Below are positions 1 to 64,000 of a stretch of DNA of 64,000 bases, in pieces. The translations under genes and the position numbers were made by a program. The DNA is from an uncultured Bacteroidales bacterium. GTDB taxonomy: Bacteria > Bacteroidota > Bacteroidia > Bacteroidales > UBA932. Location: contig ONXC01000004.1 in NCBI GenBank assembly GCA_900321715.1, forward strand, positions 37,188 to 101,187, in the 5' to 3' direction. How positions within the stretch are numbered: the stretch's first letter is position 1; each line of letters begins with the position of its first letter. Under the pieces are notes generated by a model. It did no database searches, had not been told where the DNA came from, and saw nothing but the letters and a program-made list of their open reading frames with translations.

Positions 1-2
1 AG

Positions 3-1826
3 TCCGTTTCGGTAGAAGATACGGCCGATTTCACCAAGATCTTCGCCGGCACTCTTTTCAACGGTGACGGCATCATCACTCCGGCTTCGGCAGGGGAGGA
101 CGAGGCCCTTGCAAAACTCATAGAGACCATTGCAGGCATTTCCAGCGCCATAGACCGCAGCGGCGTGCCCGGCATAACCGCAGACCATATTGAGGCATTC
201 TACGCCGCCTGCGCGGATTTCAAGGCCTGGAAGGAAGCCGGCACAAAGGAAGTGTTCCCGTTCGGGGACAAGACCTCGGATGCCCTTGCCGCCGTGGAGG
301 CTCTGAAGGACAAGGTGGCCGATTACTTCATGCGCTGCAAGCTCATCGGCTTTGACGAAGCTACATCGGCAGCCCTGGACGTTAACGTTGACAAGATTGC
401 CGCAATTGAGGGCAACCTTGCCGCCGCCCAGGACCAGATTGGCGCCCAGCCCCTTGCAAAGCCTTCAAAGGACGGGAAACTGAAACTTGACGCAGTGAAC
501 CCTGCATGGAAGGCCGCCGTTGATGCCATGAAGGAACTCGTTGGCGCCCCCAAGGTGCTTGACGAGGCAGCGTGGAATGAAATCCTTGGAAAGTTCGGCC
601 CTTACTGCGCATGGATCGGCGCCAAGAAGGGCGGGGAAGTGGAAGGCCTTGGCCTTGAGTGCGTAGAGGCTATCCTCAAGGAAGACAAGAAGGCAGCCCT
701 CCTTGAACTCATTGAAAAGGACAAGGAAGAGGAAGCCAACGCCCTCTCAATTGAGGAAGTTGGGAAACTCGTGAGCCTGTATAAGAACTTCTACCGTTTC
801 CTTAATAACTACGTAGTTCTGGCCGATTTCTACGATCCCGAGAAGAAGGCCATCTTCCAGGCCGGACGTCTGTACATCGATCAGCGTTCAACTGACCTCT
901 GCGTAAAGGTTGCAGGTCCCGCCCCGGAAATTTCCTCCCTCAGCGGCATGTACATCCTCTACTGCGCCTGCACCTCTGAGAAACTTGGCAAGTCCTTCAA
1001 CATTGCCGCAGTGCTCACAGACGGTGACGTGGACGGCCTCCGTGAAGGCAAGAACGCCGTGTTCTATGACCGTGAAGGCAATGACTACACCGCAAAGGTC
1101 ATTGCAATAGTTGACAACCCCATCTCCGTGCGCCAGGCTTTCTGGAGCCCTTACAAGAAGGTTGCCCGTATGATCAACGACCGAATTGACAAGAAGGCCG
1201 CAGAGAAGAACGAGAAATCTATGGCCGGCCTCACCGCCGCAACCAATACCGCAGCTGACGGAAAGGCTCCCGCCGCTCCGTTCGACATTGCAAAATATGC
1301 AGGTATCTTTGCCGCCGTAGGTATGGCCGTAGGCCTTATCGGCGCAGCCCTGGCAGGCGTAGTGGCCGCCCTGAAGGGCATCACCTGGTGGCAGGCGCTC
1401 ATCATCATCGCCGTGGTCCTTCTCCTCATTTCCGGTCCTTCAATGTTCATCGCCTGGAGGAAACTCCGCAGGCGTGACCTTGGTCCCGTCCTCAATGCCA
1501 ACGGCTGGGCAATCAACGCCAAGGCCCTTGTGAACACCAAGTTCGGCAAGACCCTCACTTCACTGGCCAAGTTCCCTAAACTTACCGCAGTTGACGAGAA
1601 CGCCCGCAAGGCCCGTAACCGCCGCCGCTTCTGGTGCTGCTTCTGCGGCCTCATTGTTGCCGCCCTTCTGTGCCTGTGGCTGTTTAACTTCCTTGCACCC
1701 AAGTGCCCCAGCCCTCTCAAGCGCTATCAGCCCGCTCCCGTTGAGGAAGTGGCTCCCGCAGAGGATCCTGTAGAGGAGGCCGATGCCGAAGCACCTGTTG
1801 AAGCCCCGGAATCTCCAGCAGAATAA
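3..1826 (+). CDS. Unrecognised membrane-anchored protein, 5' partial
   Basis: The frame is open from base 3, so the gene starts outside the window and at least 607 residues are visible; the GTG at 165 is only an internal valine. The first ~420 visible residues are soluble, Ala/Lys/Glu-rich and largely helical. A hydrophobic stretch encoded around 1297-1440 gives two closely spaced membrane segments, and a third lies around 1630-1697 next to a basic RRRFW motif and several Cys. The tail is Pro/Glu/Ala-rich and acidic. The motif NANGWAINA follows the second membrane segment. The ATPase gene begins 5 bases after the stop, so the two are probably co-transcribed. I do not recognise the family and give no function. 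Codon use matches the neighbours, with no sign of recent transfer. Confidence 0.8.
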   Translation, partial: SVSVEDTADFTKIFAGTLFNGDGIITPASAGEDEALAKLIETIAGISSAIDRSGVPGITADHIEAFYAACADFKAWKEAGTKEVFPFGDKTSDALAAVEALKDKVADYFMRCKLIGFDEATSAALDVNVDKIAAIEGNLAAAQDQIGAQPLAKPSKDGKLKLDAVNPAWKAAVDAMKELVGAPKVLDEAAWNEILGKFGPYCAWIGAKKGGEVEGLGLECVEAILKEDKKAALLELIEKDKEEEANALSIEEVGKLVSLYKNFYRFLNNYVVLADFYDPEKKAIFQAGRLYIDQRSTDLCVKVAGPAPEISSLSGMYILYCACTSEKLGKSFNIAAVLTDGDVDGLREGKNAVFYDREGNDYTAKVIAIVDNPISVRQAFWSPYKKVARMINDRIDKKAAEKNEKSMAGLTAATNTAADGKAPAAPFDIAKYAGIFAAVGMAVGLIGAALAGVVAALKGITWWQALIIIAVVLLLISGPSMFIAWRKLRRRDLGPVLNANGWAINAKALVNTKFGKTLTSLAKFPKLTAVDENARKARNRRRFWCCFCGLIVAALLCLWLFNFLAPKCPSPLKRYQPAPVEEVAPAEDPVEEADAEAPVEAPESPAE

Positions 1827-1831
1827 CCGCT

Positions 1832-2977
1832 ATGGACACCCCGTTCCCGTTTTCGCAGTATGTGACCGGTAACAAGTTTATCGGCCGGAAACAGGACGTG
1901 ACTCTCCTTGGGAACCTCCTTTCCCAGGGAGAGCACGTCTCCATCTTCGAGCCCCCGAAGACGGGCAAGACCTCCCTTATCCAGCAAACGCTTTTCTCCC
2001 TCAGGGTAACGGGCAAAACCTTTGCCGTGGGGCAGTTCAGCGCCATGAACATCCGCACAGAAGAGGATTTCCTCCTACGGCTTGGATCTACCATCCTCAA
2101 GATGGTGGCGTCAAGCCCTGCGGAGTTCGAAGCCCTTGTGAAACAGTACCTCCAGGGAACGCACTTTGTCTTTGATGCGGATGATTTCACCCAAACCGGG
2201 CAGGCTGTGTCCCTTGGCTGGGAACTGGACAAGGATGATGCCCTTGCCATGCTGCGCCTTCCTTTTGCCGTGGCCGATGACAGGCAGCAGAAGATGATCC
2301 TCATCATAGAGGAGTTCCACTGCGTTGGCAATCTGGAGGACCCTGATGCAATCTTAAGGCCACTTGCCGCCGTTCTGAAGGAGCAGAAGGGGAGGAACTT
2401 CTCCTTTATCTTCTCCGGCAGCGCCGTGAATGCCATGAGCGCCATCTTTACGGGCAGCGTCCTTTTCAGCCGCCGCGTGGAGAGGGTGAAACTTTCCCTG
2501 GCGCCGGAGGAAGAAGTGACGGAGCATCTTCACCGCGGATTCCTCTCCAGCGGAAAGGTGGTGGAAAAGCGCCTCCTGCAGGGAGTGTACAATCTCTTCC
2601 GCGGGCACCTCTGGTATATCAACCACCTCATCGCCATTGCCGATTCCCTTAGCCGCGGCTACATTATGGAGCCGCTCCTGGTTGAGGCCCTGGAGGGCCT
2701 TGTGAGTATCCACGAGCCTTCTTTCCGCGGCATCATGAACAGCCTCACGACGCATCAGGTGAGTCTCCTGAAGGCCACCCTTGACGGGGTTACCCGCTTC
2801 AGCGCGTCTGAGGTGATCCGTAAGTACGGGCTCAATTCATCGGCCAATGTTAAGAGGGTGAAGGAAGCCCTTATGAAGAAAGAGGTTATAATGCTGGATC
2901 AGAATGACAACCCCGTCCTGGAAGACCCCCTCTTCGAGTACTGGGTGCGCAAGTACTATTTTGAGATGAAGGATTAG
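1832..2977 (+). CDS. AAA family ATPase (ATPase_2 type)
   Basis: A 381-residue P-loop ATPase resembling the archaeal-type ATPase_2/STAND-like proteins common in Bacteroidota. Near residues 35-45 there is a Walker A variant, EPPKTGKTSL, preceded by FIGRKQDV, the usual 'R-K/E' box that opens this family. The Walker B strand is ILIIEEF around residue 155, followed by a sensor-type strand FSFIFSGS. The C-terminus looks like a winged helix ending in DPLFEYWVRKYY, also typical of the family. No signal peptide or membrane segment is visible, so it is cytoplasmic. It follows the membrane protein by 5 bases and may act on it as a membrane-linked ATPase partner; this is inference. Substrate and pathway are unknown. 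Confidence 0.85.
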   Translation: MDTPFPFSQYVTGNKFIGRKQDVTLLGNLLSQGEHVSIFEPPKTGKTSLIQQTLFSLRVTGKTFAVGQFSAMNIRTEEDFLLRLGSTILKMVASSPAEFEALVKQYLQGTHFVFDADDFTQTGQAVSLGWELDKDDALAMLRLPFAVADDRQQKMILIIEEFHCVGNLEDPDAILRPLAAVLKEQKGRNFSFIFSGSAVNAMSAIFTGSVLFSRRVERVKLSLAPEEEVTEHLHRGFLSSGKVVEKRLLQGVYNLFRGHLWYINHLIAIADSLSRGYIMEPLLVEALEGLVSIHEPSFRGIMNSLTTHQVSLLKATLDGVTRFSASEVIRKYGLNSSANVKRVKEALMKKEVIMLDQNDNPVLEDPLFEYWVRKYYFEMKD

Positions 2978-2997
2978 GGTTTTTTATTATTCATCTA

Positions 2998-3027
2998 TTG
3001 CAATTTGACAAAAAAACACTATCTTTG
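2998..3027 (+). promoter_or_regulatory. rplU promoter (TTG-N19-TATCTTTG)
   Basis: TTG at 2998-3000 and TATCTTTG at 3020-3027 are separated by 19 bases, the Bacteroidota housekeeping arrangement. Transcription would begin near 3033, leaving a leader of about 85 bases. Confidence 0.75.
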
Positions 3028-3032
3028 CAGTC

Positions 3033-3117
3033 CCAAATTTTAACGGCTGAAAGGCAGAGTAAGTGCTGGGAACGCCCAGACGCCTCAGGCTCAAACTTTT
3101 AATAAGTTTTTAGTACA
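3033..3117 (+). promoter_or_regulatory. rplU-rpmA 5' leader, possible ribosomal protein leader
   Basis: This roughly 85-base leader is longer than most here. It contains a small hairpin CTGGG-AACG-CCCAG and ends in an A/T-rich stretch just before the ATG. Leaders of this kind often carry autoregulatory sites for ribosomal protein operons. I cannot match it to a named leader family, so the regulatory role is inference. Confidence 0.35.
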
Positions 3118-3429
3118 ATGTACGCAATCGTAGACATTGCAAGCCAGCAGTTCAAAGTAGAAGCTGGAATGGATATCTTCGTAAACCGCCTTCAGGCAAA
3201 GAACGGAGAATCCGTAGAGTTCAACAAGGTTCTTCTCATTGATGCAGAAGGCGCCGTAAAGGTTGGAACTCCGTATGTAGAGGGAGCAGTTGTGAAGGCT
3301 ACCGTCCTTGACGATGACGCCAAAGCAAAGAAAGTGCTCGTATTCAAGAAAATCCGTCGCAAGGGATTCCAGACTCTGAACGGTCACCGTCAGAAGCTCA
3401 CCAAGATCCACATCGACGCTATCGCTTAA
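3118..3429 (+). CDS. rplU: 50S ribosomal protein bL21
   Basis: 103 residues, normal length for bL21. It opens with MYAIVDIASQQFKVEAG and carries the conserved C-terminal block KKVLVFKKIRRKGFQTLNGHRQ, which contacts 23S rRNA. The upstream promoter is canonical and rpmA follows 20 bases after the stop, the standard rplU-rpmA pair. The ATG at 3118 is preceded by an A/T-rich stretch rather than a Shine-Dalgarno sequence, as usual in this phylum. Confidence 0.97.
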   Translation: MYAIVDIASQQFKVEAGMDIFVNRLQAKNGESVEFNKVLLIDAEGAVKVGTPYVEGAVVKATVLDDDAKAKKVLVFKKIRRKGFQTLNGHRQKLTKIHIDAIA

Positions 3430-3449
3430 CTTTTTAAAGACAGAAGATT

Positions 3450-3710
3450 ATGGCACACAAGAAAGGTCAATCCAGTTCAAAGAACGGCCGTGAGAGTCAT
3501 TCCAAACGTCTTGGCATCAAGAAGTTCGGCGCAGAGGTCGTAAAGGCAGGCAACATTATCGTGCGTCAGCGCGGTACTCAGCACAACCCTGGTCTTAATG
3601 TGGGTATGGGCAAGGATCACACCCTTTATGCCCTTATTGACGGCACTGTCAAGTTCACCCGCAAGCGTGACGACAAATCCTTCGTGAGCGTAGTTCCCTT
3701 TGAGAACTAG
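3450..3710 (+). CDS. rpmA: 50S ribosomal protein bL27
   Basis: 86 residues, standard length. The N-terminus [24 protein letters not shown] is typical of bL27, whose flexible tail reaches toward the peptidyl transferase centre; it starts directly with the mature MAHKKG form, so no Prp-type cleavage is needed. The block [25 protein letters not shown] is conserved. It is co-transcribed with rplU and followed by a terminator hairpin. Confidence 0.97.
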
Positions 3711-3731
3711 CCGCTGGGGAAACAGTTAATC

Positions 3732-3760
3732 AAGGAGGACTAGTACGGTCCTCCTTTATT
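3732..3760 (+). terminator. Terminator after rpmA
   Basis: AAGGAGGAC (3732-3740) pairs with GTCCTCCTT (3748-3756) across a 7-base loop, followed by a T-rich tract. It lies 21 bases after the rpmA stop and ends 10 bases before serS. Confidence 0.8.
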
Positions 3761-3770
3761 ATTGAAAAAT

Positions 3771-5042
3771 ATGCTTACACTCAAAACCTTACGCGAAGAT
3801 CCGGAACTCGTGATCCGGAAACTTGCAAAAAAGCATTTCGACGCCCGTGAGATTGTTGCGGACGTAATAGCGATGGATGACCGCCGTAAAGCCATCCAGC
3901 AGGAATCTGACGCCCTCCTTGGCCAGCAGAAGAAGGCCGCCGCAGAGATCGGTGCCCTCATGAAAGCCGGAAAGAAGGAAGAGGCAGAAGCCGCAAAGGC
4001 AGAGGTTGCAGCCCTCAAGGCTCGTTCTCAGGAACTCCTGGCCGAGGCCGATTCCAACGCTGCAGCCCTCCAGGACAAACTTGTCCTCCTTCCCAACCTT
4101 CCCTGTGACCTTGTTCCGGAAGGTGCAGGCGCAGAGGATAACCTGGTTGTGAAGATGGGCGGCCCCGAGGTCCAGCTTCCGGAAAATGCACTTCCTCACT
4201 GGGAACTTGCAAAGAAGTATGACATCATTGACTTTGACCTTGGTGTAAAGATCACCGGCGCCGGTTTCCCCGTATATAAGGGCAAGGGCGCAAAACTCCA
4301 GAGGGCACTTATCAACTACTTCCTGGACCGCAACACTGCAGCCGGATACAAGGAGGTTGAGCCCCCTGTGATGGTAAACGCCGCTTCAGGTTTTGGCACG
4401 GGCCAGCTCCCCGACAAGGAAGGCCAGATGTACCACGCCACCGTGGATAACTTCTATATGGTCCCTACTGCAGAGGTTCCCGTCACCAATATCTTCCGTG
4501 ACGTTATACTTGGTGCCGATGACTTCCCCCAGAAGCTTACCGCATACACTCCCTGCTTCCGCCGTGAGGCCGGTTCCTATGGCAAGGACGTCCGCGGCCT
4601 CAACCGCCTGCACCAGTTTGACAAGGTTGAGATTGTTCGCGTAGAGAAGCCGGAAAACAGTTATGCAGCCCTTGATGAGATGGTGGCACACGTAGAGAGC
4701 CTTGTGAACGAACTTGGCCTCAAGTACCGCATCCTCAGGCTCTGCGGCGGAGATATGAGTTTCACATCGGCCATCACCTACGACTTTGAGCTCTGGAGCG
4801 CAGCCCAGGGCCGCTGGCTGGAAATCTCCTCAGTTTCCAACTTCGAGAGCTACCAGGCCAACCGCCTCAAGTGCCGCTATAAGGACGCCGACGGCAAGAT
4901 GCAGCTTGCACACACCCTCAACGGCAGTTCCCTGGCTCTGCCCCGCGTAGTTGCAGCCCTGCTGGAAGACAACCAGAAGGATGGCTACATCGAGATCCCT
5001 GAGTGCCTCCGTCCTTACACCGGATTTGACAGGATAGACTAG
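3771..5042 (+). CDS. serS: Serine--tRNA ligase
   Basis: Class II seryl-tRNA synthetase, 423 residues from the ATG at 3771; a TTG at 3762 would add only MKN and is not preferred. Residues 1 to about 110 form the antiparallel coiled-coil arm that contacts the long variable arm of tRNA-Ser (alternating K/E/A helices). Catalytic motif 2 is seen as FRREAGSYGKDVRGL and motif 3 as TLNGSSLALPR, with the ATP/serine pocket around TAEVPVTN. The gene stands alone between the rpmA terminator and a convergent gene. Its stop codon overlaps that of the convergent sensor kinase by two bases, with no terminator visible between them. Confidence 0.97.
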   Translation: MLTLKTLREDPELVIRKLAKKHFDAREIVADVIAMDDRRKAIQQESDALLGQQKKAAAEIGALMKAGKKEEAEAAKAEVAALKARSQELLAEADSNAAALQDKLVLLPNLPCDLVPEGAGAEDNLVVKMGGPEVQLPENALPHWELAKKYDIIDFDLGVKITGAGFPVYKGKGAKLQRALINYFLDRNTAAGYKEVEPPVMVNAASGFGTGQLPDKEGQMYHATVDNFYMVPTAEVPVTNIFRDVILGADDFPQKLTAYTPCFRREAGSYGKDVRGLNRLHQFDKVEIVRVEKPENSYAALDEMVAHVESLVNELGLKYRILRLCGGDMSFTSAITYDFELWSAAQGRWLEISSVSNFESYQANRLKCRYKDADGKMQLAHTLNGSSLALPRVVAALLEDNQKDGYIEIPECLRPYTGFDRID

Positions 5043-7654
5043 CGTCCCTCACCGGGTTGGCGCCCAAATAACTCCTTGAAGCACTTGGAAAAGTAGGAAG
5101 GAGTCCCGAAACCCACGGCATAAGCAATCTCTGAGATTGTCTTGTCCGTGGTTTTCAGCATTTCTGCGGCGGCCTTGAGGCGGGTTATGCGCACAAGTTC
5201 AACGGGGGAGTATCCCGTGAGGGCCTTCACCTTCCTGTAGAGTTGAACGCGGGAAAGGCCGATCTCCGATCCTATCTGTTCCACGCTCAGGTTTTCGTCG
5301 GAGATGTGCTCCTGGACCTTGGCGCGGAAACGGGACAGGAAATCGTTTTCCTGGGGCCTGGAGGCACTTTCTCCGGTTTCAAGATAGTGCTCCTTTAGGA
5401 GGATGCGGCTCTTCAGAAGATTGCCTATTCTGGAAAGGAGGACTTTCTCGCTGAAAGGCTTTGAAATGTAGGCATCGGCCCCTGAATCATACCCCTCCGC
5501 GCGCTGCTCCTCCAGGGATTTTGCGGTGAGAAGGATAACGGGGATATGGCTTGTTGAAAACTGCCCTTTCAGGGACTTGCAAAGTTCCAGGCCGTCCATT
5601 ACCGGCATCATAACGTCGCTCACCACAAGGTCCGGGAGTTCCCTGGTGGCCTTGTCAAGGGCCTCTTTGCCGTCAGAGGCCTTGATTATACGATATTCTC
5701 CCTGTAAAAGGGTGCCGATAAACTCCCTCAGGTCTGAGTTGTCGTCCACCACAAGGATGGTGGGGCGGTCGCTTTCAGTTACGCTGGAGGCGGCTTCCTC
5801 AAGGGAAGTGTCGGCGGCTCTGTATACATCCTGGAAGCGCTCCGTGAATTCGGCGGCGTCACGGCTTTCCAGGATCTCTGCGCCTTCGTGGCGGATTGGA
5901 ATGCGGATGAAGAAGGTGGCTCCTTCCCCAGGCACGCTCTCCACTGAAACAGAGCCTCCGTGAAGTTCCGCTATGCCTTTTACAAGGGCAAGGCCTATCC
6001 CTGTGCCGGAAGTATGCTTCCCGGCCTGGTAGAAGCGGTCAAAGATATAGGGGAGTTTCTCCCGGGGGATGCCTTCTCCGTTATCCTTTACGGTTAAGAT
6101 TGCATCGGCCCCTTCCTGCTGCACGGAAACGGCTATTTCGCCTCCCGGTGAAGTATGCTTTATGGAATTTCCCAGAAGGTTGAAGAGGATGCACTCAAGG
6201 AGTCTCATGTCAGCCTCAACTTCAAGGGACTGGGCTCCGTCATAGTGGATGAACCTGGAAGTGCCGTCAAAGCCGCTCATCCACTCCTTCACTGCGGAGG
6301 GAAGGTCAAAGCGGTAGAGCGTCAGCGGCATATTCCCGCTCTCTATCTTACGGAAGTCCAGGATGTTGTTTACAAGCCTCCGGAGGATATCCACGTTCCG
6401 GCGGGCAAGAAGCAGGGTCTCTTTCTGGTCATCCTGAAGCGGACCTTCCAGGACGTGTTCCAGGGGCCCGGCCACTAGGGACAGTGGAGTACGGAGGTCG
6501 TGGCTCACGTTGGTGAAAAAGTCCAGTTTTGCCCGGGTGTTCTCTTCCAGCTGACGGCTCAGTTCCATAAGTTCGGCGTTGAGCCTTCTGGAATTGGTAT
6601 AGCCCCAGTAGGCCTGGGCGGCTATCACGACAAGCAGGATTGCAAAGGCAATAACCATCCACATTATGATTCTCTGGTTGTTATACTGGAGTAGGAAGGT
6701 ATCCAGTTTGCCGCTCAGGTCTTCAACCATTGCACGCTGCTTTGCAACTTCCTCTTCCTGCATCTTGAGCATTCCGGCGTTGTGGCTGTCAACAAAGGCG
6801 CTCTCAAGGAGGGTTTCCCTTTCAAACGGGTCACCGCGGAGGATACGCATTGCAAGATCCATCACAAGGTCTCCGCGGGTAGGGTAGAGGTAGGAGGCTG
6901 TCAGCACTCCGTCAATTACATCCTGAAGGCCGGCGTCCGGGAGGGCGTCAACTCCAAAGAAGGAGATGTCTTCTGGGTTGCCGAGGGCATCCCTTGCGCC
7001 AAGGGCCATACGGTCGTTCTGGCCGAATACGGCATCTGGCCTTATTCCATCGGCCATAACCGCCCTCATGGCGTCAAATGCGTTTTCCTGCAGCCAGCCG
7101 CCATACGGGGATGCCAGGAGCGATATCCCTGGATAGCTGTTCAGGGCTTCCATGAAACCCCTGTGGCGATCATCGGCCGGGGATGAACCCTCAAGGCCCT
7201 GGATCTCCACCACCTTCCCTTTTCCGCCAAGGTAATCGGCAATGAACTGGCCCATAATGCGGCCCACCTCAACGTTGTCGGCCCCTATGAAGGCAGTGTA
7301 TTTGGGAGAATCGATCTTCCTGTCAAAGAGGATTACCGGAATGCCGGCGTCATATGCTTCCTCCACCGCAGGCGTAATGGTATGGGACTGGTTTGGCGAC
7401 ACAATGAGAAGGTCCACTCCGTCCTTGACGAACTTCCGGATCTGGGCCATCTGCCTCTGGCTGTCGTCATCGGCCGATGAAAATACAAGCCTCACGTCGT
7501 TAATCCCGGCCGCAAGGGATAGTTCTTCGTTCAGTTTTGTGCGCCAGATGTCGTCACTGCACTGGGATACGCCTATAACCAGCGACTTCTTCCCGCCGCC
7601 GCAAGCGGTGAGAAGAAGCACTGATAATATGATGGGGAGGAATGCTTTTTTCAT
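5039..7654 (-). CDS. Hybrid two-component sensor/AraC regulator with periplasmic sugar-binding domain
   Basis: 871 residues joining a whole signalling pathway. The N-terminus has a signal sequence ending in LLTACGGG, a lipobox-like cleavage site. Residues ~25-300 are a RbsB/LacI-type periplasmic binding fold (VIGVSQCSDDIWR; PVILFDRKI). A membrane segment lies near 331-352, then a HisKA domain with the phosphorylated His in FFTNVSHDLRTPLS (~383), an HATPase with LLGNSIKHTSPGG, a receiver with PTILVVDDNSDLRE and DVMMPVMDG (~681), and an AraC-type HTH over the last ~100 residues. The architecture and position match BT1754 of B. thetaiotaomicron, which I recall binds fructose and activates a levan locus; by analogy this protein likely senses fructose and activates susC. 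It is the last gene of the fructan operon, 5 bases after the fructokinase. Confidence 0.93.
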   Translation of the reverse strand: MKKAFLPIILSVLLLTACGGGKKSLVIGVSQCSDDIWRTKLNEELSLAAGINDVRLVFSSADDDSQRQMAQIRKFVKDGVDLLIVSPNQSHTITPAVEEAYDAGIPVILFDRKIDSPKYTAFIGADNVEVGRIMGQFIADYLGGKGKVVEIQGLEGSSPADDRHRGFMEALNSYPGISLLASPYGGWLQENAFDAMRAVMADGIRPDAVFGQNDRMALGARDALGNPEDISFFGVDALPDAGLQDVIDGVLTASYLYPTRGDLVMDLAMRILRGDPFERETLLESAFVDSHNAGMLKMQEEEVAKQRAMVEDLSGKLDTFLLQYNNQRIIMWMVIAFAILLVVIAAQAYWGYTNSRRLNAELMELSRQLEENTRAKLDFFTNVSHDLRTPLSLVAGPLEHVLEGPLQDDQKETLLLARRNVDILRRLVNNILDFRKIESGNMPLTLYRFDLPSAVKEWMSGFDGTSRFIHYDGAQSLEVEADMRLLECILFNLLGNSIKHTSPGGEIAVSVQQEGADAILTVKDNGEGIPREKLPYIFDRFYQAGKHTSGTGIGLALVKGIAELHGGSVSVESVPGEGATFFIRIPIRHEGAEILESRDAAEFTERFQDVYRAADTSLEEAASSVTESDRPTILVVDDNSDLREFIGTLLQGEYRIIKASDGKEALDKATRELPDLVVSDVMMPVMDGLELCKSLKGQFSTSHIPVILLTAKSLEEQRAEGYDSGADAYISKPFSEKVLLSRIGNLLKSRILLKEHYLETGESASRPQENDFLSRFRAKVQEHISDENLSVEQIGSEIGLSRVQLYRKVKALTGYSPVELVRITRLKAAAEMLKTTDKTISEIAYAVGFGTPSYFSKCFKELFGRQPGEGR

Positions 7655-7659
7655 CTACT

Positions 7660-8529
7660 CTATTTGAGGTTGTCCGGAATAACCGGCATGGCTCCGCTCT
7701 GGGTGCACACGTAGGCCGATACTTTCACGGCTGTCTTGTGAGCCTCAGGGACGGTTTTCCCGTTAAGGAGTGAGCCCACGAACGCTCCTGTGAAGGAGTC
7801 TCCGGCGCCCACTGTATCGGCCACAGTCACCTTGGGAGTGTCCAGGAAGGACATTCCGCCTTCATAGAAGACATAGCTGCCGTTCACGCCGCAGGTGAGG
7901 ATGAGCATCTTGAGGCCGTAAGTCTTGATAAGGTGACGGCACTTTTCCTCCAGCGCGAGTCCGGGGAGCTCGAACATACGGGCAATCACCACAAGTTCTT
8001 CGTCGTTGATCTTGAGGATGTCGCAGCGGCGGAATGACTCTTCCAGCACTTCCCTGTTGAAGAAGTCCTGCCTCAGGTTGATGTCAAACACCTTCAGGCA
8101 GTCCTTGGGAACGGCTTCCAGGAAAAGGCCGATGCTCTCCCTTGAAACGGCGTTACGCTGTGCCAGGGAACCGAAGCACACTGCTTTTGTGCGGGCGGCT
8201 ATATCGGCCAGCTCCTTTGTGTAGGGGATGTTGTCCCATGCCACGCCGGTCTTGATCTCATACTGGGGAACTCCCTGGGCGTCCAGTGTTACCTGAACGG
8301 TGCCGGTGGGGTATTCCACGCGGTCAAGATGGTAGGGGAGACGGTGCTCTTCCAGGGCCTCCACAATCTCTTCGCCAAGGGCATCCTGGCCGATTGCGCT
8401 CACGGCCATGCCTTCAAGGCCGAACTGGGATGCGTGATACGCGAAGTTTGCGGGTGCTCCGCCAAGTTTCTTGCCTTCCGGGAGCATGTCCCAAAGGGCT
8501 TCGCCAATGCCTATTACGTATTTATCCAT
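7660..8529 (-). CDS. Fructokinase-like PfkB family carbohydrate kinase
   Basis: 289 residues of the ribokinase/PfkB fold. The N-terminus has GEALWDMLPEGKKLGGAPANFAYH, where the GGAPAN block contacts the sugar. The C-terminal signature DTVGAGDSFTGAFVG holds the anion hole and catalytic Asp. It should phosphorylate the fructose imported by the neighbouring transporter to fructose 6-phosphate in the cytoplasm. It sits 2 bases after the transporter gene and 5 before the sensor gene, so it belongs to the fructan operon. The substrate assignment rests mainly on this context; PfkB kinases for other sugars share the motifs. Confidence 0.9.
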   Translation of the reverse strand: MDKYVIGIGEALWDMLPEGKKLGGAPANFAYHASQFGLEGMAVSAIGQDALGEEIVEALEEHRLPYHLDRVEYPTGTVQVTLDAQGVPQYEIKTGVAWDNIPYTKELADIAARTKAVCFGSLAQRNAVSRESIGLFLEAVPKDCLKVFDINLRQDFFNREVLEESFRRCDILKINDEELVVIARMFELPGLALEEKCRHLIKTYGLKMLILTCGVNGSYVFYEGGMSFLDTPKVTVADTVGAGDSFTGAFVGSLLNGKTVPEAHKTAVKVSAYVCTQSGAMPVIPDNLK

Positions 8530-8531
8530 AA

Positions 8532-9683
8532 TTACTTGCTAACCTTTGAGAGATAAGTGAAAAGATAGATTACGCCGATTGTCATCACGGCAACTGCACC
8601 GGCCTGGCCCACTGCGTCAGAGGCAAAGCCCATGAGGAGAGGGAACACGGTACCGCCGAAAAGGCCCATGATCATAAGGCCGGAAACCTCGTTCTGTTTC
8701 TCGGGCACTGCAAGGAGGGCCTGTGAGAACACTATGGAGAAGATGTTGGAGTTACCGAAACCTACAAGGGCGATAGCTACATAGAGGACGGCCTTGGTGG
8801 TGCCGAAGAACATTCCGCACATTGAAAGGGCCATCATTATGACGCTTGCAATGAAGAACTTGCGGTGGCTGAACTTGGAAAGGATGAAGGATCCGGAGAG
8901 GCAGCCGATAGTACGGAAGATAAAGTACAGGCTGGTTGCGAATCCGGCCTCCGTGAGGGTCATGCCAACCCTTTCCATAAGGAGCTTTGGAGCCGTGGTG
9001 TTGGTTCCCACGTCAATTCCCACGTGGCACATGATGCCAAGGAAGCTGAGGAGCACGATGGGCTTTCCGAGGAGCTTGAAGCACTCGGCAAAACCGGAGG
9101 CTTTGTCGGCCACCTGCTCCCTCTCGATGTTGGAAAGGAGCAGAAGAAGGGCCGCCAGGATGCCGATAATGCCGTAAACCGGGAACAGAACCCTCCAGCC
9201 AAGGCCGAATGAAGGCATGGCTGCAGTTGCGCCCCACATGGCGATGTAAGGAGCCATGAAGGAGGCGATGGCCTTCACAAATTGCCCGAAGGTCATGGTG
9301 CTTGCCAGCTTGTCACCCTTGATGATGTTGGTGATAAGGGGATTGAGCGATGTCTGCATGAGGGCGTTGCCTATCCCCAGCAGGGAAAATGCAGCCAGCA
9401 TAAGGCCGTAGCTCTCTCCGAAGATGGGAAGGATGAGGGAAACCACGGTGACCACAAGGCTCAGGAGCACGGTGTTCTTCCTGCCGATACGGTTCATCAG
9501 GATACCCGTGGGAACGGAGAAGATGAGGAACCAGAAAAATACCAGGGACGGGAAGATGTTGGCGGCCGAATCGCTGAGGTTAAGGTCGGCCTGGACATAG
9601 TTGGAGGCGATGCCCACAAGGTCTACGAACCCCATGGCAAAGAAGCACAGCATCACCGGTATCAGTTGTATTTTCTTATTCAT
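8532..9683 (-). CDS. MFS sugar transporter (probable fructose permease)
   Basis: 383 residues with about twelve hydrophobic segments and no signal peptide, so an inner membrane permease. The loop motif GILMNRIGRKN between segments 2 and 3 is the MFS signature, and the sequence resembles the fucose/glucose permease branch. Its ATG overlaps the stop of the periplasmic GH32 gene in an ATGA arrangement, implying translational coupling. Context suggests it imports the fructose released by that GH32, with the kinase next door trapping it. The specificity is inferred from position. Confidence 0.9.
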   Translation of the reverse strand: MNKKIQLIPVMLCFFAMGFVDLVGIASNYVQADLNLSDSAANIFPSLVFFWFLIFSVPTGILMNRIGRKNTVLLSLVVTVVSLILPIFGESYGLMLAAFSLLGIGNALMQTSLNPLITNIIKGDKLASTMTFGQFVKAIASFMAPYIAMWGATAAMPSFGLGWRVLFPVYGIIGILAALLLLLSNIEREQVADKASGFAECFKLLGKPIVLLSFLGIMCHVGIDVGTNTTAPKLLMERVGMTLTEAGFATSLYFIFRTIGCLSGSFILSKFSHRKFFIASVIMMALSMCGMFFGTTKAVLYVAIALVGFGNSNIFSIVFSQALLAVPEKQNEVSGLMIMGLFGGTVFPLLMGFASDAVGQAGAVAVMTIGVIYLFTYLSKVSK

Positions 9684-11440
9684 TTGGAAAGGGGATAAAG
9701 GGTTACATCGGCCTTGGTGTTGCCGTACATCTTAATGGTGTTGTAGGGAGATGACGGGAACACGAGGTTGGTCATGGAGAAGTCTTCTCCGAATGCCTCT
9801 ATGCTGGCGCTGTCAACAAGGAGCCGCAGTTCCATCTTTCCGCCCACGCGGGTGGGGGCTGTGGTAACTGCCGCAAAGGATTTTGAGAACTTGACGTTTC
9901 CGCTGCCGCGGCGGTCCATTGAGAATGTCTGGACGGCTGCGTCATAGGAGAGGACAACCTGCTCTCCGGACTCGTTGGAAAGCACAAAGGTGGCTCCGTC
10001 TTTCTTGGAAAGGGTGAAGCGGATCACAAGTTCATATGCCTTACGGGCGTTGTCAAAGAGTTCCACGGGTGCCGTGGAGAGGCCAAACTGCACGGGATTT
10101 CCGCGAAGGGCCTCAACTTCCTTTGATGGTGTGCTCTTAAGGATGACCTCCTTGCCTTTTTTTACAAGGCTCAGGTCACGGGGAACTGAATTTGAACTGC
10201 GGAACTGCCTGGTGGGAACGGAGTTTGCGTACTGCCAGTTGCTCATCCATGCAATTGCCACGGTGCGGCCCTCCGGAGCATTGCTCCAGGTAACGGTTGC
10301 GTAGTGGTCCTTGCCGTAGTCCATCCAGCGGGTGACCGTGGGAAGGTCGTCGCACTTGAAGGCCTTTCCGTCGTAGCTGCCCACAAAGTACTGTGTGGCG
10401 CTGCCGCCGAAGGGACCGCCGGGGTTGATATTGAGGATAAGGACCCACTTTTCCTTGCCCTCGAAGGGAAGGCGGACAAGGTCAGGGCACTCCCACACGC
10501 CGTTATGGTTGCCGTATGAAAGGCCGAATGAACTGTCATATGTCCAGTCCTTGAGGTTGTCGGAGCTGTAGAGCTGGACTTCCTGGCCGGCGGCAAGGAT
10601 AACCTTCCACTGCCTGGACTCCTCATGCCAGAAGATCTTGGGGTCACGGAAATCGGGGGTGTCTGCGGCCATAATCACTGGATTCCCGGCATACTTTGTA
10701 AATGTACGTCCGTTGTCCAGGCTGTAGGCTATGCTCTGGGTCTGGTTGTCTCCGTCGGAAGTGTACATTGCAATAAGGGCGTCTTTGCCAAATCCAGCGG
10801 TATTGTCCTTGTCCACGACGGCGCTACCGCTGAAAATGGCGCCAAGGGCGTCCGGAGCAATGGCTATGCCAAGATTCTCCCAGTTTACAAGGTCCTTTGA
10901 GACAGCGTGTCCCCAGTGCATGTTGCCCCAAAAACTGCCATAAGGGTTGAACTGATAGAAAAGGTGCCATTCGCCATCCTTGTAAACCATACCGTTAGGG
11001 TCGTTCATCCAGCCCCATTCAGGGGAGAAATGATATATGGGCCGATATTTCTTTTCACTGTTGGTCAGATCCGGAACCGGTACAGTTGTCATCTCACTCC
11101 AGCAAACATCATCGGAGGGGTCGCGCCTGAGGCTGCGGCCCTGGTTCATCTTGATGTCAAGGATAATTGAACTGCCACCCCACTGTCCAAGGTCCAGGGG
11201 AACAAGGTAGTCTGTCTTGTCAATTGCAAGGCACACGTTTGCTCCAAGGACCTCATTGCCGTTGGAAAGTACCTTTACGCGCGCTTCAGGTGCATTTTCC
11301 TGCACAGGAAGCATCACATAGCGGTCTTTCCCGCTCACCTTCACCATGGTATGGGTGTCGGAGATGTGGTTGATTGTAAGGCTCTGCGCCCCGGCAAGGA
11401 CCGGGAGCAGCAGAGCCAATATTGAAAGCAATCTTTTCAT
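9680..11440 (-). CDS. GH32 fructan hydrolase, periplasmic exo-type
   Basis: 586 residues with a type I signal peptide (LLSILALLLPVLAGAQS). After an N-terminal ~110-residue beta domain comes the five-bladed GH32 propeller with all three catalytic motifs: nucleophile in GWMNDPNG (~143), stabilising Asp in FRDPK (~263), and acid/base Glu in WECPDL (~318). The last ~150 residues form the beta-sandwich typical of the family. It should release fructose from inulin/levan oligomers in the periplasm. Upstream lies only a 20-base gap, but this contains a TATCTTTG box 4 bases before the ATG, so the gene may also be transcribed from its own promoter. Coupled by ATGA to the MFS gene. Confidence 0.94.
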   Translation of the reverse strand: MKRLLSILALLLPVLAGAQSLTINHISDTHTMVKVSGKDRYVMLPVQENAPEARVKVLSNGNEVLGANVCLAIDKTDYLVPLDLGQWGGSSIILDIKMNQGRSLRRDPSDDVCWSEMTTVPVPDLTNSEKKYRPIYHFSPEWGWMNDPNGMVYKDGEWHLFYQFNPYGSFWGNMHWGHAVSKDLVNWENLGIAIAPDALGAIFSGSAVVDKDNTAGFGKDALIAMYTSDGDNQTQSIAYSLDNGRTFTKYAGNPVIMAADTPDFRDPKIFWHEESRQWKVILAAGQEVQLYSSDNLKDWTYDSSFGLSYGNHNGVWECPDLVRLPFEGKEKWVLILNINPGGPFGGSATQYFVGSYDGKAFKCDDLPTVTRWMDYGKDHYATVTWSNAPEGRTVAIAWMSNWQYANSVPTRQFRSSNSVPRDLSLVKKGKEVILKSTPSKEVEALRGNPVQFGLSTAPVELFDNARKAYELVIRFTLSKKDGATFVLSNESGEQVVLSYDAAVQTFSMDRRGSGNVKFSKSFAAVTTAPTRVGGKMELRLLVDSASIEAFGEDFSMTNLVFPSSPYNTIKMYGNTKADVTLYPLSK

Positions 11441-11444
11441 AACC

Positions 11445-11452
11445 CAAAGATA
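11445..11452 (-). promoter_or_regulatory. Possible internal promoter -7 box before the periplasmic GH32 gene
   Basis: On the minus strand the 20-base gap reads TATCTTTG followed by four bases and the ATG. No clear -33 TTG is visible at the usual spacing, so only the -7 element is supported. Confidence 0.45.
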
Positions 11453-11460
11453 GCAAAAAA

Positions 11461-13005
11461 TCAGTACTGTGACACCTTGATGTTTTCCACGTTGACCTCA
11501 CCGTCGTAGGTATTGATGCTCCAGCAGTTTTTCTGGATACCATAGATGCGGTTGGTGTAGGCGCATACGTCGTTGATGTACATCACTACTACGGAGTTGT
11601 CCGTGTAGATGTCCACTTTGTACTTTTTATCTGCAGGGCTGGCGAATTTGTAGCCGTCAACACCCTCGATGAAGCCCTTTCCTTCCTCTCCTTCCTGCTC
11701 GAAGTTGATCTTGCGGTTTGCACCGCCGTCTTCGGGATTCACTACCATGGTGTAGTACTTCTTGGAGTCGGAGCCACGGACCAGGGACACGCCAAACTTG
11801 TCTTCGGTTGTAGCGGTGAAGGAAATGTGGTTGTGGGCGCCAAGACGGTTGTAAAGGGTGAAGCCGTCTCCGTTTTCCAGAATGGTAACTTCCTTTGACT
11901 GGTTGTATTTTGCATCAAGGGCGGGGACTGCGCCTACGGTCAGAGTGCCGTCGGGGTGCTGGATGATCTTGTGGCACACAAGGGCTCCGGACCAGGCGGG
12001 TTCTGAATCGGCTCCTACGTTGATGTTCTTCTCGTGAATGTCTGAACCTATGCGGTAAGGGCACCAGCCCCAGATGTAACGGTCGGTTCCATCAGAAGCG
12101 GTCTTTGCTGCGTAAAAAGCGCGGCTGTCAAGGATGCCTTCCTTGCCGTCGGCCGGCCAGTGGGCGCCGGGGTCTCCAAAGCAGGCCTTGAGATCATTCC
12201 AGGATTTTGCCATCATGTATTTGACCTTGCGGCTCCAGGGGGCGCGGTAGCCTTCGCTGTAAATGAAATACCACCATTCTCCCATCTTGAATACGTCGGG
12301 GCACTCGCACATGCGGTCCCAAACCATATTGAAGGAACCTACGTGAGTCCAGTCCTTGAGGTTGTCGGAGACATAATCCGCAAACTTGAGGTTGCTGGAG
12401 ATCACCATATGCCATTTGCCGTCATCGGCCTTGAAGATCTGGGGGTCACGGAAATCGGTCTTGGAGTAGCCGTCGGTGTCACCCTTGAGTGACCACAGAA
12501 GGTCCTTTGTCCAGGTCTTGAAATCCGGGGAGGTGGCGCGGAGCACCACTTCCCGGTTTGTGCAGTTACCGTTGTGACCGGTATAATAGATGTAGTACAG
12601 CTGGTCGGCTTCGTTAAACACGCAGCAGCCGGTGCCGATAGCGGCATCCTGCTCAAGGATGGACGTTCCGGTAGGAAGGACCTCCCCAAGGGAAACGTAG
12701 TTTGCGCCGTCCTTGGTGCTTACGCCCCAGATGGGGTGGAAGTTGTATGTGCTGTTTATCTCGTATTCCTGGAGATAGAGCACTTTGAACTCGCCGGCCT
12801 TGCTGTCATAGAAGGGCATAGGGTCACCGCAGCGGCCGATGGCCGGGGTGTAGAAGGTGCCGAAGCCTTTTTCATCGGCCGAAGCAAAGTACTCGCTGGT
12901 GCCTTCCCAGTTCTTTGGGGTGTCGCCATAGCTCTCCTTGGTGCAGGAAAGACATGCCGTGCCGATAAGGCTTGCGAAAAGAATTATATTGTAAAAAGTT
13001 TTCAT
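11461..13005 (-). CDS. GH32-like surface lipoprotein of the fructan locus
   Basis: 514 residues. The signal sequence ends in ACLSC followed by TKESYGD, a lipoprotein signal without an obvious Bacteroides surface-export rule I can confirm. The propeller keeps Asp in GRCGDPMPFYD (~61), FRDPQIF (~186) and CECPDVF (~234), so the three catalytic acids appear present, but the first motif is GDPMP rather than the classic NDPNG. A C-terminal beta-sandwich follows. It occupies the place of the surface endo-levanase in the B. thetaiotaomicron levan locus, so it probably cuts polymeric fructan outside the cell. The unusual first motif leaves an alternative: a related clan GH-J enzyme or altered specificity. 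Gap to the upstream binding protein is 4 bases. Confidence 0.82.
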   Translation of the reverse strand: MKTFYNIILFASLIGTACLSCTKESYGDTPKNWEGTSEYFASADEKGFGTFYTPAIGRCGDPMPFYDSKAGEFKVLYLQEYEINSTYNFHPIWGVSTKDGANYVSLGEVLPTGTSILEQDAAIGTGCCVFNEADQLYYIYYTGHNGNCTNREVVLRATSPDFKTWTKDLLWSLKGDTDGYSKTDFRDPQIFKADDGKWHMVISSNLKFADYVSDNLKDWTHVGSFNMVWDRMCECPDVFKMGEWWYFIYSEGYRAPWSRKVKYMMAKSWNDLKACFGDPGAHWPADGKEGILDSRAFYAAKTASDGTDRYIWGWCPYRIGSDIHEKNINVGADSEPAWSGALVCHKIIQHPDGTLTVGAVPALDAKYNQSKEVTILENGDGFTLYNRLGAHNHISFTATTEDKFGVSLVRGSDSKKYYTMVVNPEDGGANRKINFEQEGEEGKGFIEGVDGYKFASPADKKYKVDIYTDNSVVVMYINDVCAYTNRIYGIQKNCWSINTYDGEVNVENIKVSQY

Positions 13006-13009
13006 AACT

Positions 13010-14398
13010 CTACTTGGTCAGGTAGTTAATAGCATTTGTAGTCATGATGGCGATATTCTTGTGGTAGTTCTCCTCATAACCGGCTTCGAAAGTATAGGAG
13101 TACCAGTCATAGCAACCGGAACCTATGCCGATTATACCGCCCTTGCCGTCCTTTGCAGGATACTCCCAGGCTACGACGGCTCCATCGCCGCCAACGCCGA
13201 GGATGGTACCACCGGTGCGGCCGATCCAGGCTGCGTGGTCGGCATAATCACCCCAGTCAGTGCCGATATGGTACTGTGCGGTGGAATTGGTGATATGGTA
13301 TCCTGCATCCGTGCAGAGAACCTTGGCGGGATCGTCACCCATAATGATGCCGGCATACAGCGCGTGGCCGCTCTGGCCATCGTAGATGCGGAAGTCCCAA
13401 GGGCCGCCGCAGAGTTCGGCGCTGTCCTCGTTCTGGCCCCAGCAGTTGTTGGGGGTAGTCCACTCGTCATCTCCTGTGGCGCCGATGAAGGATGCAAGGT
13501 TGGTAGCATACCGGGTAAGGAGGAGCGCTCCGCCGGCTTCGTAGAATTCGCGGATCTGATTCTTGGCATCAATTGCCTCGGGGGCCTTCGCCATGAATGC
13601 GTCGTGTCCGTCTACGCCACCGTCCATGTGGAAGTGCCACCACATTACCTTGCACTCATCAAGATTGATGCTTCCCGATTTGATCTGCTCAAAACTGGCG
13701 TACTGTGCTCCAGGAACATTTGCAAGCATCCACATGCAGGCTTCCTTGGCTTCGGGGTCAAGTTCGTCCATTGTACCGGGGATGCCAAGGAACAGGGCCT
13801 TGGGCTTGTTCAGGACAGTGACGGTCACGGTGTACTCACTGTGAGCGGAGTTATTGTCCACGGTGTAAACAACGGGATTGGTAAAATCCTGTGCAGCACC
13901 TGAAGCGGGTGTTACAGTTGCATTCTTGCTCACTGTGACAACGGGTGCAAGTGAAGTTACGTCCACGCTGCCGGGAACAAATACGTCAATTGTAAATGCT
14001 TCCTGATTGATGATGCCCTGATAGATATCGGCCACTACAAAGTGCGTGATCCTGGCTTCGTCGTGGAGGACGCTGATGGTCCAGTCAATTGCGGCATCGC
14101 CATTTGTTACATGAAGCACCTTGGCGGCGTCCATATTCAGTTTTTGACCAATCTGGACATTGCAGGTAGCACCTTCTGAAACCTTGAGGGCTGTGATTTC
14201 CATGGCTGAAGTTTCATACACTTCAGGGAGACGCACCACTATGCTGCGCTCAGCGAGGTTTATATTGCCCTCATACCCGTCCAGCGCAACGGATTCAACC
14301 AGGCAGTCGCCTTTAAGCTGAAGATCGCTGGTCTGCTTTTTTGTGCAGGCTGCAAGGCAAAGCACGGCAGCCGCGATATATAATAACTTGTATTTCAT
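13010..14398 (-). CDS. Surface glycan-binding lipoprotein, DUF4960-like
   Basis: 462 residues from the ATG at 14398; an ATG at 14410 would add MTTI and is also possible. Lipoprotein signal: MKYKLLYIAAAVLCLAAC. Residues ~25-190 look like two immunoglobulin-like beta domains, the second ending in YTVTVTVLNKP. The remaining ~270 residues (KALFLGIPGTMDEL ... AIMTTNAINYLTK) have an alpha/beta fold that I associate with DUF4960, found in the BT1761 fructan-binding protein. It lies directly after susD, the usual place for a SusE/F-type binding protein. Role: holding fructan at the cell surface for the SusC/D complex. No catalytic motif is recognised. Family assignment is from memory and moderately sure. 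Confidence 0.75.
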   Translation of the reverse strand: MKYKLLYIAAAVLCLAACTKKQTSDLQLKGDCLVESVALDGYEGNINLAERSIVVRLPEVYETSAMEITALKVSEGATCNVQIGQKLNMDAAKVLHVTNGDAAIDWTISVLHDEARITHFVVADIYQGIINQEAFTIDVFVPGSVDVTSLAPVVTVSKNATVTPASGAAQDFTNPVVYTVDNNSAHSEYTVTVTVLNKPKALFLGIPGTMDELDPEAKEACMWMLANVPGAQYASFEQIKSGSINLDECKVMWWHFHMDGGVDGHDAFMAKAPEAIDAKNQIREFYEAGGALLLTRYATNLASFIGATGDDEWTTPNNCWGQNEDSAELCGGPWDFRIYDGQSGHALYAGIIMGDDPAKVLCTDAGYHITNSTAQYHIGTDWGDYADHAAWIGRTGGTILGVGGDGAVVAWEYPAKDGKGGIIGIGSGCYDWYSYTFEAGYEENYHKNIAIMTTNAINYLTK

Positions 14399-14413
14399 AA
14401 TTGTTGTCATTTA

Positions 14414-16141
14414 TCACCAGGAACCTATATTCTGAGTGTAATGGCCATTGGATGCAGCCATCTGCTCTGCGGGGATGGGAAGATACTCATCCTTGTCGGC
14501 GGTAAACTGGGCCGACAGATAGATGGCGCAGTTGTCACCTTCCTCTGCAAAGTACTTGTTGAGGACTGTTGCCGCATCACCCCAGCGTACAAGGTCAAAG
14601 AAGCGTTCGCATTCCAGGCCCATTTCAAGGCGGCGTTCCATCTTCACTATCTTGATGGCCGTCTCCTTGTCATAGGTGCCATTGTAATTGGCCATATAGA
14701 TCTTGGCGCCATAGCGTGAAGGGTAGTCGGAAATCATCTGAGTGGATCCCTTTGCACGGGTGCGGATCTCATTCACAAGGGCAATGGCCTTGTCGGCCTC
14801 ACCAAGTTGTGCATAGGCTTCTGCGCGCTCCAGAAGGACATCGGCATAGCGGAAAACTATGCGGTTCATTGATGATGCCCAGTATGATCCCTTGATGAGG
14901 TATTCACCCACAAGGCCGGGATCTACGTTCTGCTTGAGGCTGATGTAGTAGCCATAGAAACCGTTGCCGCGGCTGTACTGCTGAGTCTCATCCTGGATGA
15001 ACTTCTTGTTGAACATGTAGGGGAGTCCGGGCATGCCAACGGTAAGGAAGAGACGGGGGTCTGCATTGTCTACGGTCAGTTCGTAGTCCTTGTCGTTGAA
15101 GCCGTCAAGGAAAGGAAGACCGTCTGCGCCGGTGCGGAAAGCGTTCACAATGTTCTGGCTGGGCTTGTAGAAGTCGCAGGCGCCGTCAGTCACATTGTTG
15201 ATGCCGGGGCCGATGAGGCCGTAGCTCCAGTTGAGGTTTCCGAATGTGGAACCGTCGTTGCGGGAGTACTGTATTGCCCAAAGGCTCTCGATACCGTTCT
15301 CGTACATTTCCTCAGGACGGAAGTTATTGTGAATGTCCTTCTCAAGGCCGTAGTTGGAGTAGTACTTGGGGTCGGAGTATTCGATAACCTTGTCAAGGTC
15401 GGCCTTCTCAATGGAAGTTACCTTATTAGACTTGGCGTCATCCTGATGATAAGCCTTATACAGATATGCCTTGGTGAGGAAGGCGGCTGCAGATGCCTTT
15501 GTGGGGCGGCCTTTATCGGCCTGAACCTCAGGAAGCACCTTGAATGCATCCTCAAGGTCCCTGATGATGAGTCCCCAGCCTTCGTCGTTGGTGTAGGTTG
15601 TGTTTGACAGCTCGTTATACTGCTCATATGTGAGATGGGTGTCCACCACAAAAGGTATGTTCTTGTACAGGCGCTTGAGGAGGAAGTGTGCATAAGCGCG
15701 CAGGAACTTCATCTCGGCCAGGCGCTGCTCTTTCATGGCGTAGGAGTCATCGCACTCTTCCAGGAGGGCGATGGCGCTGTTCACGCGGGAAAGGCTGTTA
15801 TAGAGGCGCACCCACATGTCGTTGATGTTCCAGTTGGTGGTAAGGACGCCCTGCTGGACTTCCAGCTGGTGGAATACGTCACCGTCGGAGGTTCCGTTGC
15901 CGCCCTTGTAGGCGTCGTCGGAGCGGACGTCGAAGTTCCACATGGAGAAGGAAGAGTTGATGTCTTCCGCGGTGGTGAATATTGCATAGGCCGATACCAC
16001 CATTGCCTCGGCGTTGGCGGGAGTCTTTACCTGCTCGTCACTGAGGGTGCCCTGGGGAACCTGCTCGGAGAGGAGCTTGTTGCAGGAAAGGACCATGCAG
16101 CAGGCGATGCCTGTAAACAGTATGGAAATATACTTTCTCAT
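14414..16141 (-). CDS. SusD/RagB family nutrient-binding lipoprotein
   Basis: 575 residues from the ATG at 16141. A longer frame to 16168 would put nine residues before the signal and overlap susC, so it is rejected. Lipoprotein signal MRKYISILFTGIACCMVLSC. The helical TPR-like body of SusD proteins is recognisable: the N-terminal block with AYAIFTTAED, FLRAYAHFLLKRLYKNIPFV in the middle, RFADVLLERAEAYAQ-like sequence (FRYADVLLERAEAYAQLGEADKAI), and the C-terminal RLEMGLECERFFDLVRWGDA ... YLPIPAEQM. It caps the SusC pore outside the outer membrane and captures oligosaccharide. The gene starts 13 bases after susC, and context marks the ligand as fructan. Confidence 0.95.
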   Translation of the reverse strand: MRKYISILFTGIACCMVLSCNKLLSEQVPQGTLSDEQVKTPANAEAMVVSAYAIFTTAEDINSSFSMWNFDVRSDDAYKGGNGTSDGDVFHQLEVQQGVLTTNWNINDMWVRLYNSLSRVNSAIALLEECDDSYAMKEQRLAEMKFLRAYAHFLLKRLYKNIPFVVDTHLTYEQYNELSNTTYTNDEGWGLIIRDLEDAFKVLPEVQADKGRPTKASAAAFLTKAYLYKAYHQDDAKSNKVTSIEKADLDKVIEYSDPKYYSNYGLEKDIHNNFRPEEMYENGIESLWAIQYSRNDGSTFGNLNWSYGLIGPGINNVTDGACDFYKPSQNIVNAFRTGADGLPFLDGFNDKDYELTVDNADPRLFLTVGMPGLPYMFNKKFIQDETQQYSRGNGFYGYYISLKQNVDPGLVGEYLIKGSYWASSMNRIVFRYADVLLERAEAYAQLGEADKAIALVNEIRTRAKGSTQMISDYPSRYGAKIYMANYNGTYDKETAIKIVKMERRLEMGLECERFFDLVRWGDAATVLNKYFAEEGDNCAIYLSAQFTADKDEYLPIPAEQMAASNGHYTQNIGSW

Positions 16142-16154
16142 GATAAATCTCTCT

Positions 16155-19100
16155 TTAGAATGACACATTGATACCCAAGGTCACGTTGACCGGGATAGGA
16201 TAACCGAAGTTGGGGTTCTCGGGATCCACGCCGGTGAAGGATGCACTCTTCAGGGTGAAGAGGTTCTGGGCCGATACATAAGCCCTCAGGCGTGCCATAT
16301 GAAGGGTTTCACAAACGCTCTTGGGAACGTTGTAACCAAACTGGATGGTACGGAGCTTTGCGAAGGAACCGTTCTCCACGAAGTAGGAGGAAACGCGTTT
16401 CTCGTTGTTGTTGTCCATAGTGCTGACAGCAGGGATGTTGGAAGCCATGTTGGTGGGGCTCCAGGCATCCAGGATGCGGCGACCCTTGTTGAGGTTGGAG
16501 ATGTTGAGGCCGCTCCAGATATCCGTCTGCTTCTTGAAGTCGCTGATTACGTCTACGCCCTGGACACCCTGCCAGAACATGGTGAGGTCAAAGTTCTTGT
16601 ACTGGAGGTAGATATTCAGACCCCAGGTGAAATCGGGAACGGGGGAGTAGATCCACTTCTGGTCTTTCTCGTTGATGACACCGTCCTCGTTGAGGTCTTT
16701 CCAGCGGATACGGCCAAGACCGGCGCCGCCCTGGGCAGCGTGGTTGTCAATCTCGTCCTGGCTCTTGAAGATGCCGTCGTAGACATAGCCTACCTGGGCA
16801 CCCATGGGATGACCCACAACGCTTTCCACACCGTTGCCACCGAAGGTTCCCTTGGCTGCGATGGTCTCAGGAAGCTTGGTCACGGTATTGCTGTATGTGC
16901 CGATATTGCCGGCAATGTCATACTGGAAGTCGCCAATCTCTCCGCGGTATCCGAAGTTGAATTCCAGACCCTTGTTGTCCATCTCACCGGCGTTTATCCA
17001 CTGTGAAGAGCCTTCACCCATCACACCGATGCCGGGCATGAACACAAGGATGTCCGTAGTCTTTTTGTAGTATGCCTCAAAGGAGCCGTAGAGTGCACTC
17101 TTGAACAGACCGAAGTCAAGGCCGATGTTTGTCTGAGTGGTGGTCTCCCATTTGAGGTTGTCATTACCCAGCTGATTGCGCTTGAAGCCACTTGCAAGTG
17201 TGCTGCCTCCGTTGGTACCTGCTATGTCGTAGCTGGTGCCGTAGCTCTGGCCGCCGAATCCTGCCTCTCCGTAGTTGCTCTCGAAGATGGTGTAGCGGGC
17301 AATATTGTCAATTTCCTGGTTACCGGTCTGGCCCCAGCTGGCGCGCAGCTTGAGGTTCTCCAGCCAGTCCACGTTTTCCATGAAACGCTCCTTGTCGATG
17401 CGCCAGCCAAGGCTCACTGAAGGGAATAGACCATAGCGGTTGTTGCGGCCGAAACGGCTTGAACCGTCATAACGGACTGTGACGCTTGCAAGATAGCGGT
17501 CGGCAAAGTTGTAGTTGGCCTTTCCGAAAAAGGAAACAAGCGTGAAACCACCGCCTCCACCATATGCCTCGGCCTCACCTACTGCGGCGTTGGGCCACAT
17601 ATAGTCGGGGTTCAGGACTGCGAAGTCGTAGGCCTTGCCGCTGAACCAGGTGTCGGTTTCACGGTTGATTTCGGTACCCAGGAGGAAGTCTGCGCGGTGC
17701 TGGCCGATTTCCATATTATAGGTAGCCAGGGCGTTCCACATCCATTTGAACCAGTGCTCCTGCTTGGCTTCCACCGCATTGGTGGTAGTAGCCACGGTGC
17801 CTTCCGTAACGGGATAAGTGAAGATACGCTGCATCTTCTGGGAGTAGTCAATGCCGAAGGTGGTCTTGAAGTTCAGACCCTTCAGGGGGTTGACATTAAG
17901 GTAGGCGTCACCGAACATTCTCCAGTATGTATAGCGGTTGTCCTTGTTCCTTGTAAGGCGGGCGAGGGGATTCTCGCGGTCTGCATAACCGCCCACAGGT
18001 CCTGCAAATTCGCCGCTGGTTGTGTAAACGGGAATTGAAGGGTTGAACTGAAGGACATTCTCAAGGAATCCGCCGGGGGCCTGGACCTCGGTTGTACGGT
18101 TCAGGGTGAAGTGTTCTCCGATAGTGATGATGTTCTTGTCATCTATCTTGAGGAGTTTATACTCTGAATTCATACGTGCGCTCAGGCGCTCGAAGTCGGA
18201 GTGCTTGATAATACCGTCGTTTTTGTAGTAACCCAGGGAGAAGAAGGAGTTGCCGCGCTCGGAGCCGTTGCTCAGGGACAGGTTGTACTGCTGGATGAGA
18301 CCGGTGCGGGTTGTCTCCTTGAACCAGTCTGTGTCGCTTGAAGGAGTGGTTCCGGCTGCATCCAGGTACTTGTTCATGCGGACATTGTGGAGGGCGGGAA
18401 CGCCATTGGCGTCATATCCCCAGTCGTAAATGTATCCGAGGGCGTTCATATTGGGGTTGAGGCCGTCGTTGACGTAACCCTGCCACATTACGCGGCCGAA
18501 TTCCTCGGCGTTGAGAACCTGCATGCGGTTTACGTAACTCTGGGCAGAGACGCTTGCGTCAAAGTCCACCTTTACCTTTCCTTCCTTGCCACCCTTTGTG
18601 GTAATGATGATAACACCGTTTGCAGCACGTGAACCGTAGATGGAGGCCGATGCTGCGTCCTTGAGGACCTGGATGGACTCGATGTCGTTACCGTTGAGTT
18701 CATGCATTCCGGCTTTGGTGGGAACACCGTCAATGATGTACAGGGGATCATTGTTGTTGAGGGTGCCGATACCACGGATACGGACTGTTGCAGCACCTGA
18801 AGGGGAGCCATCGGCACTGATGTTCATGCCGGGGACACGGCCCTGGAGGGCTTTTACGGGGTTGTTCTCATTCTGCTTTGCAAGGTCTTCGGTGTTCACT
18901 GTGGAGATGGCACCGGTAAGGTCGGCCTTGCGCTGGACGGTGTAACCAGTGACCACAACCTCCTCAAGCATCTGGGAATCCTCATCAAGGACAACCTCCA
19001 TATGCTCTGCGGCGGGCATTTCAACAGTGACATAACCGATGGATGAAAACTCTATGACGGCGCCCTTGTTTACCGTAAGGACAAAGTTTCCGTCATAGTC

Positions 19101-19265
19101 TGTGACGGTACCGTTTGTGGTACCCTTTTCTACGACTGCGGCGCCAATGACACCGTAGCCGTCGGCCGACGACGTTACCACACCGGTAACCGTAATCTGC
19201 TGGGCGAAGGCCGTAAGGCCTGCAAGCAGAAGGGCCGATACTAAGAATGACTTTAGTTTGAACAT
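16155..19265 (-). CDS. SusC/RagA family TonB-dependent outer membrane transporter
   Basis: 1036 residues. Signal peptide MFKLKSFLVSALLLAGLTAFAQ, then a carboxypeptidase-regulatory-like domain (ITVTGVVTSSADGYGVIGA), a TonB-box region (EEVVVTGYTVQ), a plug with the SusC signature around DPLYIIDGVPT and SASIYGSRAANGVIIITTKGG, and a 22-strand barrel ending in NVTLGINVSF. It imports fructo-oligosaccharides with its SusD partner. First gene of the eight-gene fructan locus. Upstream is a 169-base region shared with ruvC that carries a -7 box and candidate regulator sites. Confidence 0.96.
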   Translation of the reverse strand: MFKLKSFLVSALLLAGLTAFAQQITVTGVVTSSADGYGVIGAAVVEKGTTNGTVTDYDGNFVLTVNKGAVIEFSSIGYVTVEMPAAEHMEVVLDEDSQMLEEVVVTGYTVQRKADLTGAISTVNTEDLAKQNENNPVKALQGRVPGMNISADGSPSGAATVRIRGIGTLNNNDPLYIIDGVPTKAGMHELNGNDIESIQVLKDAASASIYGSRAANGVIIITTKGGKEGKVKVDFDASVSAQSYVNRMQVLNAEEFGRVMWQGYVNDGLNPNMNALGYIYDWGYDANGVPALHNVRMNKYLDAAGTTPSSDTDWFKETTRTGLIQQYNLSLSNGSERGNSFFSLGYYKNDGIIKHSDFERLSARMNSEYKLLKIDDKNIITIGEHFTLNRTTEVQAPGGFLENVLQFNPSIPVYTTSGEFAGPVGGYADRENPLARLTRNKDNRYTYWRMFGDAYLNVNPLKGLNFKTTFGIDYSQKMQRIFTYPVTEGTVATTTNAVEAKQEHWFKWMWNALATYNMEIGQHRADFLLGTEINRETDTWFSGKAYDFAVLNPDYMWPNAAVGEAEAYGGGGGFTLVSFFGKANYNFADRYLASVTVRYDGSSRFGRNNRYGLFPSVSLGWRIDKERFMENVDWLENLKLRASWGQTGNQEIDNIARYTIFESNYGEAGFGGQSYGTSYDIAGTNGGSTLASGFKRNQLGNDNLKWETTTQTNIGLDFGLFKSALYGSFEAYYKKTTDILVFMPGIGVMGEGSSQWINAGEMDNKGLEFNFGYRGEIGDFQYDIAGNIGTYSNTVTKLPETIAAKGTFGGNGVESVVGHPMGAQVGYVYDGIFKSQDEIDNHAAQGGAGLGRIRWKDLNEDGVINEKDQKWIYSPVPDFTWGLNIYLQYKNFDLTMFWQGVQGVDVISDFKKQTDIWSGLNISNLNKGRRILDAWSPTNMASNIPAVSTMDNNNEKRVSSYFVENGSFAKLRTIQFGYNVPKSVCETLHMARLRAYVSAQNLFTLKSASFTGVDPENPNFGYPIPVNVTLGINVSF

Positions 19266-19315
19266 ATATTATTGGTTAAGTAGTGCTTTGTGCGGCGGGC
19301 CTTTCGGACCGCATG

Positions 19316-19323
19316 CAAATATA
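19316..19323 (-). promoter_or_regulatory. susC promoter -7 box (TATATTTG)
   Basis: On the minus strand TATATTTG matches TAnnTTTG and would place the transcript start near 19310, a leader of about 45 bases before susC. No good -33 TTG at 19-20 bases is seen, which fits a promoter that needs an activator. Confidence 0.5.
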
Positions 19324-19346
19324 AGGTATAGGGCTTTTGACCTCCA

Positions 19347-19360
19347 GCAACAGATGTTGC
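19347..19360. promoter_or_regulatory. 14-bp palindrome GCAACA-GA-TGTTGC upstream of susC
   Basis: A perfect 6-bp inverted repeat with a 2-base centre, lying 24-37 bases upstream of the susC -7 box, overlapping the expected -33 position. It is a candidate operator; the protein that would bind it is unknown. Confidence 0.4.
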
Positions 19361-19385
19361 AATCTATGTCACATTTGTTACAGGG

Positions 19386-19418
19386 GTAACATTTTTTACA
19401 GTCATTGTAACATTTTTT
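19386..19418. promoter_or_regulatory. Tandem GTAACATTTTTT repeats 21 bp apart (candidate activator site)
   Basis: GTAACATTTTTT occurs at 19386-19397 and again at 19407-19418, exactly 21 bases apart, with a partial third copy (GTAACTTT) at 19419. Direct half-sites 21 bp apart are the classic geometry for AraC-type activators, and the fructan regulator at 5039-7654 ends in an AraC-type domain. The repeats are about 65-95 bases upstream of the susC -7 box. They also overlap the ruvC promoter. Confidence 0.45.
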
Positions 19419-19419
19419 G

Positions 19420-19427
19420 TAACTTTG
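19420..19427 (+). promoter_or_regulatory. ruvC promoter -7 box (TAACTTTG)
   Basis: TAACTTTG ends 7 bases before the ruvC ATG at 19435, so the transcript would start at or within a base or two of the start codon. Confidence 0.6.
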
Positions 19428-19434
19428 CAACGCA

Positions 19435-19992
19435 ATGGACTCTGAGCGCGTAATACTTGGAATAGACCCCGGCACCCAGTTGCTGGGGTTTGGTATTATC
19501 CGAAGCGCTGGGAAGAAGGCGGAGTACGTGGATATGGGTGTCCTGGATATCCGTAAGGAGAAGGACCCCTATGCAAAACTTCGCGCCATCTATGACTGCA
19601 TCTCGGAGGTTTGCAAGAGTTACAGCCCCACGGAACTTGCAATTGAGTCCCCGTTCTACGGAAAGAACGCCCAGGTGGTCCTCAAACTTGGCCGCGCGCA
19701 GGGAGCAGCAATGATTGCCGCGCTGGAATTTGGCGTGCAGTCCGTTACGGAATACGCCCCCAGAAAGGCCAAGGAGGCAATTGTGGGAAACGGAGCCGCG
19801 TCCAAGGAACAAGTCCAGTTGATGCTGGAAAAAACCCTTGGCGTAAAGCTGGAATCCCGCCATCTGGACGCAACGGACGCCCTGGCCATTGCCCTATGCC
19901 ACCACTATGAAACTACTTCTCCGATTAAATCCGCCAAGGGGAAAGGCGGTTGGGAACAATTTTTGAAGGAAAACCCGGATCGTGTAAAGTAA
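19435..19992 (+). CDS. ruvC: Crossover junction endodeoxyribonuclease RuvC
   Basis: 185 residues. Resolves Holliday junctions as a dimer together with RuvAB. The RNase H-like fold shows its acidic residues in order: Asp in ILGIDPGTQLLGFG near residue 10, Glu in LAIESPFYGKN (~68), and the C-terminal pair in HLDATDALAIALCHH (~143-146). The ATG follows a -7 box by 7 bases, so the mRNA may be leaderless. The next gene starts 4 bases after the stop and may be co-transcribed. Confidence 0.96.
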   Translation: MDSERVILGIDPGTQLLGFGIIRSAGKKAEYVDMGVLDIRKEKDPYAKLRAIYDCISEVCKSYSPTELAIESPFYGKNAQVVLKLGRAQGAAMIAALEFGVQSVTEYAPRKAKEAIVGNGAASKEQVQLMLEKTLGVKLESRHLDATDALAIALCHHYETTSPIKSAKGKGGWEQFLKENPDRVK

Positions 19993-19996
19993 ACCT

Positions 19997-22900
19997 ATGG
20001 TTAGAAGATTGTTAGCTGCTCTGGCAGCCCTATTTGTGGCAGGGACCCTCTTTGCCCAGAACTACAAGATTTCGCTTAAACTGGAGGACGCCACCAACGG
20101 TGAGCCCGTGGGCTTTGCCACTGTATCGGCCACACCTGAAAAGGGAGACCCCAAGTACGCCCTTACAAACCACGACGGCTCCGCCACCGTGGAAAAACTC
20201 CGCGCGGGGAAGTATACCCTCAAGGCGGAGATAATGGGTTACGTCACCTTTGAGAAGGCCGTTGAGATTAAGGCCGATTTAGACCTTGGCACCGTGAAGA
20301 TGGAGCAGGATACCCAGGTCCTTGACGCCGCTTCCGTGAGCGCAACGGGTAACCCCATCATAGTAAAGAAGGATACCATTGAATATAACGCATCGTCCTA
20401 CAAGATCAGTGACGACAACGTCCTGGAGGATCTCCTCAAGAAACTCCCGGGCGTGGAGGTGGATGAGAACGGCACCATTACTGCAAATGGTGAAACCATC
20501 ACAAAAATCACCATCGGCGGCAAAACCTTCTTCCTGGACGACCCCCAGCTTGCTTCCAAGAACATCCCCGCAAAACTTGTTGACAAGGTGAAGGTGGTGA
20601 AAAAGAAGAGTGAGCAGGCGGAATTCACGGGCATCGACGACGGTGAGGATGAAACCGTCATAGACCTCAGCGTGAAGCCCGGAATGATGAACGGCGTGTT
20701 TGGAAACGCTATGGCGGGCGGCGGTTATGACCTTCCGTCAACAGGGGAGTATACTCCGTTCAAGGATCACATTCGCTGGCAGGGCGCCTTTATGGGAGGC
20801 AGGTTTGCGGAGGACAGCCAGATAAGCGTGATCGCCAATGCCAACAACACCAACAACCGCGGCTTCAACGACCTCTCAGGTTCCATGATGAACTCCATGA
20901 TGGGAGGTGGCGGCGGAATGGGTATGCGCGGCGGCGGAATGGGCGGCTGGGGCCGCGGATCCAATGGAATTGTCACATCCTGGATGGGCGGCGTAAACGG
21001 CGTGTGGGACCTTCTGGACAAGAAGATGGAACTTGGCGGAAACTACCTCTACAACGGCACTTCCACAGATGTCCTGGAAGAATCTTACAAGGAGACTTTC
21101 CGTAACGACGGAACCACCCTCATCTCCAGCACTGACGGCTACAGCCACCGCTTCACGGACGGTCACCGCTTTGGTATCCGCCTGGAGCACAAATTCAGTG
21201 AGAACACCTCAATCCTTGTAGAGCCCCAGTTCAACTTCGGCCGGGGCAGTTATATCCAGCAGTCCCTGTTTGATACACGTACCAAGGCCGCCGATGGTTC
21301 CGTCGGCCGCACCAACAACGGTTACACCAACAACCTTGGCAACAATACCAACTGGCAGACAAGGGGCTGGGCGCTCTTCCGCCAGAGACTTGGCATCCCG
21401 GGGCGTACCATCTCCGTGAATATAAACTGGAATATCTCCAACAATACGTTGGACGGATATAACCAGTCCATCACCAACACTCTCTTCGGGGCCGATGAAT
21501 CCATAGATCCCGCCGGCAGCGAGATAGTGAATCAGCGAATCGCCCAGATATCCCGCACCCGCGGCGTGGGTGGCCGTCTGGTCTATACAGAGCCTCTTGG
21601 AGGCAACTTCTATATGGAGGGAAGTTACAACATCAACTTCAACCAGTCCACCTCCGTCAAGGATGTGTTCAACAGCGGTAATCCCTTCGATTATTCCCCG
21701 GAGTTCGCAGGCCTTGACGCAATGAGGGCCGTGGGCAATCCTATGGCGTATGTCAATGCCGGGGAAACGCCGGATGCAACGTACTCCAACAGCATCCTCA
21801 ACAGGTCCCTGAATCAGAATATCGGCCTGGCTTTCATGTACCAGAATGAGAAACTGCGCGCACAGCTTGGTGCATCGGCCATCCCCACAAGCACCTATAA
21901 CAAGACCAACGACAGAGAGTACAATCCCGGCGTCATCTGGAATTTCTCTCCGCGCGCAATGCTGTTCTACGACTTCACCGACAACTCCAACGTGCGCCTG
22001 TTCTACTGGGGCCGTTCAAGCCAGCCGTCCACGTCCCAGCTCATGCCTGTGGCCGATAATTCCAACCCTCTTTCCGTGTCCCTGGGTAATCCTTACCTGA
22101 GGCCTTACTTCGGCCACGGACTGCGCAGTGACCTTGAATTCTCCAACAAGAAGACCTTCTTCACAATGCGCCTGCATGTTGAAGGAGACTATACCCGCAC
22201 GCCTATCGTGAGCGCCATTTGGTACGACCTTGCCGGCCGCACATTCTCGCTGCCTGTAAACGGAGAGGATTCTTACTCGGCCAATATGCGCCTTATGATC
22301 AACGCCCCTATTGCAAAGAGCAACTTCTCAATCTCCAATATGCTGCGCCTGTCTTACTCAAAGAGCGGCAGTTATATCGGAGCGGCTTCCCTGGATATGT
22401 CTGAGTATTATGATGAGACAACTGCCGTATTCCAATACGCCAATTTCCACAATAATTACTTTGATGAATCCGGTAAGCAGAACGAAAAATGGGCTGCCGA
22501 TTTCCTGAACAACTCCACCCGCAGCCTTGGCTTCACGGAGCGCCTCCGCGCAACATACCGTTCAGACGATGTTGAGGTTATGCTCAGTGGCCGCACGCGT
22601 ATGTCAAAGCCCTGGTACACCGTCCAGGCTGCCGTCGCTGCCACTTGGGCCAACCAGGTGAGCGCTTCCTTCAAGTGGACCGTTGGCCAGAGCGGCTTTG
22701 AGATTTCTACGGATGCCGACTACAACTGGTACCGTGGCTACACAACGGAGCAGCCTTCAGAGTTCGTGTGGAATGCATCGGTTTCCCAGCAGGTGTTCAA
22801 GCGCCGCGGAACCATCTCCCTCAAGGCATACGATATCCTGGACCAGGCCAAGAACCTTACCGTAACGGATACTGCCAACTACCACCAGGAAGTGCGTAAC

Positions 22901-23023
22901 AACACTCTGGGCCGATACATCATGCTGTCCTTCACCTGGAGGTTCGGCAACTTCGGCAGGGCAGGACAGCAGATGCGCGCCCGTGGCGGCATGGGCGGGC
23001 CCGGCGGCCGCCGTCCGTTCTAG
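19997..23023 (+). CDS. TonB-dependent receptor-like outer membrane beta-barrel protein
   Basis: 1008 residues. Signal peptide MVRRLLAALAALFVAGTLFAQ, then a carboxypeptidase-regulatory-like domain (residues ~24-110), a plug-like region (NVLEDLLKKLPGVEVDENG ... TKITIGGKTFF), and a long barrel ending in LGRYIMLSFTWRFGNFG. No SusD partner follows, and the plug lacks the SusC signature, so this belongs to the 'outer membrane beta-barrel family' seen throughout Bacteroidota rather than to SusC. Two stretches are Gly/Met/Arg-rich: MMGGGGGMGMRGGG near residue 300 and RARGGMGGPGGRRPF at the C-terminus. These may be exposed and flexible. Ligand unknown. Starts 4 bases after ruvC and converges on rluA with a 4-base overlap at the stops. 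Confidence 0.88.
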   Translation: MVRRLLAALAALFVAGTLFAQNYKISLKLEDATNGEPVGFATVSATPEKGDPKYALTNHDGSATVEKLRAGKYTLKAEIMGYVTFEKAVEIKADLDLGTVKMEQDTQVLDAASVSATGNPIIVKKDTIEYNASSYKISDDNVLEDLLKKLPGVEVDENGTITANGETITKITIGGKTFFLDDPQLASKNIPAKLVDKVKVVKKKSEQAEFTGIDDGEDETVIDLSVKPGMMNGVFGNAMAGGGYDLPSTGEYTPFKDHIRWQGAFMGGRFAEDSQISVIANANNTNNRGFNDLSGSMMNSMMGGGGGMGMRGGGMGGWGRGSNGIVTSWMGGVNGVWDLLDKKMELGGNYLYNGTSTDVLEESYKETFRNDGTTLISSTDGYSHRFTDGHRFGIRLEHKFSENTSILVEPQFNFGRGSYIQQSLFDTRTKAADGSVGRTNNGYTNNLGNNTNWQTRGWALFRQRLGIPGRTISVNINWNISNNTLDGYNQSITNTLFGADESIDPAGSEIVNQRIAQISRTRGVGGRLVYTEPLGGNFYMEGSYNINFNQSTSVKDVFNSGNPFDYSPEFAGLDAMRAVGNPMAYVNAGETPDATYSNSILNRSLNQNIGLAFMYQNEKLRAQLGASAIPTSTYNKTNDREYNPGVIWNFSPRAMLFYDFTDNSNVRLFYWGRSSQPSTSQLMPVADNSNPLSVSLGNPYLRPYFGHGLRSDLEFSNKKTFFTMRLHVEGDYTRTPIVSAIWYDLAGRTFSLPVNGEDSYSANMRLMINAPIAKSNFSISNMLRLSYSKSGSYIGAASLDMSEYYDETTAVFQYANFHNNYFDESGKQNEKWAADFLNNSTRSLGFTERLRATYRSDDVEVMLSGRTRMSKPWYTVQAAVAATWANQVSASFKWTVGQSGFEISTDADYNWYRGYTTEQPSEFVWNASVSQQVFKRRGTISLKAYDILDQAKNLTVTDTANYHQEVRNNTLGRYIMLSFTWRFGNFGRAGQQMRARGGMGGPGGRRPF

Positions 23024-24135
23024 CGGTTGGCCAGGTAGTTTTTCCACTTGGAAATCAGGGCCTGCATATCCTCCGGCAGCGGAGCCTCAAAATGGAGGCG
23101 CTGCCCTGTTGTGGGATGCGTAAAGCCCAGGGTGCGGGCGTGAAGGGCCTGGCGTGGGCAGATGGCAAAGCAGTTCTGGATAAACTGCTTGTATTTTGAG
23201 TAGATGGTGCCCTGACGTATCTCTGAGCCGCCATAGCGCTCATCGTTGAAAAGAGGATGGCCGATGGAAGACATATGCACGCGTATCTGATGCGTGCGGC
23301 CGGTTTCCAGACGGCATTCAACCACAGTGATGAAGCCGTAGCGTTCAAGGACTCTCCAGTGGGTAACGGCCCACTTGCCCTTCTCAGGGTCATCGTACAC
23401 GCGGAACCGGAGGCGGTCATTTGGATCACGGCCGATAGTCCCTTCAATTGTTCCCTCATCCTCCTGAATATTGCCCCAGACAACTGCCGTGTAGATGCGG
23501 TCGATGGAATGGACGAAGAATTGATCGGCCAGATTGAGCTGCGCAGCCGGGTTCTTTGCTATCACCAGAAGCCCGCTTGTATCCTTGTCTATGCGGTGCA
23601 CCAGAACGCCCATCCTTTCATCCTCAACGTCTGGGCTGAGGTGCAGGTAATATGCAAGGGCGTTCACAAGGGTGCCGTTATAATTCCCGTGCCCGGGGTG
23701 TACCACCATTCCGGCGGGTTTATTCACTACCAGAACGTCATCGTCCTCATACGTGATGTCAAGGGGAATGTTCTCCGGAAGTATCTCCGTGCCCCTGCGT
23801 TCATACGGCATCACAAACTTCACAACGTCACATGGACGCACAATGTAGTTGGCCTTGACTGGTTTGTCATTGACCAGCACATATCCAAGTTTTATTGCCT
23901 GCTGAACCCTGTTACGGGAAGTGTCTTCCTGATGCGACGCTATGAATTTGTCTATCCTTTCCGGCTCCTGGCCCTTGTCAACCAGCAAGCGGAAATGTTC
24001 GAACATCTCCATCTCCTCATCCCCGCGCTCAATCTCTTCTCTGAGGGGGCTCTGCCCCCTATTATCCCCCGCGGCCTCCGGCCGGCCGCTCTGCAGAGCG
24101 GCTTGGCGCACAGATTCTGTGTTGAGGTCTATCAT
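23020..24135 (-). CDS. RluA/RluD family 23S rRNA pseudouridine synthase with N-terminal palindrome-derived extension
   Basis: 371 residues. After residue ~43 comes an S4-type RNA-binding domain (PERIDKFIASHQEDTSRNRVQQAIKLGYVLVN), then the synthase domain with the catalytic Asp in GVLVHRIDKDTSGLLVIAKN and the TGRTHQIRVHMSSIGHP block. It likely modifies uridines in helix 69 of 23S rRNA, as RluD does. The first ~40 residues are unusual: bases 24044-24101 contain several perfect palindromes translated as QSGRPEAAGDNRGQSPL. The ATG at 24135 overlaps the PASTA gene stop (ATGA), supporting this start despite the odd leader, though an internal start at MEMFEHF would give a normal-length protein. Confidence 0.9.
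   Translation of the reverse strand: MIDLNTESVRQAALQSGRPEAAGDNRGQSPLREEIERGDEEMEMFEHFRLLVDKGQEPERIDKFIASHQEDTSRNRVQQAIKLGYVLVNDKPVKANYIVRPCDVVKFVMPYERRGTEILPENIPLDITYEDDDVLVVNKPAGMVVHPGHGNYNGTLVNALAYYLHLSPDVEDERMGVLVHRIDKDTSGLLVIAKNPAAQLNLADQFFVHSIDRIYTAVVWGNIQEDEGTIEGTIGRDPNDRLRFRVYDDPEKGKWAVTHWRVLERYGFITVVECRLETGRTHQIRVHMSSIGHPLFNDERYGGSEIRQGTIYSKYKQFIQNCFAICPRQALHARTLGFTHPTTGQRLHFEAPLPEDMQALISKWKNYLANR
24044..24101. repeat. Cluster of palindromes inside the rluA 5' coding region
   Basis: Three perfect palindromic units: AGGGGGC-TCT-GCCCCCT (24044-24060), CCGGCCGG (24078-24085) and CCGCTCTGCAGAGCGG (24086-24101). They lie in frame in the region encoding the extra N-terminus of the pseudouridine synthase and resemble a small repeat element captured by the gene. 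Confidence 0.6.
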
Positions 24136-24902
24136 TGGGCGGGAAGCTTGGAGTGATCAAGGGTGAGGTAGATGTTTACGGGAGAGCCAAGGCTCTTGGT
24201 GGAGCCAATGGCGTCCTGCTTGTAAACAACTGCATCTACGGAGTCTGCGTAGGTTTTGATGTTGGGATCGAAGGTAACCTTGCCGGTATTGAGGAAGCGG
24301 TCGTGGATGGCGTCTACGGCGCTCACGTATTTCATTCCAATAACACGGGGCACTACGGTAGTGTTATCCTCACTGCCAACTCCAACCTTCAGGTCAATGT
24401 CCGATCCATTAACAACAAGGTCTCCGGCGGCAAGTTCACGGCCATTACAGAACTGGCCCAGGACGGTGTTGGTGGCTATATCCCTCACGTAATTGAGTTT
24501 ACCTATGTTAAGGCCGCGATTCTTAAGTTCCGCGCGGGCTTCGGTTACGGAATAACCATAGAGATTTGGCATAACAACCTTGCGGGGCACAACGGAGTTG
24601 ATGGTAAGGAAGATGCTGCGGCCCTTCTTCACCTTTGCCCCGGCCTTGGGGTTCTGCCTGTAAACCACACCGCCGGGAAGGCGCTTCACAAAGACAGAAT
24701 CCACCACCTTTATGCCCACTCCGCCGGCCTTGGCAAGGGAATCGGCCCTTGTAAGGCTGAGGTTAGTGAAATCCGGGGCGGTGACGGTTTTTCCGTGACG
24801 GGTGATAAGGTTGAGCCCCACGGCCGCTACAACAAGAAGCAGCACGAAGAATATCACTGCACCTATGAGGTTCTTAACAATCCAGTTATCCTTGAAAGCC
24901 AT
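24132..24902 (-). CDS. PASTA domain-containing membrane protein
   Basis: 256 residues with a short cytoplasmic N-terminus, one membrane segment (AVIFFVLLLVVAAVGLNLI, ~15-33) and three PASTA repeats outside the membrane (starting near residues 40, 108 and 185; for example VVMPNLYGYSVTEARAELKNRGL). There is no kinase domain, unlike Firmicute PASTA kinases. PASTA modules bind peptidoglycan or related ligands, so a cell-envelope role is likely. Its stop overlaps the rluA start. A TAAATTTG box lies 20 bases upstream on the minus strand (24923-24930). Confidence 0.88.
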   Translation of the reverse strand: MAFKDNWIVKNLIGAVIFFVLLLVVAAVGLNLITRHGKTVTAPDFTNLSLTRADSLAKAGGVGIKVVDSVFVKRLPGGVVYRQNPKAGAKVKKGRSIFLTINSVVPRKVVMPNLYGYSVTEARAELKNRGLNIGKLNYVRDIATNTVLGQFCNGRELAAGDLVVNGSDIDLKVGVGSEDNTTVVPRVIGMKYVSAVDAIHDRFLNTGKVTFDPNIKTYADSVDAVVYKQDAIGSTKSLGSPVNIYLTLDHSKLPAQ

Positions 24903-24922
24903 AGTTTGTTCTGTTTAACCCA

Positions 24923-24930
24923 CAAATTTA
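24923..24930 (-). promoter_or_regulatory. -7 box for the PASTA gene (TAAATTTG)
   Basis: TAAATTTG on the minus strand ends 20 bases before the PASTA ATG. No matching -33 element is clear. It is divergent from the lnt -7 box 13 bases away. Confidence 0.45.
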
Positions 24931-24943
24931 CGAAAATTATTCA

Positions 24944-24951
24944 TAACTTTG
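24944..24951 (+). promoter_or_regulatory. lnt promoter -7 box (TAACTTTG)
   Basis: TAACTTTG ends 6 bases before the ATG at 24958, which implies a leaderless or nearly leaderless lnt transcript. Confidence 0.55.
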
Positions 24952-24957
24952 TTTGTT

Positions 24958-26565
24958 ATGAAAAACCGCACCGGCATATTCGCAGGGCTTACCCTGGCCT
25001 TCACGGTCCTCATGAGCATCCCGTGGCTGGTTCCTCATATGGGCTGGACGGCGCTTGTGGGCTTTGTGCCGCTGCTCATCATGGAGCGGCTTGCTACGGA
25101 GTGGAAAACCCGCCGGTTCTTCTGGTGGCATTACCTTGCATTTGTGCTCTGGAACGCCGTCACAACATGGTGGGTGGCCGGCGCAACGGTTGGAGGGGCG
25201 GTCTTCGCCATCCTTGCCAACGCCATCCAGATGAGCCTTGTCTTTGAGAGTTTCCGCATAGTGAAGCGCCGCACGGGCGGTGTGCTCCCTTATATATATC
25301 TGGCAGCAGCCTGGCTGGCATGGGAGAAGTACTACCTCTCCGTGGCAGAAATCTCCTGGCCGTGGCTGGTCCTAGGCAACGCCTTTGCTGAAACAACCGG
25401 CCTTATCCAGTGGTATTCCGTCCTTGGTCACCTTGGCGGCTCCCTGTGGGTGCTGGCGGCAAACCTTGCCGTATTCGGCATAATGGTGGCCCTCTCGGAC
25501 GGCCGCATGGGCACATGGAACGCCAAGGCACGCATTGCTGCATTTACGGGCACTGTGCTGGTGTTTTTCGGGCCCATGATCTGGTCCTCCTGCCTTCGCT
25601 GGGAGGATCCTTCTGATGCGCCGTCCCTCAAGGTTATGGCCGGACAGCCAAACCTTGACCCCTATGAGAAATTCGGGGCCCTTACGCAGGAGCAGCAGGA
25701 CGCCCGTTTCCTTCATCTTCTTGACAGCGCCGGCATCCCGGAAGGCCCCTGCCTGATCCTTGCTCCTGAAACCTTCACCCGCTACTTCATGCTGGATAAC
25801 GTGAGGGGCCAGAAGAGCTTCCAGCGTTACCAGGAATGGCTTCGGGAGCATCCGGATGCGACGCTTATCTTCGGGGCATCGGCCTATGACGTAAACGTCT
25901 CATATTCAGCTCCCTCAATCCTTTCATACGATCAAGGGAAGGCCGATTCCGAAGGCCGTCACGTCTGGCTCACAAGCCGCAATACTGCGGTGGCAACAGA
26001 CACTACCGGAAGGTATGAGATGTTCCATAAGTCAAAACTAGTGGTAGGGACTGAGCTCACTCCTTACCCCAAATTCTTTGTCCCTCTGGAGAATCTCCTT
26101 GGCGGGAACCTTATGGGTAAATGCGTGGGTCAGAAGGAAATAGCCTGCCTTCATGTGGGCGATATTCCCGTTGGCGTTGCAATATGCTATGAGTCCGTAT
26201 ATGGAGATTACTGCGCTGGATATGTGCGTAAAGGCGCAAAGCTTCTTACCGTCATCACCAACGACGCCTGGTGGGGTAACACTCCCGGCTATAAGCAGCA
26301 TTTCTCCTACAGCCGCCTTCGCGCCATTGAAACCCGCCGCTATATCGCACGCTGCGGCAATACCGGAATATCGGCCATAATAGACCCTTCTGGCCGTGTC
26401 CTGGACCGCACTCCATGGTGGAAGCAGGCAGTCCTTTCAGGGGAGGTAAAACTTCTGGACGGTGAAACCTTCTTTGTCCGTTACGGAGACATTGTGGGCC
26501 GCGTTTCCGTGTTCCTCTTCCTCCTCCTTGCGGCCGCCGCCATCTTCCGCCCCCGCAAACGATAA
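24958..26565 (+). CDS. lnt: Apolipoprotein N-acyltransferase
   Basis: 535 residues from the ATG at 24958 (a TTG three codons earlier is less likely because the -7 box sits on it). An N-terminal membrane domain of about six segments is followed by a periplasmic nitrilase-like domain and a last membrane segment (VSVFLFLLLAAAAIF). Nitrilase triad: Glu in LILAPETFT, Lys in MFHKSKLVVGTEL, Cys in GVAICYESVYGDY. It adds the third acyl chain to lipoproteins after Lgt and LspA; lspA is also in this window at 63094. The gene ends at a bidirectional terminator shared with tRNA-Gln. Confidence 0.95.
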   Translation: MKNRTGIFAGLTLAFTVLMSIPWLVPHMGWTALVGFVPLLIMERLATEWKTRRFFWWHYLAFVLWNAVTTWWVAGATVGGAVFAILANAIQMSLVFESFRIVKRRTGGVLPYIYLAAAWLAWEKYYLSVAEISWPWLVLGNAFAETTGLIQWYSVLGHLGGSLWVLAANLAVFGIMVALSDGRMGTWNAKARIAAFTGTVLVFFGPMIWSSCLRWEDPSDAPSLKVMAGQPNLDPYEKFGALTQEQQDARFLHLLDSAGIPEGPCLILAPETFTRYFMLDNVRGQKSFQRYQEWLREHPDATLIFGASAYDVNVSYSAPSILSYDQGKADSEGRHVWLTSRNTAVATDTTGRYEMFHKSKLVVGTELTPYPKFFVPLENLLGGNLMGKCVGQKEIACLHVGDIPVGVAICYESVYGDYCAGYVRKGAKLLTVITNDAWWGNTPGYKQHFSYSRLRAIETRRYIARCGNTGISAIIDPSGRVLDRTPWWKQAVLSGEVKLLDGETFFVRYGDIVGRVSVFLFLLLAAAAIFRPRKR

Positions 26566-26572
26566 CGGTTCA

Positions 26573-26606
26573 ACACAAAAGGCCCGCCGCAGGCGAGCCT
26601 TTTGTG
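26573..26606. terminator. Bidirectional terminator between lnt and tRNA-Gln
   Basis: AAAAGGC and GCCTTTT arms with an inner CGCC/GGCG stem and a GCA loop, one mismatch. The outer sequence extends symmetrically (TTCAACAC/GTGTTGAA), running into the tRNA 3' end. Each strand ends in a CCTTTT-type tract, so it can stop both lnt and the tRNA transcript. Confidence 0.75.
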
Positions 26607-26677
26607 TTGAACTGCAGCGATTCGAACGCTGACTGAGGGAACCAAAATCCCTAGTGCTACCATTACACCACAGTTCA
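26607..26677 (-). tRNA. tRNA-Gln (anticodon TTG)
   Basis: A 71-base cloverleaf: acceptor TGAACTG/CAGTTCA with discriminator A, D arm GTG...CAC, anticodon stem AGGGA/TCCCT with loop TTTTGGT giving anticodon TTG, and T arm CAGCG-TTCGAAT-CGCTG. CCA is not fully encoded (the bases after the discriminator read CA). The tRNA sits between lnt and the RHH-like gene. Confidence 0.93.
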
Positions 26678-26712
26678 ATCTTGGGGTGCAAAGATACTAC
26701 TTTTTCTTGAAA

Positions 26713-26943
26713 TCAGAACAGGGTGGGGTGATTTTCCTCCAACTCGCTGAGTACCTTTGACATTATGGCCTCACGGAAGAGGGCGCTGCGGGAACGGACG
26801 CCAAAGCGGGAGCAGTACTCGTCTATGGCCGCCATCTCGGAGTCGTTGAAAAGGAGAACGTGGCGGTTGCGCCTGAGGAGCATCTCACGCTGCTTCTCAA
26901 GGTAGAGGGGATCTACACCCGGTATTTTCTTTCTGCGGGCCAT
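26713..26943 (-). CDS. Small RHH-like conserved protein
   Basis: 76 residues, basic N-terminus (MARRKKIPGVDP), then a strand-helix-helix pattern HVLLFNDSEMAAIDEYCSRFGVRSRSALFREAIM resembling ribbon-helix-helix DNA-binding proteins, and a conserved-looking end SELEENHPTLF. I recall near-identical small proteins in other Bacteroidales, always uncharacterised. It starts 4 bases after the thioredoxin-like gene and is the last gene of the lon operon. A DNA-binding role is inferred from the pattern only; no toxin gene is adjacent. Confidence 0.8.
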   Translation of the reverse strand: MARRKKIPGVDPLYLEKQREMLLRRNRHVLLFNDSEMAAIDEYCSRFGVRSRSALFREAIMSKVLSELEENHPTLF

Positions 26944-26947
26944 AACT

Positions 26948-28342
26948 CTATTTGCTTAAATCCACGTACCTGTGGGTAATGTTGCCCTTTTTGTCCAGTT
27001 CCAGGATAAACGGCATTGCGGTAAGGTCAAATGTCTCCAGAAGGGTCTCTGCCAAATCCGGGTTGGAAGACATAAGGTCATCCATATCCACCAGAAGCAC
27101 ACGAACCTTGGGCTTTGAAACGATGAGCGCCGCAACATCGTCAAGGGTTTCCTTGCAGGCATTGCAGCCGCCTGTGTAGAACACAACGTAGGCAGGTTTG
27201 CCGTGGAGTTTGCGGAGTGCAAATTCTCCTTCCTTGCCATCCTTGGCAAAAAGGCAGGGCTTGCGGCGGAGGACTCCCGGCACCTTCAGGTCAGGAACGC
27301 GGCTCCCCACCGGAGTGCGGGAGGTAATATCGGCCAAAAAATGCCCCAGGGATATCACATTTGCGGTATCGGAAGGCTCCGTCCATACATCTGGAACATC
27401 CAGATATTTGTCTGCGAAGGGGATTATTGCGTCCTTGTATACCTCTTCCCGGCGGCCGGCAAGGAAGTAGAGGAGGTCTCCCTCCACCTGCTTGAAGGAG
27501 TCTATGTCTCCTTCACCGAAGGTCCTGGCGGCCATGTAATCGGCCACATCAAGGACATCGGAAACCTTGAGGGTGTCTCCGTAGGCATCAAACATCTGGG
27601 AGTAACGCTCCATCTGGATGTCAGAGCCATATACGTATGTACCGGTGGAGTATTCCCGTCCAAGCAGCATCTTAAGGGACGGGACATCAAGCCCGCGGCC
27701 AAGGATCTTTCCGGAAGGGCCGATAAGAAACATCCAGGGGGTCTTCAGCACGCCGTAGTTCATCTGCCAGTCTTCGTCCGGTCCTGGATTATTCACATTT
27801 ACATCCACAAGGCGGAAAGCGTATTCTCCGGAATCCACCAGTTTCTTAAGCTGGGCCGATGTAGCCTTGCAGGTGCTGCAGTCCGGAGCGTAGAAGTAAA
27901 GGACGGTGTATTCTCCCTTAACGGGAACGCTTACAATGGCGCCGGAGCGGTCCTTCAGGGTGGCCGCGGGGGCCTGCTGTCTGATTAGTGAATTGCGGTT
28001 GAAGGTGGCGTAGATATCGGCATTCCTGAGATCATCCTCCGAGTGCATCTTCACCTTGCCGGAGAGAAACCATTTATCGGCCACGTGCACCGCAACTGCG
28101 TCGTCTCCCATTATCTTTGAACGGAGATAGTGGTCGTAGATTTTCAGGGCAACGTATTGGCGTACAAGGGAATCACGGCAGGACTCTATGAGGAAGTCGC
28201 ACTCGTTGTTCTGGACGGCCGCCGGCTCTCCGGCAAGCGCCGCAAAATACTGCTCCAGCTTGGCGCCAAGCTCAGGATACTCCTGGGCCCGCGCTCCAAG
28301 GGCGATTATGCCCGCACATATAGCCAGGATAAACTTTTTCAT
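26948..28342 (-). CDS. Secreted protein with two thioredoxin-like domains
   Basis: 464 residues with a signal peptide (MKKFILAICAGIIALGARAQ). Residues ~25-125 are a helical N-terminal region of the DUF5106 type. A first thioredoxin-like domain has the active site CSTC in YFYAPDCSTCKATSAQL (~150), and a second near the C-terminus has CNAC in VVFYTGGCNACKETLDD (~395). Both CXXC pairs are intact, so periplasmic disulphide reduction or exchange is plausible. The client is unknown. The ATG overlaps the coaD stop (ATGA), placing it in the lon-ung-coaD operon. Contrast with the TlpA-like protein at 56763, which has lost its cysteines. Confidence 0.85.
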   Translation of the reverse strand: MKKFILAICAGIIALGARAQEYPELGAKLEQYFAALAGEPAAVQNNECDFLIESCRDSLVRQYVALKIYDHYLRSKIMGDDAVAVHVADKWFLSGKVKMHSEDDLRNADIYATFNRNSLIRQQAPAATLKDRSGAIVSVPVKGEYTVLYFYAPDCSTCKATSAQLKKLVDSGEYAFRLVDVNVNNPGPDEDWQMNYGVLKTPWMFLIGPSGKILGRGLDVPSLKMLLGREYSTGTYVYGSDIQMERYSQMFDAYGDTLKVSDVLDVADYMAARTFGEGDIDSFKQVEGDLLYFLAGRREEVYKDAIIPFADKYLDVPDVWTEPSDTANVISLGHFLADITSRTPVGSRVPDLKVPGVLRRKPCLFAKDGKEGEFALRKLHGKPAYVVFYTGGCNACKETLDDVAALIVSKPKVRVLLVDMDDLMSSNPDLAETLLETFDLTAMPFILELDKKGNITHRYVDLSK

Positions 28343-28797
28343 AGCTTTACCCCCTTTGGAATGAATGCGGAATAGTCTCCGCCGTGCTTGAGGATATCCC
28401 TCACGGCCGATGAAGAGATATGCGCAAACTCCTGCGCCGTAGGGATGATGATGGTCTCGATGTCCGGGGCAAGGCGGCGGTTTGCATCGGCAATGGAACG
28501 CTCAGTCTCAAAGTCTATCATATTTCGCACGCCGCGTACGATGTGCTTGATTCCCAGTTTCCTGCAAAGGTCTATTGTAAGGCTGTCGTACTGGATTACG
28601 GACACGCCGGGGATGCCGGAAGTAGCCTGGTTTATGATCTGAAGGCGCTTGGGCATGTCAAAGAAGCCCCTCTTGTCCTGGTTGATGCCCACTGCCACCA
28701 CAACCTCATCAAACATGGTGAGGGCACGCCTCAGGATATTGAGGTGGCCGGCGGTGAAGGGGTCGAAAGATCCGGGGAAAAGTGCTGTCCGTTTCAT
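28339..28797 (-). CDS. coaD: Phosphopantetheine adenylyltransferase
   Basis: 152 residues from the ATG at 28797, chosen because it overlaps the ung stop as ATGA. CoaD transfers AMP from ATP to 4'-phosphopantetheine in coenzyme A synthesis. The nucleotidyltransferase signature FPGSFDPFTAGHLNIL carries the (H/T)xGH motif, and the C-terminal ISSSAVRDI is the second ATP-binding motif. Length is normal. Coupled to ung upstream and to the thioredoxin-like gene downstream by 4-base overlaps. Confidence 0.96.
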   Translation of the reverse strand: MKRTALFPGSFDPFTAGHLNILRRALTMFDEVVVAVGINQDKRGFFDMPKRLQIINQATSGIPGVSVIQYDSLTIDLCRKLGIKHIVRGVRNMIDFETERSIADANRRLAPDIETIIIPTAQEFAHISSSAVRDILKHGGDYSAFIPKGVKL

Positions 28798-29462
28798 AAT
28801 TGCCATTGTATTGGTTCAAGACCCTCCGAGAGGAGGATCTGGTTAGTCTTGGAAAAATGCCTGCAGCCAAAGAAAGCCCCGCGGGCAAGGGGAGAGGGGT
28901 GCGCCGCCATAAGCACGTGGTGCTTTGTGGTGTCAATAAGGGCCGATTTCTCCTGCGCGAACCTTCCCCAGAGTAGGAATACCACGCCCTCCCTGCGCTC
29001 CGATATGGTGCGGATTACGGCATCAGTAAACTCCATCCAGCCAATGCGGCTGTGGGATGTGGGCTGCCCGGCCTCCACTGTAAGGACGCTGTTGAGAAGG
29101 AGCACCCCCTGGCGGGCCCAGCCCTCAAGGTTGGGGCGGCCGCTCATCTTCACTCCAAGGTCCGACTCAATTTCCTGGAAGATGTTCTTGAGGGACGGGG
29201 GAGCGGGAATGCCGTCAGGGACGGAGAATGAAAGGCCCATTGCCTGTCCGGGGCCGTGGTAGGGGTCCTGCCCAAGGATAACAACCTTCACAGCCGGAAG
29301 GGGCGTAAGGTCGAAGGCCCTGAAAATGGAAGGCCCGGGAGGGTAGATCACCTTCCCGGCCCGCTTCTCACCATGCAGAAAGCGCACCAGCTGCTCAAAG
29401 TACGGTTTCCCGAACTCTTCACTCAGTGCGCTTTTCCAGCTTTGTTCTATCTTTACGTCCAT
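28794..29462 (-). CDS. ung: Uracil-DNA glycosylase
   Basis: 222 residues, family 1 UDG. The water-activating Asp lies in VVILGQDPYHGPGQAMGLSFS, and the DNA-intercalating His loop is LMAAHPSPLARGAF; the uracil-binding Asn is in LLNSVLTVEAG. It removes uracil from DNA. The gene starts 3 bases after the lon stop and its own stop overlaps the coaD start, so it is in the lon operon. Confidence 0.97.
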   Translation of the reverse strand: MDVKIEQSWKSALSEEFGKPYFEQLVRFLHGEKRAGKVIYPPGPSIFRAFDLTPLPAVKVVILGQDPYHGPGQAMGLSFSVPDGIPAPPSLKNIFQEIESDLGVKMSGRPNLEGWARQGVLLLNSVLTVEAGQPTSHSRIGWMEFTDAVIRTISERREGVVFLLWGRFAQEKSALIDTTKHHVLMAAHPSPLARGAFFGCRHFSKTNQILLSEGLEPIQWQL

Positions 29463-29465
29463 TGT

Positions 29466-31868
29466 CTAAAAGATTGCCGCTATTACATCGGCAATAGTCT
29501 TTACATAGACAAAGGTAAGACCTTTTACGTAAATTTCCTTTATATCTTCAACATCTTTTCTGTTTTCTTCAGATATAATAATGGTATGCACGCCCGCGCG
29601 CTTGGCTGCAAGGATCTTCTCCTTGATGCCTCCAACCGGCAGCACACGGCCCCTCAGGGTCATTTCTCCGGTCATGGCGTAGCCGGTTTTGGGGGCCTTG
29701 CCGCGGAGCGCGGAAACTATTGACGATACCAGGGTTATACCTGCGGAAGGGCCGTCCTTGGGCACTGCGCCCTCCGGCACATGCACGTGGATGTCCTTTG
29801 CCATGAACTGCTCCGTGGTGATATCGGCCAGCTCAGGATGAGCCTTTATGTACTGCCAGGCAATCTGGGCGCTCTCCTTCATCACGTCTCCAAGGTTTCC
29901 GGTCATGGAGAGGTTTCCCTTTCCGGCCGATACCTGGCTTTCCACAAAGAGGATCTCTCCGCCCATTTCAGTCCATGCAAGGCCTGTTACCACGCCGGGG
30001 CCTTCGTTGCCCTTCACGTCGTCGTGGAAGGAGGTGGGGAGACCAAGGTATTCGCGGAGGTGCTCAGGCCCTACACAGGCGGGACGGTCCTCTCCCATGG
30101 CAATCTTCTTTGCGGTAACGCGGGCAATCTTTGCAATCTGCTTCTCAAGGCCGCGGACGCCGCTTTCATGGGTGTACTTGTCAATTATTTCCTTGATGGC
30201 ATCGTCTGAGATACTCAGTTCATCGGCCTTCAGTCCGTGCTCCCCAATCTGCTTGGGAACAAGGTACATCTTTGCAATCTGAAGCTTTTCCTCTGCAAGG
30301 TAACCGCTCACGTTTATCATCTCCATACGGTCCTTGAGGGCGGGCTGGATGGTGCCTATACCGTTTGCCGTGGTGATGAAAAGGACGTTTGAGAGGTCGT
30401 AGTCAATGTCCAGGTAGTTGTCGTGGAAGGCGTTGTTCTGCTCCGGGTCAAGGGCCTCCAGGAGGGCGCTTGAAGGGTCTCCCTTGAAATCCTGTGACAG
30501 TTTGTCAATCTCGTCCAGCACAATCACGGGGTTGGAGGTTCCGGCCCTCTGGATGCCGCTGAGGATACGGCCGGGAAGTGCGCCTACATAGGTTTTGCGG
30601 TGGCCGCGGATTTCTGCTTCATCGTGCATACCGCCAAGGGAAATGCGGATGTATTTGCGCCCCAGGGCCCTTGCGATGGACTTTCCAAGGGAGGTCTTTC
30701 CAACTCCGGGAGGGCCCCACAGGCACAGGATAGGGGATTTCATATTGCCCTTGAGCTTAAGCACTGCAAGGTATTCTATGATACGTTCCTTCACCTGCTC
30801 AAGGCCAAAGTGGTCCTCGTCCAGGACGTTCTGGGCGTTCTTGAGGTCAAGGTTGTCGTCACTCATCTCTCCCCAGGGGAGGTCCAGCATGAACTGGAGG
30901 AAGTTGAGCTGGATGCTGTAATCCGGGGAAGTGGGGTTGAATTTCTCAAGGCGGCTCATCTCCTTGTCAAAGATGGCGCGGACTTCCTTGGACCACTTCT
31001 TTTCATCGGCCCTCCTGCGCATTTTCTCCATTTCCTCGCCTTCGTCCATACCAAGCTCTTCCTGGATGGTGCGGAGCTGGTTGTTGAGGTAGTACTCCCT
31101 CTGCTGCTGGTCAATGTCAGTCTTGACCTTCTGGTTTATCTCCTGCTTTATCTGGATGAGCTGGATCTGGGTGTCAAGCACCTTCAGAAGCTCCAGGCCG
31201 CGGAGGTAGATGTTCTCTATGTCAAGAAGCGCCGCTCTCTCGGAGAAGTTCTCCGTCTCAATGGTGGTGGCGATGAAATTCACCAGGAAGTGGAAGTTGT
31301 CGATGCTCCTGAGGGCCCCCACGGCCTCCTTGGGCGCAAAGGATGAGGTTTTGACAATGGTGGCCGATTTCTCCTTCAGGGATTCGGCCAGCACGTGAAG
31401 TTCCCTTTCATCGGCATCCTTTGGCATGAACTCCTCAAGGCAGGTGACACGCGCGGTGATGTAGGGGTCATAGCTGACAACCTCTTCAACGCGGCACAGG
31501 GATGCGCCCTGAAGGATGGCGGTGACGGTGCCGTCCGGCATCTCAAGGGTTTTGATGAGCTTGCACACGGTGCCGCGGGGGGCAAGGTCGCTCTCCGTGG
31601 GATCCTCTACGGCAACGTCCATCTGGGGGACTGCCGCAAGCCATCCGCTGCCACCTTCCACGGCCTCCACCAGTTTGATGGACTTTTCCCTGCCAACCGT
31701 GACAGGAAAAACCGTCCCGGGGAACACTATGGCGTTCCTGAGGGGCAACAGGGGAATTGACGGCGGGATTTCCGCCGGGTTGAAATTAAGTGATCCGGCA
31801 TCTCCCACAACCGGCATTATGTTCACTTCCACGCCCGCCTGGGCGCCAATCATATCTTGCAATTTCAT
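29466..31868 (-). CDS. lon: ATP-dependent Lon protease
   Basis: 800 residues from the ATG at 31868 (MKLQDMIG); a frame extension to 31901 is not supported. The LON substrate-binding domain begins at [20 protein letters not shown], with a coiled region around 230-300. The AAA+ domain has Walker [19 protein letters not shown] and Walker [12 protein letters not shown], and the protease domain has the catalytic Ser in KDGPSAGIT and Lys in [14 protein letters not shown]. It degrades misfolded and regulatory proteins in the cytoplasm. First gene of a lon-ung-coaD-thioredoxin-RHH operon. No standard -7 box is visible upstream, but a sigma-54-like element is. Confidence 0.96.
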
Positions 31869-31923
31869 AATATCTGCCAAAATGTCATACTTTATGGACA
31901 CAATGGTCCCGGTCCCTATATGG

Positions 31924-31939
31924 TCAATCTCCGTGCCAA
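31924..31939 (-). promoter_or_regulatory. Sigma-54-like element upstream of lon
   Basis: The minus strand reads TTGGCACG-GAGA-TTGA, matching the -24/-12 consensus TTGGCACR-N4-TTGC except for the last C. It would start transcription near 31912, 44 bases before lon. No TAnnTTTG box is present on this strand between lon and hup. A single match can be chance. Confidence 0.35.
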
Positions 31940-31960
31940 GAATAAATTTTGCCCTATCAT

Positions 31961-31991
31961 TTTGATTTTAAGAATAAAATGCCTAATTTTG
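31961..31991 (+). promoter_or_regulatory. HU gene promoter (TTTG-N19-TAATTTTG)
   Basis: TTTG at 31961-31964 and TAATTTTG at 31984-31991 with a 19-base spacer. The transcript starts near 31997 and gives a leader of about 35 A/T-rich bases. Confidence 0.75.
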
Positions 31992-32032
31992 CCGAGTTAT
32001 TCGGGAAACCCTAAATTTAAAACTTAATAACT

Positions 32033-32311
32033 ATGACTAAGGCAGAGATTGTAAACGAAGTAGCAAAGGCTACAGGAATTGAAAAGGCAACGGTACTTGC
32101 AGTTGTTGAGAATTTCACAGACGCTGTGAAGGAGTCACTTATTGCAGGAAATCCCGTTTATCTTCGTGGATTCGGCAGCTTCATCATCAAGCACCGTGCT
32201 CAGAAGGCCGCGCGTAACATCACCCGCAAGACCACTATGACCATCCCCGCCCACGACATTCCTGCTTTCAAGCCCGCCAAGACGTTTGTCAACGCTGTTA
32301 AGGAGAAATAA
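32033..32311 (+). CDS. hup: HU family DNA-binding protein
   Basis: 92 residues. Typical HU: a helical dimerisation half (MTKAEIVNEVAKATGIEKATVLAVVENF), the GFGSF turn preceded by YLRG, a beta-arm, and the conserved C-terminus PAFKPAKTFVNAVKEK. It bends and compacts DNA as a dimer. The beta-arm tip reads KTTMTIPAHDIP rather than the usual T-G-E-x-I-x-I-P wording but still holds the intercalating Pro. Strong promoter upstream; the next ORF is a tiny basic protein 20 bases downstream. Confidence 0.96.
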   Translation: MTKAEIVNEVAKATGIEKATVLAVVENFTDAVKESLIAGNPVYLRGFGSFIIKHRAQKAARNITRKTTMTIPAHDIPAFKPAKTFVNAVKEK

Positions 32312-32331
32312 TCTTAAACAACTTATTAATT

Positions 32332-32421
32332 ATGCCTAACGGTAAGAAGCATAAACGGCACAAGATGGCAACGCACAAGCGCAAAAAGCGCTTGCGCAAG
32401 AACCGCCACAAGAAGAAGTAA
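32332..32421 (+). CDS. 29-residue basic ribosomal-type peptide (AURKAIP1/COX24-like)
   Basis: A short ORF with about 60 percent Lys/Arg/His: MPNGKKHKRHKMATHKRKK followed by RLRKNRHKKK. The pattern KRKKRLRKNRHK is what I associate with the AURKAIP1/COX24 C-terminal domain, counterpart of the mitochondrial small-subunit protein mS38, found as a tiny ribosomal protein in Bacteroidota. It lies between HU and RNase G and is followed by a good terminator, so it is transcribed with HU. The start ATG is in an A/T-rich context like other genes here. Confidence 0.8.
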   Translation: MPNGKKHKRHKMATHKRKKRLRKNRHKKK

Positions 32422-32436
32422 TAACTTCTCAAAGTT

Positions 32437-32472
32437 AAGGGCTTGCGGAGTGATTCGCAAAGCCCTTTTTTA
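32437..32472 (+). terminator. Terminator after HU and the small ribosomal ORF
   Basis: AAGGGCTTGCG and CGCAAAGCCCTT arms form an 11-bp stem with one bulged A, followed by a T run ending at 32472. Confidence 0.85.
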
Positions 32473-32489
32473 AAACCAAAAATTTCCAA

Positions 32490-34055
32490 ATGGAGTCTGA
32501 GAAACCGGACAAGGATTTAATTGTTGACGTAACGCCAACACAAGTACATATCGCCCTGATGGAAAATCACAGGCTGATAGAGTACTCTGCAGAGTCCAGC
32601 ACTGGGAACAAGTTCACCGTAGGAGACGTTCACCTTGGAAGGGTGAAGAAGATCCTCCCCAATCTCAATGCTGCCTTCGTGGATATCGGCGACAAAAAGG
32701 AAGCCTTCATCCATTACCTTGATCTGGGTCTTTATTTCCATGCCTTTGACCAGTTTGTACGGGAATCCAACCAGAACACAAACCTGAAGGACCTGTACTC
32801 CGGGATCAAGACAGGCGAGCCTCTTCCAAAGGAAGGGCGCATAGAGGAAATCCTCAGGCCCGGTCAGATGATTGTGGCTCAGATAGTAAAGGAGCCCATA
32901 TCCACCAAGGGATCACGACTTACCGCGGAAATTTCATTGGCAGGAAGAAACATTGTACTTCTCCCCTTCGCCTCAAAGGTGTCAATCTCCCAGAAGATTG
33001 CCGGCAAGGAAGAGAAACGTAGACTTGAGACACTGGTAAAGAGCATCCTCCCCAAGAATTACGGTGCAATCATACGCACCGCCGCAGAGGGCAAGAACGC
33101 CGCCACCCTTGTTGGTGAGACGGAGTCCCTGATAGAGAAGTGGGAGGGTTCCTGGAAAAAGATTGCATCAGACAAGACCGTCCAGCTGCTCTTCACGGAA
33201 TACAGCAAGACAACTACCGTCCTGAGGGACCTTCTCAACGAGTCATTCTCCAATATCTGGATCAACGACGAGCGGGTGGCCGAAGAAGCCCGGAAGTATG
33301 TCTCACTGATATCCCCTGAGCAGGAAAAGATAGTCCACCTCTATGAAGGCAAGCAGCCCATCTTTGACCATTTTGAGGTCACAAGGCAGATCAAGGGCTC
33401 GTTCGGAAAGGTGGTACCCATGAGACAGGGCGCTTATCTGGTAATCGAAACCACGGAAGCGCTTAACGTCATTGACGTGAACAGCGGCATCAGGACCAAA
33501 ACCGCAGATCAGGAGGAGAACTCCTTCGAGGTAAACAAGATAGCCGCAGAAGAGATAGCGCGCCAGCTCAGGCTCCGTGATATGGGAGGAATAGTGATTG
33601 TGGACTTCATAGATATGGAATCCAACGACCACAAGAATGCCCTCCACAAGTATATGCAGGAGCTTATGGAAAATGACAGGGCCAAGCACAACGTGCTTCC
33701 GCTCACAAAGTTCGGGCTTATGCAGATAACCCGGCAGCGGATAAGGCCCGTGACGGAAATCAACACCTCAGAGCAGTGCCCCGTGTGCCACGGCACCGGA
33801 AAGATCCACTCCAGCGTGGTGATTGATGAGGAAATCGAAAGAAAGATTGCCTTCTACGTCATAGAAAAAGGTGTCCGGTCCCTCACTCTCAAGACAAGCC
33901 CCATACTGGGAGCATACCTGAAGAGGGGACTGTTCAATTCCTTCCTCACCAAGTGGCGCAAGCGCTACAAAGTGAAGCTGGAACTACAGGAAGTGACAGA
34001 GTTCTCTGTCCTGCAAAATGAATTGTTCAATGAAAAGGGGGACAAGCTTGAATAG
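32490..34055 (+). CDS. rng: Ribonuclease G/E family protein
   Basis: 521 residues, RNase G-like length without the long C-terminal scaffold of RNase E. The S1 domain begins near residue 38 (GDVHLGRVKKILPNLNAAFVDIG). The catalytic core has GGIVIVDFIDMES with its metal-binding Asp residues, and the zinc-link CPVCHGTGKI (Cys-x2-Cys) near residue 430 joins protomers. It processes rRNA 5' ends and begins mRNA decay. The order HU - small ORF - RNase G is common in Bacteroidota. A bulged terminator overlaps its stop codon. Confidence 0.95.
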   Translation: MESEKPDKDLIVDVTPTQVHIALMENHRLIEYSAESSTGNKFTVGDVHLGRVKKILPNLNAAFVDIGDKKEAFIHYLDLGLYFHAFDQFVRESNQNTNLKDLYSGIKTGEPLPKEGRIEEILRPGQMIVAQIVKEPISTKGSRLTAEISLAGRNIVLLPFASKVSISQKIAGKEEKRRLETLVKSILPKNYGAIIRTAAEGKNAATLVGETESLIEKWEGSWKKIASDKTVQLLFTEYSKTTTVLRDLLNESFSNIWINDERVAEEARKYVSLISPEQEKIVHLYEGKQPIFDHFEVTRQIKGSFGKVVPMRQGAYLVIETTEALNVIDVNSGIRTKTADQEENSFEVNKIAAEEIARQLRLRDMGGIVIVDFIDMESNDHKNALHKYMQELMENDRAKHNVLPLTKFGLMQITRQRIRPVTEINTSEQCPVCHGTGKIHSSVVIDEEIERKIAFYVIEKGVRSLTLKTSPILGAYLKRGLFNSFLTKWRKRYKVKLELQEVTEFSVLQNELFNEKGDKLE

Positions 34056-34069
34056 CTTGCCCCTTTTTT
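34037..34069 (+). terminator. Terminator overlapping the rng stop
   Basis: GGGG-CAAGCT pairs with AGCTTG-CCCC with a GA bulge in the 5' arm, followed by six T. The 5' arm lies inside the last codons of rng. Confidence 0.75.
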
Positions 34070-34077
34070 CTCTTCTG

Positions 34078-34206
34078 CCCCTAATAGTTCTCCCCTTGCG
34101 GTGGAGCCCAACTGCCTGACACATAGCTATTTACAAGAGTTTCTACCAGAACTTTTTCTGGTAGAAACTCTTGTAATATATTGAATATCAATGTTTTGAT
34201 CTCCAC
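34078..34206. repeat. Left copy of a 129-bp inverted repeat flanking alr and the zinc protease
   Basis: This segment is about 90 percent identical to the reverse complement of 36086-36214. Outside the hairpin loop all differences I see are transitions. It runs from just after the rng terminator to 3 bases before the alr stop codon. Inside it is a 21-bp perfect stem (34131-34151 with 34156-34176, loop CTTT). A conserved CTCCCCTTGCGGTGGAG block lies on the outer side. Confidence 0.9.
34131..34176. terminator. 21-bp hairpin with TTAC...GTAA ends, left copy
   Basis: A perfect 21-bp stem with a CTTT loop. It lies 34 bases downstream of the alr stop (minus strand) and downstream of rng (plus strand), so it can stop transcription from both sides. 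Confidence 0.75.
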
Positions 34207-34209
34207 CCG

Positions 34210-35316
34210 TTACCGAATCACCAGACGGTGAATACGGCGGGGAACGGAGACAAGAATCTCATAGGGAATGGTTCCAAGGATACCCGCCAGTTCCTCAACG
34301 TGAGGGTCTTCCCCAAACACGGTGACGGTGTCTCCTGGGGCGGCGGGGATGCCGGTTACATCCAGCATACACATATCCATACAGATATTGCCGATTGTAG
34401 GCGCCCTGTGACCGTTCACTGAGAACGATGCTGCACCGCGGCCAAGATGGCGGTCTATTCCATCGGCATAACCCACCGGAATGGTGGCGATGACGGTGCC
34501 TTCCTTGGCGTGGCCCCACCTGCCATATCCAACCGTATCCTCCGGTCCTAACTGCTTTATCTGCAGAATCTTGCACTTGAGGGACGCCACGGGGGCCAGG
34601 CGCTTTCCGGGGAGGGCGCTGATTCCATATATGCCGATCCCAAGGCGCACCATATCAAACTGATACTGAGGGAAACGCTCTATTCCGGCGCTGTTGAGGA
34701 TGTGACGCATGGGCATGTAGCCTATTCCGTCCGCGATGGCCTTGGTGTTTTTCTGGAAAAGTTCTATCTGGCCAAGGGTGAAGCCGTCCTGCTCAGGATC
34801 TTCGGCTACGCAGAGGTGTGAGAACAGGCCCTTGACCTTTACTTCCGGGGTTACTTTGAGGTATTCTATAAGTTCCGGAAGTTCATCGGACATAAAGCCC
34901 AGGCGGTGCATTCCGGTGTCCAGTTTTATATGGACGGGGTAATCCTTCAGGCCCTTATCACGAAGAACCGCAACCAGCTTTTTCAGTGAATAGAGGTTGG
35001 GGATGGATGGCTCCATCCGGGTTTCTATGATCTCCGGGAAGAAATCCGTACCGGCGGTGAGAACCAAGATTGGGAGGGAAATACCGTTGCGGCGGAGTTC
35101 CAGGCCCTCAACGGGGTATGCCACGGCAAGGTAATCGGCCCCTGCACGCTGCATCATTGCGGCAAACTCCACGGCTCCGTGACCATACGCGTTGGCCTTG
35201 ACCAGAACAAGGAGTTTGGTCTCAGGCTTAAGGAGGGAGCGGAAATAACGGTAGTTGCCCACCGTGGCATTCAGATTAAGCTCCAAACGGGAAAAATCAT
35301 CCTCAATTACGCGCAT
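34210..35316 (-). CDS. alr: Alanine racemase
   Basis: 368 residues from the ATG at 35316 (MRVIEDDFSRLELNL). The frame runs open to 35604 but the extra part overlaps the divergent protease and reads as its antisense. Alr makes D-alanine for peptidoglycan. The PLP lysine is in VLVKANAYGHGAVEFA, the catalytic Tyr region reads VGYGRWG, and NICMDMCMLDV is the conserved second-subunit loop. It is a free-standing alr, not the murF fusion found in some relatives. Promoter box CAAAAATA (minus TATTTTTG) at 35335-35342. Its stop lies 3 bases from the inverted repeat. Confidence 0.95.
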   Translation of the reverse strand: MRVIEDDFSRLELNLNATVGNYRYFRSLLKPETKLLVLVKANAYGHGAVEFAAMMQRAGADYLAVAYPVEGLELRRNGISLPILVLTAGTDFFPEIIETRMEPSIPNLYSLKKLVAVLRDKGLKDYPVHIKLDTGMHRLGFMSDELPELIEYLKVTPEVKVKGLFSHLCVAEDPEQDGFTLGQIELFQKNTKAIADGIGYMPMRHILNSAGIERFPQYQFDMVRLGIGIYGISALPGKRLAPVASLKCKILQIKQLGPEDTVGYGRWGHAKEGTVIATIPVGYADGIDRHLGRGAASFSVNGHRAPTIGNICMDMCMLDVTGIPAAPGDTVTVFGEDPHVEELAGILGTIPYEILVSVPRRIHRLVIR

Positions 35317-35334
35317 ATTGTCCGTTTTGCAGTG

Positions 35335-35342
35335 CAAAAATA
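35335..35342 (-). promoter_or_regulatory. alr -7 box (TATTTTTG)
   Basis: On the minus strand TATTTTTG lies 18 bases before the alr ATG. It faces away from the protease box at 35375-35382. No clear -33 TTG. Confidence 0.45.
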
Positions 35343-35374
35343 ACATTTCCGCGTGACATTTCGGCATAAAAATG

Positions 35375-35382
35375 TAAATTTG
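35375..35382 (+). promoter_or_regulatory. Zinc protease -7 box (TAAATTTG)
   Basis: TAAATTTG lies 25 bases before the protease ATG at 35408, giving a short leader. Together with the alr box it makes a divergent promoter pair in 91 bases. Confidence 0.5.
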
Positions 35383-35407
35383 TGCCAACGGATAAAAACA
35401 GAACGCT

Positions 35408-36085
35408 ATGTCTACAATGCTTATCTGGATAATAATGATTGCGGTGATGGTGGCAAGTATGATCATACAGGCCATGCTCAAGCGCCGCTTTGACAAATAC
35501 TCCGAGGTCCCGCTCTCCATGACCGGAGCGGAGGTTGCCTCCCGTATGCTGGCTGCCCACGGCATACGTGACGTCTCAATAGTGTCTGTGGACGGAAAAC
35601 TCACGGACCACTATGACCCCACCACCCGCACTGTAAACCTCAGCCAGGATGTCTATTACGGCAGGTCAGTCGCCGCTGCAGCAGTGGCAGCCCACGAGTG
35701 CGGCCACGTGGTGCAGCACGCCACGGGTTACGCCTGGCTCAGGATGCGTTCGGCCCTGGTCCCGGTGGTGTCTTTTTCCAATAGTATTGTGTCCTGGGTG
35801 CTTCTTGGAGGGGTTCTCCTTATCAATATCTTCCCGCAGCTGCTGTGGTTTGGGATCGGCCTTTTTGCCCTTACAACCCTTTTCAGTTTTATCACCCTCC
35901 CAGTAGAGATCAATGCCAGCGCACGTGCCGTGAAATGGCTGGAGGGTGCCGGAATTGTAACTTATGAGACCAAGCCCATGGCGGCCGATGCCCTCAAATG
36001 GGCAGCTTACACCTACGTGATTGCAGCGCTGGGCTCTCTGGCTACGCTGCTCTACTACATTTCCGTGGCGAACAGAAGGAATTGA
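35408..36085 (+). CDS. Membrane zinc metallopeptidase (YugP type)
   Basis: 225 residues. An N-terminal membrane segment (LIWIIMIAVMVASMIIQAML), a cytosolic or membrane-edge domain with the zinc motif HECGH in AAVAAHECGHVVQHATGY (~100), then membrane segments around 115-165 and 200-220. PVEINASARAVKWLE supplies the likely third ligand region. It belongs to the Zn_peptidase_2 family, a gluzincin of unclear substrate, probably membrane protein quality control. It diverges from alr and its stop lies at the edge of the right inverted repeat. Confidence 0.88.
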   Translation: MSTMLIWIIMIAVMVASMIIQAMLKRRFDKYSEVPLSMTGAEVASRMLAAHGIRDVSIVSVDGKLTDHYDPTTRTVNLSQDVYYGRSVAAAAVAAHECGHVVQHATGYAWLRMRSALVPVVSFSNSIVSWVLLGGVLLINIFPQLLWFGIGLFALTTLFSFITLPVEINASARAVKWLEGAGIVTYETKPMAADALKWAAYTYVIAALGSLATLLYYISVANRRN

Positions 36086-36214
36086 GTGGAGGTTAAAACG
36101 CTGACACTCAATGTATTACAAGAGTTTCTACCAGAACTTTTTCTGGTAGAAACTCTTGTAAATAGCTATGTATCAGGCAGTTAGGCTCCACCGCAAGGGG
36201 AGAACTATTAGGGG
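36086..36214. repeat. Right copy of the 129-bp inverted repeat
   Basis: It begins immediately after the protease stop codon and ends 3 bases before the DJ-1 stop codon. It is the reverse complement of 34078-34206 with about 13 mismatches. The hairpin loop (CTTT, 36137-36140) has the same plus-strand orientation as the left copy, so relative to the flanking sequence the loop is inverted. Confidence 0.9.
36116..36161. terminator. 21-bp hairpin with TTAC...GTAA ends, right copy
   Basis: Same perfect stem as 34131-34176. It stands between the convergent protease (plus) and DJ-1 (minus) genes and probably terminates both. Confidence 0.8.
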
Positions 36215-36217
36215 TGA

Positions 36218-36787
36218 TTAGAGCATAAGGCCGGCCTTCACCTTGGCGGCGGCTTCGGGACCCTTCAGATAGCTTAGGATTGCAAGGCCGAACTCCACGG
36301 CCCAGCCAGCACCGCGCCCTGTGATGAGATTACCATCCGTCACAGTGCCTTCCGGGGTGTAGACGGCGCCGGCGGCAGCAGGAGCTTCCTCAAAGCCGTC
36401 AAAGCAGGTGAACCTGCGGCCGGAAAGGCCAGGAAGCTGTGACACAACCAGCCCCGGAGCCGCGCAGATTGCGGCTACGGCGCCGCCGCGGGCCCAGTGA
36501 TCCTCAAGGATTTCCATAAGTTCGGCGTGCTGGGCAAGGTTCTTTGAACCTGGCATTCCGCCGGGGAAGATCATTATGTCGGAGGCATCGGTTCCAGGCT
36601 CCATCACTTCCAGGTCCTCCCAGGAAGTATCGGCCGTAACCTGCAGTCCGTGAGAGCTTTCCACCAGATACTCATCCGTGATGGAAACGGTTACCACGGG
36701 GATTCCGCCCCTCAGAAGCACGTCCCTTGTTGCAAGGGCTTCCATGTCCTCAAAGCCATCGGCCAAAAATAGATGTACGCCTTTCAT
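36218..36787 (-). CDS. DJ-1/PfpI family protein
   Basis: 189 residues. The nucleophile elbow Cys is in AAICAAPGLV (~107) with the Glu of FLADGFEDMEAL near residue 14, the DJ-1 pattern, and PGGMPGSKNL between. Members act as glyoxalase III, deglycase or redox-responsive chaperones; the substrate here is not known. The ATG overlaps the tadA stop as ATGA, so it is translated with tadA. Confidence 0.9.
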   Translation of the reverse strand: MKGVHLFLADGFEDMEALATRDVLLRGGIPVVTVSITDEYLVESSHGLQVTADTSWEDLEVMEPGTDASDIMIFPGGMPGSKNLAQHAELMEILEDHWARGGAVAAICAAPGLVVSQLPGLSGRRFTCFDGFEEAPAAAGAVYTPEGTVTDGNLITGRGAGWAVEFGLAILSYLKGPEAAAKVKAGLML

Positions 36788-37221
36788 ATTCTTTTACTCT
36801 TAAAAAACTCTACCATAAGATTGGAGCATTCCTCCTGCAGTACGCTGCCTCGGATGACTGTTTTGGGATGTAGCAGGGAAGGCTGGAACATTGAAAAGCC
36901 GCGGCGGGGGTCCGGGGCGCCGTACACCACGGTTCCGGTCTGGGCCCAGGCAAGGGCGCCCGCACACATGGGGCAGGGCTCTACGGTAACGTATAGCGCG
37001 CAGTCCGTTAGGTACTTACCTCCAAGGGCTTCCGTTGCGGCGGTGATTGCAATCATCTCTGCGTGGGCGGTGGTGTCACGGAGCCTTTCAGTCTGGTTAT
37101 GACCACGGCCGATGATCCTGCCCTTCCACACCACCACGGCCCCGATGGGGATTTCTCCCTCCTCAAGGGCGGCATGCGCTTCCCGCAGCGCCTCTTTCAT
37201 GAATTTTTCATCTTGCTCCAT
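36784..37221 (-). CDS. tadA: tRNA adenosine deaminase-type nucleoside deaminase
   Basis: 145 residues of the cytidine/deoxycytidylate deaminase fold. Zinc motif 1 is HAEM in TTAHAEMIAITAA with the catalytic Glu, and motif 2 is PCPMCAGAL. The spacing and the C-terminal FFKSKRI fit TadA, which converts A34 to inosine in tRNA-Arg(ACG). Other nucleoside deaminases such as guanine deaminase are an alternative. The ATG is only 4 bases from a TAACTTTG box, so the mRNA is probably leaderless. Divergent from engB. Confidence 0.9.
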   Translation of the reverse strand: MEQDEKFMKEALREAHAALEEGEIPIGAVVVWKGRIIGRGHNQTERLRDTTAHAEMIAITAATEALGGKYLTDCALYVTVEPCPMCAGALAWAQTGTVVYGAPDPRRGFSMFQPSLLHPKTVIRGSVLQEECSNLMVEFFKSKRI

Positions 37222-37225
37222 GAGG

Positions 37226-37233
37226 CAAAGTTA
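37226..37233 (-). promoter_or_regulatory. tadA -7 box (TAACTTTG)
   Basis: The minus strand reads TAACTTTG, then CCTC and the tadA ATG. The divergent engB box is only 11 bases away. Confidence 0.55.
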
Positions 37234-37244
37234 CAAAAAATCCT

Positions 37245-37252
37245 TATCTTTG
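37245..37252 (+). promoter_or_regulatory. engB -7 box (TATCTTTG)
   Basis: TATCTTTG ends 7 bases before the ATG at 37260, again implying a leaderless transcript. Confidence 0.6.
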
Positions 37253-37259
37253 TGTGTTA

Positions 37260-37868
37260 ATGTCCGGGGGCATGAAAATCACAAAGGCAGAATTTGCAGG
37301 ATCAAGCACCAGGGTAGGCGGAAAACCTGCCCGCAAGGCGCCTGAATTTGCCTTCATCGGCCGCTCCAATGTAGGGAAGAGTTCCCTCATCAATATGCTT
37401 ACGGATAACGGGAAGCTTGCAAAGACCTCCCAGACTCCCGGCAAAACACAGCTTGTAAACCACTTCATAATAAACGATTCCTGGTATCTGGTAGACCTCC
37501 CCGGCTACGGGTATGCAAAGCTGCCGGACAGGGAAAGGGCAAAACTCAGACATATAATCTGGGACTACATCAACAACTCTGAGGAACTTGTCATGCTTAT
37601 GGTCCTGCTGGACTCAAGGCACGATCTCCAGGAGGTGGACCTCCGCTTCATCCGTGAACTTGGTGAGAAGGGAATTCCCTTCGGCATCATTTTCACAAAG
37701 GCCGATAAACTAGGCCAGGAGGCCCTCAATGCGCAAATTCTCAAGGACAAGGGACGTTTACTTGAAGAGTGGGAAGAACTTCCGCCCTGCTTTGTGAGCT
37801 CATCGGCCAAAAAGACGGGGAAGGAGGAAATACTTGATTACATCGGATCAATTCTTCAAACACTATGA
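37260..37868 (+). CDS. engB: Ribosome biogenesis GTPase YihA/YsxC/EngB
   Basis: 202 residues from ATG 37260; a GTG at 37254 and an ATG at 37272 (MKITKAEFAGSS) are alternatives. G motifs: G1 GRSNVGKSSLINML, G3 DLPGYGYAK, G4 TKADK, G5 SSAKK. The family helps assemble the 50S subunit. Its stop overlaps the prs ATG as ATGA, so the pair is coupled. Confidence 0.95.
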   Translation: MSGGMKITKAEFAGSSTRVGGKPARKAPEFAFIGRSNVGKSSLINMLTDNGKLAKTSQTPGKTQLVNHFIINDSWYLVDLPGYGYAKLPDRERAKLRHIIWDYINNSEELVMLMVLLDSRHDLQEVDLRFIRELGEKGIPFGIIFTKADKLGQEALNAQILKDKGRLLEEWEELPPCFVSSSAKKTGKEEILDYIGSILQTL

Positions 37869-38860
37869 TAAGCAATCTTCATGAGCACCGTCTGGCGCTG
37901 TTTACCTGTGATGCTTCCCGCTATTTCGCGGAAAAGGTAGTTGATGCAATGAATCGTATGAAGTCTCCCGAAGACCCTGAGATAGTCCTGGGCCCTCTGG
38001 AAATCGCCCGTTTCAGCGACGGAGAATTCCAGCCCTACTTCCAGGAGAGCGTCCGCGGAGCCACATGTTTCATTATCCAGTCCACTTTCCCCTCCACGGA
38101 CAACCTCATGGAGCTCCTGCTTTCCATTGACGCAGCCAAGAGGGCATCGGCCGACAGAGTGATTGCCGTCATCCCTTACTATGGCTGGGCGCGCCAGGAC
38201 CGCAAGGACAAACCCCGTACGTCAATCGGCGCAAAGCTTGTTGCCAACATGCTCAAGGTTGCCGGGGCCGATGCAGTTATGACCTGCGACCTCCACGCAG
38301 ACCAGATCCAGGGCTTCTTTGACCTCCCCGTGAACCACCTCTATGCCAGCTATGACTTCCTGGACATCCTCAAGAAGCTCCAGAGAAAGTACAAGGACAC
38401 CCTTACCCTGGCAGCCCCGGATATGGGCGGCGCAAAGAGGGTCCACTCCTATGCCAAGTACCTCCACACCCCGGTTGTGATATGCCACAAGACCCGCGCA
38501 AAGGCAAACGTGATTGAACGCATCCAGCCCATCGGAGAGGTTGAAGGCAGGGACATAGTGATAATTGACGATATTATTGATACCGCCGGCACCCTCACGG
38601 AAGCCGCCAATGAGCTCCTGAAGCGCGGCGCCAACAGCGTACGTGCATTTGCAACTCACGCAGTGCTTTCCGGCCCGGCATATGAAAGGATAGACAAGAG
38701 CGCCCTCACTGAGGTCTACGTGACGGATACCATTCCTCTGGATCCGGCTCAGGAGCACCTCCAGGGCAAGTTCCGCGTAGTTTCCCTGGCCGACACCTTT
38801 GCCAGGATGATACTCCGCGTGTACAACTACCAGCCCATATCCTCTGAATTCCCGCTGTAG
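37865..38860 (+). CDS. prs: Ribose-phosphate pyrophosphokinase
   Basis: 331 residues, slightly longer than the ~315 of E. coli Prs. It makes PRPP from ribose 5-phosphate and ATP for nucleotide, His, Trp and NAD synthesis. Seen: GPLEIARFSDGEFQPYFQESVRG at the N-terminus, the ATP loop YGWARQDRKDKPRTSIGAKLVA, the metal site CDLHADQIQGFFD, and the PRPP-binding loop IVIIDDIIDTAGTL. Coupled to engB by a 4-base overlap. A short membrane protein follows after 2 bases. Confidence 0.96.
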   Translation: MISNLHEHRLALFTCDASRYFAEKVVDAMNRMKSPEDPEIVLGPLEIARFSDGEFQPYFQESVRGATCFIIQSTFPSTDNLMELLLSIDAAKRASADRVIAVIPYYGWARQDRKDKPRTSIGAKLVANMLKVAGADAVMTCDLHADQIQGFFDLPVNHLYASYDFLDILKKLQRKYKDTLTLAAPDMGGAKRVHSYAKYLHTPVVICHKTRAKANVIERIQPIGEVEGRDIVIIDDIIDTAGTLTEAANELLKRGANSVRAFATHAVLSGPAYERIDKSALTEVYVTDTIPLDPAQEHLQGKFRVVSLADTFARMILRVYNYQPISSEFPL

Positions 38861-38862
38861 CC

Positions 38863-39126
38863 GTGAAAACATTTCTTGCAGCCCTCATTTTCGTTGGCTT
38901 GGCAGTGATCCTGCTGGGCGTGAATATCTTTTTCTTCAAGCGGCCGTTCCCAAACGGGGAAATCTCCACCAATCCGGAAATGCAGAAGCGCGGAATCAAG
39001 TGCGCAAAGCAGGAGGAACTGGAGATGCTGGCAGCTCAGAAAAGGGGAGGGAAGCCGGAACACTGTAACGGAGAATTCACGGATGCGTGCCGCAGCTGCG
39101 CGCTCTACGAACTAGAAAAAAAGTAA
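38863..39126 (+). CDS. Small single-pass membrane protein with Cys-rich tail
   Basis: 87 residues starting at GTG 38863. One N-terminal hydrophobic segment (FLAALIFVGLAVILLGVNIFFF) is followed by a polar domain containing Cys in GIKCAKQEELEM, HCNGEF, DACRSC. The four cysteines could bind a metal or form disulphides if outside the membrane. It is sandwiched between prs and der with 2- and 6-base gaps. I recall similar uncharacterised membrane proteins beside der in Bacteroidales but give no function. Confidence 0.75.
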   Translation: MKTFLAALIFVGLAVILLGVNIFFFKRPFPNGEISTNPEMQKRGIKCAKQEELEMLAAQKRGGKPEHCNGEFTDACRSCALYELEKK

Positions 39127-39132
39127 TTCATT

Positions 39133-40440
39133 ATGGCATTAGTAGCGATAGTCGGGAGACCGAACGTAGGAAAAAGTACCCTTTTCAACCGTCTGGTGGG
39201 AATGCGCCAGGCCATTGTGGATGAGACGGCGGGCGTAACCCGTGACCGTCATTACGGCAAGTGCGAATGGTGCGGCCGTGAGTTCTCCGTGGTGGATACC
39301 GGCGGTTACACAAGTAATTCCGATGACGTATTTGAAGGCGCCATCCGCCGCCAGGTGGCTATAGCAATTGAGGAGGCCGATGCCATCCTCTTTATGTGCG
39401 AGGCCGCAACGGGAATCACGGATTATGACTCCGAGATTGCCGATATCCTCCGTCGCTCCAAAAAGCCCGTCATCCTGTGCGTGAACAAGGTGGATACGGG
39501 CGAGAAGATGTACGACGCCTACGATTTCTACGGCCTGGGGCTGGGGGAAGTGTGGAGCATATCGGCCGCAAACGGCTCCGGCACCGGAGACCTTCTGGAC
39601 GAGGTCCTGAGGGTGCTTCCAGAGGATGAAGGTGAGGCCGATGACCACGCCGACATCCCCCACATTGCCATAGTGGGACGCCCCAACGTGGGTAAATCAT
39701 CCCTCACAAATGCCCTCCTTGGAGAGGAACGCAACATTGTCACGCCCGTCGCCGGCACCACGCGTGATTCCATCTCCACCTATTACAATAAGTTCGGCCA
39801 CGAATTCATGATTGTGGATACCGCCGGAATGCGAAAGAGGGGAAAGGTGACGGAAGACCTTGAGTTCTACTCCGTGATGAGGGCCATGCGCACAATTGAG
39901 CATTCCGATGTCTGTATCCTTATGATAGACGCCAACCTTGGTATGGAGGCCCAGGATATGAACATCTTCAACGTGATCCAGAAAAACCGCAAGGGCTGCG
40001 TGATTGTTGTGAACAAGTGGGACCTCTTCGAGAAAGGCGTGAACACCATGAAGGAGTACACGGAAAACCTCAAGGCCCGCCTGGCTCCTTTCAACGACAT
40101 CCCCATCATCTTCACCTCCGTCCTTAACAAGCAGCGCATCCTGGATGTGCTTGACGCCGCCGCGCATGTGGCCGATAATATGTCCCGGAAGATCCCTACA
40201 TCGGCCCTCAATGATGCCATGCTGCCGGAAATAGAGAACTATCCTCCGCCGGCATGGAAGGGTAAATACATCAAGATCAAGTATGTCACGCAGCTCCCCA
40301 CCCGCACCCCGCAGTTTGCCTTCTTCTGCAACCTGCCCCAGTGGGTGAAAGACCCCTACAAGCGTTTCCTGGAGAACAAACTCCGTGAGCACTTCGACTT
40401 TGAGGGCTGCCCCATACAGGTTTACACCAGAGCAAAATGA
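39133..40440 (+). CDS. der: Ribosome-associated GTPase Der
   Basis: 435 residues with two tandem GTPase domains and a KH-like C-terminus. Domain 1: [23 protein letters not shown]. Domain 2: [29 protein letters not shown]. The last ~80 residues carry the KH-like part ([22 protein letters not shown]). Der acts in 50S assembly, like EngB encoded upstream. nadE follows 6 bases after the stop. Confidence 0.97.
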
Positions 40441-40446
40441 TAAAAT

Positions 40447-41184
40447 ATGTTTGATGCTAAAAAAGTTAAGGACGCCTGCGTCCAGTGGATAAGGGACTGG
40501 TTTGAGGAAAATGGCCCCGGATGTAACGCCGTCCTTGGTATTTCCGGAGGTAAGGACAGCAGCGTCTGCGCCGCCCTCTGCGTAGAAGCCCTTGGTAAAG
40601 AACGTGTAATAGGAGTTACAATGCCCAACGGCGTCCAGCCGGATATTGCCGATTCCATAAAACTCATCAATCACCTTGGTATAAAGCGTTACGACATAAA
40701 TATCGGTGCAGCCTTCGACGCCCTGATGGGGGAGGTGGAGGCGAAACTTGGGGAATCGGCCTCAAGCCAGACACGCATCAATATGGCTCCGCGCCTCAGA
40801 ATGACGGCCGTGTATGCCGTTTCCCAGTCAAATAACGGCCGCGTGGTGAACACCTGCAACCTCTCAGAGGACTGGGTGGGCTACAGCACCCGCTGGGGAG
40901 ATGCCGCAGGAGACTTTTCGCCTCTTGGCGGGCTCACCGTTCAGGAGGTGGTAGAAGTGGGAAAAGTACTTGGACTTCCCATTGACCTTGTGGAGAAAAC
41001 GCCCTCGGACGGTCTCTGCGGCAAAACCGATGAAGACAATCTGGGCTTCACCTATGCGGTTCTTGACAGGTACATCCGCACCGGCGTGTGCGAGGACCCC
41101 GCCACCAAGGCCCTCATAGACCGCAAACACGTAATGAACCTGTTCAAACTCAAGCCAATACCTCACTTTGAGCCCGAGTTGTAG
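40447..41184 (+). CDS. nadE: NH3-dependent NAD+ synthetase
   Basis: 245 residues, the short ammonia-dependent form without a glutaminase domain. The P-loop LGISGGKDSSVCAALC is the PPi-binding SGGxDS motif. NTCNLSEDWVGYSTRWGDAAGDFSPLGGLT and the region PSDGLCGKTDEDNLGFTYAVLD (which binds deamido-NAD) are both intact. It makes NAD from deamido-NAD, ATP and ammonia. Last of the engB-prs-der-nadE run; a hairpin follows. Confidence 0.95.
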   Translation: MFDAKKVKDACVQWIRDWFEENGPGCNAVLGISGGKDSSVCAALCVEALGKERVIGVTMPNGVQPDIADSIKLINHLGIKRYDINIGAAFDALMGEVEAKLGESASSQTRINMAPRLRMTAVYAVSQSNNGRVVNTCNLSEDWVGYSTRWGDAAGDFSPLGGLTVQEVVEVGKVLGLPIDLVEKTPSDGLCGKTDEDNLGFTYAVLDRYIRTGVCEDPATKALIDRKHVMNLFKLKPIPHFEPEL

Positions 41185-41217
41185 GCTGTTTTTGCTAATT
41201 GGTTTATTGTCAATTAA

Positions 41218-41263
41218 TTACGGGATTTACTCCAGTCTTTTTATCCGGGAGTAAATCCCGTAA
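41218..41263. terminator. Hairpin with TTAC...GTAA ends after nadE
   Basis: A perfect 16-bp stem, 41218-41233 with 41248-41263, and a 14-base loop containing TTTTT. It lies 34 bases after nadE and is likely its terminator. The ends match those of the hairpins at 34131, 36116 and 57920. Confidence 0.75.
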
Positions 41264-41344
41264 ACCTTTAATAGTGAGTAAGTTAAGTGAAACGGGTGAA
41301 AGTCAATTATTTTTACTATATTGCAGAGCAAAACCTGACCTGAA

Positions 41345-42616
41345 ATGAAAAAACCTGTTCCACGCTTTGATATGGTGCGTGACCCTATCCGTACCAGATG
41401 GTACCTGAAGCCCCTCACAAAGCTGCTAAGCTGGCCTGACATGCTGCTTCACAAGCCCATAATCCGCCGCCACGGCACGGAAGGCCTTAAACCTCCGTAC
41501 ATCCTTCTTTGCAACCACAACGCCTTCATGGACTTCAAGGTTGCAACCCAGATCATCTACCCCAACAGGGCTAACTATGTGGTGGCAATAGACGGTTTCA
41601 TCGGCCGTGAATGGCTCCTGAGGAACGTGGGCTGCATCTGCAAGCGTAAGTTCACCAATGACACCGTGCTGGTGCGCCAGCTTCGTAAAGTGCTGGACAA
41701 CAAGGATATAGCCGTGGTCTATCCAGAAGCCCGCTATTCGCTATGCGGCACCACCGCCGTGCTCCCGGCATCCATCGGCAAACTTTGCAAGATGATGAAG
41801 GCGCCGGTTGCGTCCCTCATCTGCCACGGGCATCACGTGAATTCCCCCTTCTGGAACCTCCACAGCCGCGGCGTAAAGCCCACGGAGGCCGATTTTTCCC
41901 TCCTTTTCACCCCGGAGCAGCTTGAGGCCGCCACCGTGGATGAAATCAATGACAAGATAGTGGAAGCCTTCCAGTACGACGACTTTGCCTGGCAGAAGGA
42001 GCGTGGCATACTCACACCTTATGAAAAGCGTGCCGAAGGCCTGCAAAAAGTTCTGTATCAGTGCCCTCACTGCGGAACGGAATACCATATGAGCACCCGC
42101 GGAGCCATGCTCTGGTGCAATCACTGCGGCAAGGAGTGGGAAATGACGGAACTTGGGGAGCTCCGCGCCCTTGAAGGAGACACTGAATTCCACCACATCC
42201 CGGATTGGTACGAGTGGGAACGCTCAAATGTCCGCGCCGAAGTGCGTAAAGGAAGGTATTCAACCGGAGAACTCCCAGTCCACGTGTACTCGCTTCCAAA
42301 TGCCCTCAGGTTCATCCGGCTTGGCGACGGCAAGATGATCCACGACTCCAACGGCTTCAGGGTGTGGGGCACCGACGTGGATGGAGACCCCTTCGAAATG
42401 GTGCTGCCGGTCCCTTCCCTTTACTCCTGCCACATTGAGTATGAATATCTTGGCAAATATGGAGACTGCGTAGACCTCAATACGCTCCAGGACACCTGGT
42501 ACACCTATCCCTACGACTGCGATTTCTCCGTAACCAAGATGGCTCTTGCCACTGAAGAACTCTACTACTTCTACCGTGAGTCAATCGGCAAGCCCTGCCG
42601 CCCGGGTTTGGCGTAG
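41345..42616 (+). CDS. Acyltransferase (PlsC-like) with C-terminal zinc ribbon
   Basis: 423 residues. The acyltransferase core has the HX4D motif in LCNHNAFMDFKV (~59), GFIGREWLLRN, and YPEARYSLCG, the counterpart of the PEG motif. After residue ~235 comes a zinc ribbon, CPHCGTEYHMS ... CNHCGKEW, with four Cys, and then a ~170-residue beta-rich region. It should move acyl groups to a glycerol or lysophospholipid acceptor at the membrane. The ribbon is not part of ordinary PlsC and marks a distinct subfamily. The acceptor is unknown. The gene stands alone. Confidence 0.85.
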   Translation: MKKPVPRFDMVRDPIRTRWYLKPLTKLLSWPDMLLHKPIIRRHGTEGLKPPYILLCNHNAFMDFKVATQIIYPNRANYVVAIDGFIGREWLLRNVGCICKRKFTNDTVLVRQLRKVLDNKDIAVVYPEARYSLCGTTAVLPASIGKLCKMMKAPVASLICHGHHVNSPFWNLHSRGVKPTEADFSLLFTPEQLEAATVDEINDKIVEAFQYDDFAWQKERGILTPYEKRAEGLQKVLYQCPHCGTEYHMSTRGAMLWCNHCGKEWEMTELGELRALEGDTEFHHIPDWYEWERSNVRAEVRKGRYSTGELPVHVYSLPNALRFIRLGDGKMIHDSNGFRVWGTDVDGDPFEMVLPVPSLYSCHIEYEYLGKYGDCVDLNTLQDTWYTYPYDCDFSVTKMALATEELYYFYRESIGKPCRPGLA

Positions 42617-42679
42617 TTCGCTGGCGCGGAAGCGAAAAATATTGTACCCGTGGGTATTCCGAATGAGGGAATAATTTGT

Positions 42680-42687
42680 TATCTTTG
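42680..42687 (+). promoter_or_regulatory. xseA -7 box (TATCTTTG)
   Basis: TATCTTTG ends 6 bases before the xseA ATG, another leaderless-type arrangement. Confidence 0.6.
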
Positions 42688-42693
42688 TAGGGA

Positions 42694-44034
42694 ATGGGAG
42701 AGAGGGAATATATTGACCTCCTGGAACTTCAGACCAGGATTAAGGAAGGGATTCAGGATGCCTTTCCGGGCCGATATTGGGTAAAGGCGGAAATCTCTTC
42801 CTGGAGCCCCAGGGCAAACGGCCACTGCTACCTTACCCTTACCCAGTCAAGGGCGGGGAAGCCCGTTGCGGAATCCCGCGCCATGATCTGGAAATGGCAT
42901 TACACCCAGATAGTCAGGTATTTTGAGGAAGCTACCGGCCAGAAACTCCAGGCCGGCATCACCGTCCTTGTGAAAGTCCAGGTCAGTTTCAGTGAACTTT
43001 ACGGCATATCCCTTTACATTGAAGACATTGACGCCGCCTTCACCCTTGGAGAGCAGGCTCTTGAAAGAAAGCGCGCCATTGAGCGTCTCACAAAGGACGG
43101 CTATATGGATATGCAGAAGGAACTTGCCATCCCGGATATCCCTCAGAGGCTTGCCGTCATCACCTCCAAAACCGCCGCTGGTTTCCAGGACTTCCGCAAT
43201 CACCTGTTGAACAATCCGGATGGCTATGCCTTCACCCTGCACCTCTATGAGGCCACAATGCAGGGGGAGCAGGCCCCTTCTTCCATAGCAGATGCCCTTT
43301 CGGAGGCTCAGGAGAAGGATTATGACGCCATCCTCATCCTCCGCGGCGGCGGCTCTGAAACGGACCTCCTCTGCTTTGACGACTTCAACCTTGCCATAGC
43401 CATAGCCACTTGCCCGGTGCCGGTTGTTACTGCTATCGGCCATGACAAAGACGTGCATATTGCCGATATGGTGGCTCATGAGAGCGTGAAAACGCCAACG
43501 GCCCTGGCCGATCTTTTCCTTGACGCCCTTGCCGCCGCAGAAGACGCCGCCAGGGACCTTGTACGCCGCATAGCACAGGCCGCAATGCGCCTTGCCGGCG
43601 CTCAGGAATTAAGGCTGGAGAGCCTGGATTCCGCCATCCACCGCGCCATAAGGGGCAGGGTGGCGGCACTGGAAGTGCAGCTCCAGAGGAGTATCGGCCG
43701 CATAACAAAAGGCCTTACCCAGAAGTACTCGGACGTTGCACGCCTGAGGGACACTGCCGTTCACCGCATCCAGTTTGCCGCCCAGGCCCGCATAGGCTCC
43801 GAAGTTTCCCGCGTGGCCCTGAAGGAAGCCGTCATCACAGGGTCAGATCCCCGCAAGATCCTTGGCCTTGGCTACGTCCTTGTTACCGGCAAGGATAACA
43901 AGATCCTTAAAACCGTAGACCGCGTGGCCGTAGGGGACCGCATAGGCGTACGTTTCAACGACGGCTCTCTCACTGCAAAAGTGGATGAGATTTATTCTGA
44001 CAAAATAGATAACATTAAAACAAACATAGCCTGA
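42694..44034 (+). CDS. xseA: Exodeoxyribonuclease VII large subunit
   Basis: 446 residues. An OB-fold at the N-terminus (YWVKAEISSWSPRANGHCYLTLT), then the catalytic domain with AVITSKTAAGFQDF and the DAILILRGGGSETDLLCFDD motif, ending with VTAIGHDKDVHIADMVAHESVKTPTALADL, and a helical coiled region that binds XseB. It degrades single-stranded DNA from both ends. The stop TGA overlaps the xseB ATG by one base. Confidence 0.95.
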   Translation: MGEREYIDLLELQTRIKEGIQDAFPGRYWVKAEISSWSPRANGHCYLTLTQSRAGKPVAESRAMIWKWHYTQIVRYFEEATGQKLQAGITVLVKVQVSFSELYGISLYIEDIDAAFTLGEQALERKRAIERLTKDGYMDMQKELAIPDIPQRLAVITSKTAAGFQDFRNHLLNNPDGYAFTLHLYEATMQGEQAPSSIADALSEAQEKDYDAILILRGGGSETDLLCFDDFNLAIAIATCPVPVVTAIGHDKDVHIADMVAHESVKTPTALADLFLDALAAAEDAARDLVRRIAQAAMRLAGAQELRLESLDSAIHRAIRGRVAALEVQLQRSIGRITKGLTQKYSDVARLRDTAVHRIQFAAQARIGSEVSRVALKEAVITGSDPRKILGLGYVLVTGKDNKILKTVDRVAVGDRIGVRFNDGSLTAKVDEIYSDKIDNIKTNIA

Positions 44035-44222
44035 TGGAGAAGAAATTTGATTACGCAAAGGCAATCGCGGAACTTGAGGAGATTGCCCGGAAGGTGGAGA
44101 ATCCGGAGACCAAGCTGGACGACATAGACGCCCTTGTGGCACGCTCTAAGGAACTCCTCAAAGGCTGCCGGGATTACCTCCGTACCGTGAAGGAGAAGAT
44201 TGATTCACTGGACAAAGACTAA
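44034..44222 (+). CDS. xseB: Exodeoxyribonuclease VII small subunit
   Basis: 62 residues, the usual size. FDYAKAIAELEEIARKVENPETKLDDIDALVARSKELLKGCRDYL is the two-helix pattern of XseB, which wraps the large-subunit coil. It overlaps xseA by one base, and glgB begins 8 bases after its stop, so the glycogen genes may be read from the xseA promoter. Confidence 0.94.
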   Translation: MEKKFDYAKAIAELEEIARKVENPETKLDDIDALVARSKELLKGCRDYLRTVKEKIDSLDKD

Positions 44223-44230
44223 CCACACAT

Positions 44231-46228
44231 ATGAAAAAGATTTTTGAGACAGACCCCTGGCTCATGCCATTCAAGGACGCCATTGACGCAAGGCATGAGC
44301 ACATCCGTCAAACCCTTGAGCACATTGCAGGAAAAGGAAAACTCAAGGATGCGGTGAATAACCACATCTACTACGGCCTGCACCGCTGCAATGACGGCAG
44401 CTGGGTATTCCGCGAGTACGCTCCCAACGCCAACAAGATCTTCCTCATAGGAGATTTCAACAACTGGAAGCGCACGGACGCCTATGCCCTGAGACCCCTT
44501 GGCCAGGGAAACTGGGAACTCCAGCTTCCGGAGATGTTCCTTCATCATGGCCAGCTTTACAAGCTCTACATAGAGTGGCCCGGCGGCGGCGGGGAGCGCC
44601 TCCCTTCATACGTAACCCGCGTAATCCAGGACCCTGTGACCAAGGTTTTCAGCGCGCAGGTCTGGAATCCGGAAAAGCCCTATCAGTGGAAGCACGGCCA
44701 CGCCGGAAAGCGCCCCCATCCCCTCATCTATGAATGCCATATCGGCATGGCCACGGAAAAGGAGAAAGTTGGGACCTTTGAGGAATTCCGCCGTGACGTC
44801 CTTCCCCGCGTGAAGAAACTTGGCTATGACACCATCCAGATAATGGCCCTTCAGGAGCACCCGTATTACGGCTCCTTCGGCTATCAGGTATCTAATTTCT
44901 TTGCCCTGAGTTCCCGTTTTGGCACCCCTGAGGAATTCAAGGCCCTTGTTGACGACGCCCACGGAAAGGGCATAGCCGTCATCATGGATATAGTCCACAG
45001 CCACAGCGTTGAAAACACCCTTGAAGGCCTCAGCGAGTTTGACGGCCGTGAGGATCTTTACTTCCACAGCGGTCCCGCCGGAAGGCACCCCGCCTGGGGC
45101 TCCCGCTGCTTCGACTACGGCAAGGACTGCACCCGCTATTTCCTCCTTTCCAACGTGAAATACTGGATGGAGGAGTACCACATAGACGGTTTCCGCTTTG
45201 ATGGCGTTACCTCCATGCTGTACTGGGACCACGGCCTTGGAAAGGACTTCGGCAACTATAGCCTCTACTTCGACGGAGGCGTGGATGAAGACGCCGTCAT
45301 CTATCTCTCCCTTGCCACAATGCTGGTGAAGGAAATGAACCCCAACGGCTTTACAATCGCAGAAGACATGTCCGGAATGGCCGGCCTCGCCGCCCCGTTC
45401 CAGGCCTGGGGCGTAGGCTTCGACTTCCGCATGAGCATGGGTATCGCAGATCACTGGATCAAGTGGATCAAGGAACGCTCCGACGAACAGTGGTCCATGG
45501 GAGAGATCTGGTGGGAGCTCACCAACAAGAGGGCCGATGAAAAGACCGTCTCCTACGCTGAGTGCCACGACCAGGCACTTGTGGGAGACAAGACCATCAT
45601 CTTCCGCCTCATGGACAAGGAGATGTACTTTGCCATGAATAAGGCTTCCCAGAATGACATAGTAGACAGGGGAATAGCCCTTCACAAGATGATACGCCTT
45701 GTCACCGCCGCCACCGCCGGAGACGCATACCTGAACTTCATGGGCAACGAATTCGGCCATCCAGAATGGATAGACTTCCCCAGGGAAGGGAACGGCTGGT
45801 CCTTCAAATACGCCCGCAGGCAGTGGTCCCTGGTGGACAATGACCTCCTGCGCTACGCCCCGCTCAACAATTTCGACGCCGCCATGATCCATCTTGTCAA
45901 GGAAGAAAGAATCCTGGATGAGCGTCCGGAACTCCTGGTGGCCGATGAGCAGAAGAAAATCTTGATTTTCCGTAGGAAAAACTGTATCTTTGCACTGAAT
46001 TTCTCGCCCACCGGTTCATTCGCCGATTATGGCTTCAGTGCACCGGAGGGAGAGTATGAGAATGTGCTTGACTCAGACGAGCAGATCTTTGGCGGATTTG
46101 CCCGTCTCAAAAAGGGTGAGAAGCACGTTGCAATGCCCGGGAAATGTCCCAACGGCAACCAGGCCTACAACCACACTATGAAAGTGTACCTGCCGGCCCG
46201 CACCGCTATGGTTTTGAAGCAAGTATAA
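44231..46228 (+). CDS. glgB: 1,4-alpha-glucan branching enzyme
   Basis: 665 residues, like the eukaryote-related GH13_8 branching enzymes. A CBM48 domain at ~55-150 (WVFREYAPNANKIFLIGDFNNWKR) precedes the GH13 barrel: YGSFGYQVSNFFALSSRFG, nucleophile Asp in GFRFDGVTSMLYWDHG (~325), acid/base Glu in FTIAEDMSGM (~380), and AECHDQALVGDK. It introduces alpha-1,6 branches into glycogen. First of a tight glycogen block, with gaps of 10, 3, 6 and 4 bases to the following genes. Confidence 0.96.
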   Translation: MKKIFETDPWLMPFKDAIDARHEHIRQTLEHIAGKGKLKDAVNNHIYYGLHRCNDGSWVFREYAPNANKIFLIGDFNNWKRTDAYALRPLGQGNWELQLPEMFLHHGQLYKLYIEWPGGGGERLPSYVTRVIQDPVTKVFSAQVWNPEKPYQWKHGHAGKRPHPLIYECHIGMATEKEKVGTFEEFRRDVLPRVKKLGYDTIQIMALQEHPYYGSFGYQVSNFFALSSRFGTPEEFKALVDDAHGKGIAVIMDIVHSHSVENTLEGLSEFDGREDLYFHSGPAGRHPAWGSRCFDYGKDCTRYFLLSNVKYWMEEYHIDGFRFDGVTSMLYWDHGLGKDFGNYSLYFDGGVDEDAVIYLSLATMLVKEMNPNGFTIAEDMSGMAGLAAPFQAWGVGFDFRMSMGIADHWIKWIKERSDEQWSMGEIWWELTNKRADEKTVSYAECHDQALVGDKTIIFRLMDKEMYFAMNKASQNDIVDRGIALHKMIRLVTAATAGDAYLNFMGNEFGHPEWIDFPREGNGWSFKYARRQWSLVDNDLLRYAPLNNFDAAMIHLVKEERILDERPELLVADEQKKILIFRRKNCIFALNFSPTGSFADYGFSAPEGEYENVLDSDEQIFGGFARLKKGEKHVAMPGKCPNGNQAYNHTMKVYLPARTAMVLKQV

Positions 46229-46238
46229 CGTTATATTT

Positions 46239-48167
46239 ATGGCTTTTCTGAAATTCAATAAGTCGGAACTGGTCAACCTTGAGTATTCCCTCAAGAGGGA
46301 AATCATCCTGGCCAACAAAACCGGCGCCTATTGCAACACGTCCATCGTGACCTGCAACACCAGGCGTTACCACGGCCTTCTGGCCGTACCGGTTGAAAAG
46401 TTCGGCGGTTACAGGCATCTCCTCCTCAGCTCCCTGGACGAAAGCCTTACCCTCAGGGGCAAGCGCTTCAACCTTGGAATCCACTGCTACGGAGACATCT
46501 ATGAGCCGCGCGGACACAAGTACATTGTGGATTTCGACGCAGATCCGGTCCCTACCGTGACCTACAAGATCGGCGAAATCGTTTTCCGCAAGCAGATAGT
46601 CCTCAGCCCGGACGCGGATCAGCTCATGATCCACTATGAACTGGTGAACGCTCCCGCAAAAGTGAAACTGGAGCTCAAGCCTTTCCTGGCTTTCCGCAAC
46701 GTCCATGGCTTAACAGGGGAGAATGACGCCGCACGCACGGACTTCAAGCCGGTCCAGAATGGCGCAGCCTTCTGTCTCTATGAAGACTTCCCGGAACTGA
46801 ACATCCAGCTCAGTTCCGCCCAATCGGCCTACAGGCACAATCCCGTCTGGTACAAGGGCATCACCTATTCAGACGAGATGCGCCGCGGCTTCGACTGCCG
46901 TGAGGACCTCCTCCAGCCCGGTATCTTTGAGATAGACCTCAAGCCCGGAGACTCAATTGTGGTTTCCGCAAGCGCTGGTGACAACGTGAACGCCTCCGGC
47001 CTCAAGCGCCGCTTCGCCGCCGTGGTGGAGAAAATCGGCCCCATCACGTCCTATCACGACCAACTTGTGAGGGCATCAGACCATCTTGTCCGTGAGTATA
47101 ACGGCCGCAAGATGATCGTAGCTGGGTACAGCTGGCTTTACACAGGTCTTCTCCGTGAAACCCTTGGTTCAATCGCAGGCCTTACCCTGTACGCCCACAA
47201 TGACGCAGGTGAGTTTGAGGAAATCCTGGACAATCTCATCGAGGACAACCAGGAGCGCTTCACCCGCCGCACCACCCAGGTTGAGTCTCCGCTCTACCTT
47301 GCCGTTGCCCTTCAGCAGTACATCGCCTGGGGCGCAAAGGCCAAGGACGTGTGGGCTAAATACGGCCCCGTCATGAAGGCTGTCATAGAAAGCTACCTTC
47401 CCGGCGTGCGCCAGGAGGTTGCAATGCAGCCCAACGGCCTCCTGTGGGCCCAGAAGGACGGCGTTGCCCTCAGCTGGATGAACGCCTACATCAACGGCCG
47501 CGCCGTTACGGAGCGCGCCGGTTATCAGGTAGAAACCAATGCAATGTGGTATAACGCCATTGCATTCGCCCTTGAGAATGAGCGCAGGAACGGCAGCTTC
47601 TACAAGAAGTGGGCTCCCATCAAGGAACTCATAGAAAAGAACTACCAGCCCACTTTCTGGAACGCGGATATGGGTATTCTGGCCGATTACGTGGATAACG
47701 GCGGCCAGCACCTTGAGGTCCGTCCCAACCAGCTCTGGGCCGTTTCCCTGGACCATATCTGCGTGTCGGATGAAATTGTGTCGGAAGTAATGCGTCTTGT
47801 GAACGCAGAGCTTGTAACCCGCCGCGGCATCCGCACCCTCAGTCCCCGCGACGTCCGTTACAAGGGCGTGTACGAGGGCAACCAGGTCCAGCGTGACGAA
47901 GCCTACATGAACGGCTGCGCATGGCCTTTCCTCCTTGCCCAGTACTGCTATGCCAGCTTCAAGATGATGGGTAAGAATTTCATAAAGAGAGCGGAATGGC
48001 TCACCGAAGGATTCTACGAGGATCTGTTCAAGCACGGTGTGGGCTGCTTCAGTGAACTCTACGACGGAGATCCGCCCCACGAGCCCCACGGAGCAATCTC
48101 ATCGGCCATGACCACCGCCGCCCTTCTCAACATCAACTGGCTCATTGAAAAATACAGGGAGGAATAA
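46239..48167 (+). CDS. Glycogen debranching enzyme (amylo-alpha-1,6-glucosidase)
   Basis: 642 residues. An N-terminal GDE_N beta domain (SIVTCNTRRYHGLLAVPVEKFGGYRHLLLSSLDE) and a C-terminal (alpha/alpha)6 barrel of the amylo-1,6-glucosidase type (YSWLYTGLLRETLGSIAGL ... MQPNGLLWAQKDG ... GVYEGNQVQRDEAYMNGCAWPFLLAQY). Likely catalytic acids are in EVRPNQLWAVS and QRDEAYMNG, by family analogy. It removes branch points during glycogen breakdown in the cytoplasm. The order debranching - GT4 - GH57 is familiar from Bacteroides genomes. Confidence 0.92.
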   Translation: MAFLKFNKSELVNLEYSLKREIILANKTGAYCNTSIVTCNTRRYHGLLAVPVEKFGGYRHLLLSSLDESLTLRGKRFNLGIHCYGDIYEPRGHKYIVDFDADPVPTVTYKIGEIVFRKQIVLSPDADQLMIHYELVNAPAKVKLELKPFLAFRNVHGLTGENDAARTDFKPVQNGAAFCLYEDFPELNIQLSSAQSAYRHNPVWYKGITYSDEMRRGFDCREDLLQPGIFEIDLKPGDSIVVSASAGDNVNASGLKRRFAAVVEKIGPITSYHDQLVRASDHLVREYNGRKMIVAGYSWLYTGLLRETLGSIAGLTLYAHNDAGEFEEILDNLIEDNQERFTRRTTQVESPLYLAVALQQYIAWGAKAKDVWAKYGPVMKAVIESYLPGVRQEVAMQPNGLLWAQKDGVALSWMNAYINGRAVTERAGYQVETNAMWYNAIAFALENERRNGSFYKKWAPIKELIEKNYQPTFWNADMGILADYVDNGGQHLEVRPNQLWAVSLDHICVSDEIVSEVMRLVNAELVTRRGIRTLSPRDVRYKGVYEGNQVQRDEAYMNGCAWPFLLAQYCYASFKMMGKNFIKRAEWLTEGFYEDLFKHGVGCFSELYDGDPPHEPHGAISSAMTTAALLNINWLIEKYREE

Positions 48168-48170
48168 ACT

Positions 48171-49460
48171 TTGAGAGTACTAATGTTTGGATGGGAGTTT
48201 CCTCCCCACATCGCAGGCGGTCTCGGTACTGCTTGTGAAGGCATTGTGAAGGGCCTCGCCTACAACGGCGTAGAAACCCTCTTTGTAATGCCGTCGGCCT
48301 CCGGAGATGAAGACCAGAGCGCCACAACCATCATAAACGCCTCGGACGTTGCCGTAGATACCGTGACGGAAACCGTGGATGAGTTCCTTGACAAGGTCAA
48401 GTTCATCCATATCGGCTCCAACATGGTCCCTTACGCAGACCCTGAGGAATTCGGCCGTCTGGTAGAAGAAGAAAAACGCCGTCAGGTAAAGGACTTCTCC
48501 ATCAGTTATGGCCAGAAATTCAAGTTCTCCGGCAAGTACGGCGCAAACCTCATGGAAGAGGTTGCACGCTATGCCATGGTGGGCGGAACAATCGCCATGC
48601 AGAGGAAGGACGAATTTGACGTCATCCACGCCCACGACTGGCTGTGCTACTACGCCGGCATCGCCGCAAAGGAACTTACCGGAAAGCCCCTCGTGATCCA
48701 CGTTCACGCAACTTCCTTCGACAGAGGCAGCGTGGACAACATAGACACCAGGGTCTTTGCCATTGAGCAAAGGGGCATGCAGGTGGCCGATAAAGTTGTG
48801 ACCGTGAGTGACCTCACCCGCAACATCGTCATCACCCGCTACGGAATAGATCCCTCCAAGGTTGTCACCGTCCACAACGCCGTAGACTTCAGCGGCAGGG
48901 AGAACCTGGAGGTTGAGCGCGGAGTCAAGGAACCTGTGGTTACCTTCCTCGGCCGTATCACCTACCAGAAGGGTCCTGAATACTTCATCGAGGCCGCTGC
49001 AAAGGTTCTCAAGCGCACAAAGAACGTACGCTTCGTGATGGCCGGAAGCGGTGACATGATGAACCGTGCCATCCGCCACGCGGCACGCCTTGGCATCAGT
49101 GACCGTTTCCACTTCACGGGCTTCCTCAGGGGCGCCGACGTCCAGAAGATGTTCGCCCTCTCAGACGTATACATCATGCCTTCAATCTCGGAGCCTTTCG
49201 GCATTTCCCCTCTGGAGGCCATGCGTACGGGAGTCCCTTCCATCATCTCCAAGCAGTCCGGCGCCGCGGAGGTCCTCAAATATGCCTTCAAGGTAGACTT
49301 CTGGGATGTGGATGCAATAGCAGACGACATTTACGGTCTGCTCAGCTACCCGGCCCTTGCGCACTTCAGCACCGCAATGGGATACGATGAGGTAAACGCC
49401 CTCAAATGGAATGGCGCCTGCGCCAAGCTCAAGAAAGTTTATGAATCAGTTGTAAAATAA
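48171..49460 (+). CDS. GT4 glycosyltransferase (glycogen synthase-like)
   Basis: 429 residues from a TTG start at 48171, chosen because it gives MRVLMFGWEFPPHIAGGLG, the expected first strand and GGLG sugar-nucleotide loop; an ATG at 48183 would cut into that strand. The C-terminal Rossmann half has VTFLGRITYQKGPEYFIEA and the E-x7-E motif SISEPFGISPLEAMRTG. It probably extends alpha-1,4-glucan from ADP- or UDP-glucose. Three bases separate it from the debranching gene and six from GH57. Because a GT3 synthase lies downstream, this enzyme may have a specialised or priming role. Confidence 0.85.
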   Translation: MRVLMFGWEFPPHIAGGLGTACEGIVKGLAYNGVETLFVMPSASGDEDQSATTIINASDVAVDTVTETVDEFLDKVKFIHIGSNMVPYADPEEFGRLVEEEKRRQVKDFSISYGQKFKFSGKYGANLMEEVARYAMVGGTIAMQRKDEFDVIHAHDWLCYYAGIAAKELTGKPLVIHVHATSFDRGSVDNIDTRVFAIEQRGMQVADKVVTVSDLTRNIVITRYGIDPSKVVTVHNAVDFSGRENLEVERGVKEPVVTFLGRITYQKGPEYFIEAAAKVLKRTKNVRFVMAGSGDMMNRAIRHAARLGISDRFHFTGFLRGADVQKMFALSDVYIMPSISEPFGISPLEAMRTGVPSIISKQSGAAEVLKYAFKVDFWDVDAIADDIYGLLSYPALAHFSTAMGYDEVNALKWNGACAKLKKVYESVVK

Positions 49461-49466
49461 GATATT

Positions 49467-50657
49467 ATGGCAACAAAGAGTATCTGCCTGTATTTCCAGG
49501 TCCATCAGCCCACAAGGCTTCGCCTGTACAGATTCTTTGATATCGGCAAAGATTCCCACTACTACGACGACTTTGCCAACCGCACCATCCTGCGCCGCGT
49601 GGCCCAGAAGTGCTACCTCCCCATGAACCAGCTCATGCTGGAGCTTATCAACGCAAACAAGGGCAAGTTCAAGATCGCTTACTCAATCTCCGGCAGCGCC
49701 CTGGAGCAGTTCCAGAGGTTTGCCCCCGAGGTAATCGACAGCTTCAAGGCCCTTGCCGCCACAGGCCGCGTTGAGTTCCTCGCCGAGACTTTCTATCACT
49801 CCCTTGCTTCACTTGGCTCCGACTCCGAGTTCAAGCATCAGGTGGCAAAGCACGCCGCCAAGATAGAGGAACTCTTCGGCGTGAAGCCCACCGTCTTCCG
49901 TAACACGGAGCTTATCTATGACAACTCCATCGGAGAGATTGTCTATGAGATGGGTTACAAGACCATGCTCACGGAAGGTGCCCGTCACATCATGGGATGG
50001 CAGAGCCCCAACTTCGTATACACCGGAGCCACCCAGCCCCGCCTGAAGCTCCTTCTCCGCAACTACACCCTCTCCGACGACATAGCATTCCGCTTCGCCC
50101 AGAATAAGGTCACCGCAGACCAATATGTGGGCTGGCTCAAGGAGAATGCCAAGGATGGTGATGTGGTGAACCTCTTCATGGACTACGAGACCTTCGGAGA
50201 GCACCAGGGCGCGGAAACCGGCATCTTCGACTTCATGAAGGCCCTTCCCGGCGCAGTCCTCAAGGACGGCACATTCGGCTTTGCAACCCCTTCAGAGGTG
50301 GTTAAAAAGTACAAGCCTGTCTCCGACATAGATGTAGAGGATGCAATTTCCTGGGCCGATGAAGAACGTGACGTTACCGCATGGCTTGGAAACGAACTCC
50401 AGCAGGAAGCCTTCAAGAAGGTGTATGCCATGAAGGAGAAGCTCGCCATCGTGAACGACCCCGACCTCTATGAGGACTGGGGCCATCTCCAGGAGAGCGA
50501 CCACTTCTACTACATGTGCACAAAGTTCTTCTCTGACGGTGAAGTCCACAAGTACTTCAACCCGTACGACACCCCGTACGAGGCATTTATTAACTATATG
50601 AACGTAATCTCAGATTTCCAGATCCGTCTGGACGAGAAGCGGGCGGCTTTGGACTAG
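49467..50657 (+). CDS. GH57 alpha-glucan hydrolase (alpha-amylase-like)
   Basis: 396 residues, no signal peptide, so cytoplasmic. The GH57 conserved regions are seen: YFQVHQPTRLR (region 1), YSISGSALEQF (2), VFRNTELIYDN with the nucleophile Glu (3), and NLFMDYETFGEHQ with the acid/base Asp (4). Members cleave alpha-1,4-glucans or act as 4-alpha-glucanotransferases. It lies between the GT4 and the synthase/phosphorylase fusion genes, fitting glycogen trimming or recycling. Confidence 0.93.
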   Translation: MATKSICLYFQVHQPTRLRLYRFFDIGKDSHYYDDFANRTILRRVAQKCYLPMNQLMLELINANKGKFKIAYSISGSALEQFQRFAPEVIDSFKALAATGRVEFLAETFYHSLASLGSDSEFKHQVAKHAAKIEELFGVKPTVFRNTELIYDNSIGEIVYEMGYKTMLTEGARHIMGWQSPNFVYTGATQPRLKLLLRNYTLSDDIAFRFAQNKVTADQYVGWLKENAKDGDVVNLFMDYETFGEHQGAETGIFDFMKALPGAVLKDGTFGFATPSEVVKKYKPVSDIDVEDAISWADEERDVTAWLGNELQQEAFKKVYAMKEKLAIVNDPDLYEDWGHLQESDHFYYMCTKFFSDGEVHKYFNPYDTPYEAFINYMNVISDFQIRLDEKRAALD

Positions 50658-50661
50658 GAGG

Positions 50662-53600
50662 ATGGATTATTTATTTGAAGTAAGCTGGGAAGTTTGCAAT
50701 AAGGTAGGCGGCATTTATACGGTAGTCGCCACAAAGGCCCTCCACCTTAGCTCAGAGCTTGGAAGGCGTCACATATTTATCGGCCCGGATGTATGGATGC
50801 ACCGTGCCGGCAACCCCGATTTCCTGGAAGACCCCATGCTTTACCGCTCTTGGAAGGCTGCTGCCCTTGCCGAAGGCCTCCGTTTCAGGGTGGGCCGGTG
50901 GAATATCCCCGGAAAGCCTGTGGCCATACTTGTAGACTACAAGTCTTCGCTTCCGCAGGCCGATACCATCCTTGGCCGCATGTGGCAGGATTTTGGAGTG
51001 GATTCCATTTCCGGCAACTGGGATTACAAGGAATCGGCGGTGTTCGGCATAATGGCCGGGCGCGTGATTGAAAGCTTCTGGAATTACAACCTGAAGGGCG
51101 GAGAAAAAGTCGTGGCCCAGTTCCATGAGTGGCAGACCGGTGCCGGTATCCTCCACATCAAGAAGGCCGGAATTCCCGTTGCCACCACGTTTACAACCCA
51201 CGCAACCATGATGGGGCGCTGCATTGCCGGCAACAACCTTCCGCTCTACGACAACCTTTCAAGTTACAACGGAGACGAAATGGCCGCCCGTTTCAACGTG
51301 AAGGCCATCTATTCGCTGGAGAAGAAATCGGCCGAAAACGCTGATGTCTTCACAACGGTGAGCGAAATCACGGCAAAAGAGTGCGCTCAGTTCCTTCGTC
51401 CCGTGGATGTAGTTACGCCAAACGGATTTGAGAACAGCTTCACTCCGCCCACGGACGAAGCGTACAATACACTCCATGACGCCGCACGTGAGCGCATTGT
51501 GAAGGTTGCCGCCGCCATGAGCGCAGAGGAAGTGCCCCAGGATGCCCTTTTCATCTGCATCGGCGGCCGCTACGAATACCGTAACAAGGGAATTGACGTG
51601 TTCATAGATGCCCTGGACCGCGTAAACCGCGGGGAAGACCCCGGCCGAAGCATCCAGGCGTTCATCATGATTCCTTCCGGCCATCACGGAGCGGATAAAG
51701 ACCTTTGCGCCAAACTCTCCGGAGACGGCGACTCCCGTTACCAGACCCAGGTGTCTCACTATCTCCAGAATGCCGAATCCGACACCATTACGCGCCGCCT
51801 CCGCGAGGTGGGCCTCACAAACGCCATTGGAGACAAGGTGAAGGTGTATTTCATCCCGTCCTACCTTAACGGTGATGACGGTGTGTTCAATATGCCCTAC
51901 TACGATCTCCTTTGCGGCATGGACCTGGCGCTGTTCCCGTCGTACTACGAGCCCTGGGGCTATACTCCGCTGGAGGCCCTTGCTTTCCGCATTCCCACTC
52001 TCACAACATCCCTTGCCGGTTTCGGCGCATGGGTGGAAGGCCATTATAAGGGCAAGCACCCCGGAATCACGGTACTTCACCGCGACGATTCCAACTATGA
52101 AGAAGTGGTTAAAGGCACGGCCGCACGTATCCTTGAGATGGCCGGCCTGGACAAGAAGAAACGTAAATTATACCGGGAAAATGCCCGGGAGGTCGCACAG
52201 ATCGCCCTGTGGACCAATCAGATCAAATACTATCAGGAGGCGTATTCCCTTGCTCTTGAAAGGGTTCAGGAGCACAGTGATTCTTACCAATCAAAGAAAA
52301 AAACTATGCAATATTTTAAAGCAGACGTAACCAACCCCAGCTGGCGCAGTATCCTCGTGACCCGTCATCTTCCGGAAAAACTGTCCCGGCTTGAGAAACT
52401 GTCTAAGAACCTTTGGTGGTGTTGGAACGAGTCCGCCAAGGACCTCTTCCGTTCCATAGACCCCGAGGTATGGCACCGCAGCGGCCACAATCCGCTGGTC
52501 GTGCTCGACACCGTGAGCATAAAGCGTTTCCAGCAGCTCTCAGAAGACAAGGACTTCCTTGCCCGCATGAAGGGCGTCCTGGACGAGTTCGATACTTACA
52601 TGGCCGCAAAGGCAAAGCGCACAGACCCTTCCATCGCTTATTTCTGCATGGAGTACGGCCTGGACACTTCCCTTAAGATTTACTCCGGCGGCCTTGGCAT
52701 CCTTGCCGGCGACTACCTCAAGGAAACCTCCGACATGAACGTGAACCTTGTGGCCGTGGGTCTTCTGTACCGCTACGGTTACTTCAATCAGGTTCTTTCG
52801 GCACAGGGGTATCAGGTGGCAGGTTACGATGCCCAGGACTTCACCAAGATTCCCGCCGTTCCGGTTCTGGACAAGGACGGAAACTGGATCACCACTTCCG
52901 TGGCTTTCCCCGGCCGAAGCATCACCGCACGCCTTTGGAAGGTTGAGGTGGGCCGCACGGACCTCTATCTTATGGATACGGACTACGAGGCCAACATCCC
53001 TGAAGACCGTGAGGTTACCTATCACCTTTACGGCGGTAACTGGGAAAACCGCCTGAAGCAGGAACTCCTGCTTGGCGTTGGCGGTATCCGCGCCCTTCGC
53101 AAGCTGGGCCTGGATCCCCAGGTTTACCACTGCAACGAGGGCCACGCCGCATTCATCGGCATGGAAAGGCTCCGCGAATACATTGAAAAGGACAACCTTG
53201 ACTTCTCCGAGGCCCTTGAGGTTGTGAGGGCAAGCTCCCTGTTCACAACCCACACTCCTGTTCCCGCCGGCCACGATGCCTTTGACGAAGGCATGCTGAG
53301 GCAGTATATCGGCCATTATCCCGAGCGCCTGAAGGTGGACTGGGAAACCCTCATGTCACTTGGAAAGGACAATCCTACGGACCCCAACGAGAAATTCTCC
53401 ATGAGTAACCTTGCCGCCAACATCTCCCAGAATGTAAACGGCGTTTCCATGCTGCATGGAAAGGTTTCACAGGACATTTTTGCACACATGTATCCGGGTT
53501 ATCTCCCCGAGGAACTTTTTGTGAGCTATGTCACCAACGGCGTTCACTATCCCACATGGTGCGCCCCGGAGTGGAAGCCGATTCACGCAAAGGTGTTCGG

Positions 53601-54870
53601 CCCGCAGTTTGCCACGCATCATTATGACAAATCCTGCTTTGAGGGCATCTACGGTGTATCCGACAAAGAGGTCTGGAGCGTAAAGCAGCAGTTGAAGGTG
53701 AAGCTCATAGATTTCATTCGTGAGCGTCTTCAGGACAACACCATCTCCAACCACTACAGCCCTTCAGAGCTTGTTACCATCATGGATACTCTCCGCGACG
53801 ACGTCCTTACAATTGGCTTTGCACGCCGCTTTGCCACTTACAAGAGGGCTACGCTGCTGTTCCGTGACCTTGACAGGCTTGATAAGATTGTGAACAATCC
53901 CGCGCAGCCGGTCCAGTTCCTGTTTGCAGGAAAGGCTCACCCCGCCGACAAAGCAGGCCAGGACCTCATCAAGCAGATTGTGGACATCTCCAAGGATCCC
54001 CGTTTCATCGGCAAGATTGTCTTTGTCCCCGGATATGACATCACCCTTGCAAAGCGCATGGTCCAGGGCGTGGATGTGTGGATGAACAACCCTACACGTC
54101 CCCAGGAGGCTTCCGGTACTTCCGGAGAGAAGGCTGCCATGAACGGCACCATGCACTTCAGCGTGCTTGACGGCTGGTGGGTAGAGGGCTACAAGGAAGG
54201 CGCCGGCTGGGCACTTCCCATTGAGCAGGCCTACGAAGACAACAACTTCCAGAACGAGCTCGATGCCGCCACCATCTACCAGATCCTTGAGAACGACATC
54301 GCTCCCGCATATTACAACGTAGACCGCACTACGGGCCGAAGCTCGGAGTGGATTGGCTACATCAAGAACACCATCGCACAGGTGGCCTGCAACTTCACCA
54401 CCAACCGCATGCTCACGGACTACATGAACCAGTACTATGAGCCCCAAAGCAAGCGTGCCCTTGAGATTAAGGCAAATGACTTCAAGGAGGCCCGGGAGCT
54501 TGCTGCTTGGAAGACTCACGTCCGCCGTGAGTGGGAGAACGTGCAGCAGACCTGGCGCTCGGATCCCCAGACTTCCTATGACATCACCCAGAGTAAGCCC
54601 TACACCGCTTCCATGAAGCTCCAGCTTGGAGACCTTAAGCCGGAAGACGTTGGCGCAGAGGTGGTGTTTGCCCAAACCGACAAGCATGGAGTGCCCCATA
54701 TTGTTGAAATTCAGCCGTTTGAGTTCAAGAAGTGTGAAGACGGCGAGGCCACCTATGAGGTTACCCTTCTCCCCGAGAAAACCGGTGCATACCTCGTTGG
54801 CGCCCGTGTGTTTGCCAAGCATCCGCTGCTTGCACACCGCCAGAGCTTTGAGTGCGTAAAGTGGCTGTAG
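50662..54870 (+). CDS. Glycogen synthase (GT3) - alpha-glucan phosphorylase (GT35) fusion
   Basis: 1402 residues joining opposite enzymes. Residues 1-~545 are a GT3 glycogen synthase: [19 protein letters not shown], and the nucleotide-sugar E-x7-E in [16 protein letters not shown]. From ~549 comes a phosphorylase of the short DUF3417 type: [76 protein letters not shown], and the PLP lysine region [15 protein letters not shown]. The junction at 52285-52322 is conspicuously AT-rich and contains an in-frame ATG (52306, residue 549) set like a normal Bacteroidota start, so a separate phosphorylase might also be made. The gene overlaps ribF by 19 bases. Confidence 0.93.
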   Translation: [1402 protein letters not shown]

Positions 54871-55820
54871 TAACTACAGGATTCTTTGACGGTGTCCATC
54901 TTGGGCACCGTCGTGTGCTTGAGACAGTGGTCTCCTCTGCCCGTGAAAGGGGAGAGGAGGCCGTTGTGGTTACGTTCTGGCCTCATCCAAGGACGGTCCT
55001 GCAGCAGGACGCCCGGGACTTCAGGCTGCTCACGTCCCTGGAGGAGAAAAAGGCTCTCCTTGCCGCCGCCGGCATTGACCGCACGGAGGTCCTGCCTTTC
55101 ACCCGTGAGTTCGCCTCCCTTAAGGCCGATGAATACCTCTCCCTCCTCCAGTCCCGTTACGGCGCTTCGCTGATAGTGATGGGTTATGACAACAGGATTG
55201 GGAGTGACAGGAAGACGGCGGAAGAGATATGTGTATGTCAAACCGTCGGCTGCGCCGACCCCTCCCAAAGCAAGCTTTGGGCCCCTCCCTCTTATCCGGC
55301 CGAGGGTGGCCAGAGGCCTGGGAACCACATATCTCCCTTGCCTGTGGTAGCAATAGACCCCGTCATTCCCGGCCTGACCGGGAATCCCATTTCTTCCACC
55401 AGGATCCGGAAGGCGCTGAAGGAGGGGGATGTGGAAGCGGCAAACGGGATGCTGGGGTATGAGTACGGGCTGCATGGAGTGGTTGTGGCTGGGAACAGGA
55501 TGGGCCGCACCATAGGGTTCCCTACGGCCAATATGCAGCTGTATGAGCCGCTGAAACTGGTGCCGCAGAACGGCGTTTATGCCGTGAACGTGGAGGTGAC
55601 CGGGAATGTGTTCCGGGGCATGTGCAACATTGGCACAAGACCCACGGTTGGAGGGACGGCCAGGACCATTGAGACTCACATCCTGGACTTCTCCGAAGAC
55701 ATCTACGGCCTGCCGCTGAGGCTCCGCTTCCTGCGCCGCATTCGCGATGAACGCAAGTTCCCCTCGCTGGACGCCCTTCGGCAGCAGCTGGAACTGGATG
55801 CTTTGAATTGTAAAAAGTAA
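54852..55820 (+). CDS. ribF: Bifunctional riboflavin kinase/FAD synthetase with an in-frame repeat insertion
   Basis: 322 residues from GTG 54852 (GTG 54861 is an alternative). FAD synthetase half: TTGFFDGVHLGHRRVL at the start with the HxGH-like motif, and ISSTRIRKAL (~180). Riboflavin kinase half: GRTIGFPTANMQ, NIGTRPTVGGTARTIETHILDF. Between YDNRIGSDRK and VVAIDP the protein carries ~37 extra residues rich in Pro, Cys and Gln (VCQTVGCADPSQSK...) encoded by a 112-bp palindromic element, and VIPGLTGNP just before ISSTR is encoded by a second palindrome. The frame survives, so the protein is probably made; whether FAD synthesis is intact is unclear. Confidence 0.92.
   Translation: MRKVAVVTTGFFDGVHLGHRRVLETVVSSARERGEEAVVVTFWPHPRTVLQQDARDFRLLTSLEEKKALLAAAGIDRTEVLPFTREFASLKADEYLSLLQSRYGASLIVMGYDNRIGSDRKTAEEICVCQTVGCADPSQSKLWAPPSYPAEGGQRPGNHISPLPVVAIDPVIPGLTGNPISSTRIRKALKEGDVEAANGMLGYEYGLHGVVVAGNRMGRTIGFPTANMQLYEPLKLVPQNGVYAVNVEVTGNVFRGMCNIGTRPTVGGTARTIETHILDFSEDIYGLPLRLRFLRRIRDERKFPSLDALRQQLELDALNCKK
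55224..55335. mobile_element. 112-bp palindromic element with terminal inverted repeats inside ribF
   Basis: Ends are GAGATATGTG (55224-55233) and its complement CACATATCTC (55326-55335). Inside are hairpins GTCGGC-TGC-GCCGAC (55245-55259), CCCAAAGC-AA-GCTTTGGG (55264-55281) and CCCTC...GAGGG (55287-55306). It is MITE-like and read in frame through ribF. Confidence 0.75.
55365..55385. repeat. Palindrome ATTCCCGG-CCTGA-CCGGGAAT inside ribF
   Basis: A perfect 8-bp inverted repeat with a 5-base loop, translated as VIPGLTGNP. It resembles a palindrome class (GTCATTCCCGGC...ACCGGGAATC) that I have seen dispersed in many bacterial genomes. Confidence 0.65.
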
Positions 55821-55832
55821 TTGTTATCTTTG
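55802..55832 (+). promoter_or_regulatory. greA promoter (TTTG-N19-TATCTTTG)
   Basis: TTTG at 55802-55805 and TATCTTTG at 55825-55832 with a 19-base spacer; the -33 element is inside the ribF coding end. Transcription would start near 55838. Confidence 0.8.
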
Positions 55833-55846
55833 CATAAACATAAACT

Positions 55847-55880
55847 GCGACGGCCTAAAAGGGTCGTTGCAACTTTTTTT
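55847..55880 (+). terminator. Attenuator-like hairpin in the greA leader
   Basis: GCGACGGCC and GGTCGTTGC form a ~9-bp stem (two G-T pairs) with a TAAAA(G) loop, followed after AAC by seven T (55874-55880). It lies between the greA promoter and the greA ATG, so it would end a transcript of about 42 bases or attenuate greA. Confidence 0.65.
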
Positions 55881-55902
55881 GACAAAGTAAAAAGGTAAAC
55901 AT

Positions 55903-56370
55903 ATGGCTATTGAAATGATGACTCAGGCCGGTCTTGACAAACTCAAGAAGGAACTGGCCGATGCACTGGCCCAGAGGCCGGTGATTTCTGCGGCTATCGC
56001 AGAGGCACGTGAGAAGGGAGACCTCTCAGAGAATGCAGAGTATGACGCCGCGCGCGATGCACAGGGCCTTCTGGAGGTGAAGATCGCCCGCCTGAAGGAG
56101 AAGGTTGCAAATGCACGCGTCATTGATGAGAGTAAGCTTTCGGCAGACTCCGTGCAGCTTCTTTCCAAGGTGAAGGTCAAGAACCTTGCCAACAAGATGG
56201 TCATGAACTTCCAGATTGTTCCGGAAACCGAGGCCGATTTCTCCAAGGGCCTCCTGGCCGCCACAACCCCTATCGGCAAGGCCCTTATCGGCCATTCAAA
56301 AGGTGAGGTTGTTGATGCCAAGGTACCCAGCGGTATCATGAAGTTTGAAATTGTGGAAATTTCCCTGTAA
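55903..56370 (+). CDS. greA: Transcription elongation factor GreA
   Basis: 155 residues. The N-terminal coiled coil carries the tip acids in AREKGDLSENAEYDAARDAQG, which reach into the RNA polymerase secondary channel to stimulate cleavage of backtracked RNA. The C-terminal FKBP-like domain ends in STPIGKALIGHSKGEVVDAKVPSG-type sequence (here TTPIGKALIGHSKGEV). It has its own promoter and a leader with a terminator-like hairpin. The HIT gene starts one base after its stop. Confidence 0.96.
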   Translation: MAIEMMTQAGLDKLKKELADALAQRPVISAAIAEAREKGDLSENAEYDAARDAQGLLEVKIARLKEKVANARVIDESKLSADSVQLLSKVKVKNLANKMVMNFQIVPETEADFSKGLLAATTPIGKALIGHSKGEVVDAKVPSGIMKFEIVEISL

Positions 56371-56371
56371 G

Positions 56372-56776
56372 ATGGCTACAATCTTTACAAAAATCGCAAA
56401 GGGTGAGATCCCTTCCTACAAGTGCGCGGAGTCCGATGATTTCTACGCATTCCTGGACATTTCTCCCCTTGCCGCAGGTCATACCCTGGTAATCCCCAAG
56501 AATGTTGAGGACGACTACATCTTCCATCTTGATGAGGCCACTTATGCCGGCCTGTGGGCATTTGCCCGCAAGGTTGCGGTGGCGCTCAAGGCTGCCGTTC
56601 CCTGCAAGAGGGTAGGCGTTGCCGTACTTGGTATGGAAGTGCCTCATACTCACATTCATCTGGTGCCTCTCCAGACGGAAGGAGACCTTGATTTCAGAAA
56701 GGCAAAGCTGCAGCTTGAGCCTCAGGAAATGAAGGAGATTGCCGCTAAAATCTTTGCAGAGTATGAGAAACTTTAG
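56372..56776 (+). CDS. HIT family nucleotide hydrolase
   Basis: 134 residues from ATG 56372, one base after the greA stop; a frame extension into greA is not preferred. The histidine triad appears as MEVPHTHIHLVPL near residue 95, with the N-terminal block IFTKIAKGEIPSYKCAE typical of bacterial HINT/HIT proteins. These hydrolyse nucleoside phosphoramidates or dinucleotides. Its end overlaps the next gene by 14 bases. Confidence 0.94.
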   Translation: MATIFTKIAKGEIPSYKCAESDDFYAFLDISPLAAGHTLVIPKNVEDDYIFHLDEATYAGLWAFARKVAVALKAAVPCKRVGVAVLGMEVPHTHIHLVPLQTEGDLDFRKAKLQLEPQEMKEIAAKIFAEYEKL

Positions 56777-57878
56777 CCGTATTCTCCTTGGTGCTCTCCT
56801 TTGCACCATCCTTTTCTCCTGCGACCCTGAGAAAACCTACATCAACGGTGTCCTCAAGGACGGCCCTGAGTCCGAACTAGTTGTCAAACTCCTGGACGTG
56901 AACCGTTTCCAGGTGCTGGATACCCTCAAGACAGAGGAAGATGGCGCCTTCTCCTACACTATGGACATCAAGGAGGCCCAGCCGGAGTTCGTATACCTTT
57001 ATTATAAGGACCGCCAGGTTGCGTCCCTGCTTCTTCAGAAGGGAGACGTTGTGGTTGTGGAGACCGATACACTTGGCGCCTACAGGGTGGAAGGAAGTGA
57101 TGAGACGCTTCTTCTTCAGAAGGTAGAGAATGCCTACAACGCCTGCGTGAGGGATATTTCCCGCATCATTACCAATCCCCTGAGGGGAGATGCCGCCATT
57201 TCCCGCAGGTATGTGGCATATTATCGTGACAGGGTGGAGTATGTGCTGGGTCATCCCTATTCACTTACCGTAGTGCCTGTCTTCTTCCAGAAGATCAACG
57301 ACGGCCTTCCGGTCTTCGCGCAGCCCACTGACGGCCTTCTGATGCGTAATATCTGCGATTCCCTCAAGACCGTATATCCGGATTCCAAGTACGTGAAGGC
57401 CCTTGAGAAGGAGGCCGAAAAACGCGTGTCGGAGATGGAATTATCGGCCCGTATAAACAAGGCGCAGGAGGTTGGCTACATCGATATCAATCTCCCTGGC
57501 GTGGACGGCAAGAAGGTGAAACTCTCGGAGGTTGAATCCAAGGTTACCATGGTGTATTTCTGGGCCACCACCGCAGAGCAGAAAATGTTCAACCTGGATG
57601 CCCTGAAGCCCATTTATGAGGAATTCCATGACAAGGGCTTCGAGATTTACGCCGTGTCCCTCAATGTGGACAAGGCAGAATGGGGCAAGGCCATGCGCAA
57701 CCAGGATCTTCCCTGGGTGAACGTATGCGACATCCGCGGAATCGACTCCCCGTACATCGGCCTTTATGGCGTCACATCCCTTCCTATGGCATGGTTCATA
57801 GTGGACGGGGAAATTGACGCCGCCGCCAATGTCCGCAATGCGGCCGATATCCGTAAGTACCTCCGTAAAAAGCTTTGA
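56763..57878 (+). CDS. TlpA-like lipoprotein lacking the CXXC active site
   Basis: 371 residues from ATG 56763 (MRNFSRILLGALLCTILFSC), which gives a clean lipoprotein signal; an in-frame TTG at 56739 would spoil it. A DUF4369-like beta domain (~25-130) is followed by a helical linker and a TlpA/AhpC thioredoxin-like domain from ~235. Where relatives read W-A-x-W-C-x-x-C, this protein reads YFWATTAEQKMFNL, so neither cysteine is present. The cis-Pro loop TSLPMAWFI is kept. It is therefore probably redox-inactive and may bind rather than reduce a partner. Overlaps the HIT gene by 14 bases; hairpin downstream. Confidence 0.88.
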   Translation: MRNFSRILLGALLCTILFSCDPEKTYINGVLKDGPESELVVKLLDVNRFQVLDTLKTEEDGAFSYTMDIKEAQPEFVYLYYKDRQVASLLLQKGDVVVVETDTLGAYRVEGSDETLLLQKVENAYNACVRDISRIITNPLRGDAAISRRYVAYYRDRVEYVLGHPYSLTVVPVFFQKINDGLPVFAQPTDGLLMRNICDSLKTVYPDSKYVKALEKEAEKRVSEMELSARINKAQEVGYIDINLPGVDGKKVKLSEVESKVTMVYFWATTAEQKMFNLDALKPIYEEFHDKGFEIYAVSLNVDKAEWGKAMRNQDLPWVNVCDIRGIDSPYIGLYGVTSLPMAWFIVDGEIDAAANVRNAADIRKYLRKKL

Positions 57879-57919
57879 TATCGCCGCCCGTAGAATGGAA
57901 GTTATTAATATTCAGTGAT

Positions 57920-57965
57920 TTACGTAAAATGCCCTATGTGAAAAGACATAGGGCATTTTACGTAA
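57920..57965. terminator. 20-bp hairpin with TTAC...GTAA ends between convergent genes
   Basis: A perfect 20-bp stem, 57920-57939 with 57946-57965, and loop GAAAAG. It lies between the TlpA-like gene (plus) and tsaB (minus) and can terminate both. Confidence 0.8.
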
Positions 57966-57991
57966 TTATTTGTAAATCAGGTAATTCTATT

Positions 57992-58669
57992 CTACGGTAA
58001 TATTGACTTGCGTGAGACGGTAGCCACAAAGTCCTTCAGGTAGAAGGGTTCGAAGTACGCAAGGTCTTCGAATCGGCCTTCATTGAAGGCTTTCTCTGCC
58101 AGGGGGGCCATATTGGAAGCAAGGGGCCATGCCTCACGGAAGCTGGCGTTGGGGTGGGTGATGACGTCCTTGCATTTCAGGGCTCCGTCCCCGATAAACA
58201 GCACCGGGCCTTTCTCAAGATAATCTGCAAAGGAATCTGGGCCGATTATCTTTGCCTCTACGGGCGAAAGCTGCTCTCCGGCAGGAGAAAACACCGCGGT
58301 GTAAACCTCCATTCGGCGGGCGTCGATCATTGGAATAACTGTGTGGTTCCCGTCTATTGCGGCCTGCGCAAGGATATCCAGCGAGCCTATGGCTATCAGC
58401 GGCAGTCCGGCGCCAAAGGCAAGGCCCTTTGCGGTGGATACTCCAACCCTGAGGCCGGTGTAGGATCCGGGGCCTTTCCCAACGCAGATGGCATCACAAT
58501 CCCGGACCGCAAGCCCTTTTGAGTCAAGTACTTCCTTTACAAGGGGTGCGGTAAGTGATGCCTGAAGACGGGGCTCACGGCATTCACGGGATGCAACCAC
58601 GGTACCATTCTCTGACAAAGCCACAGAGAGAACCGCAGTGGAAGTTTCTATTAAAAGGATTCTAGCCAT
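57992..58669 (-). CDS. tsaB: tRNA t6A37 synthesis protein TsaB
   Basis: 225 residues. ASKHA-type fold: ILLIETSTAVLSVALSENG at the start and CVGKGPGSYTGLRVGVSTAKGLAFG, the TsaB signature. It is the scaffold that works with TsaD and TsaE to transfer threonylcarbamoyl to A37 of ANN-decoding tRNAs. It lies 3 bases after the cvpA gene in the same transcription unit. Confidence 0.94.
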   Translation of the reverse strand: MARILLIETSTAVLSVALSENGTVVASRECREPRLQASLTAPLVKEVLDSKGLAVRDCDAICVGKGPGSYTGLRVGVSTAKGLAFGAGLPLIAIGSLDILAQAAIDGNHTVIPMIDARRMEVYTAVFSPAGEQLSPVEAKIIGPDSFADYLEKGPVLFIGDGALKCKDVITHPNASFREAWPLASNMAPLAEKAFNEGRFEDLAYFEPFYLKDFVATVSRKSILP

Positions 58670-58672
58670 AAA

Positions 58673-59191
58673 TTAAACGGCTGCAGCAGCAGTCTCAGAA
58701 GCGGTTTGGAACAGTTCTTTCAGGAAGGGGAATACGGTGTAGCCAAGGTCACGGAGGGCACCGTAGAGCACGGACTCCGTGAGGACGGGGCTTGTCACCA
58801 GTTCAAATTTCTCATTTACGGTATCAAAGAGGATTGCCACAAGGCCGATAACTACGGCCGACAGGGCAACGGCAAAGATGAACCCCAGAAGGCGGTTCAC
58901 CCAGCCGAGATTGGCCATCTTGAACAGCCCCGTGAGGAGTTTTGCGATGAGCAGCACCACTATTGAAACCACTATGAGAATGATGATGAAGGACACTATC
59001 TTCAGGACGGTGTCCGACACATTTATATAGGCGCTAAGTTTCTCACTTACAAGGGATGAGAACTTGAATGCCATCCATACGCTGGCCACTATTCCGGCCA
59101 GTGAGACCGCCTGCTCAATGAAACCCTTCGAAACACCCCGGATGATGCCCGGGAGGAAGAGCAGAAGAATCACTATATCGAGAACGTTCAT
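58673..59191 (-). CDS. CvpA family inner membrane protein
   Basis: 172 residues with about four hydrophobic segments (DIVILLLFLPGIIRGVSKGFIEQ; GIVASVWMAFKF; IIILIVVSIVVLLIAKLL; LLGFIFAVALSAVVIGLVAIL). The N-terminal GxxxGxxKGFI pattern is typical of CvpA proteins. E. coli CvpA is linked to colicin V production and envelope homeostasis; the exact role here is unknown. tsaB follows 3 bases downstream. It diverges from ileS. Confidence 0.88.
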   Translation of the reverse strand: MNVLDIVILLLFLPGIIRGVSKGFIEQAVSLAGIVASVWMAFKFSSLVSEKLSAYINVSDTVLKIVSFIIILIVVSIVVLLIAKLLTGLFKMANLGWVNRLLGFIFAVALSAVVIGLVAILFDTVNEKFELVTSPVLTESVLYGALRDLGYTVFPFLKELFQTASETAAAAV

Positions 59192-59192
59192 A

Positions 59193-59223
59193 TTGCGTAT
59201 GAGAGTTAAAATGATTATCTTTG
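59193..59223 (+). promoter_or_regulatory. ileS promoter (TTG-N20-TATCTTTG)
   Basis: TTG at 59193-59195 and TATCTTTG at 59216-59223 with a 20-base spacer, giving a leader of about 34 bases before the ATG. No T-box or other large leader is present. Confidence 0.7.
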
Positions 59224-59262
59224 TACCCTAAAAAACGGTAATGCAAAATTAGGAAAAATTAT

Positions 59263-62200
59263 ATGACATTCAAAGAATATAAGGGATTGGACCTCACTCA
59301 AACGGGGAAAGAGGTGCTGGAGAGATGGAAAAGGATGAACGCCTTCGGGAAGTCGCTTGAACTTCGCGAGGGTGCTCCTGAGTTCATATTCTTTGAGGGT
59401 CCGCCGTCTGCAAACGGAATGCCCGGCATCCATCACGTCATGGCCCGTTCCATCAAGGATGCCATCTGCCGCTACAAAACCCAAACCGGTTACCGCGTAG
59501 CACGCCGCGCCGGATGGGATACCCACGGACTTCCCGTAGAGCTTGGCGTAGAGAAAAAGCTTGGAATCACCAAGGCCGATATAGGCACAAAGGTGAGCGT
59601 GGACGACTACAACGCCACCTGCCGCAAGGAGGTGATGAAATACACCGCAGAGTGGGAGAACATGACAGAGCGCGTAGGTTACTGGGTAGATATGAAAGAC
59701 CCTTACATCACCTACGACAACCGCTATATTGAAACCCTGTGGTACCTCCTCAAGAAAATATATGAGAAGGGCCTCCTTTACAAGGGATACACCATCCAGC
59801 CCTACTCTCCTACAGACGGCACCGGCCTCAGCTCCCATGAGCTTAACCAGCCCGGCTGTTACAAGGATGTATCTGACACCACCGCCACCGTTCAGTTTGA
59901 GATAATCAAGGACGGCGCATCCCAGCCTCTTTACGGCACGGAAACCGTTCCCGCATACTTCCTTGCCTGGACCACAACTCCCTGGACACTTCCTTCAAAC
60001 ACCGCCCTTTGCGTAGGCCCTGAGATTGAGTATATCCGTGTGCTCTCTTTCAACCCCTACACCGGCGCTCCTGCAGTGTATGTCCTTGCCAAGGACCTCC
60101 TTGGCGCCTGGTTCAACCCCAAGGGTGCAGAGATTCCCATGGAATCCTATCAGAAGGGAGACAAGATTGTGCCCTACAAGGTGCTGGACGGCTGTTTCAA
60201 GGGTAAGGACCTTGTTGGTATCCGCTATCATCAGCTCATTCCCTGGTTCAAGCCAAATGGAGAAGCTTTCCGCGTAATCCCCGGAGATTATGTCACCACA
60301 AGTGACGGTACCGGTATCGTCCATATTGCACCCACCTTCGGCGCCGACGACAAACGCGTTGCGGCCGCCGCAGGAATCGGCGCCATCATGCCCATTGACA
60401 AGGACGGCAATCCCCAGGCCCAGGTAGACCGCCAGGGCCGTTTCATGCGCCTTGAAGATATGGACCCCGCATTTGCCGCCACCGTAGACGCTTCCTACAA
60501 GGAGTACTCCGGAAGGTATGTTAAGGCCGGCTACAAGCAGTACTTCGAGCACGTGGATGAAGAAGGCACCCTGGACATTGACCTCTGCGTAATGATGAAG
60601 GCCGATGGCCGCGCATTCAAGGTCCAGAAACACGTCCACAGCTATCCCCACAGCTGGCGCACGGATCTCCCGGTGCTGTATTACCCGCTTGACAGCTGGT
60701 TCATCAAGGCATCGGCCGTAAAGGATGAGATGGTGGCCCTGAACAAGCAGATTACCTGGAAACCCGCCAGCACGGGTACCGGCCGTTTTGGCCAGTGGCT
60801 GGAGAACATCCAGGACTGGAACCTTTCCCGCAGTCGCTACTGGGGCACTCCGCTGCCCATCTGGCGCACTGAGGACGGAAAGGAAGAGATCTGCATCGGC
60901 TCCGTTAAGGAACTTTATAATGAGATTGAAAAGGCCGTTGCAGCCGGCGTCATGAGCTCCAATCCGCTTAAGGACAAGGGCTTTGACCCTGAGGACATGA
61001 GCCTTGAGAACTACAATAAGATAGACCTACACAGGCCGTACGTAGACTATATCTACCTTGTATCGGCCTCCGGCAAAAAGATGACCCGTGAGACAGACCT
61101 CATTGACGTTTGGTTTGACTCCGGCGCCATGCCTTATGCCCAGGAGGGCCTCCGTAACCTTGGAAAGCCGGGTTTCGGCGCCACCGCAGACTTCATCGCA
61201 GAAGGCGTAGACCAAACCCGCGGATGGTTCTATACCCTCCACGCCATCCATACCATGATAAGCGGCACTCCCGCTTTCAAGAGGGTGATTTCCAACGGCC
61301 TGGTGCTGGACAAGAACGGCAACAAGATGTCCAAGCGCCTTGGAAACGCCGTGGATCCTTTCCAGGCTCTGGATAATTATGGGGCCGATGCCCTCCGCTG
61401 GTACATGCTCACAAACGCAGAGCCCTGGGACAACCTCAAGTTTGACGAGGGCGGCGTGAGCGACGTCCGCCGCAAGTTCTTCGGCACCCTGTATAACACT
61501 TACGCCTTCTTTGCAAGGTATGCAAACATTGACGGCTGGGCTCCGGAGACAGAAGGGGAAACCCTTTCTGTCAATGAGTTGGACCGTTGGATCCTTTCCA
61601 AGCTCAATACCGTCATCCGTGACGTGAGGGAGGCTTATGAGGACTATGACGTGAAATCGGCCGGCCGTATCCTTGAGGCATTTGTCTGCGACGATGTCTC
61701 CAACTGGTATGTGCGCCTTAACCGCCAGCGTTACTGGGCAGGGGAGATGACCCCCGACAAAAAAGCGGCCTACGAAACCCTCTACAAGGTGCTTGTAGAC
61801 GTTGCTGTGCTTGCCGCTCCTATTGCTCCGTTCTTCATGGACCAGCTGTACTGTGACCTTGTTCCCGGCGCAGAGAGCGTGCATTTCACGCTTATGCCTG
61901 AGGCTTCGGAGAAGGCCGTTGACAAGGACCTTGAAGAGCGTATGGCTCTTGCCCAGCAGGCGACTTCCCTTATCCTCGGTATCCGTAAGAAAGTGAATAT
62001 TCCGGTGCGTCAGCCGCTCCAGAAGGTGATGATCCCCGTTATCTCAGACAAGGTGCGCCGTCAGCTGGACCAGGTGAAGGGCATCATCCTCACTGAGGTC
62101 AACGTGAAGGAGATGGAGTTCATCGAGGACGCTTCCGGCATCATGACACTTCGTATCAAGCCCAACTTCAAGGTGCTGGGCAAAACCTACGGTGCCCGTA

Positions 62201-62688
62201 TGAAGGAGATTGCCGCAGCGTTCGGTACGCTGGACCAGCCTGAAATATCGGCCATCCAGAAGGCAGAGACCGCAGGGGAGGCTTATACGCTTGCGCTTCC
62301 TGGCGGAGACGTTGTCCTGAATCCCGGAGATTACGCCATTTCATCGGAGGATGTAGAGGGCTGGCAGGTTGCATCCGAGGGCTCCCTTACCGTTGCACTG
62401 GATATCGAGGTTACGCCTGAGCTCAGGCTGGAAGGCCTTTCCCGTGAACTTGTGAACCGTATCCAGAACCTTAGGAAGGCTTCCGGCTTTGAGGTCACGG
62501 ACCGCATCCACACCGTAGTTTATTCAGACGATCCTTCACTTGCAGAGGCCCTGCAGGTGTACTCAGATTATATTAAATCACAGACACTGTCCGTTTCCAT
62601 CGGCCTTGAAAAAGCTGCTTCCGCTCCCGCAGATGCAGCAGAGGTTGAATGGACCGAGGGCACAATTAAGCTAACCGTAAAAAGATAA
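59263..62688 (+). CDS. ileS: Isoleucine--tRNA ligase
   Basis: 1141 residues, class I, of the length usual in Bacteroidota. The HIGH-type motif lies in NGMPGIHHVMARSIKDAICR and is followed by GWDTHGLPVELGVEKKLGI. The editing domain (~200-400) carries TTPWTLPSNTALCVG, and GTGIVHIAPTFGADD marks the deacylation pocket. The second signature is NGNKMSKRLGN (KMSKS type). The C-terminal half is helical for tRNA binding, and the final ~200 residues form the long tail seen in the eukaryote-like IleRS2 branch. First of the ileS - DksA-like - lspA operon. Confidence 0.97.
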   Translation: MTFKEYKGLDLTQTGKEVLERWKRMNAFGKSLELREGAPEFIFFEGPPSANGMPGIHHVMARSIKDAICRYKTQTGYRVARRAGWDTHGLPVELGVEKKLGITKADIGTKVSVDDYNATCRKEVMKYTAEWENMTERVGYWVDMKDPYITYDNRYIETLWYLLKKIYEKGLLYKGYTIQPYSPTDGTGLSSHELNQPGCYKDVSDTTATVQFEIIKDGASQPLYGTETVPAYFLAWTTTPWTLPSNTALCVGPEIEYIRVLSFNPYTGAPAVYVLAKDLLGAWFNPKGAEIPMESYQKGDKIVPYKVLDGCFKGKDLVGIRYHQLIPWFKPNGEAFRVIPGDYVTTSDGTGIVHIAPTFGADDKRVAAAAGIGAIMPIDKDGNPQAQVDRQGRFMRLEDMDPAFAATVDASYKEYSGRYVKAGYKQYFEHVDEEGTLDIDLCVMMKADGRAFKVQKHVHSYPHSWRTDLPVLYYPLDSWFIKASAVKDEMVALNKQITWKPASTGTGRFGQWLENIQDWNLSRSRYWGTPLPIWRTEDGKEEICIGSVKELYNEIEKAVAAGVMSSNPLKDKGFDPEDMSLENYNKIDLHRPYVDYIYLVSASGKKMTRETDLIDVWFDSGAMPYAQEGLRNLGKPGFGATADFIAEGVDQTRGWFYTLHAIHTMISGTPAFKRVISNGLVLDKNGNKMSKRLGNAVDPFQALDNYGADALRWYMLTNAEPWDNLKFDEGGVSDVRRKFFGTLYNTYAFFARYANIDGWAPETEGETLSVNELDRWILSKLNTVIRDVREAYEDYDVKSAGRILEAFVCDDVSNWYVRLNRQRYWAGEMTPDKKAAYETLYKVLVDVAVLAAPIAPFFMDQLYCDLVPGAESVHFTLMPEASEKAVDKDLEERMALAQQATSLILGIRKKVNIPVRQPLQKVMIPVISDKVRRQLDQVKGIILTEVNVKEMEFIEDASGIMTLRIKPNFKVLGKTYGARMKEIAAAFGTLDQPEISAIQKAETAGEAYTLALPGGDVVLNPGDYAISSEDVEGWQVASEGSLTVALDIEVTPELRLEGLSRELVNRIQNLRKASGFEVTDRIHTVVYSDDPSLAEALQVYSDYIKSQTLSVSIGLEKAASAPADAAEVEWTEGTIKLTVKR

Positions 62689-62692
62689 GAAT

Positions 62693-63094
62693 ATGGAAGA
62701 GAACACAAAGACTCGCTATTCCGACGAAGAGCTTGAGGAATTCCGCACCATCATCAACGAGATGCTGGAGAAAGCCCGCGCAGAGTACGCTACCCTCAGG
62801 GAAATCGTCACTCACGCCGGCGGTAACGACATCCTTGACACCGCTCCCACATTCAAGACAGTGGAAGACGACGGCGCATTCCAGCTTTCCAAGGAAGAGG
62901 CCGGCGCACTTGCACAGCGTCAGTACAAGTTCATCCAGAACCTTGAGGCTGCCCTTGTACGCATTGAGAACAAGACCTACGGCATCTGCCGTGTAACAGG
63001 TAAGCTCATTCCCAAGGAGCGCCTGCGTCTGGTTCCTCACGCTACAACAACCGTAGAAGGCAAGGCAATACTTGAAAAGACCGGCAGGAAATAA
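62693..63094 (+). CDS. DksA/TraR-like protein with a degenerate zinc finger
   Basis: 133 residues. The N-terminal half is a long acidic coiled coil (SDEELEEFRTIINEMLEKARAEY). The C-terminal half matches DksA in ALVRIENKTYGICRVTGKLIPKERL, but where DksA has four zinc Cys, only the first (GIC) is present; the others are replaced (RVTG; VPHATTTVEGK). The fold may be held without metal, as in 'C-less' DksA variants. It probably binds the RNA polymerase secondary channel. It lies 4 bases after ileS and overlaps lspA by one base. Confidence 0.88.
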   Translation: MEENTKTRYSDEELEEFRTIINEMLEKARAEYATLREIVTHAGGNDILDTAPTFKTVEDDGAFQLSKEEAGALAQRQYKFIQNLEAALVRIENKTYGICRVTGKLIPKERLRLVPHATTTVEGKAILEKTGRK

Positions 63095-63687
63095 TGAGGA
63101 ATAAAGGAACATTCCTCGTCTTTCTTGGCGTCTTGCTTGTGGTCATAGACCAGGTCATAAAAGTCCTGGTCAAGACCAACATGACCCTTGGAGAAAGCAT
63201 TCCGGTGCTGGGCAACTGGTTCCAGCTGGTGTTTGTTGAGAACAAGGGCATGGCCTTTGGCATGGCGTTCGGCGGCGTAATAGGGAAGTATATCCTTACA
63301 ATCTTCCGCATTGTGCTGTTTGGGGCGCTCTGCTGGTGGATCTCAAAGCTCCTTAAGCGCACCCCTAAAGTGCCCATGGGAGTCCTTGTGGGGCTCACGC
63401 TCATTACTGCCGGAGCTTTTGGCAACATTGTTGACTGCCTTTGCTACGGCCTCATCTTCAGTGAGTCCACTTACACCGCAGTTGCTACTCTTGGTTCATA
63501 CGCTCCGTTTATGCAGGGAAAGGTTGTGGATATGTTCTATTTCCCGCTCTGGACATGGCCCAGCTGGGTTCCCGGCCTTGGCGGGCACATCTTCTTCGAG
63601 CCCGTTTTCAACTTCGCCGACAGCTGCGTAACCTGCGGAGCAATTTATTTGATACTATTTCACTGGAAGTTTTTTGCAAAGGAATAA
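63094..63687 (+). CDS. lspA: Lipoprotein signal peptidase (signal peptidase II)
   Basis: 197 residues with four membrane segments. DQVIKVLVKTNM at the first periplasmic loop and the two catalytic Asp in AGAFGNIVDCLCYG and VFNFADSCVTCG are intact; FVENKGMAFGM is the conserved N-x-G-A/M-x-F block. It cleaves lipoprotein signals before the diacylglyceryl Cys, serving the many lipoproteins encoded here (SusD, the fructan surface proteins, the TlpA-like protein). Overlaps the DksA-like gene by one base. Somewhat longer than the ~165 residues of E. coli LspA. Confidence 0.96.
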   Translation: MRNKGTFLVFLGVLLVVIDQVIKVLVKTNMTLGESIPVLGNWFQLVFVENKGMAFGMAFGGVIGKYILTIFRIVLFGALCWWISKLLKRTPKVPMGVLVGLTLITAGAFGNIVDCLCYGLIFSESTYTAVATLGSYAPFMQGKVVDMFYFPLWTWPSWVPGLGGHIFFEPVFNFADSCVTCGAIYLILFHWKFFAKE

Positions 63688-63703
63688 ATTTTTCCTATCT
63701 TTG
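63673..63703 (+). promoter_or_regulatory. tRNA-Ser promoter (TTTG-N19-TATCTTTG)
   Basis: TTTG at 63673-63676 and TATCTTTG at 63696-63703, spacer 19, 11 bases before the tRNA. The -33 element overlaps the end of lspA. Confidence 0.8.
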
Positions 63704-63714
63704 CACTCCCGTTT

Positions 63715-63799
63715 GGAGGAATGGCCGAGTGGTCGATGGCGGCAGTCTTGAAAACTGTTGTACAGCAATGTACCGGGGGTTCGAATCCCTCTTCCTCCG
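63715..63799 (+). tRNA. tRNA-Ser (anticodon TGA)
   Basis: An 85-base class II tRNA: acceptor GGAGGAA/TTCCTCC with discriminator G, anticodon loop CTTGAAA giving TGA, a long variable arm (GTTGTAC-AGCAAT-GTAC), and T arm GGGGG-TTCGAAT-CCCTC. CA follows directly but CCA is not fully encoded. Confidence 0.94.
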
Positions 63800-63802
63800 C
63801 AG

Positions 63803-63840
63803 AAAACCGCTTCTGAATATGTTCAGAGGCGGTTTTCTTA
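63803..63840 (+). terminator. Terminator after tRNA-Ser
   Basis: AAAACCGCTTCTGAA and TTCAGAGGCGGTTTT pair over 15 bases with one G-T pair and a TATG loop, then a T-rich run. Confidence 0.85.
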
Positions 63841-63891
63841 TTTTATATCCCAAATCGTATCCCAAAAATTGTTTAAAAAACTCCATTATAT

Positions 63892-63999
63892 TCATTTGGA
63901 GTCATCTGGTTTTTCCCGGATTTCATTCTCGTATGATTTAACCTTGGCTTTTACTAGTTCCTTCTGTTTACTCCACATCTTTTGAACATAATCATAAGC
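63892..63999 (-). CDS. C-terminal fragment of an unidentified gene
   Basis: An open frame from the window end to a TGA at 63892-63894 gives 35 residues, AYDYVQKMWSKQKELVKA followed by a Lys/Glu-rich tail ending in KPDDSK. The charged helical tail and AT-rich codons differ from the GC-rich genes to the left. Too short to identify. Its position next to a tRNA gene would fit an element integrated at the tRNA, but no integrase motif is visible in the fragment. Confidence 0.45.
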   Translation of the reverse strand, partial: AYDYVQKMWSKQKELVKAKVKSYENEIREKPDDSK

Positions 64000-64000
64000 T

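Follow-up and report, generated by a model that had tools for sequence, protein, structure and literature searches.

GGCCGAT is a strongly over-represented, strand-symmetric genomic word in a clade of Bacteroidales and a candidate self-DNA recognition signal

The 7-mer GGCCGAT is over-represented in the genome of an uncultured Bacteroidales bacterium beyond what codon usage accounts for, with equal numbers on the two strands, random spacing, and copies both within and between genes. We propose, at a probability of roughly 0.4, that it may act as a genome-wide, strand-symmetric self-DNA recognition signal that would work in the way uptake sequences do in Neisseriaceae and Pasteurellaceae.

Within the window, the whole 64-kb stretch of DNA that was analysed, we counted 115 copies, 59 on the forward and 56 on the reverse strand, spanning positions 23–62605 from a first copy at 23–29 (+) to a last one at 62599–62605 (−). 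The original prediction had given about 114 copies (58 + 56), a span from 23 to ~62605 and a chance level of 10–12; the coordinates were correct, and 100 dinucleotide shuffles of the window yielded a mean of 10.6 copies (sd 3.3, largest 19). The related words GGCCGAA, GGCCGAC and GGCCGAG were rarer, as claimed (24, 15 and 7 copies), and the GC content is 54.1% rather than 56–57%. Copies on opposite strands can overlap, as in ATCGGCCGAT at 7469–7478 (7469–7475 on − and 7472–7478 on +), and 15 such overlaps occur in a 411-kb sample of the genome. The longest stretch free of the word, ~3.8 kb at 31369–35133, corresponds to a gap predicted at 31.4–35.1 kb and is the largest in the window; it contains an RNase E/G gene (32490–34055) and part of an alanine racemase gene (34210–35604). 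Another gap, placed at 9.7–12.4 kb, is interrupted by a copy at 11040–11046 (+).

Across the whole 2.04-Mb genome, a plain count gave 3279 copies, and the codon-aware null was computed on 411 kb of it. In the genes of the window, 111 copies were found against 15.1 ± 3.3 in 200 codon-preserving shuffles (maximum 25). The genes of the 411-kb sample held 643 copies, compared with no more than 90 in codon-preserving, synonymous shuffles (85–90, whether or not the context at codon junctions was kept). Among all 7-mers in this sample, GGCCGAT was the most enriched (two shuffles gave z = 60 and 65), and ranks 2–7 were occupied by words overlapping it or its variant TGCCGAT. Strict intergenic DNA (115 pieces) contained 22 copies against 1.69 expected. 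The original prediction had named two outcomes that would refute it, similar counts after a codon-preserving shuffle and equal enrichment of other GC-rich 7-mers; neither was seen. These results indicate a real, many-fold enrichment over a codon-aware null, as in DNA uptake sequences (DUS).

No strand skew was detected over 19 stretches of the genome with ori and ter unmapped (heterogeneity χ2 = 8.07, P = 0.99), and in the 411-kb sample spacing was random (CV 1.03) around a mean interval of ~540 bp. Several codon frames are used: G|GCC|GAT 273 times, A|TCG|GCC 203, ATC|GGC|C 124 and GGC|CGA|T 32, with 11 copies in the remaining two frames together. Location along genes was indistinguishable from uniform (KS P = 0.20), and dispersion between genes was near Poisson (index 1.10). 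The codon shuffles and the strand and spacing tests thus agree with the earlier description of an iterated genomic signal, balanced between strands and independent of any single codon pair; equal strands together with coding and intergenic copies are also what a DUS-type word displays. A low density in foreign genes was rejected, as codon-atypical genes carry no fewer copies. One 20-kb region with SusC/SusD-type genes had 15 copies (0.75 per kb).

The word has a graded anatomy. Among its 21 one-letter variants, TGCCGAT was enriched 3.0-fold and GGCCGAA 1.8-fold, while the rest did not exceed 1.2-fold, which points to graded recognition with tolerant ends, T being accepted as the first letter and A as the last. 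Flank preferences were observed at +7 to +9, such that the extended word continues with A, G or T, followed by a tail that favours A and is poor in G. Depletion of near-miss words was left unused, since its expectation is inflated when motif sites are shuffled synonymously.

High density of GGCCGAT is confined to one clade of Cryptobacteroides-like Bacteroidales, at 0.9–1.6 copies per kb, compared with 0.3–0.5 per kb in near sister species. In an IleS tree the high-motif species form a single clade of the window's species and five others. Nine genomes were treated as high-motif: that of the window (G000), G061–G064, G098, G019, G028 and G005, of which G019, G028 and G005 are absent from the tree and were placed with the clade because of how densely they carry the word and how similar they are to the window's genes. 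Conservation in orthologues, a check suggested by the original prediction, was borne out in pooled data from six high-motif species: 376 of 831 sites were retained against 141 expected from codon changes (2.7-fold; seven control words, 0.8–1.6-fold), and 132 of 594 sites were gained against 63 expected, approximately double (five control words, 0.55–1.34-fold; outgroup pairs, 0.6-fold), although the pooled pairs share branches of one tree and these counts are not independent. It did not extend to every pair, since by a cruder control, in which the comparison was with other 7-mers matched for GC and phase, excess retention was missing between the window's species and G064 (4/34 vs 6.1), between G019 and G064 (6/40 vs 9.6) and between G019 and G063 (14/42 vs 13.0).

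A sister pair of species, G070 and G074, carries another iterated word, KGAATAT. Counts of GAATAT in genes were 193 against 79 expected in G070 and 227 against 82 in G074; between genes they were 25 against 7.0 and 28 against 5.1. GGCCGAT and GGAATAT have four of seven letters in common, a match that random words reach in 30% of cases when both strands and five offsets are allowed and in 7% when the register is kept. It is conceivable, though somewhat unlikely, that these gut Bacteroidales possess a separate uptake or self-recognition system outside the known pilus/ComP scheme, with KGCCGATD or KGAATAT depending on subclade and homologous readers of altered middle-triplet specificity. GTCGATG was set aside as a dialect in G103 and G067, where it reached 2.3-fold and 1.9-fold by codon shuffle with codon-periodic flanks; between genes, however, it occurred 10 times against 2.1 expected in G103 and 6 times against 1.9 in G067, which makes a purely codon-based cause doubtful. 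CGATATC, high by a Markov test in the stretches L055 and L059, was dropped after a codon shuffle gave 34 against 14 in G097. ATGTCGAC in L073/L067 and AAGGTCTT in L085/L082 were high by the Markov test alone. Five short G003 stretches with a GC fraction of 0.158, presumably reflecting masked letters, were excluded from the codon-shuffle and intergenic tests.

Under the uptake reading, a putative sequence-specific DNA reader would favour GGCCGAT-bearing DNA and thereby maintain ~1.6 copies per kb. Fragments carrying the word would be preferentially taken up or recombined, and each copy made by chance would spread through the population while lost copies would be restored. We infer that a protein reads GGCCGAT, that uptake and recombination provide the drive and that KGAATAT may be a dialect of the same system. 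Like the DUS of Neisseriaceae and the USS of Pasteurellaceae, GGCCGAT is a short non-palindromic word present in thousands of copies on both strands across a clade. The graded tolerance at its ends and a relative with a different word also recall DUS dialects, of which those named in PMC3630211 number 2245–4549 copies per genome. According to the same paper, however, Neisseriaceae dialects keep a common CTG core, whereas the two words here share just GG---AT, a match within chance (PMC3630211). GGCCGAT also sits in another phylum. The analogy fits the anatomy of the word best. ComEC, the sole competence gene examined, gave a Competence-domain match in 22 of 23 genomes, among them both high- and low-motif ones, and so does not divide the two groups; the frame found in the window's genome is short (362 aa) and shows the Competence domain alone. 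Its neighbours there are acetate kinase, phosphotransacetylase, ApbE and FtsK genes, and near ComEC in G005 lie a DpnII-type restriction enzyme and two methyltransferase genes; with no common reader seen in these two genomes, its neighbourhood was rejected as a specificity island. Within Bacteroidota, Riemerella offers a natural transformation system with ComEC, DprA, ComF, RecA and further proteins of unassigned function, as described in PMC8459023, from whose text the terms "uptake sequence" and "DUS" are absent. For the genus studied here, we know of no natural transformation.

Several other explanations must be weighed against this reading. That most copies are genic, and that three quarters of these (476/643 in the 411-kb sample) encode Ala-Asp or Ser-Ala, might suggest an effect of codon usage, codon-pair preference or amino-acid composition; as the main cause, this is refuted both by the synonymous shuffles and by the number of intergenic copies, and it is extremely improbable. 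Chi, KOPS or another strand-polarised signal is hardly credible either: these are over-represented short words too, and Chi and KOPS sites are strand-polarised, a skew absent for GGCCGAT over the 19 stretches. A functionless mutational or repair bias, by which a specific error or patch-repair step converts near-miss words to GGCCGAT, would agree with an excess of gains that stands out chiefly at the final two positions (23 vs 7.2 and 63 vs 18.1) and with outgroup C against T at the last letter being the commonest one-letter difference (29/83). Yet several kinds of letter are replaced at these places (C, G and T by A; C, A and G by T), letters 2 and 3 show a smaller excess (31 vs 16.0 and 5 vs 1.8), and the word once made is kept at 2.7 times expectation; we consider such a bias very unlikely.

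Alternatively, a clade methyltransferase might modify GGCCGAT, with methyl-directed repair or restriction pressure accumulating the word. MmeI-like and BREX motifs have the modified A at the last-but-one place, where GGCCGAT also has an A, and the window's genome encodes one MmeI-type methyltransferase (G000:C20, PF20473, E = 1.6 × 10−84). A profile search covered five Pfam families in 23–24 incomplete genomes, and no strong match in these families was common to the nine high-motif genomes. PF20473 was strong in G000 alone among the nine and weak in G019, G063 and G005, while low-motif G065 and G103 had matches just as strong. PF00145 was found among the nine in G061 only, PF01555 in G028, G005 and weakly G064, and PF02086 in G028 and G005 plus an 84-aa frame in G098. 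PF07669 had at least one match at E ≤ 1 × 10−3 in all nine, with strong matches in only G019, G063 and G005. Weak ones (E = 3 × 10−5 to 6 × 10−4, frames of 300–336 aa) occurred in G000, G061, G062, G028 and G098, with comparable frames in low-motif G067, G071, G075 and G103; further matches were the MmeI gene in G000 and a 496-aa frame in G064 (1.7 × 10−5). The plain version of the suggested methylation target is therefore quite unlikely, although a search of five families in incomplete genomes leaves it some room. The suggested analogy to HIP1 (GCGATCGC) of cyanobacteria fails on palindromy. HIP words are palindromic. They are linked to methyltransferases and differ sharply in frequency between related lineages, and exceptional genomes have alternate words (PMC4390886). 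GGCCGAT shares the over-representation, the contrast between relatives and the alternate word elsewhere; it differs in being unlike its own reverse complement and in having no strong methyltransferase match common to the high-motif genomes in the five families. A HIP-like, architectural word, comprising sites for nucleoid, repair or recombination proteins kept by chromosomal selection rather than DNA uptake, is only slightly less probable than the uptake reading. Copies in coding and intergenic DNA alike, the near-uniform placement within genes and near-Poisson dispersion, the pooled retention and one high lineage among low relatives, as with HIP words (PMC4390886), are all consistent with it. 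The missing palindrome argues against it, and KGAATAT in the sister subclade would require a change of protein specificity, an argument that the HIP author raises against a binding protein (PMC4390886).

For the reading of GGCCGAT as a self-DNA tag speak the codon-shuffle and intergenic excess, the absent strand skew, the graded recognition, the one-clade density, the pooled retention and gain, the second word in the sister pair and the ComEC-like match in 22 of 23 genomes. Against uptake count that no reader came to light, the presence of ComEC in low-motif relatives and its short frame in the window's genome, the pairs without excess retention, and the roughly twofold gain that control words also show at individual letters. 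On the present data, uptake drive is indistinguishable from selection for a role in organising or repairing the chromosome. A literature search found no paper on GGCCGAT as a whole word; among the matches listed, nothing relevant concerned uptake sequences or over-represented words in Bacteroidetes, Bacteroidales or Cryptobacteroides, and none described switching word dialects of the KGCCGATD/KGAATAT type for this phylum.

Why genome-wide words exist is a long-standing question, and to our knowledge words this strong are known from few groups; one is now present in an uncultured gut Bacteroidales lineage. Its relatives with GGCCGAT, with little of it or with another word form a natural series that would allow a search for the reader by gene content and a separation of drive from selection. 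If the uptake signal is true, it would imply routine within-species DNA exchange among these Bacteroidales; if that reading is false, the thousands of copies would be sites for a new DNA-binding function.

The window contains 115 copies of GGCCGAT (59 forward, 56 reverse) against 10.6 ± 3.3 in dinucleotide shuffles, bearing out the over-representation described in the original prediction. The whole genome of the organism (G000, the source genome) contains 1662 + 1617 copies in 2,044,722 bases, or 1.60 per kb; the word read backwards occurs 226 times. This density exceeded that of every other genome among 393 sampled from the order, including just two further members of the genus, and the runner-up, G410, reached ~0.41 per kb (910 in 2.2 Mb). 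Of two gaps said to lack the word, the one at 31.4–35.1 kb was found and the one at 9.7–12.4 kb was not.

Codon usage as the cause of the excess is contradicted within genes and between them. In a sample comprising the window and 18 further stretches of the source genome (411,445 bases, 301 called genes), 643 copies were observed, whereas 89.8 ± 9.1 were expected when synonymous codons were shuffled within genes and 85.4 ± 8.5 when codons were exchanged only between sites flanked by identical bases; GGCCGAT ranked first among all 7-mers under both. The codon-preserving shuffle proposed as a check thus fails to reproduce the counts, also in the window genes alone (15.1 expected, 111 observed), and strictly intergenic DNA (115 pieces, 17 kb) held 22 copies versus 1.69 expected. 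As claimed from the sequence, the word falls in several codon frames and in genes of both strands: every frame is represented, two of them rarely, with 310 copies on the gene's strand and 333 opposite. Strand use was likewise balanced, as predicted, across the 19 stretches (χ² = 8.07, P = 0.99); Chi and KOPS sites are strand-biased. Spacing was random (CV 1.03), and position inside genes was indistinguishable from uniform (KS P = 0.20).

Of all words one letter away from GGCCGAT (21 in number), clear excess was confined to TGCCGAT (197 vs 65.5) and GGCCGAA (136 vs 77.4). Relative to phase-matched near-miss words, C was rare directly after the final T (39 vs 88), and A was preferred at that position and the two following it (264 vs 205, 213 vs 170 and 236 vs 171); GGCCGATA occurred 265 times against 12–14 expected from Markov models. 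Because variants are tolerated and flanks are preferred, recognition appears graded, resembling a protein site more than an exact enzyme site.

Matches to the IleS protein encoded in the window came from metagenome-assembled genomes (MAGs) of Bacteroidales from gut and rumen; four carry the title Candidatus Cryptobacteroides. In an IleS tree built by a quick method, the source genome and five relatives (loci L019, L056, L020, L021 and L022) formed one clade (SH-aLRT 100), with whole-genome densities of 1.60, 1.08, 0.88, 1.35, 1.34 and 1.10 per kb, respectively. The nearest seven genomes outside it (L023–L027, L061, L062) carried 0.34–0.53 per kb, and the remaining 34 of the 46 genomes surveyed 0.08–0.37 per kb, survey densities being based on rounded genome sizes. 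Of another 36 genomes placed in the genus, some of which also appear in this survey, four that are absent from the IleS tree carried 1.52 (G019), 1.24 (G028), 0.78 (G005) and 0.49 (G003) per kb; the other 32 carried 0.07–0.41 per kb.

In codon alignments of window genes with homologues from 16 other genomes, 59 of 113 sites across the source and eight other high-motif genomes were found in a single species, indicating that sites turn over. When six high-motif species (source, G019, G062, G061, G063 and G028) were compared in ordered pairs and the results pooled, a site was retained in 376 of 831 cases, whereas the rates of identical codon changes at other places predict 141.2 (2.7-fold); seven control words gave 0.8–1.6-fold, and from these species to three outgroups a site was kept in 52 of 535 cases against 65.1 expected. 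Under a cruder control, namely further 7-mers matched in GC and phase, the source genome shared an excess with G061 (23/38, 13.3 expected), G062 (15/34, 6.3) and G019 (21/40, 8.5), and no excess was seen for source–G064 (4/34, 6.1), G019–G064 (6/40, 9.6) or G019–G063 (14/42, 13.0). G064 therefore combines high density with no excess site sharing. Pooled gains were also in excess: where a high-motif species matched the other six letters, an outgroup's one-letter near miss was completed in 132 of 594 cases versus 63.3 expected, compared with 0.55–1.34-fold for five control words and 0.61-fold between outgroups; because species pairs share tree branches, the gain and retention ratios are descriptive. 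For letters 1 to 7, observed/expected gains were 3/9.6, 31/16.0, 5/1.8, 6/9.8, 1/0.8, 23/7.2 and 63/18.1, a clear excess at letters 6 and 7, a lesser one at 2 and 3 and a deficit at 1 and 4; single letters of control words also gain up to ~2-fold (23 vs 10.8 in GGCCGAC). Several kinds of outgroup letter were replaced at letters 6 and 7, so one mutational step is insufficient.

A codon- and context-preserving 7-mer test in 23 species gave GGCCGAT z-scores of 37 in the source genome, 26 in G019 and 14 in G028, and the word again came top in smaller samples of G062 (46 vs 14, z = 8) and G005 (46 vs 17, z = 7); in a 40-kb sample of G064 it fell outside the top four. In the 14 species with neither this word nor a second one, KGAATAT, the top 7-mer reached z = 5–8 (G103 excepted). 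KGAATAT scored z = 12 in each of the sister species G070 and G074, where KGAATATG reaches 0.44/kb (1140 copies, 2.6 Mb) and 0.37/kb (1146 copies, 3.1 Mb), respectively; the other 49 of 51 genomes hold 72–906 copies, the closest densities being 0.31/kb in G081 and 0.29/kb in G080. In the pair, 142 and 163 copies of KGAATAT were counted where codon shuffles gave 43 and 44; the counts for G081 and G080 were only 67 (shuffles 47) and 94 (shuffles 67). Across stretches of the pair (L028, L032, L192–L201), enrichment was 2.4–3.7-fold from the core GAATAT to the full KGAATAT, and extended to intergenic DNA. When the 64 words KGNNNAT are ranked, the middle triplet CCG comes first in each of the six sampled GGCCGAT genomes; AAT takes that place in the two KGAATAT genomes and, weakly, in G081. 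Two independent words would share such a frame with 7–30% chance, so "dialects" of one signal are a lead rather than a result. GTCGATG is possibly a weak third word: in G103 it reached z = 10 with codon-periodic flanks, it was 2.3- and 1.9-fold over codon shuffles in G103 and G067 (L061, L025, L202–L211), and between genes it numbered 10 vs 2.1 and 6 vs 1.9, respectively. In more distant Bacteroidales loci (L073, L067, L085, L082), ATGTCGAC and AAGGTCTT showed an apparent excess by Markov test alone.

The window also holds other repeats. Two inverted intergenic copies of a ~130-bp repeat (36086–36217 and 34078–34206, ~90% alike), containing a hairpin whose stem spans 21 bp (fold z = −6.0), flank a stretch with an alanine racemase gene; the repeat, which is MITE- or REP-like, recurs at L002, L006 and L007 of the source genome and many times in the relative G061. 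A GC-rich repeat at 55236–55330 had no Rfam match, two tRNAs being the only Rfam matches in the window; 38–76-bp pieces of it, 83–100% alike, lie in L008 and L016 of the source genome and at loci of several other genomes in the group.

No reader of GGCCGAT was found among ComEC and five methyltransferase families. ComEC (PF03772) was matched in 22 of 23 genomes, high- and low-motif alike; the source frame (L276:5268–6356, 362 aa) has Competence as the sole domain found, and 18 of the 22 genomes have open frames of 356–500 aa. Strong matches to PF20473, PF00145, PF01555, PF02086 and PF07669 were scattered, none common to the nine high-motif genomes, which are incomplete MAGs (source 80.6% complete); weak PF07669 matches turned up in each of the nine as well as in low-motif genomes. 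MmeI-like and BREX enzymes recognise motifs with A at the last-but-one place. An MmeI-type methyltransferase gene lies in the source genome (L119, contig C20, around 115919); G065 and G103, both low in the motif, have strong matches as well, and no other high-motif genome matches as strongly. In G005 (L277, contig C44, 7359–10939), genes for a DpnII-type restriction enzyme and D12 and N6/N4 methyltransferases lie a few kb from comEC; the 12 kb surrounding the source comEC showed no such genes.

Together, the results show GGCCGAT to be a real iterated word that acts at the DNA level, is specific to one clade and is balanced between strands, and we infer that a sequence-specific reader exists. 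That the word organises the chromosome or serves repair is a close second among the readings, and a doubtful one. The reading we tentatively favour, at a probability of roughly 0.4, is a self-DNA recognition signal resembling an uptake sequence, which would work similarly to the DUS (PMC3630211) by analogy rather than by membership of that class.
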